A stretch of DNA of 64,000 nucleotides from Clostridium sp. OF03-18AA. GTDB taxonomy: Bacteria; Bacillota; Clostridia; Lachnospirales; Lachnospiraceae. Numbering within the stretch: the stretch's first letter is position 1; each line of letters begins with the position of its first letter. The translations under genes and the position numbers were made by a program. The stretch covers positions 1-64,000 of the forward strand of contig NZ_QUEP01000008.1 of NCBI RefSeq assembly GCF_003478035.1. The letters are read 5' to 3'. Positions 1 through 64,000 of this stretch are shown here, piece by piece. A model generated the notes under the pieces. It saw nothing but the letters and a program-made list of their open reading frames with translations. It was not told the DNA's origin and ran no database searches.

Positions 1-40
1 CATACCCGTGGTGTCGAGAGTTCAAATCTCCCTTCCGCTA
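1..40 (+). tRNA. tRNA-Met (CAT), 3' part only
   Basis: The window opens at what reads as the anticodon CAT (1-3), followed by the anticodon stem 3' side (CCGTG, 6-10), a five-base variable loop, the T-arm with a TTCAAAT loop (21-27) and the acceptor 3' strand TTCCGCT plus discriminator A (33-40). No CCA is encoded. Acceptor base 72 is T, which argues for A1:U72 and against the initiator tRNA. The T stem has one A-C mismatch (17/31). Elongator Met is most likely; an Ile tRNA with a modified CAT anticodon is possible. The 5' half lies outside the window. Confidence 0.72.
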
Positions 41-47
41 CGATTGG

Positions 48-85
48 AAATCCCGAGAATCTGAGAAGAATCCCGGGATTTTTTT
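48..85 (+). terminator. Rho-independent terminator of the tRNA
   Basis: AAATCCCG (48-55) pairs with CGGGATTT (74-81), followed by a T run to 85. It lies just after the tRNA. Confidence 0.75.
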
Positions 86-192
86 CGATCATAATAATTT
101 TTCTGAAATATTCTGCTGCACCAAAACGGGAAAGAACATCCGCAATGATCTTGCAGACATAAGGGAGGCTCTGTCGGTGCCTGGATTCTCAC

Positions 193-1104
193 TTAAAAGA
201 TTCCCGGTAATACTGTCGCAAGATAATATCCGACCCAGAATGATGCTGAATTCGCGATAAACGAATAGAGAACGAAGTCACCGTTTTCCTTTTTGGGGGA
301 CACTCTCTTCAAAAACCTGCAATACAGACCTGCCTCCAGCGCAAAGACTATGATCTCGAAAAAGACATAGCTTGTGATAAAGGCCAACGGACCGGCATTG
401 TAATGAATGATATTGAGAAGCAGATTTAAGAGAATCTGCGTCGTGATATTTACAAGCGCAAGGATCTGCAGCTGTTTTTTCTGCCGGAAGCCGAATAACA
501 GCCCGACGACCATTTCAATTGCGATCGTAAGAAGGATACGGACCGCGAGCGATAAAAGCTCCTTTCGATAATTATAGGAACGATACGCGTTGATCCGCTC
601 GTTTGTGCTCAGGCCCTCATTGTATTCCACGGATCCGATCCGGACGCCCTCCATGTCAACGGTGTAATAAGTATCAAATGCATAACGCCCATAGCTTCCG
701 CTTGATACAAAGGTCCCGGTTTCCGGATAATACAGGAGGATCTTAAAATCCTCGGGTGGATAATAGGTCCAGGCGATCTCGCCTGTTTCGCTTACCGTCC
801 AGCCCCTCTGAAGGAAATAATATCCGTCAGGATCCTTGTAATCTACAAAAGCTTTCCAGATGTTCCGGTCAAGATCATAGAGCTGCTCATTTCTGGCGGT
901 GCCGTCCCAGACACGTGCAGGTCCTGTACGTTTCTCCTTTGAAAGCAGTGTGCCATAGCACAGATCATCGCCCATATTTTTGAACTGGATGCGCACCGAG
1001 GGCTTTGGACCCGTATCAGCTTTTGCGGTGATCGGAAGTGCTGTGACTGTAAAGATCAGATAGAACAGCAACATGAAAAGCCTGACATGCATTCTTTTTT
1101 TCAT
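193..1104 (-). CDS. Membrane protein of unknown function, signal peptide plus about four C-terminal helices
   Basis: The 303-residue product is not recognised. It starts with a basic N-terminus and a hydrophobic stretch ending near AKA (residues 26-28), a likely signal peptide. A soluble, Tyr/Trp-rich extracytoplasmic domain follows (about 30-180), then about four membrane helices (roughly 185-300). The start is supported by AAGGAGG nine bases upstream on the minus strand. The layout of an exported domain followed by a helical bundle could suit a sensory or envelope role, but nothing in the sequence fixes it. It stands alone on the minus strand, with no partner gene in the window. Confidence 0.8.
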   Translation of the reverse strand: MKKRMHVRLFMLLFYLIFTVTALPITAKADTGPKPSVRIQFKNMGDDLCYGTLLSKEKRTGPARVWDGTARNEQLYDLDRNIWKAFVDYKDPDGYYFLQRGWTVSETGEIAWTYYPPEDFKILLYYPETGTFVSSGSYGRYAFDTYYTVDMEGVRIGSVEYNEGLSTNERINAYRSYNYRKELLSLAVRILLTIAIEMVVGLLFGFRQKKQLQILALVNITTQILLNLLLNIIHYNAGPLAFITSYVFFEIIVFALEAGLYCRFLKRVSPKKENGDFVLYSFIANSASFWVGYYLATVLPGIF

Positions 1105-1541
1105 AGCAGGGACCTCCTTTCAGAGCTTGGGTTCATAAAATTATATATCTTTGCTTCTTATATCTGTTTTTATTATAATCGATACAGATATTGGCTGACA
1201 AGAAAGAGATATTTACTATTTCCTTACGTTTCAACGCGGATGTGTCCGTGCTACTGTATGCGGGCAGGAATTTTCTGAACTGAAAATTCCGGACAATAGA
1301 GTGGTGTGTGCATTTCGCTGATTTGGAATGCGAAGCCTCGGCAAAATCAGTTACTGTCTGCGCAAGGAACGAACAGTAACGTGCCCGCGGTGCACTTGCA
1401 TGAAGTTTAGAAAAAATTTAGCCTTTTTTTAGCGGTTATGTGATATACTATAATCTATATCGTATGTCATATGGTACTGACCCGGTCAGGATGTGTATGG
1501 CTGCACGGAAAATTCTGAACATATAAGATTCGGAGGACGTT
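1105..1541. other. Gene-free spacer with two hairpins
   Basis: Two perfect inverted repeats are visible. GGAATTTTC/GAAAATTCC lies at 1267-1275/1282-1290 with loop TGAACT. GTTACTGT/ACAGTAAC lies at 1350-1357/1373-1380. An AT-rich stretch with TATAAT at 1449-1454 could be the -10 of the next gene, but no good -35 is seen. The first hairpin resembles sequence at about 19361-19386. Confidence 0.5.
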
Positions 1542-2468
1542 ATGTATCAGTTTATCGTAAATCCCAGTGCCGGTGCCGGAAGAGGATACCGGATCTGGAA
1601 ACGACTGGAACATCAGCTGGAGATGGACAGCCGGGAGTACCGGGTCTTTTTTACGGAACACCAGGGGGACGCGGCTGAGATCGCAAAAGTACTGACTGCC
1701 GAGCGGGATGACGCGAAAGTGATCGTGATCGTCGGCGGGGAAGGAACTTATAATGAAGTGCTGAATGGCGTATCCTTCCGGGGACTCCTGACATTCGGAT
1801 ATGTACCGGCGGGTTTTCGGAATGCGCTGTCGAAGGGATTTGAATCCTTCTGGAAGGTCAACTGTCAGGCAAAACGGATCCTTCATCCGAAATATTACCG
1901 GATGCTGGACTATGGGGTCGCAACATTCGGAGATGAGGAGATCGTGAGCAGGCGGTTTGCGGGCCGGTGCGGGATCGGACTGGACGCGGCGATCTGCCAT
2001 AATCTTCTGTGCTGCCCGGTGAGGAACCAAATGACGAGACTTCATCTGACGAAAATACTCAGATTCGGCCTTGGTCTCAAGCAGCTTTTTCTCGCAAAAC
2101 CGACAAAAGGATATATTTTGCTTGACGGGACGCAGAAAGTGGAGTTTAATCATATATATTTCATTACGTTTATGGTCCGCAGGGAAGACAAGAAGAAACG
2201 GAAGAACAGCGAACTGCTGAATGATGATGGCAAGATGACGGTTTATATCGGAAACAGCGCGAGAAAGACAAAAATGATCCCGATCCTCCGGGACCTTGTG
2301 ATGGGGGTCCGGAAAAAAGAACGTGGGATCCGGGTCTTTGAGTGCAACGAGGCGGAAGTCCATCTGGCAAGACCGCTCGCGGTCCATATGGACGGTGAGA
2401 GCTGTATGTGCCAGCAGAATCTCGTGGTGCGCTGTATCCCGAAGCGGATGCGGATGATCGGTTCTTGA
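1542..2468 (+). CDS. Diacylglycerol/lipid kinase family protein
   Basis: This 308-residue protein has the hallmarks of the DagK/YegS lipid kinase fold. NPSAG is at residues 7-11, and the nucleotide-binding signature appears as GGEGTYNEV around residue 65 (family consensus GGDGTxNEV). [12 protein letters not shown] stretch follows, where family members have the substrate loop. Such enzymes phosphorylate diacylglycerol or related lipids with ATP at the inner face of the membrane. The start follows CGGAGG with good spacing. The C-terminal half carries the expected beta-rich domain ending in an HMDGE-like motif. Substrate specificity cannot be read from the sequence. It precedes ispF on the same strand by about 70 bases. 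Confidence 0.85.
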
Positions 2469-2539
2469 GGTGGTATCGGGGCCGGTCTTGGACTGCCCAT
2501 AAACGGAAGAAGATGAACAGCTATGGAAAGGAGATTCTC

Positions 2540-3091
2540 ATGAGAATCGGACAGGGATATGATGTACATCGTCTGGTAGAAGGGAGAAAACTGATCCTCG
2601 GCGGTGTGGAGATCCCGTATGAAAAGGGACTTTTAGGACATTCGGATGCGGATGTCCTTCTTCACGCGGTGATGGACGCGCTTTTAGGGGCTGCGGCTCT
2701 CGGAGATATCGGTCAGCACTTCCCGGATTCAGATGAAAGATATAAAGGGATCTCGAGCGTTGAACTTTTAAAAGAAGTCGGAAAGATCCTGCAGGAAAAC
2801 GGATATCTGATCGAGAATATCGATTCCACGGTGATCGCGCAGAGACCAAAACTTCTGCCGTACCGTCCGCAGATGGCGAAAAATATCGCGGATGCGCTGG
2901 GGATCGAGCCTGATCAGGTGAGCGTGAAGGCGACGACGGAGGAAGGTCTTGGATTTACCGGGGCCGGGGAAGGAATCTCCGCCCAGGCGATCGCGCTTTT
3001 GAGTTCGGTTGCGGATTACGCGCCGGAGGACCGCGTCGGAGTGATCTCCGGGGGCTGTGGAGGCTGCCCGGGCTGTAAACAGCAGGGATGA
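2540..3091 (+). CDS. ispF: 2-C-methyl-D-erythritol 2,4-cyclodiphosphate synthase
   Basis: IspF converts CDP-ME 2-phosphate to MEcPP in the non-mevalonate isoprenoid pathway. The metal ligands Asp8 and His10 lie in GYDVHR and the third ligand in [11 protein letters not shown] (His about 42). The [12 protein letters not shown] signature near residue 135 is intact. The start at 2540 has AAAGGAG upstream and gives the usual N-terminus; a longer reading from 2408 would overlap the preceding gene. The product is 183 residues, longer than the usual ~157, because of a C-terminal tail that ends in a cysteine-rich GGCGGCPGC segment. It leads the conserved Clostridia group ispF-cysS-mrnC-rlmB. Confidence 0.96.
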
Positions 3092-3133
3092 AAAGAGACT
3101 CACAGACAGAAAGATAGATGAAGGAGCTAAGGT

Positions 3134-4543
3134 ATGAAGATCTACAATACACTTACAAAGAGAAAAGAAGAATTTGTTCCGGTCGAGCCGGGAAAAGTAA
3201 AAATGTATGTATGCGGGCCGACCGTGTACAACTTTATCCATATCGGAAACGCAAGACCGATGATCGTATTTGATACGGTGAGACGTTACTTTGAATATAA
3301 AGGATACGATGTCAATTATGTATCCAACTTTACCGATGTCGATGACAAGATCATCAAGAAAGCGATCGAGGAAGGTGTTGACGCCGAGACGATCTCCAAA
3401 CGCTACATCGCAGAGTGCAAAAAAGACATGGAAGGCATGAATATCGAACCGGCGACAAAGAATCCGCTCGCGACGGAAGAGATCTGCGGCATGTTAAACA
3501 TGATCAGCACCCTGATCGAGAAAGGCTACGCCTATGTTGCTGCGGACGGAACGGTTTATTACAGTGTCCGCAAGTTTAAAGATTACGGAAAGCTGTCCCA
3601 CAAGAACCTGGATGATCTTCAGTCCGGTTTCCGTGAGATCAAGGTAACCGGTGAGGAAGGAAAACAGGACCCGAACGACTTTGTTCTCTGGAAGCCGAAA
3701 AAAGAAGGTGAGCCGTACTGGGAGTCCCCGTGGTGCGAAGGCCGTCCGGGCTGGCATATCGAGTGCTCCGTTATGGCAAAGAGATACCTCGGTGATGAGA
3801 TCGATATCCATGCGGGCGGCGAGGACCTGATCTTCCCGCACCATGAGAATGAGATCGCCCAGAGTGAGGCAGCAAACGGAAAGCCCTTCGCGAAATACTG
3901 GATGCACAACGCATTCTTAAATATCGACAATAAGAAAATGTCCAAATCTCTCGGAAACTTCTTCACTGTCCGCGAGATCAGCGAGAAATATGATCTCCAG
4001 GTACTCCGTTTCTTTATGCTGAGCGCACATTACAGAAGTCCGTTAAACTTCAGCGCAGATCTGATGGAATCTTCCAAGAACGGTCTTGAGAGGATCTTAA
4101 CCGGAATGGAGAAACTCCGCGAGATGGAGGCAAAGGTATCCGGAGACGCGATGACAGCGGAAGAGCAGGAGAATCAGAAAAAGGCAATGGAGCTCGTTGC
4201 AAAGTATGAGGCGGCGATGGATGATGATTTCAACACCGCGGACGCGATCTCTGCGATCTTCGAACTTATCAAGCTCTCCAACTCTACAGTATCCGAGACG
4301 AGCACAAAGGCATATGTTTCCTGGATGAAGAATGAGATCCAGAGACTCTGCGATGTGATGGGAATCATCACGGAGAAGAAGAAAGAGGTTCTTGACTCCG
4401 AGGTGGAGGACCTGATCGCCCAGAGACAGGCGGCGAGAAAGGCAAAGAACTTTGCACTTGCAGATGAGATCAGAGGAAAGCTTCTCGACATGGGAATCGT
4501 TCTCGAGGACACAAGAGAGGGCGTAAAATGGAAGAGAGCTTAA
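3134..4543 (+). CDS. cysS: Cysteinyl-tRNA synthetase
   Basis: This is a 469-residue class I synthetase that charges tRNA-Cys. The zinc-site cysteine is in CGPTVYN, the HIGH box reads HIGN within FIHIGNARP (about residues 36-39), GWHIECS carries further zinc/substrate residues, and KMSKS is at about residue 263. The C-terminal helical DALR-type domain is present and the length is normal. The start follows a GGAGC ribosome binding site. It sits 42 bases after ispF and overlaps mrnC by 16 bases, so coupled translation is likely. Confidence 0.98.
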   Translation: MKIYNTLTKRKEEFVPVEPGKVKMYVCGPTVYNFIHIGNARPMIVFDTVRRYFEYKGYDVNYVSNFTDVDDKIIKKAIEEGVDAETISKRYIAECKKDMEGMNIEPATKNPLATEEICGMLNMISTLIEKGYAYVAADGTVYYSVRKFKDYGKLSHKNLDDLQSGFREIKVTGEEGKQDPNDFVLWKPKKEGEPYWESPWCEGRPGWHIECSVMAKRYLGDEIDIHAGGEDLIFPHHENEIAQSEAANGKPFAKYWMHNAFLNIDNKKMSKSLGNFFTVREISEKYDLQVLRFFMLSAHYRSPLNFSADLMESSKNGLERILTGMEKLREMEAKVSGDAMTAEEQENQKKAMELVAKYEAAMDDDFNTADAISAIFELIKLSNSTVSETSTKAYVSWMKNEIQRLCDVMGIITEKKKEVLDSEVEDLIAQRQAARKAKNFALADEIRGKLLDMGIVLEDTREGVKWKRA

Positions 4544-5004
4544 TCCTCTTAAAGGAAAAATTTCACTTAAAAGAGACGGACGCGAACCAGTATTCCCCAC
4601 TGGTCCTCGCCTATCTCGGGGATGCGGTGTATGAGATCCTGATCCGGACGATCGTTGTGAGCGAGGGAAATATGCAGGTCAATAAGCTGCACAAAAAATC
4701 TTCGGCTCTCGTAAAGGCTGCCGCACAGGCGGAATTCCTGATGGCGATCGAGGAAGACCTCACGGAGGAGGAACATGCCGTTTATAAGCGGGGAAGAAAT
4801 GCAAAATCCTTTTCCATGGCGAAGAACGCGACGATGAAGGATTACCGGATGGCGACAGGCTTTGAGGCTCTGATGGGATATCTTTACCTGTCCGGAAGAA
4901 CGGAACGCATGGTGGATCTTGTGGCGCTGGCAATGACAAAGACCGGAAAAGCTGACTCCGGCGATACGGAAAAACAAAAAGAGGAGAACTCCGATGAGAT
5001 ATGA
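4528..5004 (+). CDS. mrnC: Mini-ribonuclease III (23S rRNA processing)
   Basis: This 158-residue protein has the RNase III catalytic fold without a double-stranded RNA-binding domain, which defines Mini-III. It trims the 23S rRNA precursor in Firmicutes. The catalytic acidic patch is seen in YLGDAVYE (about residues 28-35) and in GFEALMGYLYL (about 112-122). The N-terminus overlaps cysS and the C-terminus overlaps rlmB by 11 bases, the usual arrangement in Clostridia. The tail after residue 140 is charged and variable. Confidence 0.95.
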   Translation: MEESLILLKEKFHLKETDANQYSPLVLAYLGDAVYEILIRTIVVSEGNMQVNKLHKKSSALVKAAAQAEFLMAIEEDLTEEEHAVYKRGRNAKSFSMAKNATMKDYRMATGFEALMGYLYLSGRTERMVDLVALAMTKTGKADSGDTEKQKEENSDEI

Positions 5005-5740
5005 AGAACTGACGATTGAAGGGCGCAACGCTGTTTTGGAGGCGTTCCGCTCTGGAAAGACCATCGACCGGCTGTTTGTCCTTGACGGATGTCAGGACGG
5101 ACCGGTGCGCACGATCGTGAGAGAGGCGAAAAAGCATGACACGATCGTAAACTTTGTTCCGAAGGAACGTCTGGATTCCATGTCCGAGACGGGACACCAT
5201 CAGGGCGTGATGGCGTATGCCGCTGCTTACGAGTACGCTGAAGTGGAAGATATTTTGAAAATCGCGGAAGAGAAGGGCGAGCCGCCGTTTTTATTCCTGC
5301 TTGACGGAATTGAGGATCCGCACAACCTTGGAGCGATCATCCGTACCGCGAACCTTGCGGGCGCTCACGGAGTGATCATTCCGAAACGCCGCGCGGTGGG
5401 ACTTACTGCGACGGTTGCGAGAACCTCCGCAGGTGCGTTAAACTATACGCCGGTCGCAAAGGTCACCAATATGGCGGCGACCATCGAGGATTTAAAGAAA
5501 CGCGGCATCTGGTTCGTCTGCGCTGACATGGGTGGAGAGAGCATGTACCGTTTAAACCTCACCGGACCGATCGGTCTTGTGATCGGAAATGAGGGGGAGG
5601 GCGTGAGCCGTCTCGTAAAGGAAAAGTGCGATATGATCGCGTCGATCCCGATGAAGGGCGATATCGATTCCCTGAACGCGTCCGTTGCAACAGGTGTTCT
5701 CGCGTATGAGATCGTGAGACAGAGACTGGCGAAGGCATAG
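4994..5740 (+). CDS. rlmB: 23S rRNA (guanosine-2'-O-)-methyltransferase, TrmH/SpoU family
   Basis: This 248-residue SPOUT methyltransferase begins with EGRNAVLEAF, the start of the small substrate-binding domain. The SpoU signatures follow: LDGIEDPHNLGAIIRTA (motif 1, about residue 98), GNEGEGVSR (motif 2) and IPMKGDIDSLNASVA (motif 3), which form the trefoil-knot SAM site. The RlmB subgroup methylates the ribose of G2251 (E. coli numbering) in 23S rRNA. The start is preceded by GAGGAG. It is the last gene of the group and is followed by a terminator. A close relative acting on another rRNA or tRNA site cannot be fully excluded. Confidence 0.93.
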   Translation: MRYEELTIEGRNAVLEAFRSGKTIDRLFVLDGCQDGPVRTIVREAKKHDTIVNFVPKERLDSMSETGHHQGVMAYAAAYEYAEVEDILKIAEEKGEPPFLFLLDGIEDPHNLGAIIRTANLAGAHGVIIPKRRAVGLTATVARTSAGALNYTPVAKVTNMAATIEDLKKRGIWFVCADMGGESMYRLNLTGPIGLVIGNEGEGVSRLVKEKCDMIASIPMKGDIDSLNASVATGVLAYEIVRQRLAKA

Positions 5741-5765
5741 AATTTAAAATTTTGATTATGAAAAA

Positions 5766-5799
5766 AGACCCGTGGAGAGGAGTTTCCCGGGTCTATTTT
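5766..5799 (+). terminator. Terminator after rlmB
   Basis: AGACCCG (5766-5772) pairs with CGGGTCT (5788-5794), followed by ATTTTG. A second hairpin, CCGCCT/AGGCGG, lies at about 5829-5845, and an interrupted palindrome CAATTGT/ACAATTG lies at about 5857-5875. Confidence 0.75.
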
Positions 5800-5889
5800 G
5801 TGCGCGAAGGATTTCCTGCAAGTACTCACCGCCTGAAAGAGGCGGGAGTCTTATCAATTGTAATAAACAATTGCTCTGACATGTCCGGG

Positions 5890-5956
5890 CGTCCTGCGTG
5901 TGTGTACATCACTGGCGCGTTCGTACCTTTTCGTACAACAGGAAATTCCCTGTCAC
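5890..5956 (-). repeat. Interspersed palindromic repeat, copy A (partial, minus orientation)
   Basis: Read on the minus strand, this stretch aligns with the fuller copy at 37117-37250 over the segment GGAATTTCCT...AAAAGG...ACGCGCCA. The second hairpin of the family is degraded or absent here. Confidence 0.6.
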
Positions 5957-5959
5957 GCG

Positions 5960-5991
5960 AAAAAAGGCTTTCCGGATATTCCGGAAAGCCT
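5960..5991 (-). terminator. Terminator of tRNA-Thr
   Basis: This is a perfect 12-bp stem: AGGCTTTCCGGA (5965-5976), loop TAT, TCCGGAAAGCCT (5980-5991). On the minus strand it is followed by a T run (the A run at 5960-5965). Confidence 0.85.
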
Positions 5992-6000
5992 CATGGTTTA

Positions 6001-6073
6001 AGCTGCCTAGCAGATTTGAACTGCCGACCTCCGCCTTACCAAGGCGACGCTCTACCAGCTGAGCCAAGGCAGC
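6001..6073 (-). tRNA. tRNA-Thr (GGT)
   Basis: Read on the minus strand this is a full 73-base cloverleaf. The acceptor GCTGCCT/AGGCAGC closes fully, the D arm contains AGCTGG, and the anticodon stem CGCC/GGCG encloses loop TTGGTAA with anticodon GGT. The T loop is TTCAAAT. The discriminator is T and no CCA is encoded. It has its own promoter and terminator. Confidence 0.95.
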
Positions 6074-6106
6074 GAACACATTTACTGTGTTTTTCGAACC
6101 TCCAAT

Positions 6107-6135
6107 ATAGTATCATGGATCAACGGGTTTGTCAA
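6107..6135 (-). promoter_or_regulatory. Promoter of tRNA-Thr
   Basis: On the minus strand TTGACA (6130-6135) is separated by 17 bases from TACTAT (6107-6112), an almost consensus sigma-A promoter 34 bases before the tRNA. Confidence 0.85.
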
Positions 6136-6278
6136 CGATAAAAACAAAAAAATTTGAATAAATTTTTTATACAAAAAGATCAATTCCTCGGAAAGCTCAT
6201 GGAGGTTCAAACACGTGCAGGTAACACTTTCCGTTCTGCTTTCATATTCTGTAGTAAAAAAGATATTGAGGTGTTAAT

Positions 6279-7271
6279 ATGCCAGAAAATCCAACATCAA
6301 TGACGGAACCGTCGGGCGAGAATACGGCGGAGGTCGTAGCAGGGAAGAACGACGCAAATGTACCGGAGACACCGGCCGAGCCATTAGGAGGAGTTTTTGT
6401 TTATCCGGGAGACGATGATCTTGCGGGAATCCCTGTGCCGCCTATCGCTTCACCGGGCGGAAGACCTGTTTATCCCGGGGATGACGATCTCGCTGGAATC
6501 CCAACGACACCGGTCGCGCCGTCTGGCGGTCGCCCTGTCTATCCCGACAATACCATCGGACGCCCGGGCTTTCCGACGATTTCTTTTCCGGTCACATATC
6601 CGACGGTCTCAGGAGGAAATTACTACAGCAGAGTCCGGTTTTTAAATGCCAGCACATCAGGCCGAACTCTGGATGTCTATATCGATGGCCGGAATATCTT
6701 TTCCGGTTCTGAATTTGCCACGATTTCTTCTTATATCCGCGTGACGGACGGATTCCACACCGTCACTGTGCGCAGGACCAACGGTCAGATCTATTATCAG
6801 CAGACGATTGCTTTTGTGTCCGGTGAGAGACTTACGATGGTGATCTTAGACACGGTATCCGGAGTGTCCCTGACCCGTGTCTCTGACATGGGCTGCACGA
6901 ACGTTCCGGCAGGTTACGGCTGTCTCCGTGTAGCGAACATGTCCTACGCGGGATCCAGCTACGATGTGCGGACCTTCAACAACCAGACAGCATTTGCGGG
7001 GGTCGGATACAAGGAAGTGACGAGCTATAAACAGACATCCAGCGGAACCTATACCTTCTTTGTGACAGGTTCCCAGTATGCAGTTTCGGCCTTAGGCGAG
7101 CTTCCGGTCCTTGTCCTTTCCTCCATCGTCGGCGTTTCCTGCCCGACCTGCACCGTGTCGAATCCGCTGCTCACCTTCAACGTCAACGTCCGTGCGGGAA
7201 GAGCCTACACCTGTTATATTATCGGAAATCCGTGGTCCGGTCTCTTCCAGGTGTATGTCCTTGAGGACTGA
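6279..7271 (+). CDS. DUF4397-like beta protein with Pro-rich N-terminal repeats
   Basis: The 330-residue product begins with a disordered acidic/proline-rich region (about 1-115) in which the motif VYPGDDDLAGIP occurs twice and GGRPVYP is repeated. Two related beta domains follow (about 117-215 and 216-330). Each starts with an RVRFLNAS or LRVANMS-type strand and a D-V-Y/R-T-F pattern, as in DUF4397 proteins. No signal peptide or membrane segment is visible, which is unusual because DUF4397 proteins are commonly exported. The start follows GAGGTG. No function can be assigned. It is followed by the promoter of the MATE gene, so it appears monocistronic. Confidence 0.8.
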   Translation: MPENPTSMTEPSGENTAEVVAGKNDANVPETPAEPLGGVFVYPGDDDLAGIPVPPIASPGGRPVYPGDDDLAGIPTTPVAPSGGRPVYPDNTIGRPGFPTISFPVTYPTVSGGNYYSRVRFLNASTSGRTLDVYIDGRNIFSGSEFATISSYIRVTDGFHTVTVRRTNGQIYYQQTIAFVSGERLTMVILDTVSGVSLTRVSDMGCTNVPAGYGCLRVANMSYAGSSYDVRTFNNQTAFAGVGYKEVTSYKQTSSGTYTFFVTGSQYAVSALGELPVLVLSSIVGVSCPTCTVSNPLLTFNVNVRAGRAYTCYIIGNPWSGLFQVYVLED

Positions 7272-7288
7272 AGCGTGTTGTGGCAGGA

Positions 7289-7317
7289 TTGCATTATTTG
7301 TAAAAATCGTCTATAAT
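7289..7317 (+). promoter_or_regulatory. Promoter of the MATE/ABC exporter operon
   Basis: TTGCAT (7289-7294), a 17-base spacer and TATAAT (7312-7317) form a strong sigma-A promoter. It gives a leader of about 150 bases before the MATE start. Confidence 0.8.
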
Positions 7318-7472
7318 CTGCGTAATAGATAAAAGGAATGTGCCTTACGCATTCCGGCACCGGGAGCAGCCGTGGATAGAATGAGCAGACGGACAGGGGC
7401 GGGAAATGCCAGTCTGCTTTTCTTTCCGGATGCTGCCGGAAAGAAAATACAGATACGGGAAAAAGGAGTATT
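7318..7472 (+). promoter_or_regulatory. Structured 5' leader, candidate attenuator of the exporter operon
   Basis: The leader offers mutually exclusive pairings: GCGTAA/TTACGC (7320-7325/7345-7350), GGAATG/CATTCC (7335-7340/7350-7355) and GTGCC/GGCAC (7340-7344/7356-7360). A terminator-like hairpin follows, GCAGAC/GTCTGC (7385-7390/7412-7417), with a TTTTCTTT tail that is itself the left arm of CTTTCCGG/CCGGAAAG (7422-7429/7436-7443). I do not recognise a known riboswitch class. Confidence 0.45.
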
Positions 7473-8822
7473 ATGAAGAAAAATTACGAAATGGACATGT
7501 GCAGCGGTCCGATCCTCGGAAAACTGCTCACCTTTACGATTCCGCTGATCTTTTCCGGAATCCTGCAGCTTCTGTTCAACGCTGCGGATGTGATCGTTGT
7601 GGGACGTTTCGCGGGTAGCCAGTCTCTGGCGGCTGTGGGTTCCACAACGGCGCTGATCAACCTGATGATCAATATCTTTATCGGACTGTCCGTGGGTGTC
7701 AATGTCATCGTGGCGAGATATTACGGAGCGAAGCGGGAAAAAGACGTGCAGGATACGATCCATACGGCCATGGCGCTCAGTATCGTCAGCGGTCTTTTCC
7801 TGATCGTTATGGGCCAGCTTCTCTCAAGACCGATGCTGGAACTCATGGGAACACCGGACGATGTGATCGATAAATCTACGATCTATATGCGGATCATCTT
7901 TATCGGCATGCCTGCGAATATGATCTACAACTTCGGAAGCGCGATCCTCCGCGCGGTGGGAGACACGAAACGCCCGCTGTATTTCCTTACGGCGGCGGGC
8001 GTGATCAATGTGGTCTTAAACCTCTTTTTTGTGATCATGTTCCGGATGGATGTGGCGGGAGTTGCTCTGGCGACCGCGATCTCTCAGGCGATTTCGGCGT
8101 GTCTGGTGATCCTTTGCCTGATGGAGAGTGAGGGTTGTCTGAAGCTTCATTTAAAAGCTCTGAAGATCCACCGCTCAAAATTCCGCCAGATCATTCAGGT
8201 AGGCCTTCCGGCGGGGATGCAGGGCGCAGTATTTTCTATTTCCAATGTTCTGATCCAGTCCTCTGTGAATTCCTTCGGTTCTGTCGCAATGGCAGGAAAT
8301 ACGACATCCCAGAATATTGAGGGATTCATCTATAATGCCATGAATGCGGTTTATCAGGCAAACTTAAGCTTCACAAGCCAGAACTTCGGCGGCAAAAAGT
8401 ATTCGAGGATCAACCGGATCATGTTTACCTGCCTTGGCGTTGTAACGGCCGTGGGACTCGGAATGGGAATTCCGGCTTATCTTTGCGGACATGCCCTGAT
8501 CCGGATCTATTCCTCGGACCCGGAGGTCATGGTATACGGAATGAGAAGACTTGTGGTCTTTGGAACGACATATTTCCTCTGTGGGATCATGGATACGATG
8601 GTGGGCAGCATCCGCGGTCTCGGATATTCCGTCATACCGATGTGCGTCTCCCTTCTGGGAGCGTGCGGACTCCGGATCGTCTGGATCTTTACGGTGTTCC
8701 AGGTATACCATAACCTGACGGTGTTATACTTATCTTATCCGTTTACCTGGATCGTCACGGCGACGGCCCATATGATCTGCTTTTATATCGTTAGAAGAAA
8801 ACTTCCGAGGGAAGATGCGTGA
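7473..8822 (+). CDS. MATE family efflux transporter
   Basis: This 449-residue polytopic protein has the twelve-helix MATE pattern and family-typical segments: LLTFTIPLIFSGILQ at the start, GRFAGSQSLAAVG, and the second-half counterpart QVGLPAGMQGAVFS at about residue 235. MATE proteins export cationic drugs or metabolites by Na+ or H+ antiport. The start follows AAAAAGGAG. It overlaps the next ABC gene by eight bases, which suggests a multi-transporter efflux operon. The substrate is unknown. Confidence 0.93.
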   Translation: MKKNYEMDMCSGPILGKLLTFTIPLIFSGILQLLFNAADVIVVGRFAGSQSLAAVGSTTALINLMINIFIGLSVGVNVIVARYYGAKREKDVQDTIHTAMALSIVSGLFLIVMGQLLSRPMLELMGTPDDVIDKSTIYMRIIFIGMPANMIYNFGSAILRAVGDTKRPLYFLTAAGVINVVLNLFFVIMFRMDVAGVALATAISQAISACLVILCLMESEGCLKLHLKALKIHRSKFRQIIQVGLPAGMQGAVFSISNVLIQSSVNSFGSVAMAGNTTSQNIEGFIYNAMNAVYQANLSFTSQNFGGKKYSRINRIMFTCLGVVTAVGLGMGIPAYLCGHALIRIYSSDPEVMVYGMRRLVVFGTTYFLCGIMDTMVGSIRGLGYSVIPMCVSLLGACGLRIVWIFTVFQVYHNLTVLYLSYPFTWIVTATAHMICFYIVRRKLPREDA

Positions 8823-10641
8823 TAAACAGCATCAAAAGAATCCAACGAATGCAGATCTGACCAGAAAGGAAACGACAGAATTGAAACGATACAAAAAATA
8901 CATCACCCCGTATCTCAGTGCCTTCGTGATCGGTCCGCTGATGATGCTCACCGAGGTGGCGGGAGAGGTCATGCTCCCGAAATTTATGTCCATGATCATC
9001 AACAACGGTGTCGCGAGTCGAAATGTTGCCTATATCGGAAAGATGGGTACACTGATGGTCCTTACTGTCCTTTTTATGGCGGTGGGTGGGATCCTCGGCG
9101 CCTACTTTTCCGCAAAGGCGTCCATCTCCTTTACCAGTGACATGAGAAACGATCTCTTCAGAAAGGTTCAGCAGTTCTCCTTTGAGAACATCGACGGCTA
9201 CAGCACCGGTTCTCTCGTCACGAGGCTCACGAACGATGTCCAGCAGGTTCAGAACGTCCTGATGATGGGTCTACGCATGGCGCTTAGGGCGCCCGGAATG
9301 TTTCTCGGCGCCCTGATCATGGCGTTTATGATGAACCGTCAGCTTGCGGTCATCATCCTCATCGTGATCCCACTTCTTCTCACGGCGATCATTCTGATCT
9401 TAAAGACTGCATTCCCGCGTTTTGGGGAGATGCAGAGGAGACTGGACCGTTTGAATTCCGGGATCCAGGAATCCCTGACAAATGTCCGTGTGGTCAAATC
9501 CTTTGTCCGGGAGGATCATGAGATCGAAAAATTCAGCAGACTGAACCGCGACTTAAAGGAGAGCAGTCTCCGGGCCCTCCGGATCGTGATCACCACGATG
9601 CCGGTGATGATGTTCGCCATGAACGTGACGACACTGGCTGTCGTCTGGTATGGAGGAAATATCATCATTGCCGGAAAGATGCCGGTGGGGGATCTCACTG
9701 CGTTTACGACGTATATCGTGCAGATCCTGATGTCCCTCATGATGCTTTCCATGGTATTCTTACAGAGCTCCCGCGCCAGCGCATCCATGAAGCGGATCAA
9801 TGAGATCTTTGACACAGAGATCGGCTTAAATGATGATAATGCGAAAAATAAGGATAAAAAAGTCACGGAAGGCCGTGTGGAGTTTAAGAATGTAAGCTTT
9901 GGCTACAGCGGAGAGAACGGGAGAAAGGATCTCGTTCTGGAAGGGATCTCCTTTACGGCAGAACCGGGACAGACGATCGGGATCATCGGCTCCACGGGAA
10001 GCGGAAAGACCTCCCTTGTGCAGCTGATCCCGAGACTCTATGATGTGACCGGAGGTGAAGTCCTTGTCGACGGCGTGAACGTCAAAGAGTACTCTTTAAA
10101 ACACCTTCGTGAGGGTGTCGGCATGGTCCTTCAGAAAAATGTCCTTTTCTCGGGAACGATCGAGGAAAATCTCCGATGGGGAAATGAGGACGCGCCGATG
10201 GAGGATGTGATCCGGTTTTCAGAGAGCGCCCAGGCAGATCCCTTCGTTAAGACCTTCAAAAACGGGTACGACACCGAGATGGGGCAGGGCGGCGTCAATG
10301 TCTCCGGCGGTCAGAAACAGCGTCTCTGTATCGCGAGAGCACTCTTAAAGCGCCCGAAGATCCTGATCCTGGATGATTCCACCAGCGCTGTTGACACGGC
10401 GACGGAGGCGAAGATCCGGGAGAGTCTCTATCATGATCTCAAGGATACCACAAAGATCATCATCGCCCAGAGGATCTCCTCCGTTCAGGAGGCAGACCAG
10501 ATTCTGGTACTGGAGGACGGAAAGATCATCGGTCACGGAACCCACGAGGAACTTTTAAAGACCTGTGAGACATACAGCGAGATCTATACGACCCAGATCG
10601 GAAATCAGTCCATTGGGGCAGGAGAGGAGGCGGCAGTATGA
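8815..10641 (+). CDS. ABC exporter half-transporter with a degenerate ATP site
   Basis: The 608-residue protein has an N-terminal six-helix exporter domain (about 30-330) and a C-terminal nucleotide-binding domain. Walker A is GSTGSGKT and the signature is VSGGQ. Walker B reads ILILDDSTSAVD, so the catalytic Glu is Asp, and the switch-loop His is Gln (IIAQRISSV). The next gene has canonical residues, so the two probably form an asymmetric heterodimer of the BmrCD/TM287-288 kind. The ATG at 8815 lies inside the MATE gene and has a weak binding site. A TTG at 8881 after AAAGGAAAC is a possible alternative start. It overlaps the next gene by four bases. Confidence 0.93.
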   Translation: MRDKQHQKNPTNADLTRKETTELKRYKKYITPYLSAFVIGPLMMLTEVAGEVMLPKFMSMIINNGVASRNVAYIGKMGTLMVLTVLFMAVGGILGAYFSAKASISFTSDMRNDLFRKVQQFSFENIDGYSTGSLVTRLTNDVQQVQNVLMMGLRMALRAPGMFLGALIMAFMMNRQLAVIILIVIPLLLTAIILILKTAFPRFGEMQRRLDRLNSGIQESLTNVRVVKSFVREDHEIEKFSRLNRDLKESSLRALRIVITTMPVMMFAMNVTTLAVVWYGGNIIIAGKMPVGDLTAFTTYIVQILMSLMMLSMVFLQSSRASASMKRINEIFDTEIGLNDDNAKNKDKKVTEGRVEFKNVSFGYSGENGRKDLVLEGISFTAEPGQTIGIIGSTGSGKTSLVQLIPRLYDVTGGEVLVDGVNVKEYSLKHLREGVGMVLQKNVLFSGTIEENLRWGNEDAPMEDVIRFSESAQADPFVKTFKNGYDTEMGQGGVNVSGGQKQRLCIARALLKRPKILILDDSTSAVDTATEAKIRESLYHDLKDTTKIIIAQRISSVQEADQILVLEDGKIIGHGTHEELLKTCETYSEIYTTQIGNQSIGAGEEAAV

Positions 10642-12512
10642 GCGTCACGAGAGCAGACCGCGAAGCGAGTCTGAAAAAACGATATGCCGGACGCGTGGCA
10701 GCCGCACCGAAAAGGAGAGGAATGGGAAGAGGACCGGGTGCTCCCAGAGGCGGAGGACGCCCAAAGAGCACAGGAGCGGCCTTAAAGCGCCTGCTTTCTT
10801 ATCTGGAAGCGGACAGGCTCCGGATGGGGATCGCATTTTTCTGTGTCATTGTAAACACGGTGGCGACACTGACCGGTTCCTATATGCTGCGCCCGATCAT
10901 CAACCGCTTTATTGCACCGCCGGACGGAAGTCCCGGAGATGTGGCGGGACTTTTTAAAGGGCTGACCATGATGGCGTGCGTCTATCTTCTGGGGGTTATC
11001 GCAAATTATCTCCAGTCAAGACTGATGTTAGAGGTTGCCCAGAGCGCCCTTGTGCGGATCCGGACAGACCTCTTTACAAAGATGCAGAAGCTTCCGGTGA
11101 GATTTTACGATACAAATTCCAATGGGGATCTGATGAGCCGCTTCACAAACGACGTGGACACCATCGGAAATATGCTGAGCAGTACTCTTGTGCAGCTCTT
11201 TTCCGGAACCTTAAGCATCATCGGAACCTTGTTCCTCATGCTTTACACGAACATCTGGCTGACAGCTGTGACCCTGATCATGATCCCGCTCATGTTGCGG
11301 GCCGGCGGAGAAGTCGCAAAGCGGAGTCAGAAATACTTCAGCGCCCAGCAGTCGGCTCTCGGTGCTTTAAACGGATACATCGAGGAGACCATCACCGGAC
11401 AGAAGGTAGTAAAAGTCTTCTGCCATGAGGAGATCGCGGAGGAAGAATTTGATATATTAAACAGGGATCTCCGCGAAAAACAGATCCGCGCCCAATTCCT
11501 TGGGGGCATGATGGGACCTGTGATGAACAACTTAAGCCAGATAAACTATTCCCTGACGGCGTGCATCGGCGGGATCCTCTGCGTGGTGAAAAACTTCGAT
11601 GTCGGCGGGCTCACGGTATTTTTGAACTTTTCGAGACAGTTCTCAAGGCCGATCAACGAGATCTCCATGCAGGTCTCCAACGTGTTCTCAGCCCTCGCCG
11701 GAGCGGAGCGCGTTTTCTCCGTGATGGATGAGGAGCCGGAGGCGGCGGATGATAAGGACGCAGTATCCATGGACGGTATGAGCGGGGAAGTGGTATTAGA
11801 TCATGTGACCTTCGGCTATAACCCGGACAAGGTCATCTTAAAGGATATCAGCCTCTACGCGAGGCCGGGACAGAAGATCGCCTTCGTGGGTTCCACAGGA
11901 GCCGGAAAGACGACGATCACGAACCTCATCAACCGCTTCTACGATATCCAGAGCGGGACCATCACTATCGACGGCGTTGATATCTGCCATATTAAGCGGG
12001 ACGAGCTGCGCCGCCACATCGCCATGGTTCTTCAGGACACCCACCTGTTTACGGGAACGGTCATGGAGAATATCCGCTACGGAAGGCTTGATGCCACAGA
12101 CGAGGAGGTCATTCAGGCGGCGAAGATGGCATCTGCCCATTCCTTTATCATGCGGCTTCCAAAGGGCTATGACACCGTTCTTGAGAGCGACGGCGCGAAC
12201 TTGAGCCAGGGCCAGAGGCAGCTTCTTAATATCGCGAGAGCGGCGGTATCCAAGGCGCCGATCCTGATCCTCGATGAAGCGACGAGTTCTGTCGATACGA
12301 GAACAGAAAAGCACATCGAGCAGGGCATGGATCGTCTGATGGCAGAACGGACCACCTTCGTGATCGCCCACCGTCTCTCCACCGTGCGGAACGCCAACGC
12401 CATCATGGTTCTGGAGAATGGAGAGATCATCGAGCGCGGTGATCATGAGGATCTCCTGAAAGAAAAAGGACGTTATTACCGATTGTATACAGGTATGGCT
12501 GAATTAAATTAG
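10638..12512 (+). CDS. ABC exporter half-transporter, canonical partner
   Basis: This 624-residue protein starts with a basic, Gly/Arg-rich stretch (about 1-50), then six membrane helices and a nucleotide-binding domain. The ATP-site motifs are GSTGAGKT (Walker A), LSQGQ (signature), ILILDEATSSVD (Walker B with catalytic Glu) and VIAHRLST (switch His). The ATGA overlap with the upstream gene and the GAGGAGG site support translational coupling and a heterodimer in the cell membrane. Multidrug or lipid export is the family norm; the substrate is not evident. A terminator follows. Confidence 0.95.
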   Translation: MSVTRADREASLKKRYAGRVAAAPKRRGMGRGPGAPRGGGRPKSTGAALKRLLSYLEADRLRMGIAFFCVIVNTVATLTGSYMLRPIINRFIAPPDGSPGDVAGLFKGLTMMACVYLLGVIANYLQSRLMLEVAQSALVRIRTDLFTKMQKLPVRFYDTNSNGDLMSRFTNDVDTIGNMLSSTLVQLFSGTLSIIGTLFLMLYTNIWLTAVTLIMIPLMLRAGGEVAKRSQKYFSAQQSALGALNGYIEETITGQKVVKVFCHEEIAEEEFDILNRDLREKQIRAQFLGGMMGPVMNNLSQINYSLTACIGGILCVVKNFDVGGLTVFLNFSRQFSRPINEISMQVSNVFSALAGAERVFSVMDEEPEAADDKDAVSMDGMSGEVVLDHVTFGYNPDKVILKDISLYARPGQKIAFVGSTGAGKTTITNLINRFYDIQSGTITIDGVDICHIKRDELRRHIAMVLQDTHLFTGTVMENIRYGRLDATDEEVIQAAKMASAHSFIMRLPKGYDTVLESDGANLSQGQRQLLNIARAAVSKAPILILDEATSSVDTRTEKHIEQGMDRLMAERTTFVIAHRLSTVRNANAIMVLENGEIIERGDHEDLLKEKGRYYRLYTGMAELN

Positions 12513-12532
12513 TAAAAACTAACAGAAAATGG

Positions 12533-12572
12533 AAAAAAGTGGACGGAATCGCGGTTCCTGTCCGCTTTTTTT
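12533..12572 (+). terminator. Terminator after the exporter operon
   Basis: GTGGACGGAA (12539-12548) pairs imperfectly with TTCCTGTCCGC (12555-12565), followed by a run of seven T. The A run before the stem makes it potentially bidirectional. Confidence 0.8.
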
Positions 12573-12678
12573 GTTGAAAACTTCATTTTCTTAAGCGGTT
12601 TCCCACCATATTTTTGTTTTTTTTTTGATACAAACGCCGAAAAAGGCCATTTCTGTTAAAAAGTTAACCGATTTCCAA

Positions 12679-12707
12679 TTGTAGAAAAATTCCAAATATG
12701 CTATACT
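12679..12707 (+). promoter_or_regulatory. Promoter of the rnf operon
   Basis: TTGTAG (12679-12684), 17 bases, TATACT (12702-12707). It lies 48 bases before the rnfC start. Confidence 0.65.
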
Positions 12708-12754
12708 ACGAGTTGATGGGTACTATGAAATTTTATAGAAAGAAGGTTTGTTAA

Positions 12755-14083
12755 ATGGGTCTGAGCACATTTATAGGCGGCGTTCATCCTTATGAGGGAA
12801 AAGAACTGTCCGCAGATAAGCCGATTCAGGTGATCCAGCCGAAGGGTGAGCTGGTTTATCCTCTCTCCCAGCATATCGGTGCTCCGGCGAAACCACTTGT
12901 TGCCAAGGGTGACAAGGTTCTGGTTGGCCAGAAGATCGCTGAAGCAGGCGGCTTCATTTCCGCAAATGTTATCTGTTCCGTATCCGGTACAGTAAAGGGA
13001 ATCGAACCGCGTCTGGTTGCGAACGGAGCAATCGTACAGTCCATTATCGTTGAGAACGATAACGAGTACACAGCAATCGAAGGTTTTGGCGAAAAACGCG
13101 ATTACACAAAACTTTCCAAGGAAGAGATCCGGAATATCGTAAAAGAAGCCGGTATCGTAGGTCTTGGCGGCGCAGGTTTCCCGACCAACGTAAAACTTGC
13201 ACCGAAGGATGACAACGCGATCGATCACATTATCGTAAACGCGGCTGAGTGTGAGCCGTATCTGACAAGTGACTATCGCCTGATGATGGAGCAGCCGGAG
13301 AGACTGATCGGCGGCATCAAAGTCATGTTAAGCATGTTCCCGAACGCGAAAGGCGTGATCGGAATCGAGGAGAACAAGCCGGAGGCGATCAAGCTTCTGG
13401 AAGGTCTCGTAAAAGACGAGCCAAAGATCACGGTATGTCCGTTAAAGACAAAGTACCCGCAGGGCGGCGAGCGTTTCCTGATCTATGCGGTTACAGGCGG
13501 ACGCGAGATCAACTCCACGATGCTTCCGGCGGATGCAGGATGTATCGTAGATAACGTAGACACTGTTATTTCTATTTATAACGCTGTCTGCGAGAGCACA
13601 CCGTTAATTCGTAAGATCATTACTGTTACCGGTGATGCGGTTAAAAACCCGCAGAACTTCCAGGTTCCGCTTGGTATGTGCTACCGCGAGATCCTTGAAG
13701 CTGCAGGCGGCTTTAAGGAAGAGCCGGAGAAGATGATCTCTGGTGGTCCTATGATGGGACAGGCATTATTCTCTCTGGACATTCCGGTTATGAAGAACTC
13801 CTCTGCCCTGACCTGCTTCACAAAAGATCAGGTTGCAGCAAATCCGGAATCTCCGTGTATCCGCTGTGGACGCTGTATCGAGGTATGTCCAGGTCATGTT
13901 GTTCCGCAGATGATGATGGCGGCAGCAGAAAGAAATGATCTTGCCCTGTTCGAAAAATTAAATGGTATGGAGTGCTGCGAATGCGGCTCCTGTACTTTCA
14001 TCTGCCCTGCACACAGACCGCTGACACAGGCATTCAAAGAGATGCGTAAAGCTGTCATGGCAGCCAGAAGAAAGAAAGCGTAG
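12755..14083 (+). CDS. rnfC: Rnf complex subunit C (NADH-interacting flavoprotein)
   Basis: RnfC is the peripheral subunit that exchanges electrons with NAD+/NADH. The 442-residue product has the Complex I 51-kDa-like core, including GLGGAGFPT (about residue 133) and AECEPYLTSDYR. Two 4Fe-4S motifs lie near the C-terminus: CIRCGRCIEVCP (about 367-378) and CCECGSCTFICP (about 406-417). The start follows AGAAGG. It opens a six-gene operon in the order C-D-G-E-A-B, typical of Clostridia. Confidence 0.97.
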   Translation: MGLSTFIGGVHPYEGKELSADKPIQVIQPKGELVYPLSQHIGAPAKPLVAKGDKVLVGQKIAEAGGFISANVICSVSGTVKGIEPRLVANGAIVQSIIVENDNEYTAIEGFGEKRDYTKLSKEEIRNIVKEAGIVGLGGAGFPTNVKLAPKDDNAIDHIIVNAAECEPYLTSDYRLMMEQPERLIGGIKVMLSMFPNAKGVIGIEENKPEAIKLLEGLVKDEPKITVCPLKTKYPQGGERFLIYAVTGGREINSTMLPADAGCIVDNVDTVISIYNAVCESTPLIRKIITVTGDAVKNPQNFQVPLGMCYREILEAAGGFKEEPEKMISGGPMMGQALFSLDIPVMKNSSALTCFTKDQVAANPESPCIRCGRCIEVCPGHVVPQMMMAAAERNDLALFEKLNGMECCECGSCTFICPAHRPLTQAFKEMRKAVMAARRKKA

Positions 14084-14095
14084 GAGGTGTGACAA

Positions 14096-15040
14096 ATGAG
14101 TAAATTATTAAACGTATCATCATCCCCTCACGTACGCTGCGGTGTTTCCACAAAAAACTTAATGTACGATGTGGCGATCGCAATGCTTCCGGCTACGATC
14201 TGGGGCGTGATGCAGTTCGGTATCTATTCCCTTATCGTTGTTGTTGCAACGGTTCTTTCCTGTGTACTCAGTGAGTACCTTTTTGAGACACTGATGCACA
14301 AGCCGGTTACCATCAGTGACGGCAGTGCCCTTGTCACAGGTATGATCTTAGGCTTAAATATGCCGCCGGCAATTCCGTTATGGATGCCGATCCTTGGCGG
14401 TGTATTCGCAATCATCGTCGTAAAACAGCTTTACGGCGGACTTGGTCAGAACTGGATGAACCCGGCTCTGGCAGCGAGATGCTTTATGCTGATCTCCTTT
14501 GCACAGGCTATGACAAAGTTCACAGACCCGGTAACAGACGCAGTTGCGAGCGCAACTCCTCTTGCGGCGATCAAAGCCGGTGATACATATGATCTTGCAG
14601 CTATGTTCATTGGTAAGATTCCGGGAACCATCGGTGAGGTTTCCGTAATTGCCCTTTTAATCGGTGCAGCTTACCTGCTCGTTAAGAAAGTAATTACGAT
14701 CCGCATCCCGGCAGCATACATCCTTTCCTTCGCAGTATTCGCATTTATCTTCGGCCAGCACAATATTAACTACGTGCTCGCAGAGGTTTGCGGCGGCGGA
14801 CTGATCTTCGGTGCATTCTTCATGGCTACCGACTATGTAACAAGCCCGATCACTGCAAAAGGACAGATCGTATTCGGTATCTGCCTTGGTATTTTAACAG
14901 GACTGTTCCGTATCTTCGGAAGCGGTGCAGAGGGCGTTTCCTACGCAATTATCTTCTGCAACATGCTTGTTCCGTTGATTGAGAAGGTAACTCTCCCGAC
15001 AGCATTCGGAAAAGGGGGTAAGAAAAATGGCAGCAAGTAA
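14096..15040 (+). CDS. rnfD: Rnf complex subunit D
   Basis: This 314-residue membrane subunit of the ferredoxin:NAD+ oxidoreductase is related to NqrB. Family features are the ISDGSALVTGMILGL region, GGLGQNWMNPALAARCF, the SATPLA segment where FMN is covalently bound to Thr in the family, and FFMATDYVTSP near residue 240. About nine hydrophobic helices are apparent. The start is preceded by TAGGAGG, 13 bases after rnfC. It overlaps rnfG by 14 bases. Confidence 0.97.
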   Translation: MSKLLNVSSSPHVRCGVSTKNLMYDVAIAMLPATIWGVMQFGIYSLIVVVATVLSCVLSEYLFETLMHKPVTISDGSALVTGMILGLNMPPAIPLWMPILGGVFAIIVVKQLYGGLGQNWMNPALAARCFMLISFAQAMTKFTDPVTDAVASATPLAAIKAGDTYDLAAMFIGKIPGTIGEVSVIALLIGAAYLLVKKVITIRIPAAYILSFAVFAFIFGQHNINYVLAEVCGGGLIFGAFFMATDYVTSPITAKGQIVFGICLGILTGLFRIFGSGAEGVSYAIIFCNMLVPLIEKVTLPTAFGKGGKKNGSK

Positions 15041-15644
15041 GTCTGGATTCATGAAAGATGCCCTGATCCTTTTTGCGATCACCCTGGTTTCCGGTTTATG
15101 TCTCGGTGTTGTCTATGATGTGACAAAAGCTCCGATCGAGGCGGCTACCATCGCAGCCAACAATGCAACCTACAAACAGGTCCTTCCGGAGGCAGAGAGC
15201 TTCGATGACGTGGAAGGTTCCACAGAAAAGATCGCTGAGACAGCTGATGAGATCGCAAACCTCGGCTTCGGCGGCGTTGCGATCGAGTCCGTTCTCGAGG
15301 CAAAGGACGCAAGCGGCGAAGTAGTAGGACATGTGATCAACTCCCTGTCCAACGACTCCTACGGCGGAGCTGTCAAGCTCTCCATCGGCTTTGATGCAGA
15401 CGGCACTATCACAGGTGTTGGTATCCGTGAGACAAGTGATACTCCTGGTCTTGGCTTAAAGGCAAAAGATGATGACTACAGAAATCAGTACGTTGGCAAG
15501 AACTGCGAGAGCTTAAGCGTAACAAAATCCGGTTCTGCGTCTGACACTGAGATCAATGCCATCAGCGGTGCCACCATCACATCAAACGCTACAACAAACG
15601 CAGTCAATGCAGCTTTATACTATCTGCATAACTGCTTAAACTAG
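15027..15644 (+). CDS. rnfG: Rnf complex subunit G (covalent FMN)
   Basis: This 205-residue protein has one N-terminal membrane helix (about 8-30) and an extracytoplasmic FMN-binding domain. The flavinylation motif SGATITS is present near residue 180, the Thr being the FMN attachment site in the family. RnfG carries electrons on the outer face of the membrane within the Rnf pump. Its start lies inside the end of rnfD after GGGGG. Confidence 0.97.
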   Translation: MAASKSGFMKDALILFAITLVSGLCLGVVYDVTKAPIEAATIAANNATYKQVLPEAESFDDVEGSTEKIAETADEIANLGFGGVAIESVLEAKDASGEVVGHVINSLSNDSYGGAVKLSIGFDADGTITGVGIRETSDTPGLGLKAKDDDYRNQYVGKNCESLSVTKSGSASDTEINAISGATITSNATTNAVNAALYYLHNCLN

Positions 15645-15657
15645 GAGGTGGGCATTC

Positions 15658-16491
15658 ATGAATAAATGCGTAGAACGTTTATATAACGGTATTATCAAGG
15701 AAAACCCAACCTTCATCCTGATGTTAGGTATGTGTCCGACTCTTGCGACGACAACATCCGCCATCAACGGTCTCGGCATGGGACTTTCCACAACAGCCGT
15801 ACTGATGTTTTCCAACCTGCTGATCTCCGCACTGCGTAAGATCATTCCGGACAGAGTCCGTATTCCGGCATTCATCGTAGTCGTAGCCAGCCTGGTTACA
15901 GTCGTACAGCTCTTAATGCAGGGCTACGTTCCGTCCCTGTATGCATCCCTGGGTATTTATATCCCGCTTATCGTTGTTAACTGTATCATCCTTGGCCGTG
16001 CAGAGGCATATGCCTGCAAGAACGGTCCGGTTGAATCTTTCTTCGATGGTCTTGGTATGGGACTTGGATTCTCCCTTTCCCTTACCGTCATCGGTATGTG
16101 CCGTGAGCTCTTCGGTGCAGGTGCGATCTTCGGACACACCATCATTCCGGAAGCTTACCACATTTCCATCATCATCCTTGCACCGGGTGCTCTGTTCACT
16201 CTGGCTATGCTTTCCGCGATCCAGAACAAGCTCCGTCTTCCATGCGCGACCAACGGTGACGCACCGAAGTCTGACCTTGTATGCGGCGGTAACTGCGCAA
16301 GCTGTGCAGGCTGTGTCAGCATGACAAACCATGCTGCTCTTGCTGAGAAGAAGGCAGAGGAAGCAGCAGCCGCAGCGGCAGCAAAGAAGGCAGCAGCAGA
16401 GAAGGCTCTCGCAGCTAAGAAGGCAGCTGAGGCTGCAAAAGCGGCAGAGGCAGCTAAGACTGAAGCAGCAGACGCCGGCAAAGAAAATTAA
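15658..16491 (+). CDS. rnfE: Rnf complex subunit E with an unusual Cys and Ala/Lys-rich C-terminal tail
   Basis: Residues 1 to about 200 form the six-helix RnfE/NqrD membrane subunit (PTFILMLGMCPTLA, GMGLGFSLSLTVIGMCRELFG). It has the internal symmetry with RnfA that builds the core of the pump. The protein then continues about 75 residues beyond the family's usual end. The tail first has a cysteine cluster CGGNCASCAGC (about 206-216), then an Ala/Lys/Glu-rich helix-forming stretch. The cysteines could hold an iron-sulfur cluster or zinc. The start follows TAGGAGG and rnfA follows 15 bases later. Confidence 0.95.
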   Translation: MNKCVERLYNGIIKENPTFILMLGMCPTLATTTSAINGLGMGLSTTAVLMFSNLLISALRKIIPDRVRIPAFIVVVASLVTVVQLLMQGYVPSLYASLGIYIPLIVVNCIILGRAEAYACKNGPVESFFDGLGMGLGFSLSLTVIGMCRELFGAGAIFGHTIIPEAYHISIIILAPGALFTLAMLSAIQNKLRLPCATNGDAPKSDLVCGGNCASCAGCVSMTNHAALAEKKAEEAAAAAAAKKAAAEKALAAKKAAEAAKAAEAAKTEAADAGKEN

Positions 16492-16506
16492 GGAGGAAAT
16501 GGAGAA

Positions 16507-17082
16507 ATGAAAGAACTTTTATTGATCGCCATCGGTTCTGCCCTGGTGAATAACGTTGTTTTAAGCCAGTTCCTCGGTCTTTGCCCGTTCCTTGGTGTAT
16601 CCAAGAAAACAGAGACAGCAGCTGGTATGGGCGCTGCAGTCGTATTCGTTATTACGATTGCATCTGCCTGCACAAGCCTTGTTTATGATTTCGTTCTCGT
16701 AAAGCTCCATATCGAGTATTTACAGACGATCGTATTTATCCTTGTAATCGCGGCTCTGGTACAGTTCGTTGAGATGTTCTTAAAGAAGAACATGGTAAGC
16801 CTTTATGAGGCACTCGGCGTATACCTTCCGTTAATTACAACAAACTGTGCGGTTCTCGGTGTTGCGCTGACAAACGTACAGAAGGGCTACAACTTCATTC
16901 AGAGTGTCGTAAACGGTATCGGTATTTCCGTTGGATTCCTGATCGCCATCGTCCTGCTTGCAGGTATCCGTGAGAAGATCGAGCACAATGATGTGCCGCA
17001 CGCTTTCCAGGGATCCCCGATCGTCCTGATCACAGCAAGCTTAATGTCGATCGCTCTCTTCGGATTTTCCGGAATGATTTAA
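16507..17082 (+). CDS. rnfA: Rnf complex subunit A
   Basis: This 191-residue six-helix membrane subunit is homologous to NqrE. Recognisable segments are NNVVLSQFLGLCPFLGVSK near the start and EALGVYLPLITTNCAVLG in the fourth helix. The conserved Cys residues in these half-helices are thought to bind an intramembrane iron-sulfur cluster together with RnfE. It lies between rnfE and rnfB with short spacers and AGGAGG-type sites on both sides. Confidence 0.97.
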   Translation: MKELLLIAIGSALVNNVVLSQFLGLCPFLGVSKKTETAAGMGAAVVFVITIASACTSLVYDFVLVKLHIEYLQTIVFILVIAALVQFVEMFLKKNMVSLYEALGVYLPLITTNCAVLGVALTNVQKGYNFIQSVVNGIGISVGFLIAIVLLAGIREKIEHNDVPHAFQGSPIVLITASLMSIALFGFSGMI

Positions 17083-17095
17083 GGAGGAACGAGAG

Positions 17096-17890
17096 ATGAA
17101 CATGACAGGCATTATCATCGCTGCTGCGGTTGTCGGTATCGTCGGTATCGTCATCGGCGTACTCCTTGGAATCGCCAGCGAGAAGTTTAAAGTAGAAGTA
17201 GACGAGAAGGAAATTCTGGTTCGTGCAGAGCTTCCGGGCAACAACTGCGGCGGCTGCGGTTACGCAGGCTGTGACGCTCTTGCAAAAGCAATTGCAGAGG
17301 GCAAGGCAAAGGTTGACCAGTGTCCGGTCGGCGGCGCTCCGGTAGGAGAAAAGATCGCTGCGATCATGGGCGTTGAGGCTGGTTCCGCTGAGAAGAAGGT
17401 TGCATTTGTAAAATGTAAAGGTACCTGCGATAAGGCAACCGTGAAATACAACTATTATGGTATTGACGACTGTCACAAGATCGCAGATGCAGTTCCGGGC
17501 GGCGGCTCCAAGGGCTGTAACTACGGATGTCTCGGTTCCGGAAGCTGTGTGAAGGCATGTCAGTTTGACGCGATCCATGTTGTAAACGGTGTTGCCGTTG
17601 TCGACAAGGAGAAGTGTGTTGCCTGTGGTAAGTGTGCGGAGGCTTGTCCGCGTCACCTGATCGAGCTTGTTCCGTACAAGGCAAACCACCTCGTACAGTG
17701 CAGCTCCCACGACAAAGGACCGGCTGTCAAGAAGGTCTGCGAGGCAGGCTGTATCGGATGTACGCTCTGCACAAAGCAGTGTGAATTCGATGCGATCCAT
17801 ATGGATAACAACGTTGCTGTGATCGATTACACAAAGTGTACCGGCTGCGGCAAGTGCGCGGCGAAGTGTCCGGCCCATGTTATTATCTGA
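17096..17890 (+). CDS. rnfB: Rnf complex subunit B (ferredoxin-interacting iron-sulfur protein)
   Basis: RnfB accepts electrons from reduced ferredoxin. The 264-residue product has one N-terminal membrane helix (about 3-27), a 4Fe-4S domain with NCGGCGYAGCDALA (about 50-63) and a Cys-rich GCNYGCLGSGSCVKAC segment. Three further ferredoxin motifs follow: CVACGKCAEACP, CIGCTLCTKQC and CTGCGKCAAKCP at the C-terminus. The start follows AAGGAGG. It is the last gene of the operon, with a strong terminator 26 bases after the stop. Confidence 0.97.
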   Translation: MNMTGIIIAAAVVGIVGIVIGVLLGIASEKFKVEVDEKEILVRAELPGNNCGGCGYAGCDALAKAIAEGKAKVDQCPVGGAPVGEKIAAIMGVEAGSAEKKVAFVKCKGTCDKATVKYNYYGIDDCHKIADAVPGGGSKGCNYGCLGSGSCVKACQFDAIHVVNGVAVVDKEKCVACGKCAEACPRHLIELVPYKANHLVQCSSHDKGPAVKKVCEAGCIGCTLCTKQCEFDAIHMDNNVAVIDYTKCTGCGKCAAKCPAHVII

Positions 17891-17915
17891 TTGGGTAACA
17901 ACTTGTAGAAAAATG

Positions 17916-17957
17916 AAAGACCCGCGGAAGATGAGAAAGTCTTCCGGCGGGTCTTTT
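17916..17957 (+). terminator. Terminator of the rnf operon
   Basis: AAAGACCCGCGGAAGA (17916-17931) pairs with TCTTCCGGCGGGTCTTT (17940-17956) with a one-base bulge, followed by the rest of the T run. Confidence 0.9.
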
Positions 17958-17958
17958 T

Positions 17959-18090
17959 TGTGTAATAGGAGATTACAAGGAATTTCCTATTACACAAAAG
18001 GCACTAACATGACAATGATACATACTCGCGCGAAGATGCAGATTGTCGCAAGCGACCGCGCGAGAATACGCCAAGGTGCATTCTTTATTA
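17959..18090 (+). repeat. Interspersed palindromic repeat, copy B
   Basis: The first element is an imperfect palindrome based on TGTGTAATAGGA...TCCTATTACACA (17959-17996). The second is a hairpin with outer stem CTCGCGCG/CGCGCGAG (18025-18032/18057-18064) and inner stem GTCGC/GCGAC with an AA loop (18045-18056). The same layout recurs at 26751 and 37117. Confidence 0.8.
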
Positions 18091-18141
18091 TTTTCACTAA
18101 AGAGATTTGGATGATTAGAACAGTTGGGAGAAGATTATTTG

Positions 18142-18185
18142 AAAAAAGATCCCAGAGAAGTGCCTGTATAGAACTCCCTGGGATC
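18142..18185 (-). terminator. Terminator of the carbamate kinase gene
   Basis: GATCCCAG (18148-18155) pairs with CTGGGATC (18178-18185). On the minus strand the stem is followed by a T run (the A run at 18142-18147). Confidence 0.75.
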
Positions 18186-18245
18186 ATATTCTTGTTTGTT
18201 CCAGATTTAAATAAGATTGACCTAAGCCAAATCAGAATGTATTGC

Positions 18246-19175
18246 CTACTGGATCGTTGTGCCGCCCTTACCGGCTAAAGCACTCTTCGCACCGTCAAGG
18301 GAAGTGATGATCGCGCGTCGACCTTTTCCTGCGTTGATGAAGTCGATGGAGCTTTCAACCTTCGGCAGCATCGACCCTGTCTTAAAGTGGCCTTCCCCGG
18401 CATAGCGGGCTGCCTCAGCCGTTGTCATCTTATCGATGTTGATCGGATGGTCACTGCCGTAGTTTAATACGACATTCGGAACACCTGTGATGAACATCAG
18501 GACATCAGCGTCAAGTTCTTTCGCGAGAAGTCCTGCCGCACGGTCTTTCTCGATGACAGCGCTGGCACCCTTTAGGTGGGAGCCCTGTTCCATAACCGGA
18601 ATTCCGCCGCCGCCTGCGGCGATCACCGGCTGGTCAGCATCAGCGAGAGCGCGGATCGCGTCGATCTCAACGATTGCGACCGGCTTCGGAGCCGCAACGA
18701 TACGGCGATAGCCTTCGCCTTCCTTCACAACGAAGTTGCCCTTTGCCTCTTCCTCTTTTGCCTCCTCGGCGTTCATCACACGTCCAACCACCTTCATTGG
18801 AGTGTAGGAGGACTCATCGTACGGGTCAACTGTAACCTGTGTTAAGATCGTAGATACAGCTTTGTAAATGCCGCGTTTGATAAGCTCGGAGCGGAGAGCG
18901 TTCTGGAGATCGTAGCCGATATATCCCTGGCTCATTGCGGAGCAGACAGACATCGGAGCCGGAGTGTAACCTTCGTGATTTTTCGCAAATTCATTTAACG
19001 CGGTGTGGATCATACCGAGCTGCGGAGTATTTCCGTGGGTGATCACAACCTGCCAGCCGTCCTGAATAAAATCAGCGATGGCTTTCGCTGTTTTTGTAAC
19101 GGCTGTCTTCTGCTCCGGAAGGTTCGTTCCGAGAGCGTCATGTCCAAGTGCTAAAACAAGTCTTTTCTTTGCCAT
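18246..19175 (-). CDS. arcC: Carbamate kinase
   Basis: The enzyme transfers phosphate between carbamoyl phosphate and ADP, usually making ATP from arginine, citrulline or purine breakdown. The 309-residue product matches the family throughout: LALGHDALG at the start, THGNTPQLG, MSQGYIGYDLQNAL, AAGGGGIPV, FITGVPNVVLNYG and FKTGSMLPKVES. The start at 19175 has GAGG eight bases upstream; a reading from 19307 adds an N-terminus foreign to the family. No arcA, arcB or other carbamoyl-phosphate-producing gene lies nearby, so its pathway is not shown here. Confidence 0.96.
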   Translation of the reverse strand: MAKKRLVLALGHDALGTNLPEQKTAVTKTAKAIADFIQDGWQVVITHGNTPQLGMIHTALNEFAKNHEGYTPAPMSVCSAMSQGYIGYDLQNALRSELIKRGIYKAVSTILTQVTVDPYDESSYTPMKVVGRVMNAEEAKEEEAKGNFVVKEGEGYRRIVAAPKPVAIVEIDAIRALADADQPVIAAGGGGIPVMEQGSHLKGASAVIEKDRAAGLLAKELDADVLMFITGVPNVVLNYGSDHPINIDKMTTAEAARYAGEGHFKTGSMLPKVESSIDFINAGKGRRAIITSLDGAKSALAGKGGTTIQ

Positions 19176-19460
19176 ATCTAATACCTCATTTCTATTATGT
19201 ACCGATATCGTCTGGGCAGATAAAATTGCGCGGGAGCCGCGGATAAGTTTTCTCCGCGGACCGGCACAAAACGGTCTGCGCCTGTGTATTTTCAGATATT
19301 TTACCATATTTTGATAGATTATGGAAGAAAAAACTCAAAGTTTTATGATTGAGTACAGGAGAAATTTCCTGAACTGAAAATTATATATGGCGCTGCGGCG
19401 GCAGAAGCTTACGGGATGAATTTTATGCCGGAATGAAAGAGAATCGAAAGAAATAATTTT
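19176..19460. other. Divergent spacer between arcC and the glycosyltransferase gene
   Basis: No gene is seen. A segment at about 19361-19386 (core TTTCCTGAACTGAAAATT) resembles the hairpin at 1267-1290. The arcC promoter was not identified with confidence. Confidence 0.4.
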
Positions 19461-19489
19461 TTGCTTTTTCAGATAATTTATGCTAAAAT
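19461..19489 (+). promoter_or_regulatory. Promoter of the glycosyltransferase gene
   Basis: TTGCTT (19461-19466), 17 bases, TAAAAT (19484-19489). It leaves a leader of about 90 bases. Confidence 0.6.
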
Positions 19490-19583
19490 AAGAACAACTG
19501 AGTCGAAAATCGCTGCCGTCCGTGTCCTACACAGCCGGTAACGAAAAATTCCCTATCAGGGGGAACGTAAGGAGGAAACAATT

Positions 19584-20603
19584 TTGAAGCTGTTATCGAT
19601 AGCAATTCCATGCTACAATTCAGCGGCGTATATGGAAAACTGTATCAAGTCTCTGCTTCCGGGCGGAAATGAGGTGGAGATCCTGATCGTGGATGATGGT
19701 TCCACAAAAGACAATACGGCGGAGATCGCTGACCGTTATGAGAAAGAATATCCGGGTATCTGTAAGGCGATCCACCAGGAGAACGGTGGACACGGCGCTG
19801 CGGTTAACGCGGGATTAAAGGCCGCGACCGGAATCTATTTTAAGGTTGTGGACAGCGATGACTGGGTAAATGAGCAGGCCTACAGGCAGGTGCTTGACAC
19901 CCTGCGCCGCTTTGTTTACGGAAAAGATACCCTGGATATGCTGATCACAAACTTTGTCTATGAGAAACAGGGCGCGAAGCACAAGAAAGTTATGAACTAT
20001 AATCTGGCGCTTCCGAAGAACGAGATCTTTACCTGGAGCGATGTGAAGGTGTTCGTTGCAGGACAGTATATCCTGATGCATTCTGTCGTTTACAGAACGG
20101 AACTTTTGAGAGACTGTAAACTGGAGCTCCCGGAGCACACATTCTACGTGGACAATATCTTCGTCTACGAGCCGCTCCCGCATGTACATACGATGTACTA
20201 CCTGGATGTGAACTTCTACCGCTACTTTATCGGCCGCTCCGACCAGTCTGTCAATGAACAGGTCATGATCGGAAGAATCGACCAGCAGATCCGCGTGACG
20301 AAGCTGATGCTTGGCTACTATGATGTGACGAAGATCCAGAATAAGAAGCTCCGCCACTATATGGTCCGTTACTTAGAGATCATGATGGTCATCTGCTCGA
20401 TCCTTGCAATCAAGTCCGGCAGCGAGGAGAATATGGAAAAGAAGAAAGCGCTCTGGGAAGAAGTAAAGAGATCCAACCCGACCCTCTATCTGCGCCTCCG
20501 CTGGGGCTTCTTAGGACAGGGAATGAACCTTCCGGGAAAAGGCGGAAGATCCCTCTCCATCGCGGGATATAAGATCGCGCAGAAATTCTTCGGATTTAAC
20601 TAG
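19584..20603 (+). CDS. Family 2 glycosyltransferase
   Basis: This 339-residue GT-A fold enzyme begins with IAIPCYNSAAYMENCI, followed by ILIVDDGSTKDNT and the KVVDSDDW motif (about residue 91), which supplies the acidic residues for metal and sugar-nucleotide binding. Such enzymes add sugars to cell-surface polysaccharides, teichoic acids or glycolipids. The start codon is TTG at 19584, chosen because AAGGAGG lies eight bases upstream and it gives the full N-terminal strand. No other glycan genes are adjacent, so the acceptor is unknown. A terminator follows. Confidence 0.92.
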   Translation: MKLLSIAIPCYNSAAYMENCIKSLLPGGNEVEILIVDDGSTKDNTAEIADRYEKEYPGICKAIHQENGGHGAAVNAGLKAATGIYFKVVDSDDWVNEQAYRQVLDTLRRFVYGKDTLDMLITNFVYEKQGAKHKKVMNYNLALPKNEIFTWSDVKVFVAGQYILMHSVVYRTELLRDCKLELPEHTFYVDNIFVYEPLPHVHTMYYLDVNFYRYFIGRSDQSVNEQVMIGRIDQQIRVTKLMLGYYDVTKIQNKKLRHYMVRYLEIMMVICSILAIKSGSEENMEKKKALWEEVKRSNPTLYLRLRWGFLGQGMNLPGKGGRSLSIAGYKIAQKFFGFN

Positions 20604-20683
20604 GCGCCTGGAGACGGATCGATGTTGAAGGAGAAAACCGTTACGATCATGTCCGGTAGAAATAATATCGTTCTGAAGAAAGA

Positions 20684-20724
20684 AGGACCAAGGGTTCATA
20701 ATGAATCCAAGGTCCTCTTTTTGT
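20684..20724 (+). terminator. Terminator after the glycosyltransferase gene
   Basis: AGGACCAAGG... (20684-20699) pairs with ...CCAAGGTCCT (to 20716), followed by CTTTTTG. The remaining spacer to 20877 shows nothing recognisable. Confidence 0.75.
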
Positions 20725-20877
20725 GTTAAATTAATCTGTAATGAAGAAATAACACACATTTATTCTAACTCAAAACAGGCAGTTCTGCCAATACTAATAG
20801 TTTCCAATGTTCTTCAAGAAGGAAACGACCGACAAAAACTATCATGAAGATCCCCGGGCGCACAGAATTTATGGGGT

Positions 20878-20909
20878 AAAGGGAAGGGTACTTTTAGAGG
20901 CTACTTCCC
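20878..20909 (-). terminator. Possible weak terminator of the TSUP gene
   Basis: GGGAAG/CTTCCC (20881-20886/20904-20909) lies just past the stop on the minus strand, with only a short T run. Confidence 0.35.
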
Positions 20910-20918
20910 GTGTTATTC

Positions 20919-21677
20919 TTATTTTCCAAGAATGATCTTGATGATCAATACCGTCACCACACAGATCATCACCGGACGGATGATCTTTGCACCGTTTTTG
21001 ATGGCGAAACCGGCGCCTAGATAGTTTCCGAGAACATTGCAGAATGCGCATGGAACTGCAATGGCGTACAGCACGTTTCCGGAAAGAACGTAGGAGAGAA
21101 GCGCCGTGTAGTTGGAGACGATCAGCGTGAGCTTCGCGTTTCCGGAGGCGGTGCGGATATCATATTTTAACAGGAAGGTAAAGAGCAGCATCGCGATCGT
21201 TCCGCCGCCCGGACCGTACATACTGTCATAGAGACCGAGGGTCATGCCGATGAGGAGCGCCTTCAGGGCAACAGGAACCGTCAGGGATTTCCGTGTGTCC
21301 GTATAGTTCCAGGCATTCTTCATAAAGATCACAAGGATCGCGGTGAGCGGAAGAAGAACCATCAACATGGAACGGATCTGCTCCTCCTTCAGGTAGAAAA
21401 TGATCCTCGTGCCGAGCATGGAGGAGAGAAAGGCGGTTATGGCGCTGATCAGCGTGACCTTCAGGTCGAGGCAGCCGCTCTTAAAATATTTCCATGCGGC
21501 GATAGTGCTTCCGAAGGCACACTGGAATTTATTGCAGCCGTAGACGTAGTAGATCGGCATTCCGCACATCATATAGGCCGGGAGCGCAATCAATCCGCCT
21601 CCACCAGCGATGGAGTCGATAAATCCCGCAATAAAGAGGAGCGGGCAGAGCCAGATGAGATTGTGGACATATTCCAT
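20919..21677 (-). CDS. TSUP family membrane permease (TauE/SafE-like)
   Basis: This 252-residue protein has about eight hydrophobic helices. It carries the family signature FIDSIAGGGGLIALPAYM near the start and its repeat YDSMYGPGGGTIAMLLF in the second half. TSUP proteins move sulfonates, sulfite or other small organic anions; the substrate is not shown. The start at 21677 has GGGGGA six bases upstream on the minus strand; a start at 21752 would add an atypical basic leader. It is a single gene on the minus strand. Confidence 0.92.
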   Translation of the reverse strand: MEYVHNLIWLCPLLFIAGFIDSIAGGGGLIALPAYMMCGMPIYYVYGCNKFQCAFGSTIAAWKYFKSGCLDLKVTLISAITAFLSSMLGTRIIFYLKEEQIRSMLMVLLPLTAILVIFMKNAWNYTDTRKSLTVPVALKALLIGMTLGLYDSMYGPGGGTIAMLLFTFLLKYDIRTASGNAKLTLIVSNYTALLSYVLSGNVLYAIAVPCAFCNVLGNYLGAGFAIKNGAKIIRPVMICVVTVLIIKIILGK

Positions 21678-21815
21678 AGATATTCCCCCTTGTATTTTGC
21701 GGCTGCCAGATGAAAAAATGCCGAAATGCCGCTTTTTCTGATGGAATCTCAAGCAGAGACCTGTTCTTCCATACTATATAAGAATCCGGAAAAAGTCAAT
21801 CGGTTTTCTGAAACC

Positions 21816-21844
21816 TTGACATAACCTGGATTCTATGGTAAATT
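21816..21844 (+). promoter_or_regulatory. Promoter of the leuS T-box transcript
   Basis: TTGACA (21816-21821), 17 bases, TAAATT (21839-21844), directly before the leader. Confidence 0.75.
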
Positions 21845-21849
21845 TATTG

Positions 21850-22160
21850 AGTTAAAATGCGTCGAAGAGGACCAGTAAGAGAGAATACGGAGCACAGAGA
21901 ACTGCCGGCCGGTGCGAGGCAGCATCCAGAAGCTTTCCGAACTCGCCTCGGAGCAGCATGCTGAAAGAGCGGGCAGGGCAGCGGGAAAACGAAACGCTGT
22001 CTGCGGATATCCTCAGATAGGCATTGCCGGTTTCCGCCGTTATCGGAAAATGAGTGCATACGGGTGAAGCCCTGTATGAAATAGAGTGGTACCGCGTGAG
22101 AATCTAAGTCCCCCACGTCTCTATAAATTTATGATAGAGATAGAGGGACTTTTTTGTTGC
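21850..22160 (+). promoter_or_regulatory. T-box riboswitch controlling leuS
   Basis: The conserved T-box sequence AGAGTGGTACCGCG lies at 22083-22096. It is followed by a terminator formed by AAGTCCC/GGGACTT, ending in a T run at about 22156. The upstream part has an AGTAA element near 21873 and long pairing as expected for stem I. CTC at 22012-22014, followed by A, is a plausible leucine specifier codon. Uncharged tRNA-Leu would stabilise the antiterminator and switch on leuS. Confidence 0.92.
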
Positions 22161-22300
22161 CCGAAACCGGAAAAGCGGTCAGGCAATCGAACAGGGTCTG
22201 GGAGTTCCCGGATTCCGGTAAATACAGCGGCGGCGGGCGAAATCCGCGGAGCGTATTTTTGCACCGCTTTCAACGATATGAAATGGAGGAGAAAATCGTC

Positions 22301-24712
22301 ATGGCACAGTACAACCACACCGCCATTGAGAGCAAATGGCGTGAGAACTGGGAAAAGAATCCGATCAATGTCAATGATGGAAAGAAAGAAAAATATTACT
22401 GCCTGGATATGTTCCCATATCCGTCCGGCAGCGGACTTCATGTAGGTCACTGGAGAGGTTATGTAATCTCCGATGTATGGAGCCGTTATCAGTTATTAAA
22501 GGGCAAATATGTGATCCATCCGATGGGATGGGACGCATTCGGTCTTCCGGCTGAGAACTACGCGATCAAGATGGGCGTTCATCCGGCAATCTCCACAGCG
22601 TCCAATATCAAAAATATCAAACGTCAGATCAACCAGATCGCGGCGCTCTATGACTGGGATATGGAAGTAAACACGACAGATCCGTCCTTCTACAAATGGA
22701 CCCAGTGGATCTTCGTACAGATGTTCAAAAAAGGTCTTGCATACGAGAAGGAATTCCCGATCAACTGGTGCCCGTCCTGTAAGACAGGCCTTGCGAACGA
22801 GGAAGTCGTAAACGGCTGCTGCGAGCGCTGCGGTACACCGGTTACAAAGAAGAATCTCCGTCAGTGGATGTTAAAGATCACCGCATACGCAGACCGTCTC
22901 TTAAACGACCTCGACAAGCTCGACTGGCCGGAGAAGGTTAAAAAGATGCAGACAGACTGGATCGGCAAATCCTACGGTGCAGAGGTTGAGTTCCCGGTAA
23001 AGGGACGCGACGAGAAGATCACTGTCTACACAACAAGACCGGATACGCTTCACGGCGCAACCTTTATGGTACTCTCCCCGGAGCATAAGCTTGCAAAAGA
23101 GCTTGCAACGGATGAGACGAGAGAGGCTGTTGAGAAGTACATCTTCGACGCTTCCATGAAGTCCAACGTAGACCGTCTCCAGGGCAAGGAAAAGACAGGC
23201 GTCTTCACGGGCTCCTACGCCATCAACCCGTTAAATGGCAAAGAGGTTCCGATCTGGCTGTCCGACTATGTACTTGCTGACTACGGTACCGGTGCCATCA
23301 TGTGCGTACCGGCCCATGATGACCGTGACTTCGAGTTCGCAAAGAAATTTGGTCTCCCGATCATCCAGGTCATCGCCCAGGACGGCAAAGAGATCGAGAA
23401 CATGACAGAAGCTTACACAGACGCGAAGGGAACCATGATCAATTCCGGTGAGTGGAACGGCATGGAGTCCTCCGTATTAAAGAAAGAAGCTCCGCACATC
23501 ATCGAGAAGATGGGTATTGGTAAAAAGACTGTCAACTACAAGCTCCGTGACTGGGTATTCTCCCGTCAGCGTTACTGGGGCGAGCCGATCCCGATCGTTC
23601 ACTGCCCGAAGTGCGGCAATGTTCCGGTCCCGGAGGATCAGCTTCCGTTAAAACTTCCGGAGGTTGAGAGCTATCAGCCGACCGGTACCGGTGAGTCCCC
23701 GCTTGCGGCGATCGACTCCTGGGTAAACACCACATGCCCGTGCTGCGGCGCTCCGGCAAAACGTGAGACAAACACAATGCCTCAGTGGGCTGGTTCCTCC
23801 TGGTACTTCTTACGTTATGTAGATAACAAGAACGACAAGGAACTTGTATCCAAAGAGAAAGCAGACAAGTACCTTCCGGTAGATATGTACATCGGCGGTG
23901 TTGAGCATGCCGTTCTTCACCTTCTGTACTCCAGATTCTACACGAAGTTCTTATACGATATCGGAGTGATCGACTTCGATGAGCCGTTCAAGAAGCTGTT
24001 CAACCAGGGTATGATCACCGGCAAGAACGGTATCAAGATGAGTAAGTCCAAAGGAAACGTTGTTTCCCCGGATGATCTTGTAAGAGATTACGGTTGTGAT
24101 GCGTTAAGAATGTACGAGCTCTTCGTTGGACCGCCGGAGCTGGATGCCGAGTGGGACGACAGAGGAATCGAGGGCGTTGCCAGATTCTTGAATCGTTTCT
24201 ACAACCTTGTGATGGACAGCAAGGACAAGGATATCAAGGAGACAAAGGAGATGGTGAAGCTTCGCCACAAGCTTGTCTACGATATCGAGACACGTTTCAA
24301 CCAGTTCAGCTTGAATACGGTCGTATCCGGATTCATGGAGTACTGCAACAAGCTCACAGATGTTGCGAAGAGAGAGGGCGGAATCGACAAGGAGACATTA
24401 AAGACATTCGTGATCTTACTGGCTCCGTTCACACCGCATCTTGGCGAGGAACTCTGGAGAGAACTCGGCGGCACGGACAGCGTGTTCCATGCAACATGGC
24501 CGGAGTGCGATGAGGAAGCAATGAAGGACGATGAGATCGAGGTTGCCGTACAGGTAAATGGTAAGGTAAAAGCGGTCATCATGGTTCCGGCTGACATCGC
24601 AAAAGAGGATGCGATCGCTGCAGGTAAAGCTGCGGTAGAAGGAAAGATCACCGGAAACATCGTGAAGGAGATCTATGTTCCGAAGAAGATTGTAAACCTT
24701 GTTGTAAAATAA
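22301..24712 (+). CDS. leuS: Leucyl-tRNA synthetase
   Basis: This 803-residue class I synthetase of normal bacterial length charges tRNA-Leu. The HIGH-type motif reads HVGH in GLHVGHWRGY (about residue 47-50). Zinc-binding cysteines are in CPSC and CCERC, the editing domain includes TTRPDTLHGATF and the GTGAIMCVPAHDDRDFEF loop, and KMSKSKGN is at about residue 577. The start at 22301 is preceded by GGAGG and gives the family N-terminus AQYNHTAIESKW; upstream in-frame codons belong to the T-box leader. A terminator follows. Confidence 0.98.
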   Translation: MAQYNHTAIESKWRENWEKNPINVNDGKKEKYYCLDMFPYPSGSGLHVGHWRGYVISDVWSRYQLLKGKYVIHPMGWDAFGLPAENYAIKMGVHPAISTASNIKNIKRQINQIAALYDWDMEVNTTDPSFYKWTQWIFVQMFKKGLAYEKEFPINWCPSCKTGLANEEVVNGCCERCGTPVTKKNLRQWMLKITAYADRLLNDLDKLDWPEKVKKMQTDWIGKSYGAEVEFPVKGRDEKITVYTTRPDTLHGATFMVLSPEHKLAKELATDETREAVEKYIFDASMKSNVDRLQGKEKTGVFTGSYAINPLNGKEVPIWLSDYVLADYGTGAIMCVPAHDDRDFEFAKKFGLPIIQVIAQDGKEIENMTEAYTDAKGTMINSGEWNGMESSVLKKEAPHIIEKMGIGKKTVNYKLRDWVFSRQRYWGEPIPIVHCPKCGNVPVPEDQLPLKLPEVESYQPTGTGESPLAAIDSWVNTTCPCCGAPAKRETNTMPQWAGSSWYFLRYVDNKNDKELVSKEKADKYLPVDMYIGGVEHAVLHLLYSRFYTKFLYDIGVIDFDEPFKKLFNQGMITGKNGIKMSKSKGNVVSPDDLVRDYGCDALRMYELFVGPPELDAEWDDRGIEGVARFLNRFYNLVMDSKDKDIKETKEMVKLRHKLVYDIETRFNQFSLNTVVSGFMEYCNKLTDVAKREGGIDKETLKTFVILLAPFTPHLGEELWRELGGTDSVFHATWPECDEEAMKDDEIEVAVQVNGKVKAVIMVPADIAKEDAIAAGKAAVEGKITGNIVKEIYVPKKIVNLVVK

Positions 24713-24780
24713 GATGGAGTGACAGAAACTGTCGGATCATCTGAAAAATTCGTGCCAATATAAGTATTTGAAAAAATTCC

Positions 24781-24810
24781 GGGCGGGATCCTTGCGGTCC
24801 CGCCCTTTTT
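24781..24810 (+). terminator. Terminator of leuS
   Basis: GGGCGGGA (24781-24788) pairs with TCCCGCCC (24798-24805), followed by five T. Confidence 0.9.
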
Positions 24811-24826
24811 CACTGCCGAAATGTCA

Positions 24827-24839
24827 GTATTTACTATAC
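24827..24839. promoter_or_regulatory. Candidate operator site 1 (GTAT-N5-ATAC)
   Basis: GTATTTACTATAC is the exact reverse complement of GTATAGTAAATAC at 27913-27925. It lies about 120 bases upstream of the promoter of the first peptide-binding gene. Confidence 0.5.
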
Positions 24840-24959
24840 ATGCCGGAAACCTCCTTTTGTTAATTTTGAACAAATTGTAAACAGATTATGACTATAGAAA
24901 GGCTGAAACCAAATAAAACAAACAAATTAAACAAAAAATACGCAGAAAGGAAAACTTTA

Positions 24960-24988
24960 TTGACAAAGATGTTAGAAAATGATATTCT
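24960..24988 (+). promoter_or_regulatory. Promoter of the first peptide-binding lipoprotein gene
   Basis: TTGACA (24960-24965), 17 bases, TATTCT (24983-24988). The same -35/-10 pair and spacing occur before the second copy at 27991-28019. Confidence 0.85.
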
Positions 24989-25023
24989 TTAATCATGAAA
25001 TTCAGAAAAGAGTGTATATATAG

Positions 25024-25036
25024 GTATAGTAAATAT
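25024..25036 (+). promoter_or_regulatory. Candidate operator site 2
   Basis: GTATAGTAAATAT begins about 35 bases downstream of the -10 element, where a bound repressor could block transcription. It has one mismatch to site 27913-27925. Confidence 0.5.
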
Positions 25037-25100
25037 TTACATTCAACGATTACCAACAACACTCTGACGAAACAGAAATAACTTGAAGGAGGGCATGTGA

Positions 25101-26696
25101 ATGAAAAAAAGAACAGCAGCGAGATCGGTGGCAGCCGTTGTCGGAGCAGCAATGGTGCTGACAGCGTGCGGAGGCGGAAACAATGCAGCGGCAACGACCG
25201 CGGCGGCAGGCGGCAGTGAGACTCAGGCAACAGCGGAAAGCTCCGGCGGCGGAAATATCACAAAGACAGATATCGTCTTTGCCCAGGCCTCTGACGTCGT
25301 GACCCTGGATCCGGCAGGACAGCAGGATACCACTTCCGGTGTACTTATGAAACATGTGTACAGTACCTTGATGGATGTCGATGATGATGGCAACCTTGTT
25401 CCGGATCTGGCAGAGAGCTACGAGATGAAGAGTGACACGGAATATACCTTCACCCTGAGACAGGACGCATGCTTCTCTGATGGCACGCCGGTTACAGCGA
25501 AGGATGTAAAGTTTACATTTGACCGTGCGAAGGATATGCCGAAGACGAAATCCAATACCTCCAAGATCGAAGAGGTTATCGCAGATGACGATCACCATGT
25601 TACCTTCAAGCTGACACAGCCATATGCGGCATTTAAGACCATTGTTACTTCGTCGAACCTTAGTATTGTTTCCGAGGCAGCGGTCACAGCAGCGGGAGAG
25701 TCTTACGGTGATGTTGACAATGTTCTCGGATCCGGTGAGTTCACAGTTACCGAGTGGGTTCCGAACGATCACTACACCCTTGCAAGAAACGAAAAATACT
25801 GGGGTGAGATGCCGATCACTACAACGATCACCTGCCGCGTGATCCCGGAGGGAAGCGCCCGCGCCATTGCCCTTGAGGCAGGAGAGGTCGATCTTGTATG
25901 GAACGTTGACGCGACAGACTGTGCGAACATCGAGGCAAATCCGGATGTGACGCTGTTGAGCCAGACGTCTTCTTCCATCGAATATCTCGGTATGAATACG
26001 ACAAAAGAGAAATTCAAGGATGTGAGAGTCAGACAGGCGATCAATTACGCGCTGGATAAACAGACATTTGTTGATACGATCATTGAGGGTCGTGGAACTG
26101 TAGCAAACAGCTACATCAATTCGATGATCCCGGGCTGGACCGACGAGGTGGAAGCTTATCCGTATGATCCGGCGAAGGCGAAGGAGCTTCTTGCGGAAGC
26201 CGGTTATCCGAATGGATTCGAATGCAAGATCTATGTAAACGGCGACGTTCGTACCCGTTCCGCCCAGATCATTCAGGCCCAGCTTGCAGAGGTTGGAATC
26301 ACGGTTGATATCTCTACCTATGAGTGGGGCGCTCTTCTCGATTCCTTAAATGCAGGTGAGCATGAGATGTTCCTCCTCGGATGGTCGAATTCAAGCTTCG
26401 ACGCGGATGGAAGTACTTACCAGTTATTCTATTCCGGAAACCATGGAGCAACCGGTAACCGTGCATTCTTAACCGATGACAAAGTCGATGAGCTGATCAT
26501 CAACGCACAGAAAGAGAGTGATGATTCCAAGCGTATGGAGTTCTATAAAGAGCTTCAGGTATACCTCCACGAGATCTCCCCGTGGTGTCCGTTATACTAC
26601 AAAAACGACAATGTCGGTGTCCGCGCAGACTTAAAGGGATTCAAGCTTCACAAGGGCGCACAGCACTACCTTGGCAATTGCCACTATGAAGATTGA
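25101..26696 (+). CDS. Peptide ABC transporter substrate-binding lipoprotein (copy 1)
   Basis: This 531-residue family 5 solute-binding protein has a lipoprotein signal with lipobox LTAC and lipidated Cys23, then a short Ala/Gly/Ser linker. The mature part has the DppA/OppA pattern: DVVTLDPAGQQDT, the LAESYEMKSDTEYTFTLR strand, FSDGTPVTAKDVKFT and VRQAINYALDK. It would capture peptides, or possibly a glycoside or other amine-containing ligand, for the dppBCDF permease. The start follows GGAGGG. The product is nearly collinear with the copy at 28138 and differs mainly in the linker. A terminator follows. Confidence 0.93.
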   Translation: MKKRTAARSVAAVVGAAMVLTACGGGNNAAATTAAAGGSETQATAESSGGGNITKTDIVFAQASDVVTLDPAGQQDTTSGVLMKHVYSTLMDVDDDGNLVPDLAESYEMKSDTEYTFTLRQDACFSDGTPVTAKDVKFTFDRAKDMPKTKSNTSKIEEVIADDDHHVTFKLTQPYAAFKTIVTSSNLSIVSEAAVTAAGESYGDVDNVLGSGEFTVTEWVPNDHYTLARNEKYWGEMPITTTITCRVIPEGSARAIALEAGEVDLVWNVDATDCANIEANPDVTLLSQTSSSIEYLGMNTTKEKFKDVRVRQAINYALDKQTFVDTIIEGRGTVANSYINSMIPGWTDEVEAYPYDPAKAKELLAEAGYPNGFECKIYVNGDVRTRSAQIIQAQLAEVGITVDISTYEWGALLDSLNAGEHEMFLLGWSNSSFDADGSTYQLFYSGNHGATGNRAFLTDDKVDELIINAQKESDDSKRMEFYKELQVYLHEISPWCPLYYKNDNVGVRADLKGFKLHKGAQHYLGNCHYED

Positions 26697-26718
26697 TAAT
26701 ATTTAAAATGTGAAAGAC

Positions 26719-26749
26719 GGGGGCAGACATGAAGGTGTCTGCCCCTTTT
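26719..26749 (+). terminator. Terminator of the first binding-protein gene
   Basis: GGGGCAGACA (26720-26729) pairs perfectly with TGTCTGCCCC (26736-26745), followed by TTTTC. Confidence 0.88.
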
Positions 26750-26750
26750 C

Positions 26751-26835
26751 AACGACACGCAACCGTGCGAAGATGCAGATCGCCGCAAGCGGTCACACGG
26801 GATGCCCGGAGGTGTAAGGGCACATTCTTTGAAAA
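26751..26835 (+). repeat. Interspersed palindromic repeat, copy C
   Basis: This copy keeps the second hairpin of the family, with inner stem GCCGC/GCGGT around AA and outer stem CCGTG/CACGG. The base changes relative to copies B and D preserve pairing. The TGTGTAATAGG palindrome is missing here. Confidence 0.65.
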
Positions 26836-26850
26836 TTACACAAAAAATAC

Positions 26851-26879
26851 TGGAAATGCATGGATTGTTCGGTTATAAT
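26851..26879 (+). promoter_or_regulatory. Promoter of the RpiR-type regulator gene
   Basis: TGGAAA (26851-26856), 17 bases, TATAAT (26874-26879), with operator-like motifs directly downstream. Confidence 0.6.
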
Positions 26880-26883
26880 GTCA

Positions 26884-26916
26884 CTATCATGTATAGTACG
26901 ATGTATAGTGAATTAT
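26884..26916. promoter_or_regulatory. Candidate operator site 3 (double)
   Basis: TATAGT-type half sites occur in close succession: ACTATCATGTATAGT (about 26883-26897) and GTATAGTGAATTAT (26903-26916). Their place just after the promoter suggests autoregulation. Confidence 0.45.
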
Positions 26917-26982
26917 AACTATTCAGGGAATTCGCTGATAAAATGGGGATAGGGCTGAATAGTAAAACAGGAGGAGATGAGC

Positions 26983-27870
26983 ATGGGAATTCTCGAAGAA
27001 GTAAACGCAAGCTATGAAAAACTCAGCCCGGTTCAGAAAAGGATCGCGGATTTTATCTTCAAATATCCGGATCAGGTCTGCTTTTACTCCCTGAAAGAGC
27101 TTTCGGAGACACTGGGTGTGACGGAGGTGACCATATTAAGGTTCACGAAGAAGATCGGGGCCCAGAGCTTCGTGGAGATGAAGAACCGTCTTCGGGAGCA
27201 TTTGCAGACGAGACTGGTCCATGGGGACGGTTTGAACAGAATCGCGGATCATGTGGGCGGGATCCGGTTCGGTGACCACGATAAGGAAGAAATGTTCCAG
27301 GAGTTCGTCGCGAACGAGAAGAATGTGATCGCGAAGACCTTTGAACAGGTCTCCTTAAAGGATATCCTCTCCGCAGTGGCGATCATCAGGCAGTCCCGGA
27401 AGATCTATGTGGTGGGAAGCGAGCTGGTGACAGGGCTCTGTGCCTACACGACGAGAAGACTCCTGACATTGGGACTGGAGGCGCTCGATCTCTCGAATCT
27501 GAGCCGGGCTCTCTACAATAACTATCTGGCCCACGCCACACCGGAGGACTGCGCGATCATCTTTTCAGCACCCGGATACGCGAAACATATCGTGAATACC
27601 GCAAGATATCTCGATAAGAAGAAGATCCCGCAGATCGCCATCACGGATCAGAGGACTTCACCGATCGCGTCCTACGGAACGACCGTTTTTACCTGCAATA
27701 ACCACGACCTGTTCTTTTATAATTCCGTGATGGGATATATGTCTGTGGCGAACGCCCTGATATATTTCTCTGCCATGGATAACCCGGAGGAGACGAATAA
27801 ACGCCGTGGGCGCCTCTCGGAAGTGAGAAGTGCGATCGGCAGCATCGACTTCGTTAAAGACGGTTTATAG
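26983..27870 (+). CDS. RpiR/MurR family transcriptional regulator (HTH plus SIS domain)
   Basis: This 295-residue protein has an N-terminal RpiR helix-turn-helix domain (about 1-78). It includes LSPVQKRIADFIFKYPD and a recognition region GVTEVTILRFTKKIG. A SIS-type sugar-phosphate-binding domain follows (about 125-265). The family usually senses phosphosugars or amino sugars. The start at 26983 is preferred over 26977 because it leaves eight bases after GGAGG. It lies between two nearly identical peptide-binding genes whose promoters share a palindrome with its own, so local control of peptide, or perhaps muropeptide, uptake is a reasonable inference. Confidence 0.92.
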   Translation: MGILEEVNASYEKLSPVQKRIADFIFKYPDQVCFYSLKELSETLGVTEVTILRFTKKIGAQSFVEMKNRLREHLQTRLVHGDGLNRIADHVGGIRFGDHDKEEMFQEFVANEKNVIAKTFEQVSLKDILSAVAIIRQSRKIYVVGSELVTGLCAYTTRRLLTLGLEALDLSNLSRALYNNYLAHATPEDCAIIFSAPGYAKHIVNTARYLDKKKIPQIAITDQRTSPIASYGTTVFTCNNHDLFFYNSVMGYMSVANALIYFSAMDNPEETNKRRGRLSEVRSAIGSIDFVKDGL

Positions 27871-27912
27871 GCAGTGGATCTTCGGACAGTTCAACCTATT
27901 AGCTTAATAGGA

Positions 27913-27925
27913 GTATAGTAAATAC
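27913..27925 (+). promoter_or_regulatory. Candidate operator site 4
   Basis: GTATAGTAAATAC has inverted GTAT/ATAC ends. It lies 65 bases before the -35 of the second binding-protein promoter. Confidence 0.5.
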
Positions 27926-27990
27926 AATACAAAAAAGGTCACAGCAATTTGTGAAAATTGCTAAAACAACCCCTTGTAAATTGAATTTTA

Positions 27991-28019
27991 TTGACAAATA
28001 TGTTCAAAACTGTTATTCT
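27991..28019 (+). promoter_or_regulatory. Promoter of the second peptide-binding gene and probably dppBCDF
   Basis: TTGACA (27991-27996), 17 bases, TATTCT (28014-28019). Confidence 0.85.
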
Positions 28020-28054
28020 TGGTCTATAAGAACGAACTAAGTACTGCATGACGG

Positions 28055-28067
28055 GTATAGTGAATAC
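28055..28067 (+). promoter_or_regulatory. Candidate operator site 5
   Basis: GTATAGTGAATAC begins 35 bases downstream of the -10 element, the same place as site 2 in the first copy. Confidence 0.55.
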
Positions 28068-28137
28068 TGACATATGCTACCGTTATGAAGTACGACCGCT
28101 GTGGGGAGCGGAAGAAAATAACAGGAGGAATTTGTGA

Positions 28138-29730
28138 ATGAAAAGAAGGGGTATTGCAAGAACAACAGCAATGGCAATGGCAGCAGCTATGATCCTTACA
28201 GCCTGCGGAGGAGGGAACGCTGATCAGTCTACAAACGCACCGGCAGGCGGCAGCGCGCAGACAACTACCGATAACGGCGGAAGCGGCGAGATCACAAAGA
28301 CGGATATCGTTGTGGCTCAGGGTGCAGATGTTGTAACACTGGATCCGGCAGGACAGCAGGATACCACATCCGGAGTACTGATCCATCACGTATACAGCAC
28401 ACTGATGGATATCGACGATGACGGTAACCTTGTTCCTGATCTGGCTGAGAGCTATGAGATGAAGAGTGATACAGAGTATACCTTCAAGCTCCGTGAGGAT
28501 GCGTGCTTCTCTGACGGAACGCCGGTAACTGCGAAGGATGTAAAGTTTACGTATGACCGTGCGAAGGATATGCCGAAGACAAAGTCCAATACTTCAAAGA
28601 TCGCAGAGGTTATCGCTGACGATGATTACCACGTAACCTTCAAGCTCACACAGCCATATGCAGCGTTCAAGACGATCGTTACCCAGACAAACTTAAGTAT
28701 CGTTTCTGAGGCAGCTGTCACAGCAGCGGGCGATGCTTACGGCGATGTGGAGAATGTACTCGGATCCGGTGAGTTCACGGTTACGGAGTGGGTTCCGAAC
28801 GATCACTACACCCTTACAAAAAACGAAAAATACTGGGGTGAGGAACCGATCGCAACCTCCATTACCGTCCGCGTAATCCCGGAGGGAAGTGCAAGAACGA
28901 TCGCTCTTGAGGCAGGAGAAGTCGATCTTGTATGGAACGTTGACCCGACAGACTGTGCGAATGTGGAAGCAAACTCCGACGTAGCGCTTCTTTCCCAGCC
29001 GTCTTCTTCCATCGAGTATCTCGGAATGAATACAACGAAAGAGAAGTTCTCCGATGAGAGAGTCCGTCAGGCAATCAACTACGCACTGGATAAGCAGACC
29101 TTCGTTGATACGATCGTTGAGGGACGTGGAACTGTAGCAAACAGCTATATCAACTCCACGATCCCGGGCTGGTCTGAAGAGGAGGAAGCTTATCCGTATG
29201 ATCCGGAAAAGGCAAAAGAGCTCCTTGCAGAAGCAGGTTATCCGAATGGATTTGAGTGCAACCTCTATGTAAACGGTGACGTTCGTACACGTTCCGCGCA
29301 GATCGTTCAGGCACAGCTCGCTGAAGTGGGAATCACCGTTGATATTTCTACATATGAGTGGGGCGCATTCCTTGATTCCTTAAATGCAGGCGATCATGAG
29401 ATGTTCATCCTCGGATGGTCCAACACAAGCTTTGACGCAGACGGAAGCACCTACCAGTTATTCTACTCTGAGAACCATGGTGCGACCGGTAACCGTGCAT
29501 TCTTAACAGATGAGAAGGTCGATGAGCTCATCATCGCTGCTCAGAAGGAAAGCGACGATACCAAGCGTATGGGTCTCTACAAGGAGCTTCAGGATCGTCT
29601 CCACGAGATTTCCCCGTGGTGCCCGTTATACTACAAATACGATAACGTCGGTGTCCGCGCAGACTTAAAGGGCTTCAAGCTTCACAAAGGCGCACAGCAT
29701 TACCTTGGCAACTGCCATTACGAAAAATAA
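28138..29730 (+). CDS. Peptide ABC transporter substrate-binding lipoprotein (copy 2)
   Basis: This 530-residue family 5 binding protein has lipobox LTAC and lipidated Cys23. It aligns with copy 1 almost without gaps over the mature domain, and most differences lie in the signal peptide and linker. The shared promoter and operator layout shows that the duplication includes upstream DNA. This copy lies directly before dppBCDF and is the more likely dedicated partner of the permease. The start follows AGGAGG. A hairpin between it and the permease genes may set a higher level of binding protein than permease. Confidence 0.93.
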   Translation: MKRRGIARTTAMAMAAAMILTACGGGNADQSTNAPAGGSAQTTTDNGGSGEITKTDIVVAQGADVVTLDPAGQQDTTSGVLIHHVYSTLMDIDDDGNLVPDLAESYEMKSDTEYTFKLREDACFSDGTPVTAKDVKFTYDRAKDMPKTKSNTSKIAEVIADDDYHVTFKLTQPYAAFKTIVTQTNLSIVSEAAVTAAGDAYGDVENVLGSGEFTVTEWVPNDHYTLTKNEKYWGEEPIATSITVRVIPEGSARTIALEAGEVDLVWNVDPTDCANVEANSDVALLSQPSSSIEYLGMNTTKEKFSDERVRQAINYALDKQTFVDTIVEGRGTVANSYINSTIPGWSEEEEAYPYDPEKAKELLAEAGYPNGFECNLYVNGDVRTRSAQIVQAQLAEVGITVDISTYEWGAFLDSLNAGDHEMFILGWSNTSFDADGSTYQLFYSENHGATGNRAFLTDEKVDELIIAAQKESDDTKRMGLYKELQDRLHEISPWCPLYYKYDNVGVRADLKGFKLHKGAQHYLGNCHYEK

Positions 29731-29769
29731 TATCTGATCCCCAAAAGGACAGAGTCCATGCAAAAATAG

Positions 29770-29798
29770 GGTACGGGTCACGAAAAGGGATCCGTACC
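29770..29798 (+). terminator. Possible partial terminator between binding protein and permease genes
   Basis: GGTACGG (29770-29776) pairs with CCGTACC (29792-29798), followed only by TCTTTCC. It looks leaky, as is common after a highly expressed binding-protein gene. Confidence 0.45.
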
Positions 29799-29933
29799 TC
29801 TTTCCAGAATCCGGTGAAAGCCCGGAAAACATTCCAGAAACCCTGAGACAAGGATCCGGAACTTCGGCCCCGACAGACGGGTTTCGGAAACACAAAAAAA
29901 CAGCCGCGGGATGCGGTAGATTGGATGGTGTGC

Positions 29934-30866
29934 ATGAGCAAATATGTGTTAAAGAGACTTGCGATGCTGATCCCGGTACTGATCGGCGTAACCTTCATGG
30001 TTTATTTCATCTTAAGCCTTTCACCAGGTGATACAGCAGCGATGATCGCAGGTGAGTCGGCAGACGCAGAGACGATCGAAGCGACAAGAAAAGACCTCGG
30101 ACTTGACCAGCCGGTTATCGTTCAGTACGGAAAATATATGCTGAACCTTCTTCACGGCGATATGGGTAAATCCTACAAGACAAAACGTGATGTTTTCCCG
30201 ACGATCATGGCTGCATTCCCGAATACAGCAAAGCTTGCGTTCTGGTCAATCCTGGTAGCAGTAGCCATCGCGCTTCCGATCGGTATCATCAGTGCCACGA
30301 GGCAGTACAGTATGGTCGATAATGTGGGTATGGTCGCCGCCCTATTGGGTGTCGCGACGCCAAACTTCTGGCTGGGCCTGATGCTCATTATCGTATTCTC
30401 CTTAAACCTTGGATGGCTTCCGTCCGGCGGTATGGGATCCTGGAAGAACTACATCATGCCGGCGATCACACTCGGTACTGGCGATGCGGCGCTGATCTGT
30501 CGTATGACGCGTTCCTCCATGCTTGAGGTCATCCGTCAGGATTATATCCGTACCGCGAGAGCGAAGGGTGTGCCGGAGAAAATGGTGATCCGGAAACACG
30601 CATTAAAGAATGCACTGATCCCGGTCGTTACCGTTATCGGACTTCAGTTCGGTTCCCTTCTTGGCGGCGCGACTCTTACCGAGACCGTATTTGCATGGCC
30701 TGGCGTTGGCCGTCTCCTGGTAGACTCCATCAAGAGTAAAGATGCCCCGTTAGTCCTCGGCGGCGTTATCATGATGACGATCACCTTCAGTATCGTAAAC
30801 CTTTGCGTGGACATTCTCTACGCTTTCATTGACCCGCGTATCAAAGCGCAGTATAAGAAAAAATAA
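29934..30866 (+). CDS. dppB: Peptide ABC transporter permease, DppB/OppB type
   Basis: This polytopic protein of about 310 residues starts YVLKRLAMLIPVLIGVTF, typical of the first permease of peptide importers. It contains the permease-to-ATPase coupling loop in DYIRTARAKGVPEKMVIRKHALKNALIPV (about 207-235). Six membrane helices are apparent. An ATG at 29925 is also possible; 29934 is chosen for the family-like N-terminus and a GGATGG seven bases upstream. It forms a heterodimeric channel with the next gene. Confidence 0.93.
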   Translation: MSKYVLKRLAMLIPVLIGVTFMVYFILSLSPGDTAAMIAGESADAETIEATRKDLGLDQPVIVQYGKYMLNLLHGDMGKSYKTKRDVFPTIMAAFPNTAKLAFWSILVAVAIALPIGIISATRQYSMVDNVGMVAALLGVATPNFWLGLMLIIVFSLNLGWLPSGGMGSWKNYIMPAITLGTGDAALICRMTRSSMLEVIRQDYIRTARAKGVPEKMVIRKHALKNALIPVVTVIGLQFGSLLGGATLTETVFAWPGVGRLLVDSIKSKDAPLVLGGVIMMTITFSIVNLCVDILYAFIDPRIKAQYKKK

Positions 30867-30878
30867 GGAGGAAAGCGT

Positions 30879-31775
30879 ATGGGAACATCAAAGAATCAGG
30901 AAGCGGCGTCCGGCGCGACTGTAAAGAAGCGCGGCCAGTTCAAAGAGATCTGGCGCCGCTTGAAAAAGAATAGAATGGCAATGATCGGTCTTGGAATCGT
31001 CGTTTTCCTCGTACTGATCTCCATCTTTGCAGATTTCCTGTTCGATTACAATACCGTTGTTATCAAGCAGAACACAGCCATCCGTCTCCAGACTCCGAGT
31101 GCAGCTCACTGGCTCGGAACAGATGAGTTCGGACGTGATATTCTGGCACGTCTCGTTCACGGATCAAGAGTATCCTTAAGTGTCGGCGTTGTAGCTGTAT
31201 CCATCGCACTTCTGATCGGTGGATCCTTAGGAGCGATCGCAGGCTTCTACGGCGGAAAGATCGATAACGTGATCATGCGTATCATGGATATCTTCCTTGC
31301 AGTGCCGAGCCTTCTTCTTTCCATCACGATCGTATCCGCACTTGGACCGAGCATCTTCAACTTAATGCTTGCCATCGCGATCTCTTCCGTGCCGGGCTAC
31401 GCGCGAATCGTCCGGGCTTCCGTCCTTACCGTAAAGGATCAGGAATTCGTAGAGGCGGCGAAATGTATCGGAGCAAACAACTTCGAGATCATTTCCTCCC
31501 ATATTCTCCCGAACTGTATGGCACCGATCATCGTTCAGGTATCTTTAAAGGTTGCATCCGCGATCCTTTCTACATCCGGCTTAAGCTTCCTGGGCCTTGG
31601 CGTAAAGGCTCCGACACCGGAGTGGGGCGCAATGCTTTCCGGCGGACGTGCTTACTTAAGAAACGCTCCGCACCTGACCATATTCCCGGGTATTGCGATT
31701 ATCATTACGATCCTTTCCCTGAACCTGTTAGGCGATGGTCTTCGTGATGCATTAGACCCGAAACTGAAGAAGTAG
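30879..31775 (+). CDS. dppC: Peptide ABC transporter permease, DppC/OppC type
   Basis: This 298-residue second permease subunit has the N-terminal OppC segment ([17 protein letters not shown]), [16 protein letters not shown] (about 82-97) and the coupling loop [21 protein letters not shown] (about 192-212). The start has AAGGAGG upstream, 12 bases after dppB. It forms the membrane pore together with DppB. Confidence 0.96.
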
Positions 31776-31788
31776 GGAGGACAAAATA

Positions 31789-32793
31789 TTGGAAGATAAC
31801 AAAAACTTAATTCTTGATATTAAGGATCTTGTGATCCATTATGAGACCGATGACGGCGTTGTAGAGGCGGTAAACGGCATCGATATCCAGTTAGAGCACG
31901 GAAAAACATTAGGACTTGTAGGAGAGACCGGATCCGGAAAGACAACAACCGCTCTTTCGATCCTGCGTCTTGTTCCGGACCCGCCGGGAGTTATTAAAAA
32001 CGGTTCCATCCTTCTTGACGGAAAAGATATCTTAAATATGCCGCAGAAGGAGCTGGAGGCGATCCGTGGAAATACCGTTTCCATGATCTTCCAGGATCCG
32101 ATGACATCCTTAAACCCGGTGCTCACTGTCGGTGACCAGATCGCCGAGGTTATTAAGCTCCATGATAAGATCAGTGAGAAAGAGGCTGAACAGAAAGCCG
32201 GCGATATGCTGGAAGTGGTAGGTATTCCGAGAGAACGTTTCGGCGAGTATCCGCACCAGTTCTCCGGAGGTATGAAGCAGCGTGTCGTTATCGCTATGGC
32301 TCTTGCCTGTAACCCGAAGCTTCTTCTTGCCGATGAGCCGACAACCGCTCTCGATGTGACGATCCAGGCACAGGTTCTCGAGACAATGAAGGATTTAAGA
32401 AAGAAATTTGGTTCCGCGATGATCATGATCACCCATGATCTGGGAATTATCGCAGAGGTCTGTGATGAGGTCTCCGTTGTATACGCGGGACAGATCGTTG
32501 AGCATGGAACTCTGGAAGATATCTTCAACCACACCATGCACCCATACACAGAAGGTCTTTTCGGTTCCCTTCCGAACATTGAAGACCGCAAGGCGAGACT
32601 TCAGCCGATTCCGGGCCTGATGCCGGATCCGACAAACCTTCCGAAAGGCTGCCCGTTCTCCCCGAGATGTAAGTACTGCACAGAAGCGTGCAAAAAAGAC
32701 AGACCGGAAAAGAAGTGGGCGAGCGATACGCATTATGTGCGCTGCGTCCGCTACGAAGAGCCGGGATTTTCCATTGAAAGGAGTGAGCAGTAA
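31789..32793 (+). CDS. dppD: Peptide ABC transporter ATP-binding protein, DppD/OppD type
   Basis: The 334-residue ATPase has Walker A GETGSGKT (about residue 46), signature FSGGMKQR and Walker [13 protein letters not shown]. The oligopeptide-importer C-terminal motif [15 protein letters not shown] is present; related proteins use such cysteines for an iron-sulfur cluster. The start is TTG at 31789, eight bases after GGGAGG. Its stop codon shares a base with the start of dppF. Confidence 0.95.
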
Positions 32794-33749
32794 TGGCAGA
32801 TACGATCCTTGAAGTAAAGCACCTGAAAAAATATTTCAACACTCCAAAGGGACTGCTCCATGCGGTCGATGACGTGAACTTCACTCTGGAACGTGGAAAG
32901 ACCCTCGGTATCGTAGGTGAGTCTGGATGCGGTAAGTCCACCACAGGACGTTCGATCTTACGTCTCATCGAGCCGACCTCCGGTGAGGTCATTTTCGACG
33001 GTGAGGATGTATGTAAAAAGAATAAAAATGAACTCCGTCTCTTAAGACGTGACATGCAGTTGATCTTCCAGGACCCGTACGCATCTCTTGACCCGAGAAA
33101 GACAGTCAGTGAGATCATTGCTGAGCCGTTAAAGCTCCAGAAGCTTATTACGGACCCGAAAGCCCGTATGGACCGTGTGCGTGAGCTGATGCAGGTCGTA
33201 GGTCTTGCGGACCGCCTGATCAATACATATCCGCATGAGCTTGACGGCGGCCGCCGCCAGCGTATCGGTATTGCAAGAGCGCTTGCGATGAAACCGAAGC
33301 TTATTGTATGCGACGAGCCGGTTTCTGCCCTTGACGTATCCATTCAGGCACAGATCTTAAACCTGATGCAGGATCTTCAGGAACAGATGGGATTGACCTA
33401 TATCTTCATCACACACGACCTTTCCGTTGTCAACCACTTTGCGGATGATATCGCGGTTATGTATCTTGGACAGCTCATCGAGAAAGCTCCGTCTGAACAG
33501 CTTTTCGATAAGCCGACTCATCCGTATACACAGGCTCTGCTCTCTGCAATTCCGGTACCAAGCCTGAAAAAGAAGAGAGAGCGTATCATCTTAAAGGGTG
33601 AGATCACTTCCCCGATCAACCCGAAGCCAGGTTGCCGTTTTGCTGCCCGCTGTCCGTATGCGACAGACCGCTGCAGAAGCGAGGAACCGGTGCTCCGCGA
33701 GATCGAACCGAATCATTTCGTGGCATGCCATCTGACGGAAGGCAAATAA
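32793..33749 (+). CDS. dppF: Peptide ABC transporter ATP-binding protein, DppF/OppF type
   Basis: This 318-residue second ATPase has Walker A GESGCGKST, a signature that reads LDGGRRQR instead of the usual LSGGQ (a variant I recall from clostridial DppF proteins), Walker B LIVCDEPVSALD, switch His in FITHDLSVV and the C-terminal GCRFAARCPYATDRC motif. It pairs with DppD to power import. A strong terminator follows. Confidence 0.95.
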   Translation: MADTILEVKHLKKYFNTPKGLLHAVDDVNFTLERGKTLGIVGESGCGKSTTGRSILRLIEPTSGEVIFDGEDVCKKNKNELRLLRRDMQLIFQDPYASLDPRKTVSEIIAEPLKLQKLITDPKARMDRVRELMQVVGLADRLINTYPHELDGGRRQRIGIARALAMKPKLIVCDEPVSALDVSIQAQILNLMQDLQEQMGLTYIFITHDLSVVNHFADDIAVMYLGQLIEKAPSEQLFDKPTHPYTQALLSAIPVPSLKKKRERIILKGEITSPINPKPGCRFAARCPYATDRCRSEEPVLREIEPNHFVACHLTEGK

Positions 33750-33763
33750 GGAGACATTCGTAT

Positions 33764-33794
33764 GCCCCCGCCGGTATTCTGGCGGGGGTATTTT
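33764..33794 (+). terminator. Terminator of the dpp operon
   Basis: CCCCCGCC (33765-33772) pairs with GGCGGGGG (33781-33788), followed by TATTTTG. Confidence 0.88.
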
Positions 33795-33883
33795 GCATGA
33801 AGCGATTTTCTGATCTACAATAGGAAACGCCGACAGAAATTGATGCAGGGTATGCTGTGCTGTGAGGGCAGCTTCTTTTGTAA

Positions 33884-33900
33884 GTATAATAAATTTGACA
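33884..33900 (+). promoter_or_regulatory. Promoter region of the S9 peptidase gene with an operator-like motif
   Basis: GTATAATAAATTT (33884-33896) matches 10 of 13 positions of the RpiR-locus motif and overlaps TTGACA (33895-33900). No convincing -10 was found at 17 bases, so the promoter call is weak. Confidence 0.35.
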
Positions 33901-33958
33901 GGGAAATGATCCTGCGATAAAACTACATATATAAATAGGAAAGAGAGGACCTGGAACC

Positions 33959-35941
33959 ATGAAACAGATCGATATCAGAGATTTTACAAATTATCATTAT
34001 CCCACGATCTTTACCCCGGCACCGGATGGAAAGCACGCGGTGATGGCGGTGGTGGATGCCAACGAGAAGGACAACTGCTATGAGTCCTGCTTATGGCTCT
34101 ATGATATGGAGACAAAGAAAACTTCCAGACTGACAGGCGGAAAGAAAGAGCGCACCTTCATCTGGATGGATTCCGAGACGATCCTCTTTATTGCGGACCG
34201 TGAGAAGACTTATCAGGAAAAAGCGAAGAACGAGGAAGACTGGACCTGCTTCTACACCCTGAACATCCATGGCGGTGAGGCACAGTTCGCGTTCGCTGTT
34301 CCGTATAAGGCAGTGAAGATGAAAAAAGCCGGAAAGAAACTTGTCCTCACAGTGAAATATGATTACAACAAGCCGGATCTCTCCCACATGGAAGAGGGCG
34401 AGGAGAAGAGAGCTGCTTTAAAGGCGTGGAAGGACGAGAAAGACTATGAAGTCTTCGATGAGCTTCCGTTCTGGGCGAATGGTCAGGGCATTGTAAATAA
34501 GAAGAGAACGAGACTTGCAGTCTATGACATGGAGAGCGGTTCCTGTGAGATTGTGACTCCGGATTACGAGAATGTCGAGAGTTCCTGGGTCGAAGGCGAT
34601 GATACGATCCTCTATGTTTCCAGCCTTTACACGGATAAAAAGGATGTCTACCAGGGATTAAAGCAGTATACGATCTCCACGGGTGAGTTAAAGACTCTTG
34701 TAGAGCAAAAGGATATGAGCATCGATTACGCGTGCATCCTCAAGGGAAAAGTAACCTTCTTCGGTTCCTACATGAAAGAATACGGCTTTAATGAGAATGA
34801 CAAGCTGTATACGGTGGAGAACGGCAGGGTAGAGCTTCTTTCCGACTATGATGACAGCGTCCACAACTCGATCTGCTGCGACTGCAAGTTTGCGGACGGA
34901 GCTTCCGCGATCCATGACGACGACAAGATCTACTTTATCGCGACGCTGCGAAAACAGAGCGTGATTCGTACCTTTGACGCTGAGGGTCACATGGAGACGA
35001 TCCTGGACCGCCAGGGAAGCGTCCACACACTGGCGAAGTCCGGCGATACCATTTACTTTACAGGCATGCGTGATATGGGACTCACCGAGTGTTATGCCTT
35101 TGACGGAAAAGAGGAGACGAAGCTCACTTCCTTTAACGACGCGGTGATGGCGGAGAGAAGTGTTTGCCCGGTTGAGGAGTTTACCTTTACATATAAAGAT
35201 CTGGAGCTGGACGGCTATGTGATCAAACCGGTGAACTTCGACCCGAATAAGACATATCCTGGTATCTTAACGATCCACGGCGGCCCGCGGGCAACCTTTG
35301 GACCGACCTTCTTCCACGAGAGTGAGGTATTCGCGAATGCCGGATACTTTGTATTCTTTACAAACCCGTTAGGAAGCGACGGACGCGGAAATGAGTTCGC
35401 TGACATTACCGGAAAGCACGGCGGAATCGACTTTGAATGCTGCATGGCACTCACAGATGAGGTATTGAAGCGTTATCCGCAGGTTGATGAGAAGCACCTG
35501 GGCGTTATGGGCGGAAGCTACGGTGGCTTCATGACAAACTGGGTGATCGGAAACACCACCAGATTTGCGGCGGCCTGCTCCCAGAGAAGTATCTCCAACT
35601 GGGTATCCAAGTGCATGACCACCGATATCGGATACTACTTTAACATGGACCAGATCAAAGCAGACCCGTGGAACAGTCCGGAAAAGATGTGGCAGCACTC
35701 CCCGTTAAAATACGCTAACATGGCTAAGACCCCGACCCTCTTTATCCAGTCGGACGAAGACTACCGTTGCTGGATGGGTGACGCGATCCAGATGTTCTCC
35801 GCGTTAAAATACTTCGGCGTTGAAGCCCGCATGTGCCTCTTCCATGGCGAGAACCACGAACTCTCAAGAAGCGGTAAGCCGAAACACAGAATCCGCAGAA
35901 TGACAGAGATGATGGAGTGGTTTGAGAAGTATTTGAAGTAA
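33959..35941 (+). CDS. S9 family serine peptidase (prolyl oligopeptidase/acylaminoacyl-peptidase type)
   Basis: The 660-residue product has an N-terminal beta-propeller-like region (about 1-400) and a C-terminal alpha/beta hydrolase domain. The nucleophile motif is GGSYGGFM (Ser about 519), followed by the Asp in QSDEDYRC (about 600) and the His in HGENHELS (about 632). The oxyanion-side motif ILTIHGGPRATFG is present. No signal peptide is seen, so it probably acts in the cytoplasm on short peptides, a fit to the adjacent peptide importer. It has its own promoter region and terminator. Confidence 0.95.
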   Translation: MKQIDIRDFTNYHYPTIFTPAPDGKHAVMAVVDANEKDNCYESCLWLYDMETKKTSRLTGGKKERTFIWMDSETILFIADREKTYQEKAKNEEDWTCFYTLNIHGGEAQFAFAVPYKAVKMKKAGKKLVLTVKYDYNKPDLSHMEEGEEKRAALKAWKDEKDYEVFDELPFWANGQGIVNKKRTRLAVYDMESGSCEIVTPDYENVESSWVEGDDTILYVSSLYTDKKDVYQGLKQYTISTGELKTLVEQKDMSIDYACILKGKVTFFGSYMKEYGFNENDKLYTVENGRVELLSDYDDSVHNSICCDCKFADGASAIHDDDKIYFIATLRKQSVIRTFDAEGHMETILDRQGSVHTLAKSGDTIYFTGMRDMGLTECYAFDGKEETKLTSFNDAVMAERSVCPVEEFTFTYKDLELDGYVIKPVNFDPNKTYPGILTIHGGPRATFGPTFFHESEVFANAGYFVFFTNPLGSDGRGNEFADITGKHGGIDFECCMALTDEVLKRYPQVDEKHLGVMGGSYGGFMTNWVIGNTTRFAAACSQRSISNWVSKCMTTDIGYYFNMDQIKADPWNSPEKMWQHSPLKYANMAKTPTLFIQSDEDYRCWMGDAIQMFSALKYFGVEARMCLFHGENHELSRSGKPKHRIRRMTEMMEWFEKYLK

Positions 35942-35983
35942 GATGGCAGACAACAGAAAAATCATCAATTTATATTAAAGGAA

Positions 35984-36014
35984 AGAGGCTGTCCGAAAGG
36001 GCAGCCTTTATTAT
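35984..36014 (+). terminator. Terminator of the peptidase gene
   Basis: GAGGCTGTCC (from 35985) pairs with GGGCAGCCTT (to about 36009), with AAAG/TTTATT flanks. Confidence 0.7.
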
Positions 36015-36222
36015 GAAATTTTTGTGGCAAAATTTCGTCAGTGTAGATTTTTCAGTGACAAGCGGTGTAAAGTATGGTACGATACATATAAGTGTGGGTC
36101 TGTCTTTACAGATCCTGGAAGGAATTCGATTTTATATCCGGTTTTCGAAAAACGTGATCCCTGTGGGAATGCGAAAGCAGTAAGCTTTGCGGCGGGAACG
36201 GATCAGAGAAGGAGATTTTTGC

Positions 36223-37062
36223 ATGCGGAAACGCTTATTTGCGATAGTTCTTGCGCTGACAGCAGCAGTTGGGATTTCTGGCGGTACTGCGTCTGGCGCA
36301 GTAAGATCTGCGCAAGTCGATACGATCACGATGGACGCAGAGATGCCCGATGATGAGGTAGCGGTAGATCTCGGCTGGAAGACCCAGCAGGATAAAGGAC
36401 GCTGGATCGATAAGATGGGGATTGGTGATGATGTAAACAGCCTGCTCCTGATCATCAATAATCTGGATACCGAAACAGATACAGTAAAAACAACAAAAGA
36501 TCGTACCTCCAGCGAGAAGGTTGTCCGCGCGAAGAGAAAACAGCTTCCGGGGAACTCGAGACTTCTCTACCTCTCGAGAACGGATAACGGCTGGCAGGAA
36601 AATTTTTCGGTCAACTGCTATGTTTCCGGTGGACAGGATGATGATTCCGAGGCGTATGGCGTTTACCGTCTGGAAAGCACCTTCGGAAGCGAAAATGATC
36701 CGGGCAGCCTTGCACCGTACCGGAAACTTACGGAAAATGATTACTGGATCACGGATCCGGAAGCAGACGGTTTCGGCGTGATCGCCGGAAAGAAGCCGGA
36801 AGGACTTCCGGCGGCTCAATTTGTCAATCTGGAAGCAATGCGTGCTTTTTCTAATTTTGGAATGATATTAAAACCGGAGGAGGGTGCGGAAGGCTATCCG
36901 GCTCTGGTGGTAAACTGCCAGCAGTCCGGTGCGAAGAACAGATCTCTCTGCGGGATCCAGCTCGCCCAGTCCTATGTGAGAATGCTGATCCAGTCTATGG
37001 ATTCCGGGACCAGAATCATGATCGCCGGGGAAGTAGAAGATCTGGAAGATATGGTGAACTAA
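36223..37062 (+). CDS. Secreted L,D-transpeptidase-like protein with altered active site
   Basis: The 279-residue product has a signal peptide (about 1-26, ending near ASGA). Its core resembles the YkuD/L,D-transpeptidase fold: LLYLSRTDNGW, a YRLESTFGSEND segment, NDYWITDPEADGF, and C-terminal SLCGIQLAQSYVRMLIQSMDSGTRIMI-like spacing (about 243-270). Where the family has His then Gly-Cys, this protein has Asn (VVNC) and Leu-Cys, so normal cross-linking activity is doubtful. The start at 36223 follows AAGGAG by eight bases. It lies just before the ATPase/surface locus but is separated from it by a terminator and a repeat. Confidence 0.55.
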   Translation: MRKRLFAIVLALTAAVGISGGTASGAVRSAQVDTITMDAEMPDDEVAVDLGWKTQQDKGRWIDKMGIGDDVNSLLLIINNLDTETDTVKTTKDRTSSEKVVRAKRKQLPGNSRLLYLSRTDNGWQENFSVNCYVSGGQDDDSEAYGVYRLESTFGSENDPGSLAPYRKLTENDYWITDPEADGFGVIAGKKPEGLPAAQFVNLEAMRAFSNFGMILKPEEGAEGYPALVVNCQQSGAKNRSLCGIQLAQSYVRMLIQSMDSGTRIMIAGEVEDLEDMVN

Positions 37063-37076
37063 ATAAGAAGAGAAAG

Positions 37077-37117
37077 ATGCCTCATGGATACAGTAACGAT
37101 ATCCGGAGGCATTTTTT
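37077..37117 (+). terminator. Terminator after the transpeptidase-like gene
   Basis: ATGCCTC...GATA pairs with TATC..GAGGCAT (37077-37112), followed by TTTTTT. Confidence 0.85.
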
Positions 37118-37250
37118 GTGTAATAGGAAATTCCGAGGAATTTCCTATTACACAAAAGGCACTAACGCGCCAATGGTGCGCACCCGCGCGAAGATGTAGA
37201 TTGTCGCAAGCGACCGCGCGAGACGAGAGAATATGCCAAGGCGGAGTCTA
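37117..37250 (+). repeat. Interspersed palindromic repeat, copy D (most complete)
   Basis: The first element is a perfect 18-bp inverted repeat with only GA between the arms (37117-37134/37137-37154; arm begins TGTGTAATAGG). A spacer AAAAGGCACTAACGCGCC follows, then the hairpin with outer arms CCGCGCG/CGCGCG and inner GTCGC-AA-GCGAC (about 37194-37220). It matches copy B closely. The rest of the 510-base spacer holds only the promoter at 37461. Confidence 0.85.
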
Positions 37251-37460
37251 TTTTTTATGATTGGAAAATTCAAAAAGTTCCCCATGGCACAGAGACACAT
37301 TATAAAAAGACACATTATAATAGGAAGAGAAGCAGGACAAAATCTGTCACTGCACGGACAACAACCCTGAAATTTCACTGAACGGAATGGGTGAAATCCA
37401 TCAAATTTTATGTATTTTGTACAGAAATCGACGCAAATAGACAAAAAAATCATGGAAATA

Positions 37461-37489
37461 TAGACATTTTTTTCCAAACATGGTAGCAT
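37461..37489 (+). promoter_or_regulatory. Probable promoter of the ATPase/surface-protein operon
   Basis: TAGACA (37461-37466), 17 bases, TAGCAT (37484-37489). TATTAT at 37494-37499 is an alternative -10. It is the only promoter-like site found upstream of the twelve-gene run, which has gaps of 22 bases or fewer except for a 100-base gap before the c-like gene. Confidence 0.5.
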
Positions 37490-37572
37490 TATGTATTATG
37501 GGATACTTATAAACAGAAGTATGTGAAAAAGCTTACAGATATGTCCCCAGCATAATCAAGAGGTGAGAAAAA

Positions 37573-40500
37573 ATGTCGAAATACGGAAAACTGATTGCGA
37601 TCGGCGCAACGACGCTGCTTGCCGCCGCAGGAACATTATCAGCCGGGATCTTTATGTCATCAGCGAGAGAATCCTCGATGGCGGCGGATGGCTATGTTCT
37701 GTCGTCAGATTGGCAAAGTACGCAAAGCGAGAAAAGTGGGAGCGAAGAAACAGCCCCGGAATCGTACTATTTCTCCGGAGGAACAAAGGTAAGAGGAAAA
37801 TTCCCGAATGAACTTGTCTTTCACGATGTTGAAGGAACAAAGCGCAGCGTTGGGAAAGAAAGCTTCCTGCACTATGCAGATGGTTCTGCCAGCGCGCTGT
37901 CTGATGGCGTCCTTGTAAATCTGGATGATATCAACACAGGACTTGTAAACCACTATGGAGTAGAAAAAAATACCGTTATTGCGGCTTCAAACGGTGGATT
38001 CTCCGTTGAGAACAACGGGAATGAGATCTCCTTCAACAACTTTATCTGGAAGATCGGCGATGACCGCTTTATGCTCTACTCAAACGGCGCGTCCTTACAC
38101 CTGCCCTCCGGCGAGGAGATAGCAGTTGACGGATGGATCGAGGCGGAGTACCCGGAACAGGGAATTATCTGTCTTGCAAACGATACAACACAGTACCAGA
38201 TCGTTGCAGATGGTACATACATCACTCTGGGCAATGGAGTCCGCTATGACTTCGGTGACCAGATTATTTCTGATGCCCAGGGCAACAGCCGGATGACGTT
38301 TCAGGAGATGCTTCTGGATGCGGATGATAACATTCAGGTCCAGTCTGCAGAGGACTGGGTTGCACCGGAATTCGATTTTACAGTCGTTGACGGTCAGTCC
38401 GGTGAGGAAGGTGCAGCCGGAGAGACAGGCGCAGCCGGAGAGACCGGTGCGGCTGGTGAGCAGGGCGACGAAGGAAAAGAAGGAAAGATCGGAAACAACG
38501 GCGAAGACGGAGAAGACGGAGAAGATGGAAACGAAGGCCAGGACGGCGATGAAGGAAGCAGCGGAGATGATGGCTCCGATGGCGGAAGCGGTTCCAACGG
38601 TCAGAGCGGTTCCAACGGATCCGGTGGAAAAAAGGGTACGAACGGAAGCTTAAATAATCCAGAAACCCAGGCACAGGCCTCCTTCCAGATCACGGAATTC
38701 ACGCTGACAGCTGGTACTCTTGATGCAACCTTCACTGTAACCGATGAGGACGATGTCTTAAACGGTCAGGAAGGCAGCGTTTACATTTACGATAAGAACG
38801 GCCAGCCGGTCGAGCTTGAGGTAAGTGGGGAAGCGGACAACACGAGGATCAACTTCGCGGCAGATGAGACCTACACCGTGACATGTTCCAACTTAAGTCC
38901 GGATCAGGAATACCGTCTGGTCGTAAAATCCGGGTATCTGTTAAAGAATATTACGGGAAGCAGGGATTACATCAACCGTACCTTCTATACAGACAGTTCG
39001 GGATTAAACCTCGATAAGGCATATGCGAAGGAAGACGGATTCGTTGTAACCCTTGAGAGAATGGATTACTCTGAAGCGACCCAGGCAAGGATCACGATCC
39101 TTGATTCCAAGGGAAAAGAGATCATGAGAAAAGAGGTCAGTGCGACCGAGCTTGCAGATCACAGCAATCTCGTAACACTCGACACGGCTTCTGACTTTAC
39201 AGCCTTAAACGGCGGAAATAATACTCTTACGAGTGATAAGACTTACAGTGTAAAACTTGAGTCCTATGTGGGCGGAGTCTGGAAGACGAGCGGTACTACC
39301 CAGACATGGAAGACCTTAAAGAAGACTCCGAAATTTGACGGAAAACCGGCCGGCTACGCAAACAGCCAGACCTACTTTGATCTTTCTGTAAAAGTACAGG
39401 ATGAGGATGAGGCAGTTACCGGTTATACCTGGGAGATCCTGGATCCGGAGAACAGGGGTGCACTGATCGAGACCCTGACTTCCACGAAGCCGAATACCTC
39501 CCTCTATATCGGACCGACAAAAGATGGAAATAACAAGATCGAAAAAGGTCACCAGTACATTGTGCGCGTCACAATGAATTATTACGATAACGAAAAGAAT
39601 GTTGAAGTTACGAGTGAACCGTCCGAACACGGATTCATGATGACTTCCAAGGGTGAGGTTTCCCTTTACTATACCTGGAATGAGAATACCGCAGACCATG
39701 TAGTCGATAAGAACACAACTCTCGACGGTGTTCTTACCATCGACCCGAAGGAGTACGGCACGATCTTTTCATCAGAGACCTATCCGTTGGAGATCATGAT
39801 CGAGAGCAGCGGAAACTACACTTCGACGATGAAGATCAATTTAAACTCCAGAGACTCCAACTACTCAGATGGTGAAGGAAAATACAACATCCCGATCCGT
39901 CAGTACGGATTAAAGACAAAATCCAGCTACCGTATCTCCGCATGGGGCTACGTTGAGGATCCGGTGACAAAGAATTACACGAGAACATATCTCGGTGACT
40001 GCGTTGTAAGTACAGGCGAGCACAGCCCGATTTCCGTGAACGTTGTTCCGGACTCCTCTGTGAACGTCGGTGTATCGGTCTACTTTGGTGAAGATACCGA
40101 TACAGAGGACACTGCAAATCTTTCAACGAAATCGGTCAAGATGGTCCGCGCTGCGATCTATACAGGTGCCAACACCTCCGGAACTCCGCTGGGAGCCGGC
40201 CCGGTTGACGTTTATGTCGACAACACGAACAACAGCGAACCGTATACGGGTGATTTCGTCAGCAAGTACTGGGGCGAAAACGGACGTCAGAACGCATTAA
40301 AGATCAGCGCCCAGACCTTCGGTCTTTCCTCCGCAGAGCTGACAGCATCGAAATATACGATCGCGATCCTCGGCGTTTACGACTATACATATAACTACTC
40401 CTACCTGGCAGATTCTGCCCAGAACCTGTCAAATTATGAGAACCAGCTTCCGTTCGAGACGGGAAGTACCACTTACTACTCCGTAAGCTACGATGAGAAG

Positions 40501-43500
40501 GTTCCGGATTTCCCGAGCCCGCTGACTTCCGGTGTGACTGTGACTCCCATCACGAACGCGAAGGCAAACTCCTATCTGCAGGGAACGACAAAAGATAACC
40601 TTGCGGACGACACGATCGTCGGATATAACCTCCGCGCGAACTACAACAACGAAGGCGGACTTGCGAACTCTGTCACTTACTATGTAATGACGGAGAAGGA
40701 TATTCTCGGATATGAGAACGATTCCGATACAGATAAGGGAAATGATCCGACCGAGTGGACAGACTGGGGCAAGGATAACTCCCCGAAACTGAAATTTACG
40801 CTTCCGGTCAATGCGAATGACCGTTCGCTCCCGTCGATCAATATCTTCTTTATGGATCCGGTAAACGGCGTGACGAGCACGATGGATTCCGTATGGAACA
40901 CCTGGGGACTCCGGATGAGCGAGGAGGAGAAGGTCGGCAACACGAACGGCGGAGCTGCTTCGTACTTCAATAGTCCGTCGAACGGTACCGTCTCGATCTT
41001 TGCGGGACCAAACTCAAACGTCACGAGAGGATGGCACTATGTATTTGCATATAAGGCGAGACTGACCTTCCGAAACAACTCCAACTATATCTTCCCGGAC
41101 AATGTGACAGGAAGCTTCAGCAAGGGCACTTTGCTCTCATCGGGAGTTGTCGACACACCGAAGCAGTCTCCAGACGTAAAGATGTATATCGAAAAGATCG
41201 AGAAGGGCGGAGTGCAGTGGAAATACCGCTACGATGATGTGGATGAATCATCCATACTCGCACAGGCGGATATTATGGACGATGCCACACTCGGCGAAGT
41301 ATTCCTCGGTGCAAAGAGAATTTCACCGACAACAAATGAACTTTCTTATATCGGAACAGATGGCGATTACGGGATCATGAAGATGGCGATGGGAGATGCC
41401 ACACAGGTCTACACCATCAAGATGAATCAGGTCCTCTATAATGAGAACGATGTCATGGAGAACGGCAGCCAACCGACTTCAGCGACCCTGTCGCTGGCGT
41501 CCCATATGTATACGCCGCCGATGGAACCTTCCGATATAAAGAACAGCCTTGCTATCCGTGTGTCACATGCAAACAATTCCAATACGGTGCGCTTTGAGTT
41601 TATCGTAAAGAATAATGCGATCGATCTGAACCGCGTCAGCCGCGTAACCGTGACAGGAACACCGGAAGGCGGAACTTCGTATACCTCTTACTATGCTGGT
41701 TTTACCGGAACGACAGACGGAGGAAACCAGTATGTGGGTTATGATCTCTCCCTCTTAAAAGGAATTACGAGCGGAAAGAAGGTAACCTTTACAGTAAACC
41801 TTCAGTATGATTCCGGCTTCGGAGGTCAGTACTATCTGACGAATGCACCGGTCAATGAAAACAGCGCGGAAGGCACGACCGGAAATTATATCGTGGAGTC
41901 CCTTGACAACGGCGAGAGCAGCCAGTATATGGAGTGGTACTATACGATCAACGCAAACGGCAATCTTGTCCGCAAGGATCCGTACCTTCGGTCTACTCCG
42001 TGGATGGCAGCGTATACAGTCAAAGATGTGACGAAGATTGACAGTCTCTGGCCGGAGGATGCGAAGAAGAACAAAAAGGATGGAGATATTCTTCTGAAGT
42101 TCAAGAATAGATCGAATGTCTTCCCGTCCTCCTATACGGATGAACAGAAGGAGGAGGAATTCAATAAACAGGTCCTCCAGCTCCGCCTCGGAACTTCCGG
42201 TTACAAGGAAGTCGGCGGAACACTCCAGCCGCTTCTCAAGGTGGAGAAAAAACTCATGTTCGACAAGGATGCGGATGCAAACCAGATGTCTGTGACCGTT
42301 GGGACCTTAAGTCCGACGATCAATGATGTTATGAGAACGACAGCGCTTACAACCTGCCGCCTCCAGTTCCGTACCAACAGCCGTGATCTTCTGGCGGAAG
42401 AAGAGGACGGAAATAGATATATCGTGGTCCGCGTCTACAGACAAGGTGAGACGACAGGAGATCCGGTCTTTGAGGAAAAGATCCCGATCGAGGGAGATCA
42501 GGCTGCGTACTATACAAGCCAGATCACCGGTCTCAGCCAGAATACCGAGTATGAGATCCACGTTCTTGGAAAGGCAATGGGAAGCGATACCTTAAAGGAG
42601 CTTCTTGATAATGACAGGAACAGCGAAGCGATCTACTTTATCCAGACGATGGACGGAATGGATATCACCGGAATTAAAGCATCAGATATCAACTATGTAA
42701 GTTACACAGACAAGAGTGTGAATATTTCCTACGGTCTGTCCCTGACAGAGGGCTTCGATATCACTTATGAGCTGAAAGAAGTCGTAAATGGTGTTGAACA
42801 GCAGCATGTTGTGGCAGACAATGACGCGATCCTTGCGGCAATGGGCTATACAAAGAACAGCGATGGAACATGGATCGACAAGGACGGCCGCGCGAGAAGC
42901 TATATGTCCGAGATGACCGAAAAGATCGATCTCTCAAAGAACACACTGATGAAGCCTGGACACCAGTACCGGCTCTATATCCGTGCGAAGGATGCAAATG
43001 GTGAGTCCGTGATCGGAAACAGAAATTATTTTGCAACGATCAACTGGGATAAGCTGATCGATCCTGGCTTCTATGTAGAAACGAGACCGGTAAATAACGG
43101 ACAGGGACTCAGCATCTCGGTTACCCCGCAGGATCCGAACAAGGCATTTGCGGAAGGTAAATATGTGATCGCACTCTACGACAGCGACAACAAGATCGTT
43201 GAAAACAATGATCAGATGTGTGTCTGGGAAAAGAATGTTTCGGACGGTATTGTGACCGTTTCCACGACAGATAAGATCAGCAGCCTTGATTCAAACAAAG
43301 AATACAAGCTCCGTATCTATGCGAGAAAAGATCTGGAGAACAAGGGAACCGAGACGGGACTTACCTGGGGCGAGATCGAAAATATGGCCGATGCCCAGAA
43401 GCAGAGCTTTGCGGCTTACGAGTCTGCAGAGAAGACGATGGATACCTGGGGAGGTCGTTTCGACAGCATCCAGATCAAGAGAAATGCAGGAAACCAGATC

Positions 43501-43776
43501 CAGATCCTTGTATACAACGGTTATAATCTTGATAACATCAAGATGATCCAGACGACTGTAAACTGGGTTGACAGCCAGGGTACAGCTCATACCGAGAGTA
43601 AGACGGTATCAGCAGGAACGACAGGACTGTTTACACAGAAAGGAACAACGTCAACCTATACGACGACAATTCCGATCGAACTTTCGGAGGACGATGTCCA
43701 GTATGCGGTAACGATCCAGTTCCTGAAAGAAGATGGTGGTCAGATCTATAAAGATACGATCACATTTACTCCGTAA
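37573..43776 (+). CDS. Giant surface protein with collagen-like segment and many fibronectin-III-like domains
   Basis: The 2067-residue product has an N-terminal export signal or anchor (about 6-30) and a beta-rich N-domain with DG-type turns (about 60-270). A collagen-like stretch of 28 uninterrupted Gly-X-Y triplets follows (about 276-360); it is rich in Asp, Glu, Asn and Ser and has no proline. The rest (about 365-2067) is a string of fibronectin-III-like beta domains, recognisable by repeated L-P-x-T/Q-x-Y-x-L/V endings such as LSPDQEYRLVV and LSQNTEYEIHV. No sortase motif or C-terminal helix is present. A long extracellular fibre is likely. The start follows AGAGGTG. It is the first gene of the operon, 18 bases before the next. 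No exact family match is recognised. Confidence 0.9.
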   Translation: MSKYGKLIAIGATTLLAAAGTLSAGIFMSSARESSMAADGYVLSSDWQSTQSEKSGSEETAPESYYFSGGTKVRGKFPNELVFHDVEGTKRSVGKESFLHYADGSASALSDGVLVNLDDINTGLVNHYGVEKNTVIAASNGGFSVENNGNEISFNNFIWKIGDDRFMLYSNGASLHLPSGEEIAVDGWIEAEYPEQGIICLANDTTQYQIVADGTYITLGNGVRYDFGDQIISDAQGNSRMTFQEMLLDADDNIQVQSAEDWVAPEFDFTVVDGQSGEEGAAGETGAAGETGAAGEQGDEGKEGKIGNNGEDGEDGEDGNEGQDGDEGSSGDDGSDGGSGSNGQSGSNGSGGKKGTNGSLNNPETQAQASFQITEFTLTAGTLDATFTVTDEDDVLNGQEGSVYIYDKNGQPVELEVSGEADNTRINFAADETYTVTCSNLSPDQEYRLVVKSGYLLKNITGSRDYINRTFYTDSSGLNLDKAYAKEDGFVVTLERMDYSEATQARITILDSKGKEIMRKEVSATELADHSNLVTLDTASDFTALNGGNNTLTSDKTYSVKLESYVGGVWKTSGTTQTWKTLKKTPKFDGKPAGYANSQTYFDLSVKVQDEDEAVTGYTWEILDPENRGALIETLTSTKPNTSLYIGPTKDGNNKIEKGHQYIVRVTMNYYDNEKNVEVTSEPSEHGFMMTSKGEVSLYYTWNENTADHVVDKNTTLDGVLTIDPKEYGTIFSSETYPLEIMIESSGNYTSTMKINLNSRDSNYSDGEGKYNIPIRQYGLKTKSSYRISAWGYVEDPVTKNYTRTYLGDCVVSTGEHSPISVNVVPDSSVNVGVSVYFGEDTDTEDTANLSTKSVKMVRAAIYTGANTSGTPLGAGPVDVYVDNTNNSEPYTGDFVSKYWGENGRQNALKISAQTFGLSSAELTASKYTIAILGVYDYTYNYSYLADSAQNLSNYENQLPFETGSTTYYSVSYDEKVPDFPSPLTSGVTVTPITNAKANSYLQGTTKDNLADDTIVGYNLRANYNNEGGLANSVTYYVMTEKDILGYENDSDTDKGNDPTEWTDWGKDNSPKLKFTLPVNANDRSLPSINIFFMDPVNGVTSTMDSVWNTWGLRMSEEEKVGNTNGGAASYFNSPSNGTVSIFAGPNSNVTRGWHYVFAYKARLTFRNNSNYIFPDNVTGSFSKGTLLSSGVVDTPKQSPDVKMYIEKIEKGGVQWKYRYDDVDESSILAQADIMDDATLGEVFLGAKRISPTTNELSYIGTDGDYGIMKMAMGDATQVYTIKMNQVLYNENDVMENGSQPTSATLSLASHMYTPPMEPSDIKNSLAIRVSHANNSNTVRFEFIVKNNAIDLNRVSRVTVTGTPEGGTSYTSYYAGFTGTTDGGNQYVGYDLSLLKGITSGKKVTFTVNLQYDSGFGGQYYLTNAPVNENSAEGTTGNYIVESLDNGESSQYMEWYYTINANGNLVRKDPYLRSTPWMAAYTVKDVTKIDSLWPEDAKKNKKDGDILLKFKNRSNVFPSSYTDEQKEEEFNKQVLQLRLGTSGYKEVGGTLQPLLKVEKKLMFDKDADANQMSVTVGTLSPTINDVMRTTALTTCRLQFRTNSRDLLAEEEDGNRYIVVRVYRQGETTGDPVFEEKIPIEGDQAAYYTSQITGLSQNTEYEIHVLGKAMGSDTLKELLDNDRNSEAIYFIQTMDGMDITGIKASDINYVSYTDKSVNISYGLSLTEGFDITYELKEVVNGVEQQHVVADNDAILAAMGYTKNSDGTWIDKDGRARSYMSEMTEKIDLSKNTLMKPGHQYRLYIRAKDANGESVIGNRNYFATINWDKLIDPGFYVETRPVNNGQGLSISVTPQDPNKAFAEGKYVIALYDSDNKIVENNDQMCVWEKNVSDGIVTVSTTDKISSLDSNKEYKLRIYARKDLENKGTETGLTWGEIENMADAQKQSFAAYESAEKTMDTWGGRFDSIQIKRNAGNQIQILVYNGYNLDNIKMIQTTVNWVDSQGTAHTESKTVSAGTTGLFTQKGTTSTYTTTIPIELSEDDVQYAVTIQFLKEDGGQIYKDTITFTP
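38398..38653 (+). repeat. Collagen-like Gly-X-Y coding repeat
   Basis: Twenty-eight consecutive Gly-X-Y triplets, starting GEE-GAA-GET-GAA and ending GKK-GTN-GSL. Acidic X/Y residues dominate the first half, Ser/Asn the second. Confidence 0.92.
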
Positions 43777-43793
43777 CAGAAGGGGCGACAGAG

Positions 43794-45749
43794 ATGAAAC
43801 GAGCATTAACAGGAAAAGCAAAGCGGTCCTTCGTGATCTTTGCAGCGGCTGTGACAACAGCCGTTGCAGGGTTCAGCGTGGGGGTCGTGAGCGCAGCCAA
43901 TACTCAGTCGGAGAAATATGCGGTGCCCGCAGGCGGGACCGTATATGACAACAGCTACGCAAAGATCGAGATTGGCTCAGAAGGAAAAATATACCGCAGC
44001 TGGAATAAAGGATACAATCTGGTCGATGATAATAAGAAAGAATATTCTCTCGGACGCCAGACGGTTGCGTATGATCCGGGGGCAAAATCCCTGACGGTCT
44101 ACGGAGGCGGCTACCGGTTTTATCCGGATGGAACCGTGGAAAGACTTGACTCCCGCTATGAGATCACGGATCTCAGTGAACCGGCCTTTTACAAACTGAC
44201 AGACCGGAAATATCTGATGACCGGAAGCGGGATCACCGACAACACCGGAAGCCTTCAGGCAGAAGGCTGGGCATTTATGGTGGGCGACCGCTCCGGAAAT
44301 GTCCATGTGATGAACGACCTTCTTGATCTCAAGATCCTTGATGCACAATCCTTTAAGACCGGGGATATCACATTTACCGTGAAGGATGAAGCACTGGATC
44401 TCGGACTCGAGCGCACGGTCGATCTCGGTCAGGTCCTCGGCTCTTTAAAAGTCGTGGAAGATCCGTATAATCTCGGCCAGAAGCTCTACTCTTACACGAT
44501 CCGCGGCGGAGACGGCGGAAACGGCGGTGTCGGCGGAAGCGGCGGTGTCGGCGGAAGCGGCGGTCTCGGCGGTAAAGGCGGAAACGGCGGTCTCGGTGGA
44601 AACGGAGGCACCGGAGGTACCGGAGGCACCGGAGGTATCGGTGGATCCGGAGGTATCGGTGGGTCCGGCGGAAACGGCGGTTCCGGTGGAAACGGTGGAA
44701 ACGGCGGTGATGGCGGAGCAGGAGGAAACGGTGGATCCGGCGGACGAGGAGGCGATGGCGGAAGCATCGACAACAGCGGATCCGACCAGGCGATCTTAGG
44801 ACGCCAGTCCATGCAGTTAAAACAGGTGACAAGTGATTCTTCCTATATTGATACTTCGTTTGCGATTTCTGACCCGTTCGGATACTATGGTGTGATCGAG
44901 CTGCGTGTTTATGAGGCAAATCACTCTGCGAATGATGACAATTATATCGCGCACGCGTTTGTGAGCCCGGATGACAGTGATTACCGTTTTACGGAGAAAC
45001 TTCTTCCCAAGACGAAATACCGAGTGGTACTCGGTTACTATCCGGAATATGATGAGAGCGATGAGGACGAAGGTTCCTTCAAGGTCATGGATACCATGAG
45101 GGTCTGGACGAAGACGGTCAACTGCGATTTCACCGTCCGTTCCATCACGAGCTCCGGTATCGAGTATGCTCTCAGCATCAACGACGATTATCCGGCGTAC
45201 AGCGCAAGAGCCGTTCTCTATGATGAGAGCGGAAGCGAACTCAGCGAAAATGAGGTCGATGTCAGCGAAGCGGCAAACGGTGAAGTCACAGAATGGTTTG
45301 ATGCAGCGGTTGGAGAAGATGTGAGAACCTACCGTCTGGAGCTTCAGATCTTTGCAGCGAACAGCAGTCAGGCGACTGTCTTAAAGACGATCACGGCAAA
45401 GAACCCGTATTACAACAGCGGAAGCGGTTCCGGAAGCTCCGGTACATCCGGCGGAAGCACATCCGGTGGAAGCGCGTCCGGCGGAAGCACATCCGGTGGA
45501 AGCACGTCCGGTGGAAGCACATCTGGCGGAAGCACATCCGGCGGTACATCCTCCCAGGACGTTTCTTCCCAGGATGCATCTTCCCAGAATGTTTCGGACG
45601 GGACAACGGTGAATGATGACGCGGACAGATCTTCTTCCGAAAATAATTCGGAGATCGTCTTAAAGAGCGCTGAACCGCTGTTTGAGACAATCCCGGCGGA
45701 CAAGCCTCTGATCATCAGGACTGAAGATGAGACGAAGGTCGGGGAGTAA
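43794..45749 (+). CDS. Secreted surface protein with GGX polyglycine-II-like segment
   Basis: The 651-residue product has a signal peptide ending near VSA (about residue 34) and a beta-rich N-domain (about 45-235) like those of its neighbours. A run of about 29 GGX triplets follows (about 237-325), of the kind that forms polyglycine-II helix bundles in some adhesins and antifreeze proteins. Then come one or two fibronectin-III-like domains (about 335-540) and a Ser/Gly/Thr-rich tail with repeated TSGGS (about 556-585). No wall-anchoring motif or membrane helix is seen at the C-terminus. It shares its overall plan (export signal, beta domain, Gly-rich linker, Fn3-like) with the preceding protein and the 3566-residue protein. 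Confidence 0.88.
   Translation: MKRALTGKAKRSFVIFAAAVTTAVAGFSVGVVSAANTQSEKYAVPAGGTVYDNSYAKIEIGSEGKIYRSWNKGYNLVDDNKKEYSLGRQTVAYDPGAKSLTVYGGGYRFYPDGTVERLDSRYEITDLSEPAFYKLTDRKYLMTGSGITDNTGSLQAEGWAFMVGDRSGNVHVMNDLLDLKILDAQSFKTGDITFTVKDEALDLGLERTVDLGQVLGSLKVVEDPYNLGQKLYSYTIRGGDGGNGGVGGSGGVGGSGGLGGKGGNGGLGGNGGTGGTGGTGGIGGSGGIGGSGGNGGSGGNGGNGGDGGAGGNGGSGGRGGDGGSIDNSGSDQAILGRQSMQLKQVTSDSSYIDTSFAISDPFGYYGVIELRVYEANHSANDDNYIAHAFVSPDDSDYRFTEKLLPKTKYRVVLGYYPEYDESDEDEGSFKVMDTMRVWTKTVNCDFTVRSITSSGIEYALSINDDYPAYSARAVLYDESGSELSENEVDVSEAANGEVTEWFDAAVGEDVRTYRLELQIFAANSSQATVLKTITAKNPYYNSGSGSGSSGTSGGSTSGGSASGGSTSGGSTSGGSTSGGSTSGGTSSQDVSSQDASSQNVSDGTTVNDDADRSSSENNSEIVLKSAEPLFETIPADKPLIIRTEDETKVGE
44503..44772 (+). 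repeat. GGX coding repeat
   Basis: About 29 in-frame GGX triplets, X being mainly Asn, Ser, Val, Thr, Ile, Leu, Asp. The DNA repeats GGCGGA/GGAGGT-type units. Confidence 0.9.
45448..45548 (+). repeat. Ser-Gly coding repeat (TSGGS units)
   Basis: In-frame units close to SGGST are repeated about seven times, with nearly identical DNA (GGAAGCACATCCGGT type). Slippage could change the copy number. Confidence 0.8.
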
Positions 45750-45798
45750 TCGGAAACAGGTTATTATGAGAAAAACAGGATCGGGATCCTGTTGATAA

Positions 45799-46095
<297 letters not shown>

Positions 46096-46116
46096 TCGAA
46101 AGGCAGGTGCAAGACC

Positions 46117-46884
46117 ATGCGGTATGTCATGATATTCCTGGCGGTTCTGGTGGTTCTCCTGCTTATGATCGCATTTATGTTTTTGGTAATCAGGCAGGTA
46201 TCGGACCGGGTAACCGGGCAGGTCAACGGGCGGTATATGCGCGAGCTCTCCGTCTTTGACCGGCTGTATGAGGAAAAAAAGAAAAAGCTTGAAGAACTGG
46301 AAGAAAAAGAGCGGCTCTATGGAGTCAACCTGATGAAAAAGGACGCGCCTGCAAAGAATCCGGCGAAGGTCCAGACTGTCGCAGAAACACCCGCAGCCGG
46401 TCTGGAGCTGCCGCCGGCATCGACAGGACAGACAGATTTCGGCGAAGCATACAGAAATGTCCGGAACGAATTTGCGGTGGACAGAAGCGCAGAGATCCGG
46501 GGGATCCTTTCTCTGGATCCGGGTCCGATGGCAGAGACCGGAAAAGCGGCCGGCAGGATCCTTACGGATCTTCCGCTCGAAACTGCATACAGTCTTTCAA
46601 CTCTCGATCCGGAAGAGCAGGAGCAGATCTTAAGACAGTGTCTGGATGAGGAAGAGTTAAAGATTCTGGAGCAGTATCTTGATGAGAATGGTACGATGGA
46701 TGCCTGCGGATTCCGCGAGTATGCCTCCGTATTCTCGGATCTTTACAGTGACAAGACGACTGTCTATACCGGAAATCCGGAGAGTGCCGGAAAAGACGGG
46801 CGGGTCGAGACGGTCTACGATGAAGGGATCTGCGAGGGAGTCCGCGTTGTCCGCGGAAACCGGATGTTCGATTACAGTATATAA
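46117..46884 (+). CDS. Membrane-anchored coiled protein in the position of the F-ATPase b subunit
   Basis: This 255-residue protein has one N-terminal membrane helix (about 3-25), a charged helical stretch likely to form a coiled coil (about 28-70, rich in Lys/Glu/Leu), a proline-rich linker and an acidic helical C-domain (about 110-255). That domain includes LSTLDPEEQEQIL and EEELKILEQYL. Topology and gene position (between c and alpha) match the b subunit, or a b-delta fusion because no separate delta gene exists. Sequence similarity to AtpF is not obvious, so the assignment rests on context. The start follows AAAGGCAGG. Confidence 0.65.
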   Translation: MRYVMIFLAVLVVLLLMIAFMFLVIRQVSDRVTGQVNGRYMRELSVFDRLYEEKKKKLEELEEKERLYGVNLMKKDAPAKNPAKVQTVAETPAAGLELPPASTGQTDFGEAYRNVRNEFAVDRSAEIRGILSLDPGPMAETGKAAGRILTDLPLETAYSLSTLDPEEQEQILRQCLDEEELKILEQYLDENGTMDACGFREYASVFSDLYSDKTTVYTGNPESAGKDGRVETVYDEGICEGVRVVRGNRMFDYSI

Positions 46885-46896
46885 GGAGAAGCAAAG

Positions 46897-48229
46897 ATGG
46901 AAAGTTACAGCAAGAGTCTGGTTGATAAAAAAATTGAAGAGATCAAAGCCGGACGCAACAGTTATGAAATCGGTCTGGTGACAGCTGTAAAAGAATACAT
47001 TCTGACGGTCCGCGGACTGGAAAATGCCGTTTTCATGGAGAGAGTCCTGATCGGAAACGGCGCGGAGGGATACGTCAACGCGATCCGCAGATCGGAAATC
47101 TGTGTCACCGTCGTAAAGAGCAATGGACCGGTATTTATCGGAGATCAGGTCCGCGGAACTGGGGAGACCTACAAAGCGGCATTCGCTTTAAGCTCCTTCT
47201 CAAGAGTCGTTGATATGTTCGGACGCGACCGGATGACTGATCAGGTCCTCGAGGACGCAGAGCCGATCGCGATCGAGAATGAGCCGATCTCCATCATGGA
47301 TCGGGGAAAAGTCTGCCGTCCGCTCGAGACCGGGATCGCCGGAATCGATCTGATCTACCCGATCGGTAAAGGCCAGCGTCAGCTCATCATCGGAGATAAA
47401 AAGACAGGAAAGACCCAGATCACTTTAGATGCCATCGCAAACCAGAAGGGAAAGGATATGGTATGTATCTATGTGGCGATCGGCAAGACGAAAAAACAGG
47501 TAAAGCGCGTCTATCAGGAGCTCCTTGCAAAGGGCTGCATGAGCTACACGATCATTCTCGCGGCATTCAATGATGACACGCCGCCGGTGCTCTACCTGAC
47601 CCCGTATGTAGCGGCTTCGATCGCAGAGAAGTTTATGATGGAGGGAAACGATGTCCTTCTCGTTCTCGATGACCTGAAACGCCATGCGGATGTTCACAGA
47701 GAGATCAGCCTGCTCTTAGGCCATGTGCCGGGACGTGAGGCATATCCGCCGGATATCTTCTATACACATTCCAGACTTCTGGAGAGAGGATGTCAGCACT
47801 TAAACGGCGGCTCGATCACGATCCTTCCGATCGTGGAGACAAAGGGCGGGGATATCACGGGATATATCTCCACAAACATCATCTCCATCACGGACGGACA
47901 GATCGTTCTCTCAAAGAAAAACTTTGATAAAGGACAGAAACCGGCGATCAACTACGGACTCTCCGTATCCCGTCTCGGCGGAGCGGTACAGGAGGAGAAG
48001 GTAAAGAAACTCGGTACAAAAGTACGAAGAGAACTCTTAAGCTACCTCGAGACGAGGGAAGTTTATGAGCTCGCCAATATGGATGAGATGAGCCCACTCA
48101 TGAGAGCAAAATTAAAGAGAGGCGCAAAGATCCTTGAGGGTCTGATCCAGTACAAATACAGCCCACAGTCACCAGAGACATGTATTTCCAAGTTTTCCGC
48201 GATTTTACAGGAAGGAGCGGCAGAGGGAA

Positions 48230-48243
<14 letters not shown>
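46897..48243 (+). CDS. F1-like ATPase alpha subunit
   Basis: The 448-residue product is a divergent AtpA. It has P-loop GDKKTGKT (about 166-173; usual GDRQTGKT), LLVLDDLKRHADVHRE in place of the YDDLSKQA region, ISITDGQI and the arginine-finger motif VSRLGG (about 357-362), which completes the catalytic site on beta. It is about 50 residues shorter than ordinary alpha subunits, mainly at the C-terminus. The N-terminal helix that contacts the stator is present (KSLVDKKIEEIKAG). The start follows AAGGAG. It overlaps the gamma gene by 14 bases. Confidence 0.93.
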
Positions 48244-50388
<2,145 letters not shown>

Positions 50389-50404
50389 AAAGGGAGGAAT
50401 CAAG

Positions 50405-50656
50405 TTGGAGGGAATTATGACAGCCAGGATCCTCGGCTTTCACGAAGGCCTTAAGGTCCTCGAACATGTCGATCTGATCCGGATCGTGAGCAGCACCTAC
50501 AACCTTCTGATCCTGAAAGACTATATGCCGGTCCTTGGCGAGATCAAAGGAAATGTTGAGATCGTGAGCGGGGACAGGACGGAGACTTACGAAAATGTAA
50601 CCGGATATTTTATGCACAGCCATAACGAATTTGAACTTCTGATCACGGGAGAATGA
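50405..50656 (+). CDS. F1-like ATPase epsilon subunit, beta-sandwich only
   Basis: The 83-residue product matches the N-terminal beta-sandwich of AtpC (ILKDYMPVLGEIKGNVEIV compares with the family's ILPGHAP..IKPG stretch). It ends before the C-terminal helical hairpin that inhibits ATP hydrolysis in normal epsilon. The start is taken as TTG at 50405, seven bases after GGGAGG; the ATG at 50417 is too far from that site. It follows beta directly, the usual place of atpC. Confidence 0.8.
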   Translation: MEGIMTARILGFHEGLKVLEHVDLIRIVSSTYNLLILKDYMPVLGEIKGNVEIVSGDRTETYENVTGYFMHSHNEFELLITGE

Positions 50657-50660
50657 GACT

Positions 50661-51161
50661 ATGATAGATGAACTGATCGCGGGAATCGTCCTGTTTAAAA
50701 ACTTCATACTGCTGACGCTTGCGGCGGGAATCATCGGTTCCCTGCTCGCTGTGATCGGAACAAGAAAGTTTTCGTGGAACGGAAGAGCGCGCGGCGTCTA
50801 TGGATTTCTCATAAACCGGAGCGACCGGGAGGCGGTCTGTTTTGCAGTATCGCTTCTCGGGTTCCTGTTCGTCCTCTCGTCCGTGATCTTCCGGGTAGAG
50901 ATGGAGCTTCCGCATCTGGTTTTCCTTTTCCTCCTTGCGGTGGCAAAAGCAGTCGCCGGAGGCGGCGGACGCGTATTCTTAAGGGATCTTCTGAACAGCA
51001 TCCTGATCTTTGTCGCCCTGCTGGTCGGAAATGTCCTGAGCGGGTACCTGAGGGAGACGAGGTTTGACCTCTATGTTGCGGTGATCCTCGGATTCCTCGG
51101 AATTTTCCTGATCGTTTACAGCGCGTACTTTTTACTGAAAGATATGGAGGAGCAGTCATGA
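50661..51161 (+). CDS. Small polytopic membrane protein in the F1-like operon
   Basis: The 166-residue product has about five hydrophobic segments (roughly 10-33, 57-76, 81-97, 104-125, 135-158). It is not recognised. Being the only multi-helix protein in the operon apart from the c-like hairpin, it could dock the c-like ring or stator, but it shows no clear likeness to the a subunit. An Arg at about 131 follows the fourth helix (SGYLRETRFD), near the membrane border. It overlaps the next gene by four bases (ATGA). Confidence 0.75.
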   Translation: MIDELIAGIVLFKNFILLTLAAGIIGSLLAVIGTRKFSWNGRARGVYGFLINRSDREAVCFAVSLLGFLFVLSSVIFRVEMELPHLVFLFLLAVAKAVAGGGGRVFLRDLLNSILIFVALLVGNVLSGYLRETRFDLYVAVILGFLGIFLIVYSAYFLLKDMEEQS

Positions 51162-51886
51162 AAGGCAGAACAAAATTAGAGAGAAAAGGCAGAGGATTCC
51201 GGGACCGGCTCTTAAGCCTCGGGATCATGGCTGCAGTCCTTGTGATCGCTGCCCTGGTCCTGATCTTTAAGAGAGATATGGACTCCGTCGTCTTAAAGGA
51301 CGGAGCATACAACTATTTCGGAGATGTAAAAGTCGAATATACAGGAAAATGCAGAGTCCAGTACACGGATAAAGAGGTGACGATCCGGGATGAAAACGGA
51401 ACGCAGACCCTGAATTCCAAACCGTTGTACCAGCCGGACGGAATGGCACTTCTGCCGTTTGATTACGCGTGGTATGCGGGAAATGACAGCGTATACCGCC
51501 TGTCCCATTTCAGTACGATGGCGATCGAGAACAACTCGGTCGTTCTCAGAGACGGAAATCTGAAGGCGGAAAATGCCGGCGGATATCTCTTCGACGGCGT
51601 GGACACTTATATATTCCTTGAAAATACAGAACTTCGCTGGGACGGCGGCAGTGTGGAAGTCCCGGCGCTTTCGTATGCTGTGGCGAGATACGGGAATACA
51701 CTCCAGTATTTCGACTATGCGGCAGGAACGAGCACGGTTGTCCAGACAGGGGAATCGGAACTCACAGCTTCCTTTGCGAACGGGGATGTCCTTGACATGG
51801 GAACAGACACGATGAAGAAAGCGAACGGAACTTGGTATCTTCTTGTTGCGAGACCGGGAACGTTAAACAGAATGGAGAACAAATAG
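51158..51886 (+). CDS. Signal-anchored extracytoplasmic beta-domain protein
   Basis: The 242-residue product has a strongly basic N-terminus (10 Lys/Arg in the first 18), one membrane helix (about 19-38) and a beta-rich extracytoplasmic domain. That domain has repeated short strands and DG/NG turns (ELRWDGGSVEVPALSYAVARYGN). It is similar in style and length to the N-terminal domains of the three large surface proteins of the locus. The basic tail with no clear cleavage site suggests that it stays membrane-anchored, so it could link the intracellular motor to outside parts. Family unknown. Confidence 0.8.
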   Translation: MKGRTKLERKGRGFRDRLLSLGIMAAVLVIAALVLIFKRDMDSVVLKDGAYNYFGDVKVEYTGKCRVQYTDKEVTIRDENGTQTLNSKPLYQPDGMALLPFDYAWYAGNDSVYRLSHFSTMAIENNSVVLRDGNLKAENAGGYLFDGVDTYIFLENTELRWDGGSVEVPALSYAVARYGNTLQYFDYAAGTSTVVQTGESELTASFANGDVLDMGTDTMKKANGTWYLLVARPGTLNRMENK

Positions 51887-51908
51887 GAAGCAAAGGGGGA
51901 ACTGGATT

Positions 51909-54900
51909 ATGAAAAAAATTATCGCGATGGCAGCCATGCTGCTTGCGGTGGTGGTATTTGCCTACACATACCGCCTTCAGACTCTGGCCTGGCTTCAGCT
52001 TCCGGCATTTGCAGTGACAGAAAAGGACATCACAGATACCTTAAAGGCAGACGGAACGCCGGAGGAAGACAAAGAGGTCCTTTCGATGCGTGCCTGCACA
52101 GAGGATGAAGCGCTGTACCGCAGAGCAAACCGGTACTTTATCGGCGATAAGAAAGAATCCGTCGATATCACCTACCCGTTATTTGCACAGGAGGGAACGG
52201 CGCTCTATTATTTAAACGGTGATCTCAAACTCATCACAAACGATTTTGAGTCGTATGAACCGTATGAAGGTATGCTCCTGAGCAATGGTACTGCATATGA
52301 TATTGACGGTCAGACAGCAGAGGACGAGGAGTATATCCTCTCCACAGCAGGAAAAGGTCTCTACATCAACACCCAGCCGATGACCGTGACCTCTTCCGGT
52401 AACGAATCAAGGATCCGTTTAAACAGTATCATGTACCTTGGAGATTCCGGCATCCACTATTACAGCTACGATGACGGAAGACTTGTCTACGGGCAGACAA
52501 AGATCACTTACGGGGACACGGTCAAGATCGGTTCGGTCAGCATGTCCTACGATGAGTTTTTAAAACAGCTCGGTCTCGTCGCAGAGTACAGCTCCACAGA
52601 GCAGAAAATACAGCCAGAGACGGAGGCGGAGACAAACCCGGCCGACCGTTCGGACCGTGAGCAGAGAAGACCGGGATCTTCCGGCGAGCATGCAAACGGA
52701 GAGACTGTCGCAAATGCGGACACCTCTGTCACACCGGCACTTCCGGTAACACCGGGAGCCGATGGGAACAGACAGGTGAACGAGGAGATCGATGAGTCCG
52801 GCAGCACGGATGGAAATAACGGAAGCGATGACAGCGGTCTCTATACGGACAGCACCTTCGCAGAGGAAGGCAGCGGAGACAGCTCCGGCGACTCCGATTC
52901 CGGCAGCGGCTCCGGTTCCGCGGGAGGCGGATCTGCGAGCGGAGGCAGCGGAAGCAGCAGCGGCGGCTCCGGCGGAGGCGGAGCATCCGACTCCGGAAGC
53001 GGAAGCGGAAGCTCCGGAAGCGGAAGTTCCGGCGGAGGCGGCGGAAGTTCGTCCTCCCCATCCGGAGGCAGCGGCAGCGTTGACCAGTCCGGAGACGGCG
53101 ATTCCGGTGCAGACACAGGCGATGGATCCTCCGACGGAGGCGATTCTGACGTACGTCCGGATGAATTTAAGGAACCGACAGTGATACTTTCCAATATCAA
53201 TGTCGGCGTATATGGCATGACAGGCAAGGTTGAGATCACGGATGATCAGAGCCGTCTTGTTCGTGTCGTCTTCCGGTTCAGTGTCAACGGAACCCAGAAG
53301 AGCCGTAAAAACATGAAAAAAGAAGGTACGCTCGAGGTTACAAACCTGGAACCGGGAACGACGTACCAGTTAAGCGGAGATATCGTTTTCCGCAACGATG
53401 AAGGTATCAAGGTGACAAAGCCATTCATGGATGCCATCGAGATCTCGACACTTCCGATGACGACACTTCGCCCGATGCGGCTGACATTCTCTGAGCGAGA
53501 TACCTTCCTCCCGTATCAGATCGGGATCGACAGGATCCTCGCAGAGGATGTCGCGACTTCCGATGAACGGATCTCCGCGATCCCGTACATCAGCAGGATC
53601 GAGGTGACGGCCGGCGGTGAGGATTACAACGTCGGCGGTACGATCGTGAGAAATATCAAAAAGGGAACAGCGGGAGACTGGCTTTCCAAAGAAGGTTTTT
53701 CTTCCAATAAGACCTATGATTACACGATCCGCGTCATGGACCGGTTCCGGAATGAATTTGAACTGACATCGGACAGCATCACAAGGGGATCGACTCATAC
53801 GAGCAAAGTGGAGCCGAAAGCTTCACTCCGCGAGACAGGAAACACGGTCGGGACCCAGACGATCTCCGTCCAGATCCAGAACACGGACCATGCGGCGATG
53901 GAGAACTGCTATTTCTATGTGGTCAACCAGCAGGGAGAAGATGTGCCGGCCTTTGACGAGACGGGAGACGGGATCAATACGCGCTACCGCAGGGCAGTTT
54001 CCACGGATGGAAAAGCGAATGAGTTTATGATCACAAACCTTCCGTCCGGAAGCTCGTTCTATATGGTTGCCCGTGCGGATTATGATCTGAATGATAAAAA
54101 TACGGAAAACTGGCAGAGAAACATGCAGCTAGGAAGACTTTCCGTCTACACGGCTCCGATCAGTCTTCTCGGAAACGCATATGTGGATGTCGACTCCGCG
54201 GATATCACGGATTCTTCGTTCACGATCGGACTCAGTATCGATACAGATAAGACACTTGAGGGTCTTTTGACTCTTATGGAGCGCCTTCCGGTCGAGATCT
54301 CTTCCGATACAAAGACATGGAAGAACGAGGAGATCCTCTCAAGGAAAGAACTCGAAAAAGTGCCGGTGCAGGCCGGTACTGCGAGCATGGTGATTCAGGA
54401 TCACGATTCGACAGATGCGTCTGTCCCGAAGGTCGTTCTCACGGGAACAGCACCGACGGAAAATACGAATGCCTGGGAGCTTCTCATGAAGGGCTGGAGA
54501 GCAGAACTGCAGTTCCGCGAGGGAGAAGGACAGGATGATCCGTTTGACTCCATGACTGTTTACACGGTATCGGTCGGAGCTGTTGCAGCTCAGGGCGGAA
54601 GTGAATACAACGTTGGCGCGTCGACAAACAGCCTTCAGCTCCGTACCCTGAAGCAGACGGCGGGAATCCGCCATGACGGCGTGTTCACACTCTCGAACTT
54701 CATCGAGATCTACCACTTCTATTTCGATGACCCGGACAATGCCGTCGATAAAGGAACGATCACGGTAAAGCTCTACTCTGTATCGGAGGCAAGCCTTGTC
54801 GAGACCAGAATGATCAAGACAAATACGGAGTACGAAAGCCTTCGTTTCAACAACCTGAAGATGGATACGGATTACCGTATTGAGTTCACGGCGCAGAACT

Positions 54901-57900
54901 ACAACGTCTACTACGACAGCGGAAAGAATGAGACGAACTACACGTTCCCGGATCCGAACAGACTCTATGTTACAACAGGTGAGGGAATTACCGGTTCGCT
55001 TGATCTCGAGTCCATTGTGGCTGCGGGATCCGGATGGAAATCTTCGGTGACGGTTACGTTAAACGACCGGAAGAAGGAACTGAAGAACGGAACATACACC
55101 CTGCTCTTAAAAGGAGCGGACGGTATGGACGTTGACTCCTCCAAGTTAAAGGAGATCAGCCGGATTTCCTATGATTTCCCGTATGATACAGCGGGAGACC
55201 AGGGAATCTCGGAGGCAAAGAGCTTTGACTGTAAGGGATTCTGGACATATGAGGTCGATCTCCTGATCAGCGTCCGCGGTTACGAGGACATTGTCCTCTC
55301 AAAAGTGAACTTCACGACGGAGACCGGAATGGATACGATCTCGAACTGGACGGAGTTCCGGACGAAGCTGAATGCAAATCCGAACGGAAAGTTCGCGGTC
55401 ATCGCGGATATCGAGAGGACGGATTCCAGCTATGTATCGAACTTTGCCGGAACGGTCGACTTCCAGGGACATACGCTTTCCTTCCCGGAGGGCAGCAACT
55501 ACGGAGCGGTGATCGGAACCCTCAAGAGTACCGGCGTGGTAAAGAACATTGTATTCAATTACCGGAGAACCGTTTCTCCTACTTCACAGATCTCGCAGAC
55601 AGGCGGAATTGTCACCATGAACTATGGAACCATCAAAAATATTGTGATGACGATGTCGCTCGGGCGGACGAGACCGAACTACAGCAACGGATTCCTTGTA
55701 TATACGAACTATAAATCCGGCGTGATTGAAAACTTCTCCATCAAACTTGAGAAGGAGCTCCACGCGAGAAGCTACATTGGTATTGTGTGTAGCGAAAACC
55801 AGGGAACGATCCGCCGCGGCGTTGTCTACGGAAAGGACGTTGTCATGGAGAGCGTCGTCTATGGAGGCGATGTGACGGTTGCATCCGGCAAATATGGTGC
55901 GATGGCATGTACGAACTCGGCGACCGGTCTGATCGAGGATACCTTTGTGATCAACAATACGGTCAACGAGTACAACAACAGTGAGTGGACAATGAGCCGG
56001 ACTGCCGGAATTGTCGGAGAAAACAGCGGTACCGTCCGGAACAGCTTCTTTGTCGGAGACACCTACTATTATACGTATGAAAACGGAAAACAGTCCGTCT
56101 ACAAGATCTACGATAAAGGCGGGTCTACGGTCGGCGCCAACAACAGCGGCGCGCGCTCGACGGATCTCTACCACATCTCGATGAGTACCGGAGCGGTATA
56201 TCAGAAAGATCTCGGAACGGCGACGGCGGTCCAGAGACTCTGGGACGGCGTCTGGTATGAGAAGGCGTTCAAGAATCCGGATGCGTTTACGATCGACAGC
56301 CAGCTCGCGAGCGGTTACTATCCGCGGATCAATATGTCAGACGCGATGGAGACGGCGCAGGAGAATATCGCCCTGCCGCCGGCACCGGGTGCAGATGTTC
56401 CGGAATTTGTCAGCAGCCGTGTGGTCAGCCAGACAAATAAAGAGGCGGAAATCCTCCTCTACTACCGGAGCAACAACCAGCAGAAGATTACCGGAATCGG
56501 CATCGATGGCCTGACGACGGAGGTTCTTGACCAGTATACAGAAAACGGCATGTACGTCGTCCGCGTGAAGGTCAGCGATCCGAAATCCTTTACCGGAAAG
56601 TATCTCTATACGAGCATTACCTACGAGATCAACACGGTGAGCCACGAGACGACGACTGTCGCCTGCGGTCAGGACGGAAACTATATTGAGGCTGATTTCT
56701 ACCGCGAGATCGCAAGCTTCGAGGATTGGCTCTATCTGGACCAGTACCCGGCGGAGAACTTTATCCTTGTGGATGATCTCGACTTCACCGGAAAGAACCT
56801 CGCGGCGATGCAGGTCGGCACGGAAAAGGTTCCGTTTACCGGAAAGCTAAACGGTGACGGACATACGGTAAAGAATATCAGCGGTGTCGGCTCCACGATC
56901 TTTGCGGTCGTATCCGGAGCGGAGATCAAAGACATCAATTTTGAAAATGTCGAACTTATCACAAATGATTCCGCGGACAACAAGGCGAAGTCCATGCAGG
57001 CCGGAATCTTTGGCAAGGTTTTAAACAACACGACCTTAAAGAATATCCGTGCGTCGAAGGTGACGCTCTCCGATATGCCGGCCAACATCGGCGGTCTTGT
57101 CTCTTACCTTGAGTACAGCACGATCGAGGACTGCCGGATGGAAGATGTATCGATCCGGACAGCAGCCTACGGAAACAGCGCCCTTTCGGTCGGCGGTCTT
57201 GTAGGTTACGGAAAAGGTCTCACGGTGAAGAACTCCTACGCATCGGGGCTTGATATCGAGGCGAAGAACGGAGTCCGTGCGAACGGAGTCGGAGGTCTCG
57301 TCGGATACGTCGAGACATTCGGAGCTGTATCAAACGCTTACTCCCACGGAACGATCAATACCGCTTTTGGCGGCACCGGCGGGATCGTGGGAGCCGGAAG
57401 CTCTGACGTCAGTGAGGCGGTATCCCTGACGGATATCACAAGCTCGACCGGAGATCTCGGCGGAATTCTGGGAATTGCGACGGATAACGTCTCGGTTGAT
57501 GATGTCATCTCGATCGGAAACCTCTCCGGAAGTGGTTCCAATATCAACCGTATCTACGGAAATATACGTGGTGTTGCACAGTGTGCAGTCACAAACGGCG
57601 CTGCCTACAGCGGCCAGATCGTCGGAACGGGAACTTCCGTGGAGCTTCTGACAGCGACTTACCTCTCTGCGGCAGGGGAATTCCTGACCCAGAACTTCTT
57701 CAGAAACCGCGGACGAATCGGAAACAGCTTTGATATCGAGGGCAGCAGCGGCTATCGGATCGAGGACGGATATCTTCCGCAGTTAAAGAATGTTTCCGGG
57801 GAAATCCTCGCAGACCAGACCCCGCGCGAACTTCCGGATGAAAACCTGAAAGTGAGAAGAGCGGAGATCTATCAGCAGAGCAGTGGTGTCTATAACGTCG

Positions 57901-60900
57901 AGGTATACGCAGAGAACGGCGGAAACGGTTTCCTTTTGGATCGCATTGAGGCGGATGGACTCGATTTTTCCTCCTCAGATCCTAAAAAGGCAGTCGATGG
58001 GCTTGGAATCCAGTATTCGGATGTACAGCCGACGAAATTCCAGTCCGTCTACCCGGCATTCGCAGTCTTTAAGAAAGATGGTGTGGAGAAGCGCCTTGCG
58101 ATCCAGATCCTCGTGAGAGAGGGAACTGTCATCGCGCGGACGATCCGCGATGCGGAAGAGTGGTATGCTGCGATGACAGAGGCGGGGCAGAACTTCGAGA
58201 ACTTCCGGATCGCCGGGGACATCGATCTTTCCAAGTATGTAACGAACGGAAAGATCCCGATGGGCTTAAAGATCAATTCCCTCGTCGGTGAGACAAAGAG
58301 CGACGGAGGAAAGTATACGATCACCTTTGGCGGAAAGGAGTACAGCACAGCGAGTGCTGCGGAATCCATGATCAACGTGATCGCCGGGGAGATGAAGAAC
58401 CTGCGCTTTGCCGATATCGCGATCAACAACGGAACAAAGGCGGGAACCGGTTTTGGTATTGTCTCCACAAACCAGGGTAAGATCGAGAACTGCGAGTTCG
58501 AGAAGGTAAAACTTACCGGTTATCAGGCATCCCAGGTCGGTATGATCGGAACGAACACAGGTACGATCACGAATGCTTCCTTAAAGAATATCGAGATCTC
58601 GGTTTCCTCGACATCGAGTTATGTCGGTGGTCTTGCCGGTTACTCGACCGGTGCGATCAGCAACATCATGGCGGAAGGAGACGCGGTGGACTATACGTCC
58701 CTCGACGGTCTTCCATCGGACACACTCTTTACCTACCGGATCGTTGCGCCGTACAGTGAGGGCGTCGGCGGTATCGTCGGCGGAACAAAAGCGACGCTTA
58801 CAGACGCTTCGGTCAAAGGAATCTATGTCAGTGGTTATAGTTATAACGGCGGTATCGCCGGACGTCTCGCTCAGGGCGTGCCGTCCGGAAACCTTACGGT
58901 CGGTGAGAGCGGATATCCGGTCTTTGTAAGCGGCAAAAACTATACCGGCGGTATCGGCTCCCTGTTCTCCGAGTCGACGAGAGACAGTGCACCGATCACG
59001 AACACGAAGGTGCAGTACACTTATGTCTCCGGCGGAGGAACCACCGCAGGTATCCTCGGAATCGGAAGCTGGTGGACGAGTATTGTGGATGCGACGGTAG
59101 ATCACTCCTATATTAAGGGAACCGGAAGCTACACGATGGGAATCATCCAGAGTGGAGCGAGAGTGAACCGGGCACTCGTAAAAGAGTCCGTGATCACCGG
59201 AACTTCCTACGTTGCCGGTATTTCAAACGGGCAGAGTGGCGGTATCTACTACTCGAGCGTCGTTGATTCAACGGTCGAGGGAAGCGGAAACTATATCGGC
59301 GGCATCATGGGTAATACATCTGCTCAGGAGGGGATCTCCCAGGTTGCGGTTGTCGGATGTACAGTTCAGGGAACCGGAGCAACCTCGATGGGTGTCGGTG
59401 GAATTGCCGGAAGAAACGAGGGAACCGGAACGGCCGCCAGCTTCTTCGTTGTCAATAACACAAAGGTCAAAGGCGTCACGGGGGTTGGCGGTATCACCGG
59501 AATTGCTATCGCCGGAAGATATACGTATATGAACTGCAATGCGGATGTCGAGGCGACTGGTTCTGCAGCCGGTGCATTTGCGGGAATCCTCTACGACTAC
59601 AAATACGATAACCGTGGATACATTTCATACAACCGCGCGATGGTGAAGGAAGGTATCTTCGGAGGAACGGTCAAATCTGTTGAGCAGGCAGGCGCTTTTG
59701 TCGGACGTCTCACCTACAGCAATCCGGAGAGAGATGCAACGGGTGCTGTCGTTGCCCACGGAAATGACTATCTGAGCAGCGAAAATTATAATAATCTCGT
59801 TCTGACTTCGGATGTAACCGTGACGGGCAGATCGAGTACACCGACCGTCTGGGGTACTTTCTATCTGGACACGACTGAGTACACAGATACGGATTCAACT
59901 TATTTAAGACCGACAAGGACTCTTGACGATGAGGGGATCCGGACCGTGAACGGAGCAGCTTCGAAGGCAGCTGTCTGGGGCGGACTGAAATTAAACGGCA
60001 CACCGCTCTGGGGCGAGAACGGTTCGAAGATCCAGGATTACACCGGAAGCGGAAAACCGTATGCGGAACTTAAGCTGAATGCAAATGCGAAGGATCCGAC
60101 GAAATTCGATGATCCGGCAGCCGTTGCTCCGTACCAGTATTTTGTTACGGATGCGAATGTGTTTGGTACCAATGCGTTCTACACGAATGTTTTGAGCCTG
60201 AATTCCAGCTACTGGGATTATAAGAACCTGAAGCCTGGAAAGAATGATACGTATACGGCACATTTCCCGTATGTAAAGACGGGGGAGAGCTTCTACCCGT
60301 ATCCGGATCAGACACAGACAAACCTCATCAACTATGAGGATGGCTCCTACGGCTTCTGGGGAGTTCCGATCCCGACAGGCGCGATGACTTCGATGTTGTC
60401 ACTTCGGGATCTTACTGACGAGCAGTACCTCTGGGTATCCGCTTCGGGACCGGCGTCCATCACGTTTGAACTCGCTTCCGACGTTGTCGGAGTGACGATG
60501 ACGGTTGCAGATGGATCCGGGGAAGTCTTAAGTGTCAACACGACCGACCGGATCTATACGATGCCGTACAATTACAGTACGCCGCTTACCGTAACGCTCT
60601 CGGCACCGGAACTCGGATTTACACAGACCTATGATGTTCTGGCGACGGACCTTGTGTCCTCCGTCATGGCATGGAACGGGGATCAGTATTACCTGACCGG
60701 TTCCGGGATCCGGAGTGCGTCCGGAAAGCAGATCGCGGGAAGCTTCCTGAACCTGCGCGACGGAAAAGCGCTCGACTTAAACGGCGATGTCTGGGATGTG
60801 GAGAGCGGAAGTGTCGTATCGCACTGCGATTTCTCTGACATTCAGTGGGAGGAACCGAAGGCAGTCCATACCTTTACATACGATGGAAAGAAGCTTTCCG

Positions 60901-62609
60901 TCTACCACCAGTTCATCCACTACGACGGGGAGGACCTCGACAGGCTCGCTTATGTGAAGAACGGAACCCTGTTCGGATTGGAGACGGATCCGGAGCTTGT
61001 CTACGGGGCAGTGCTCGCAGATACATATCAGGACAGCCAGTATCTGACAGTTCTCGGAACCGATGGAATGCTTCATGACTTAAATGAGTCGATCCATCTT
61101 CCGGAGAGCTTCACAAACCGCGGGATCGTGGAGCTGGCTGATAATATGAACGACAGCAGCCATGTCGCGATCGGCCGGTTTGAGGACGGAAAGGTATTTG
61201 CCTTCAACTTCCTGACCGGAACGGAGCTTACGCTTGAGGAGGCGGATTCCTGGGAGAACGGCGAGGATCTGACACTTGCGGATTACGCGGGTCAGTATAT
61301 CGAGAGTTACTTAGGAAGCTGGTTCGGAATCAACAATTCCGGATATCAGGCATCCGTGAACCTCATGACGAACTTAAGCAACGGAAAACTTGGAAGTCTT
61401 GACGATATCCTTTCCTACAAGGGAACCGCCTCCGGAGACGGGGATGCGGCTGTTTCTTCCGGAAAGGCAGGAGGAGACGGATCCTCATCCGGTGATCCTG
61501 ACAAGACCGAAAAGAACGGAGAAAACGACAGAACGGCTGACAAGACGGAAACGACAGACGGAAACGGAAGGACCTCCGACAATACGGAGAAAAATACTGT
61601 TTCCGGAACATCGGTGAAGGATCGTGAGGCGGATACTTCTGAAAAGGATGTAAAAGCTTCCGAGAAGCCGGATTCCGAGAAGAAGACGACTGACAAAAAG
61701 GATGGCGGAAAAGAGAAAGCCGCTGTATCTGAGAGCGCGGCTGAGAAGGAGAAATCCGGAAACAGCAGTATCGTGGATAAGATCAGGAGTCTCTTCGGAA
61801 AGGCGAAGGACGATGTGAAAGCCGATGCGGCCGATGCGAAGAGCAAAGATGCATCAGAGAGCACGGATGCAGCGAAGCAATCCGGTGCAGCCGATACTCA
61901 GATGAAGAATGCAGCTCAGAATGCAGAATCCCTGACAGTGCAGAAGGAAGACGCAGAGAAGACTGCAGACGGATCAGACAAAGCACAGAACGCGCTGCCG
62001 GAGAACCGTGCAGATGACGCAGAGACCGGCAATACGGACAATTCCGGTGCAGCAGCTTCCGACTCTGCAGGATCGGAGAATGATTTTGAAGATGCAGCTT
62101 CGAATGCTGCCTCTGAGGATACGACCTCCGGAACATCTGCAGAAGGTTCCGCGGATGAAGCCGGAAAGGCAGCAGACGCGGCAGCTCAGACTGACGGAGA
62201 ACAGGCCGGAGAGTCCGCTGGAAATTCTTCTGAAGCTTCCGGACAACAGGCTTCTGAGGCCTCCTTCGACGGAACATCTGCGGAAGTAGCCGATGGAATG
62301 ACCACCGATCCGACATCCGGCTCTGTGACGGAAAGGAAACTGATCACTGTCTATAATCCGGCAGACGGATCTTACAAGGTCTACACAGCGAAAGATTACC
62401 TGTCTCAAAAGAGCAGTGATCTTACAAGTGTGGACGACAAGGTGAAGGAGATGGCATCTCAGGGACTGATCGCCGATCAGGCACAGTTAAAGAGCAACAA
62501 TTTCGTGAAAGACAAGAAATACGGAATCATGATCTTCGGTGCGTTCTCTGCGATGGGAGTCCTCTTATCCCTTGGTCTTCTGTTCAGAAAGAGAGAGGGG
62601 AGGAAATAA
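51909..62609 (+). CDS. Giant (3566-residue) surface protein with GLUG-like repeats and hydrophobic segments at both ends
   Basis: Order seen: hydrophobic export signal or anchor (about 4-20, possible cleavage after AFA at 35), beta-rich N-domain to about 220, Ser/Gly-rich linker (about 315-415), and fibronectin-III-like domains (from about 422 to 1140). Three blocks of GLUG/M26-adhesin-like repeats start at about 1145, 1600 and 2075, each led by an ADIERTDSS/DDLDFTGKN/AGDIDLSKY-type strand and followed by GGLVGY or GGIVG units, up to about 2650. A further beta region reaches to about 3170, then a 300-residue Ser/Ala/Asp/Lys-rich spacer and a C-terminal helix with tail RKREGRK. No LPXTG is visible. 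It resembles large adhesins, but no protease motif was noticed. The start follows AGGGGGAA. Confidence 0.92.
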   Translation: MKKIIAMAAMLLAVVVFAYTYRLQTLAWLQLPAFAVTEKDITDTLKADGTPEEDKEVLSMRACTEDEALYRRANRYFIGDKKESVDITYPLFAQEGTALYYLNGDLKLITNDFESYEPYEGMLLSNGTAYDIDGQTAEDEEYILSTAGKGLYINTQPMTVTSSGNESRIRLNSIMYLGDSGIHYYSYDDGRLVYGQTKITYGDTVKIGSVSMSYDEFLKQLGLVAEYSSTEQKIQPETEAETNPADRSDREQRRPGSSGEHANGETVANADTSVTPALPVTPGADGNRQVNEEIDESGSTDGNNGSDDSGLYTDSTFAEEGSGDSSGDSDSGSGSGSAGGGSASGGSGSSSGGSGGGGASDSGSGSGSSGSGSSGGGGGSSSSPSGGSGSVDQSGDGDSGADTGDGSSDGGDSDVRPDEFKEPTVILSNINVGVYGMTGKVEITDDQSRLVRVVFRFSVNGTQKSRKNMKKEGTLEVTNLEPGTTYQLSGDIVFRNDEGIKVTKPFMDAIEISTLPMTTLRPMRLTFSERDTFLPYQIGIDRILAEDVATSDERISAIPYISRIEVTAGGEDYNVGGTIVRNIKKGTAGDWLSKEGFSSNKTYDYTIRVMDRFRNEFELTSDSITRGSTHTSKVEPKASLRETGNTVGTQTISVQIQNTDHAAMENCYFYVVNQQGEDVPAFDETGDGINTRYRRAVSTDGKANEFMITNLPSGSSFYMVARADYDLNDKNTENWQRNMQLGRLSVYTAPISLLGNAYVDVDSADITDSSFTIGLSIDTDKTLEGLLTLMERLPVEISSDTKTWKNEEILSRKELEKVPVQAGTASMVIQDHDSTDASVPKVVLTGTAPTENTNAWELLMKGWRAELQFREGEGQDDPFDSMTVYTVSVGAVAAQGGSEYNVGASTNSLQLRTLKQTAGIRHDGVFTLSNFIEIYHFYFDDPDNAVDKGTITVKLYSVSEASLVETRMIKTNTEYESLRFNNLKMDTDYRIEFTAQNYNVYYDSGKNETNYTFPDPNRLYVTTGEGITGSLDLESIVAAGSGWKSSVTVTLNDRKKELKNGTYTLLLKGADGMDVDSSKLKEISRISYDFPYDTAGDQGISEAKSFDCKGFWTYEVDLLISVRGYEDIVLSKVNFTTETGMDTISNWTEFRTKLNANPNGKFAVIADIERTDSSYVSNFAGTVDFQGHTLSFPEGSNYGAVIGTLKSTGVVKNIVFNYRRTVSPTSQISQTGGIVTMNYGTIKNIVMTMSLGRTRPNYSNGFLVYTNYKSGVIENFSIKLEKELHARSYIGIVCSENQGTIRRGVVYGKDVVMESVVYGGDVTVASGKYGAMACTNSATGLIEDTFVINNTVNEYNNSEWTMSRTAGIVGENSGTVRNSFFVGDTYYYTYENGKQSVYKIYDKGGSTVGANNSGARSTDLYHISMSTGAVYQKDLGTATAVQRLWDGVWYEKAFKNPDAFTIDSQLASGYYPRINMSDAMETAQENIALPPAPGADVPEFVSSRVVSQTNKEAEILLYYRSNNQQKITGIGIDGLTTEVLDQYTENGMYVVRVKVSDPKSFTGKYLYTSITYEINTVSHETTTVACGQDGNYIEADFYREIASFEDWLYLDQYPAENFILVDDLDFTGKNLAAMQVGTEKVPFTGKLNGDGHTVKNISGVGSTIFAVVSGAEIKDINFENVELITNDSADNKAKSMQAGIFGKVLNNTTLKNIRASKVTLSDMPANIGGLVSYLEYSTIEDCRMEDVSIRTAAYGNSALSVGGLVGYGKGLTVKNSYASGLDIEAKNGVRANGVGGLVGYVETFGAVSNAYSHGTINTAFGGTGGIVGAGSSDVSEAVSLTDITSSTGDLGGILGIATDNVSVDDVISIGNLSGSGSNINRIYGNIRGVAQCAVTNGAAYSGQIVGTGTSVELLTATYLSAAGEFLTQNFFRNRGRIGNSFDIEGSSGYRIEDGYLPQLKNVSGEILADQTPRELPDENLKVRRAEIYQQSSGVYNVEVYAENGGNGFLLDRIEADGLDFSSSDPKKAVDGLGIQYSDVQPTKFQSVYPAFAVFKKDGVEKRLAIQILVREGTVIARTIRDAEEWYAAMTEAGQNFENFRIAGDIDLSKYVTNGKIPMGLKINSLVGETKSDGGKYTITFGGKEYSTASAAESMINVIAGEMKNLRFADIAINNGTKAGTGFGIVSTNQGKIENCEFEKVKLTGYQASQVGMIGTNTGTITNASLKNIEISVSSTSSYVGGLAGYSTGAISNIMAEGDAVDYTSLDGLPSDTLFTYRIVAPYSEGVGGIVGGTKATLTDASVKGIYVSGYSYNGGIAGRLAQGVPSGNLTVGESGYPVFVSGKNYTGGIGSLFSESTRDSAPITNTKVQYTYVSGGGTTAGILGIGSWWTSIVDATVDHSYIKGTGSYTMGIIQSGARVNRALVKESVITGTSYVAGISNGQSGGIYYSSVVDSTVEGSGNYIGGIMGNTSAQEGISQVAVVGCTVQGTGATSMGVGGIAGRNEGTGTAASFFVVNNTKVKGVTGVGGITGIAIAGRYTYMNCNADVEATGSAAGAFAGILYDYKYDNRGYISYNRAMVKEGIFGGTVKSVEQAGAFVGRLTYSNPERDATGAVVAHGNDYLSSENYNNLVLTSDVTVTGRSSTPTVWGTFYLDTTEYTDTDSTYLRPTRTLDDEGIRTVNGAASKAAVWGGLKLNGTPLWGENGSKIQDYTGSGKPYAELKLNANAKDPTKFDDPAAVAPYQYFVTDANVFGTNAFYTNVLSLNSSYWDYKNLKPGKNDTYTAHFPYVKTGESFYPYPDQTQTNLINYEDGSYGFWGVPIPTGAMTSMLSLRDLTDEQYLWVSASGPASITFELASDVVGVTMTVADGSGEVLSVNTTDRIYTMPYNYSTPLTVTLSAPELGFTQTYDVLATDLVSSVMAWNGDQYYLTGSGIRSASGKQIAGSFLNLRDGKALDLNGDVWDVESGSVVSHCDFSDIQWEEPKAVHTFTYDGKKLSVYHQFIHYDGEDLDRLAYVKNGTLFGLETDPELVYGAVLADTYQDSQYLTVLGTDGMLHDLNESIHLPESFTNRGIVELADNMNDSSHVAIGRFEDGKVFAFNFLTGTELTLEEADSWENGEDLTLADYAGQYIESYLGSWFGINNSGYQASVNLMTNLSNGKLGSLDDILSYKGTASGDGDAAVSSGKAGGDGSSSGDPDKTEKNGENDRTADKTETTDGNGRTSDNTEKNTVSGTSVKDREADTSEKDVKASEKPDSEKKTTDKKDGGKEKAAVSESAAEKEKSGNSSIVDKIRSLFGKAKDDVKADAADAKSKDASESTDAAKQSGAADTQMKNAAQNAESLTVQKEDAEKTADGSDKAQNALPENRADDAETGNTDNSGAAASDSAGSENDFEDAASNAASEDTTSGTSAEGSADEAGKAADAAAQTDGEQAGESAGNSSEASGQQASEASFDGTSAEVADGMTTDPTSGSVTERKLITVYNPADGSYKVYTAKDYLSQKSSDLTSVDDKVKEMASQGLIADQAQLKSNNFVKDKKYGIMIFGAFSAMGVLLSLGLLFRKREGRK

Positions 62610-62615
62610 GATTCC

Positions 62616-63614
62616 ATGAAACAAAAAAAAGGCTGGAAAGTATTCTTTCTGTCGCTCCTCATGTGCCTGACGTTTTCGTCAGGCGCGTGGGCGGCAGAGG
62701 GAGATCCCGTGAAGATCGAGCGGGTGAAACTGAAGCTGGAATCCCAACTGACAAAGACCGGGGAGGTCAAGGTCACAAATATGGGAAAAGGCTACACAGT
62801 TACCGGCTGCGAGGTCATCAACGGTGCGGATGTTGACAACTGGAATTCTTCCTACTGCGCACGTGTCCAGATCGGGCTTGTTGCGGACAGCGGGTATGAG
62901 TTCCGGAAAAAGGGAAGCTCCTATTTCGACCTCAAAGGGTCCGATGTCTATCGCTTTGTATCGAGAGAATACGAGGGGAATGAAGAGGTCTGGCTCTATG
63001 TGGACATGATCCCGATGAATAAAAAGATCGGGGTTCCTCTGGATCCGGACTGGAGTGGTACCGGGACAGCAAAGTGGAGTCAGGCATATAAGGCGGTTTC
63101 CTATCATGTAACCCTTTATGAGAATGGAAAAAAGAGAACGAGTGAGACGGTAAAACGTGGAAATACGATCGATTTTTCCGGTCAGATGAAGGAAGGAAAG
63201 CTCTACACCTTCTTTGTGACAGCAGAAAACAGCGATGGAAAGAAGAGTAAAGCGGTTGCCGGACCCGGGATCGTCTATACCGGAACCAGATTCACATCAC
63301 AGGATGGAAGTACTCCGAAAGATCAGGCATTTTCAGGTGCGTGGATCGAGGAAGACAAAACCGGAAAGTGGCGTTATGTGATGAATGCCAGAGGGACTTC
63401 CTGGTGTCAGGACCAGTGGAAGGAGATCGGCGGAAGCTGGTACCGGTTTGATGCGGACGGTTACATGGTGACCGGCTGGTACCAGTCTCCGGATGGAACC
63501 TGGTATTATCTCGATGAATCCGGTGCGATGGTAACCGGAGAGAGAACGATCGACGGAAAGACGTATCGTTTTGGAAATGGTTCCGACCGGGAAGCCGGAG
63601 TCTGGATCTCCTGA
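62616..63614 (+). CDS. Secreted protein with choline-binding-type cell-wall repeats
   Basis: The 332-residue product has a signal peptide (about 1-28, ending AWA) and an N-terminal beta domain (about 30-130). A fibronectin-like segment follows (about 145-215), then C-terminal aromatic repeats such as GSWYRFDADGYMVTGWY and GTWYYLDESGAMVTGE (about 265-310). These are CW_binding_1 repeats, known to bind choline or other wall polymers. It lies six bases after the 3566-residue gene and closes the operon. It could tether the surface structure to the wall. Confidence 0.88.
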   Translation: MKQKKGWKVFFLSLLMCLTFSSGAWAAEGDPVKIERVKLKLESQLTKTGEVKVTNMGKGYTVTGCEVINGADVDNWNSSYCARVQIGLVADSGYEFRKKGSSYFDLKGSDVYRFVSREYEGNEEVWLYVDMIPMNKKIGVPLDPDWSGTGTAKWSQAYKAVSYHVTLYENGKKRTSETVKRGNTIDFSGQMKEGKLYTFFVTAENSDGKKSKAVAGPGIVYTGTRFTSQDGSTPKDQAFSGAWIEEDKTGKWRYVMNARGTSWCQDQWKEIGGSWYRFDADGYMVTGWYQSPDGTWYYLDESGAMVTGERTIDGKTYRFGNGSDREAGVWIS

Positions 63615-63694
63615 GCATGTGATCCGGGAAGACTCATGACCGGTTTCAGAGCGGCATGAAATTTTTTCACGGATGTGCGGCAGCAGAGAAAATG

Positions 63695-63744
63695 GCGGCT
63701 GGGAAGACATGCTCATATGACATGTCGTCCCAGCCGCTTTTGTT
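63695..63744 (+). terminator. Bidirectional terminator closing the operon
   Basis: GCGGCTGGGAAGACATG (63695-63711) pairs with CATGTCGTCCCAGCCGC (63721-63737) with one mismatch, followed by TTTTGTT. The converging gene on the minus strand ends just beyond. Confidence 0.88.
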
Positions 63745-63750
63745 CACTTG

Positions 63751-64000
63751 TTACCTCAGCCGCCCGGCGAGGCGGCGGATCATTTCGGCTTTCTGACGCT
63801 CCGGCGGGGAGAGGGATTCACACAGGACATCAAAGAGAAGTTCTTTTTCGTCTGCCGAAAAGGAGATGGACTCTTTCTGCAGCTTCTGATTCAGGTTGAG
63901 AAACGCACGCATTCTCTCATTTTCCGGTGTGTTTGCAAGTTCATCCGCAAAGGATGCGAGAAGCGCGATCTTCGCGGCGTCCATGGAGTGAAGTCTCGGG
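63751..64000 (-). CDS. Small helical protein of unknown function, possibly cut by the window edge
   Basis: The readable product (77 residues from an ATG at 63984) is helical, charged and rich in Glu, Leu and Ala (ALLASFADELANTPENERMRAFL), with no membrane segment. The frame stays open to the window end and no clear ribosome binding site precedes the ATG, so the true start may lie outside. No family is recognised. Confidence 0.5.
   Translation of the reverse strand, partial: PRLHSMDAAKIALLASFADELANTPENERMRAFLNLNQKLQKESISFSADEKELLFDVLCESLSPPERQKAEMIRRLAGRLR

What the first reader, a model, noticed from the sequence alone, without database searches (positions are those of the whole stretch)
37573..63614. 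An F1-like rotary ATPase encoded inside a cluster of giant surface proteins
Twelve same-strand genes with short gaps or overlaps encode c-like, b-like, alpha, gamma, beta and epsilon subunits flanked by exported proteins of 2067, 651, 242, 3566 and 332 residues. Beta and alpha keep catalytic residues, while the ion-conducting part is absent or altered. F1-like ATPases without an Fo channel and linked to surface proteins are known from mycoplasmas (gliding and immunoglobulin-handling systems). I know of no described equivalent in a walled clostridial organism with collagen-like and GGX fibres. Inference: an ATP-driven machine that moves, rotates, exports or assembles extracellular fibres.
Basis: partly seen in the sequence, partly recalled or inferred. 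Interest (0 to 1): 0.95.

Follow-up and report, generated by a model that had tools for sequence, protein, structure and literature searches.

The report
ATP-driven surface motor without ion channel
A gene cluster in Clostridia and Bacilli encodes a relative of ATP synthase whose membrane ring lacks the proton-carrying residue and whose genes sit beside genes for giant proteins predicted to lie on the cell surface, so it is likely an ATP-driven rotary motor that would move or build surface fibres instead of pumping ions.

Summary
In detail: twelve co-directional genes encode c-, b-, alpha, gamma, beta and epsilon-like subunits among exported proteins of 2067, 651, 242, 3566 and 332 aa. It is a conserved module: 48 genomic loci encode a relative beta, and all 41 with enough flank carry an ORF of 900 aa or more beside it. 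Eleven genes recur; the 332-aa gene does not (0 of 48). Catalytic residues are conserved. The c-like subunit lacks the ion-binding carboxylate in 42 of 42 copies, yet keeps its packing and loop motifs under strong purifying selection. No a subunit lies in the cluster. The b-like protein is a predicted b-delta stator fusion. Three exported proteins share a membrane-proximal domain, followed in two of them by glycine rods. Alpha and beta form their own clade, apart from the housekeeping synthase. Curated models of mycoplasma F1-like ATPases reject them. Best reading: an ion-uncoupled, ATP-hydrolysing rotary motor that drives surface rods. Function is inferred, untested. A possible common origin with the mycoplasma motors is unresolved.

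The parts
37573..43776 (+). G2067: exported giant (2067 aa), N-terminal hydrophobic segment, shared membrane-proximal domain, collagen-like GXX rod (aa 274-360), long distal part with a sub-threshold Fn3 match
   Evidence: shared domain
43794..45749 (+). G651: exported protein, N-terminal hydrophobic segment, shared membrane-proximal domain, GGX glycine rod (aa 238-324)
45835..46095 (+). c-like rotor ring subunit without the TM2 carboxylate (Thr65 in its place)
   Evidence: PF00137 1.1e-8; 42-protein comparison
46117..46884 (+). b-delta-like stator: long N-terminal helix with hydrophobic start, linker, predicted OSCP/delta-like C-terminal part
   Evidence: model pLDDT 85, pTM 0.53; Foldseek ranks 1-41 all ATP synthase chains; VIA-align
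46897..48243 (+). alpha-like subunit (P-loop Lys172, arginine finger Arg359)
48230..49012 (+). gamma-like central shaft
   Evidence: PF00231 3.4e-24; profile match to housekeeping gamma 98.9%
49030..50388 (+). beta-like catalytic subunit (Lys153, Glu179)
50405..50656 (+). epsilon-like small subunit (length of the N-terminal domain only), assigned by position and a weak colinear profile match
   Evidence: 1%, E 0.053; alignment
50661..51161 (+). TM166: membrane protein, three to five hydrophobic segments in homologues, no a-subunit similarity
51158..51886 (+). X242: N-terminal TM helix and all-beta exported domain related to G2067 and G651
51909..62609 (+). G3566: exported giant with N-terminal and C-terminal hydrophobic segments and a basic C-terminal tail
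62616..63614 (+). 332-aa exported protein with choline-binding repeats; co-directional here, not part of the conserved module
63694..63738 (+). terminator-like hairpin followed by TTTTG
   Evidence: z -6.4

Best explanation
The cluster encodes an F1-type ATPase with intact catalytic residues, a c-type ring subunit without its ion-binding carboxylate and no a subunit, next to giant proteins predicted to be surface-anchored, and it likely works as an ATP-driven rotary motor uncoupled from ions that would pass torque through the membrane to stiff surface rods. Shown by sequence: conserved catalytic sites, lost carboxylate, no recognisable a subunit, conserved linkage to the giant genes. Predicted: the b-like protein is a b-delta stator that holds the alpha-beta head. 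Inferred: ATP hydrolysis turns gamma and the c-like ring, whose loop motif is intact. Inferred, with the topology of known c subunits: torque leaves at the outer face of the ring, where a [FY][FY]NP motif is present in 42 of 42 copies. Inferred: TM166 and X242 couple the stator or rotor to the shared base domain of G651 and G2067, whose glycine rods and long distal parts, with G3566, do the external work (moving, tensioning or assembling fibres). Which side binds the surface proteins is unknown.
For: Catalytic residues conserved. Carboxylate replaced by T/S/A/M in 42 of 42 c-like proteins, with TM1 glycines and GRNPETK loop intact. Alpha, beta and c under strong purifying selection in the compared pairs (omega 0-0.081). 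No a-like protein recognised in the cluster; a-subunit hits of 19 genomes lie on other contigs. The five Bacilli genomes with this beta show no other F-type beta over the threshold (draft genomes, and in one of them 4 of 5 candidates were scored), so it is unlikely to be a spare part of a synthase there. b-delta fold. Linkage to giant ORFs in 41 of 41 loci, kept through rearrangement in L004, L005, L011 and in the Bacilli gene order. Shared base domain in three exported proteins; GGX or GXX rods directly after it in two of them; TM166-like part fused to X242 in one lineage. Precedent: mycoplasma F1-like ATPases are proposed to drive gliding and are needed by MIB-MIP (PMC11864180, passages; PMC12994834, abstract, section 6, first part of section 12).
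Confidence: 0.62

Rival explanations
1. The ATPase powers export or stepwise assembly of the giant proteins (secretion-type motor) and does not move finished fibres.
For: Giant exported substrates are encoded with the motor; the FliI/SctN export ATPases match as distant relatives.
Against: The four conserved exported proteins have their own N-terminal hydrophobic segments, mostly with basic residues before them, which fits Sec export; no channel family was found by Pfam in the cluster proteins; the ring and stator would be superfluous for a FliI-like role.
Confidence: 0.17
2. It is still ion-coupled: TM166 acts as an unrecognised a subunit and ions bind to the Thr/Ser at the old carboxylate site or to another group.
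For: Thr or Ser in 34 of 42 copies at that site; TM166 is a membrane protein encoded beside the ATPase genes.
Against: No acidic residue within TM2 of any of the 42 copies; no Pfam a-subunit match in 28 TM166 homologues and no invariant column in their alignment. Known rotary ATPases use a carboxylate (established knowledge).
Confidence: 0.07
3. The F1-like part is a static or regulatory ATPase scaffold that clusters surface proteins, without rotation.
For: Rotation is not shown; hexameric P-loop ATPases can act without a driven shaft (established knowledge).
Against: Gamma, ring and stator genes are kept, with gamma omega at most 0.076 and c at most 0.055, which a static scaffold would not need.
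Confidence: 0.09
4. A redundant, decaying copy of the ATP synthase operon.
For: Carboxylate and a subunit are lost.
Against: Conserved catalytic residues across the loci, omega at most 0.081 for alpha, beta and c, long open frames, and presence as the only F-type beta found in 5 Bacilli genomes.
Confidence: 0.02

Closest known systems
F1Fo ATP synthase / ATPase (AtpA, D, G, C, E, F, H)
   Same: Homologous alpha, beta, gamma and c; predicted b-delta stator; catalytic residues kept
   Different: No recognisable a subunit, no c carboxylate, short epsilon-like protein, b and delta on one chain, giant surface proteins in the gene run
Mycoplasma Type 3 F1-like X0 ATPase (MIB-MIP)
   Same: Extra F1-like alpha, beta, gamma encoded with exported and membrane proteins; ATPase linked to surface proteins (PMC12994834, PMC3369863; parts read are listed in the report)
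   Different: Alpha and beta fall below the MSC_0619 and MSC_0618 cut-offs; X0 made of 12-TM, 19-kDa and two-TM proteins with no profile similarity to the parts tested here; the mycoplasma clusters have no Fo homologue (PMC3369863, section 19)
Mycoplasma Type 2 G1-ATPase of gliding (M. mobile)
   Same: F1-like motor proposed to serve surface machinery (PMC11864180, passages; PMC12994834, section 12 part 1)
   Different: Below the MMOB1660 and MMOB1670 cut-offs; window beta has no large N-terminal extension (452 aa)
Mycobacterial b-delta ATP synthase subunit
   Same: b and delta on one chain; among the best structural matches
   Different: Shorter here (255 aa) and in a cluster without a subunit
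N-ATPase (alternate F1F0)
   Same: Second F-type operon beside the housekeeping one (recalled)
   Different: Far below TIGR03324 and TIGR03305 cut-offs; N-ATPase keeps a and c ion sites (recalled)

Membership tests
F1Fo ion-translocating ATPase | Catalytic alpha/beta residues | tested here: met
   beta Lys153 and Glu179 49 of 49; alpha Arg359 45 of 45; alpha Lys172 44 of 45 (one gap)
F1Fo ion-translocating ATPase | Ion-binding carboxylate in c TM2 | tested here: not met
   T 23, S 11, A 6, M 2 of 42
F1Fo ion-translocating ATPase | a subunit in the operon | tested here: not met
   in 25 carrier genomes hits only on other contigs
F1Fo ion-translocating ATPase | Curated equivalog cut-offs atpA / atpD | tested here: inconclusive
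   alpha 392.8 below 484.45; beta 465.2 just above 462.85
Mycoplasma Type 3 F1-like X0 | MSC_0619 alpha and MSC_0618 beta cut-offs | tested here: not met
   294.5 below 520; 393.4 below 570
Mycoplasma Type 3 F1-like X0 | 12-TM protein 1, 19-kDa protein 2, two-TM protein 5 | tested here: not met
   profiles of nine mollicute clusters against b, gamma, epsilon, c, TM166, X242 and the G651 N-terminal part, best match of these three proteins 1.24%; no 12-TM protein is encoded in the cluster
Mycoplasma Type 3 F1-like X0 | Neighbouring MIB-MIP | not tested
   no MIB or MIP sequence or model was compared
Mycoplasma Type 2 G1-ATPase | MMOB1660 and MMOB1670 cut-offs | tested here: not met
   374.7 below 600; 375.8 below 850
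Mycoplasma Type 2 G1-ATPase | about 30-kDa N-terminal extension of beta | tested here: not met
   window beta is 452 aa; type-2-like L078 beta lies in a 680-aa open frame
Mycoplasma Type 2/3 by descent | Shared clade of alpha and beta | tested here: inconclusive
   beta and concatenated trees join them with long-branch warnings; alpha does not resolve it; a mollicute-only origin is not rejected, p-AU 0.055
N-ATPase | alt_F1F0 cut-offs | tested here: not met
   alpha 355.4 below 750.5; beta 426.1 below 752
FliI/SctN export ATPase | Curated cut-offs | tested here: not met
   best of the models shown 206.4 below 604.75 (beta, TIGR02546)

The most novel reading that the evidence does not exclude
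A new class of rotary ATPase in walled bacteria: the c ring has been turned from an ion turbine into a mechanical feed-through that spins or cranks collagen-like and polyglycine rods outside the cell, and the gliding and antibody-handling motors of mycoplasmas descend from the same ion-uncoupled Firmicutes motor.
Probability: 0.25. Interest if true: 0.97.

Novelty: new variant of a known kind. Interest (0 to 1): 0.9.

Why it matters
Known rotary ATPases convert between ATP and ion gradients. [quoted passage not shown] PMC11864180 discussion passage: mycoplasma-specific systems). This module puts what looks like an ion-uncoupled F1 motor into walled Clostridia and Bacilli, and it keeps recognisable rotor and stator parts. 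That would make two open questions testable: how torque can cross a membrane without ions, and where the mycoplasma motors came from. A carboxylate-free c-like protein of this kind is recorded for Hominiventricola filiformis, a named Lachnospiraceae species whose genus has a deposited strain (PMC12056005, one passage), so experiments need not rely on uncultured bacteria. Current annotation hides it: several source names call the parts ATP synthase subunits, and beta passes the atpD cut-off.

Tried and rejected
Considered and rejected: plain housekeeping synthase (missing a subunit and carboxylate, separate clade); pseudogene cluster (purifying selection); N-ATPase, FliI and mycoplasma membership; TM166 as a degenerate a subunit; plasmid-borne gene (no match for gamma in the plasmid collection).

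Full report
OBSERVATION. Pfam supports c, alpha, gamma and beta; the b-like, epsilon-like, TM166 and X242 proteins have no convincing Pfam family. A hairpin followed by TTTTG lies at 63694-63738 (z -6.4).

IT IS A CONSERVED MODULE. A peptide-pattern scan of the genome collection (84,980 species) with the window beta returned 48 loci with 55-72% identity. BLAST of the window proteins found, in these 48 partly truncated loci: c 41, b 42, alpha 44, gamma 46, beta 48, epsilon 47, X242 41, TM166 27, G2067 27, G651 29, G3566 32, and the 332-aa and S9-peptidase genes 0. The usual order is G2067, G651, c, b, alpha, gamma, beta, epsilon, TM166, X242, G3566. Loci L004, L005 and L011 are rearranged, and L038-L043 and L045 (records titled Bacilli) have another order; surface genes are still beside the ATPase genes in those of them whose flanks are held. 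Of 41 loci with at least 4 kb upstream or 6 kb downstream, 39 have a same-strand ORF of 900 aa or more outside the ATPase span; the other two (L004, L011) have a giant of over 2200 aa inside it, before the displaced c gene. In ten genomes with long flanks and the window, the genes outside the module mostly differ by eye; G013 and G019 share one downstream gene. TM166 is found by BLAST in 27 loci; further members stand in the same slot in L023, L040 and L045, and a TM166-like part is fused to X242 in L009 and L028.

DISTRIBUTION. Scores of the beta profile are bimodal: 742-832 bits for this family, at most 512 for all others listed. Counting the centre genome, 3 of 391 genomes of the class of G001 (record titled Lachnoclostridium), 5 of 395 of the class of G021 (record titled Bacilli) and 3 of 250 of the family of G001 carry it, so it is widespread but patchy. 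G001 has two such clusters plus an ordinary F-type operon.

THE MOTOR HEAD IS INTACT. Beta Lys153 and Glu179 occur in 49 of 49 proteins, alpha Lys172 in 44 of 45 (one gap), alpha Arg359 in 45 of 45.

THE ION PATH IS GONE. The residue aligned to E. coli c Asp61 is Thr 23, Ser 11, Ala 6, Met 2 of 42, with no acid inside TM2 of any (one copy, L024, has a C-terminal Asp beyond the helix); the four aligned TM1 glycines and the GRNPETK loop are invariant, as is a C-terminal [FY][FY]NP motif. Among the 120 best database hits to the c-like protein (of 1274), 114 by script and 6 with variant loops by eye have no acid in TM2, and 115 have NP; many of these are near copies of the window protein. Rough Nei-Gojobori omega for c is 0 to 0.055 in the 8 pairs with c, for beta 0.005 to 0.081 and for alpha 0 to 0.062 in 9 pairs; b and X242 are looser (up to 0.25 and 0.33, some X242 pairs compare different copies); synonymous changes are near saturation in several pairs. 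No a subunit is recognised in the cluster. In 25 carrier genomes, 19 have an a subunit, on contigs other than those of the module; of the six without, G017 and G025 have V/A-type pairs (judged by open-frame length) and G012, G021, G022 and G024 show only this alpha/beta pair. Most records are titled MAG and completeness is not given. In the Bacilli-class sample, each of the 5 carriers has exactly one F-type beta over the threshold, this one (for G704 4 of 5 candidates were scored).

EXPORTED PARTS. The conserved exported proteins have an N-terminal hydrophobic segment, except incomplete frames (weakest in the window's own G2067, 1.66), and G3566 has a C-terminal one followed by a basic tail in 10 of 10. 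Profile comparison shows a shared membrane-proximal domain in G651 and G2067 (95%, E 3e-8), X242 and G2067 (83%, 8e-6), X242 and G651 (65%, 6e-5); no pair with the control profiles (TM166, b, gamma, middle parts) exceeds 10.53%; G3566 is not established (19%, 9%, 5%; E-values are for a single comparison). Directly after this domain 9 of 11 G651 proteins have a GGX run (longest run 12 to 39 triplets) and 9 of 12 G2067 rows a GXX run; G012 and G024 lack both, and G025, whose G2067 is split, shows no GXX run. X242 is predicted with high confidence (pLDDT 94) as a TM helix plus an all-beta domain.

RELATION TO KNOWN MOTORS. In the beta and alpha trees the module is one clade (100/100; 97/96), apart from the synthases of carrier genomes and of mollicutes. 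Beta and concatenated data join it with mollicute Type 2/3-like sequences (beta: 89/95 for all, 98/93 with the Type 3-like group alone; concatenated 97/99), but the program warns of long branches, alpha does not resolve it, and a mollicute-only origin is not rejected (p-AU 0.055). With either group left out, each attaches among synthases from the Bacilli-class genomes, mollicutes included (support 90 and 92). Of the NCBIfam models shown, none accepts alpha (atpA, N-ATPase, MMOB1660, MSC_0619 included); beta passes only atpD, by 2.4 bits. Compared with the seven-gene clusters of nine mollicutes, only gamma (eight sequences) shows profile similarity beyond alpha and beta (84.7%); proteins 1, 2 and 5 and epsilon do not.

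LITERATURE. Searches of the open-licence library listed F1-like ATPases of this sort only in mycoplasmas. Read: PMC12994834 (abstract, section 6, part 1 of 2 of section 12, passages), PMC3369863 (abstract, section 19, passages), PMC11864180 and PMC8406192 (passages), PMC12056005 (one passage).

MECHANISM. Taken together the parts describe a motor with head, shaft, ring and stator, no recognisable ion coupling, and a recurring set of envelope proteins, three of which begin with a related base domain and two of which usually continue with glycine rods. The most likely use is mechanical work on surface structures. The coupling site, the direction of force and the biological purpose are unknown.

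Noticed in passing
window 12755-15040: RnfC- and RnfD-like genes (Pfam Complex1_51K, RnfC_N, NQR2_RnfD_RnfE), so the organism likely has an Rnf ion pump independent of the cluster.
   Followed up: no
window 25101-33749: Two family-5 solute-binding proteins and an oligopeptide-type ABC ATPase among these genes, followed by an S9 peptidase at 33959-35941 (not all genes of the stretch were scanned).
   Followed up: no
window 62616-63614: 332-aa wall-binding-type protein with choline-binding repeats sits at the end of the gene run here but has no BLAST homologue in 48 related loci.
   Followed up: partly
window 49030-50388: Beta exceeds the NCBIfam atpD cut-off by only 2.4 bits, so automatic annotation would name it ATP synthase beta.
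   Followed up: yes
L096 and L097 (genome G001): One genome carries two alpha/beta clusters of this type plus an F-type system and, judged by frame length, a V/A-type one.
   Followed up: partly
window 51158-51886: X242 model: N-terminal helix plus more than 20 short strands; no close PDB match, weak rows include OspA and TCP10/G-box sheets.
   Followed up: partly
P0122 (window c-like protein): The exact c-like protein is listed for 1000 contigs (possibly a cap), which suggests an abundant organism.
   Followed up: no
L028 11697-14298, also L031, L032, L048: In one lineage X242 occurs as two longer tandem copies (about 400 and 470 aa), the first with an N-terminal TM166-like part in L028.
   Followed up: partly
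L033: One locus comes from a record titled Coriobacteriales (Actinomycetota) MAG; it may be horizontal transfer or a binning error.
   Followed up: no
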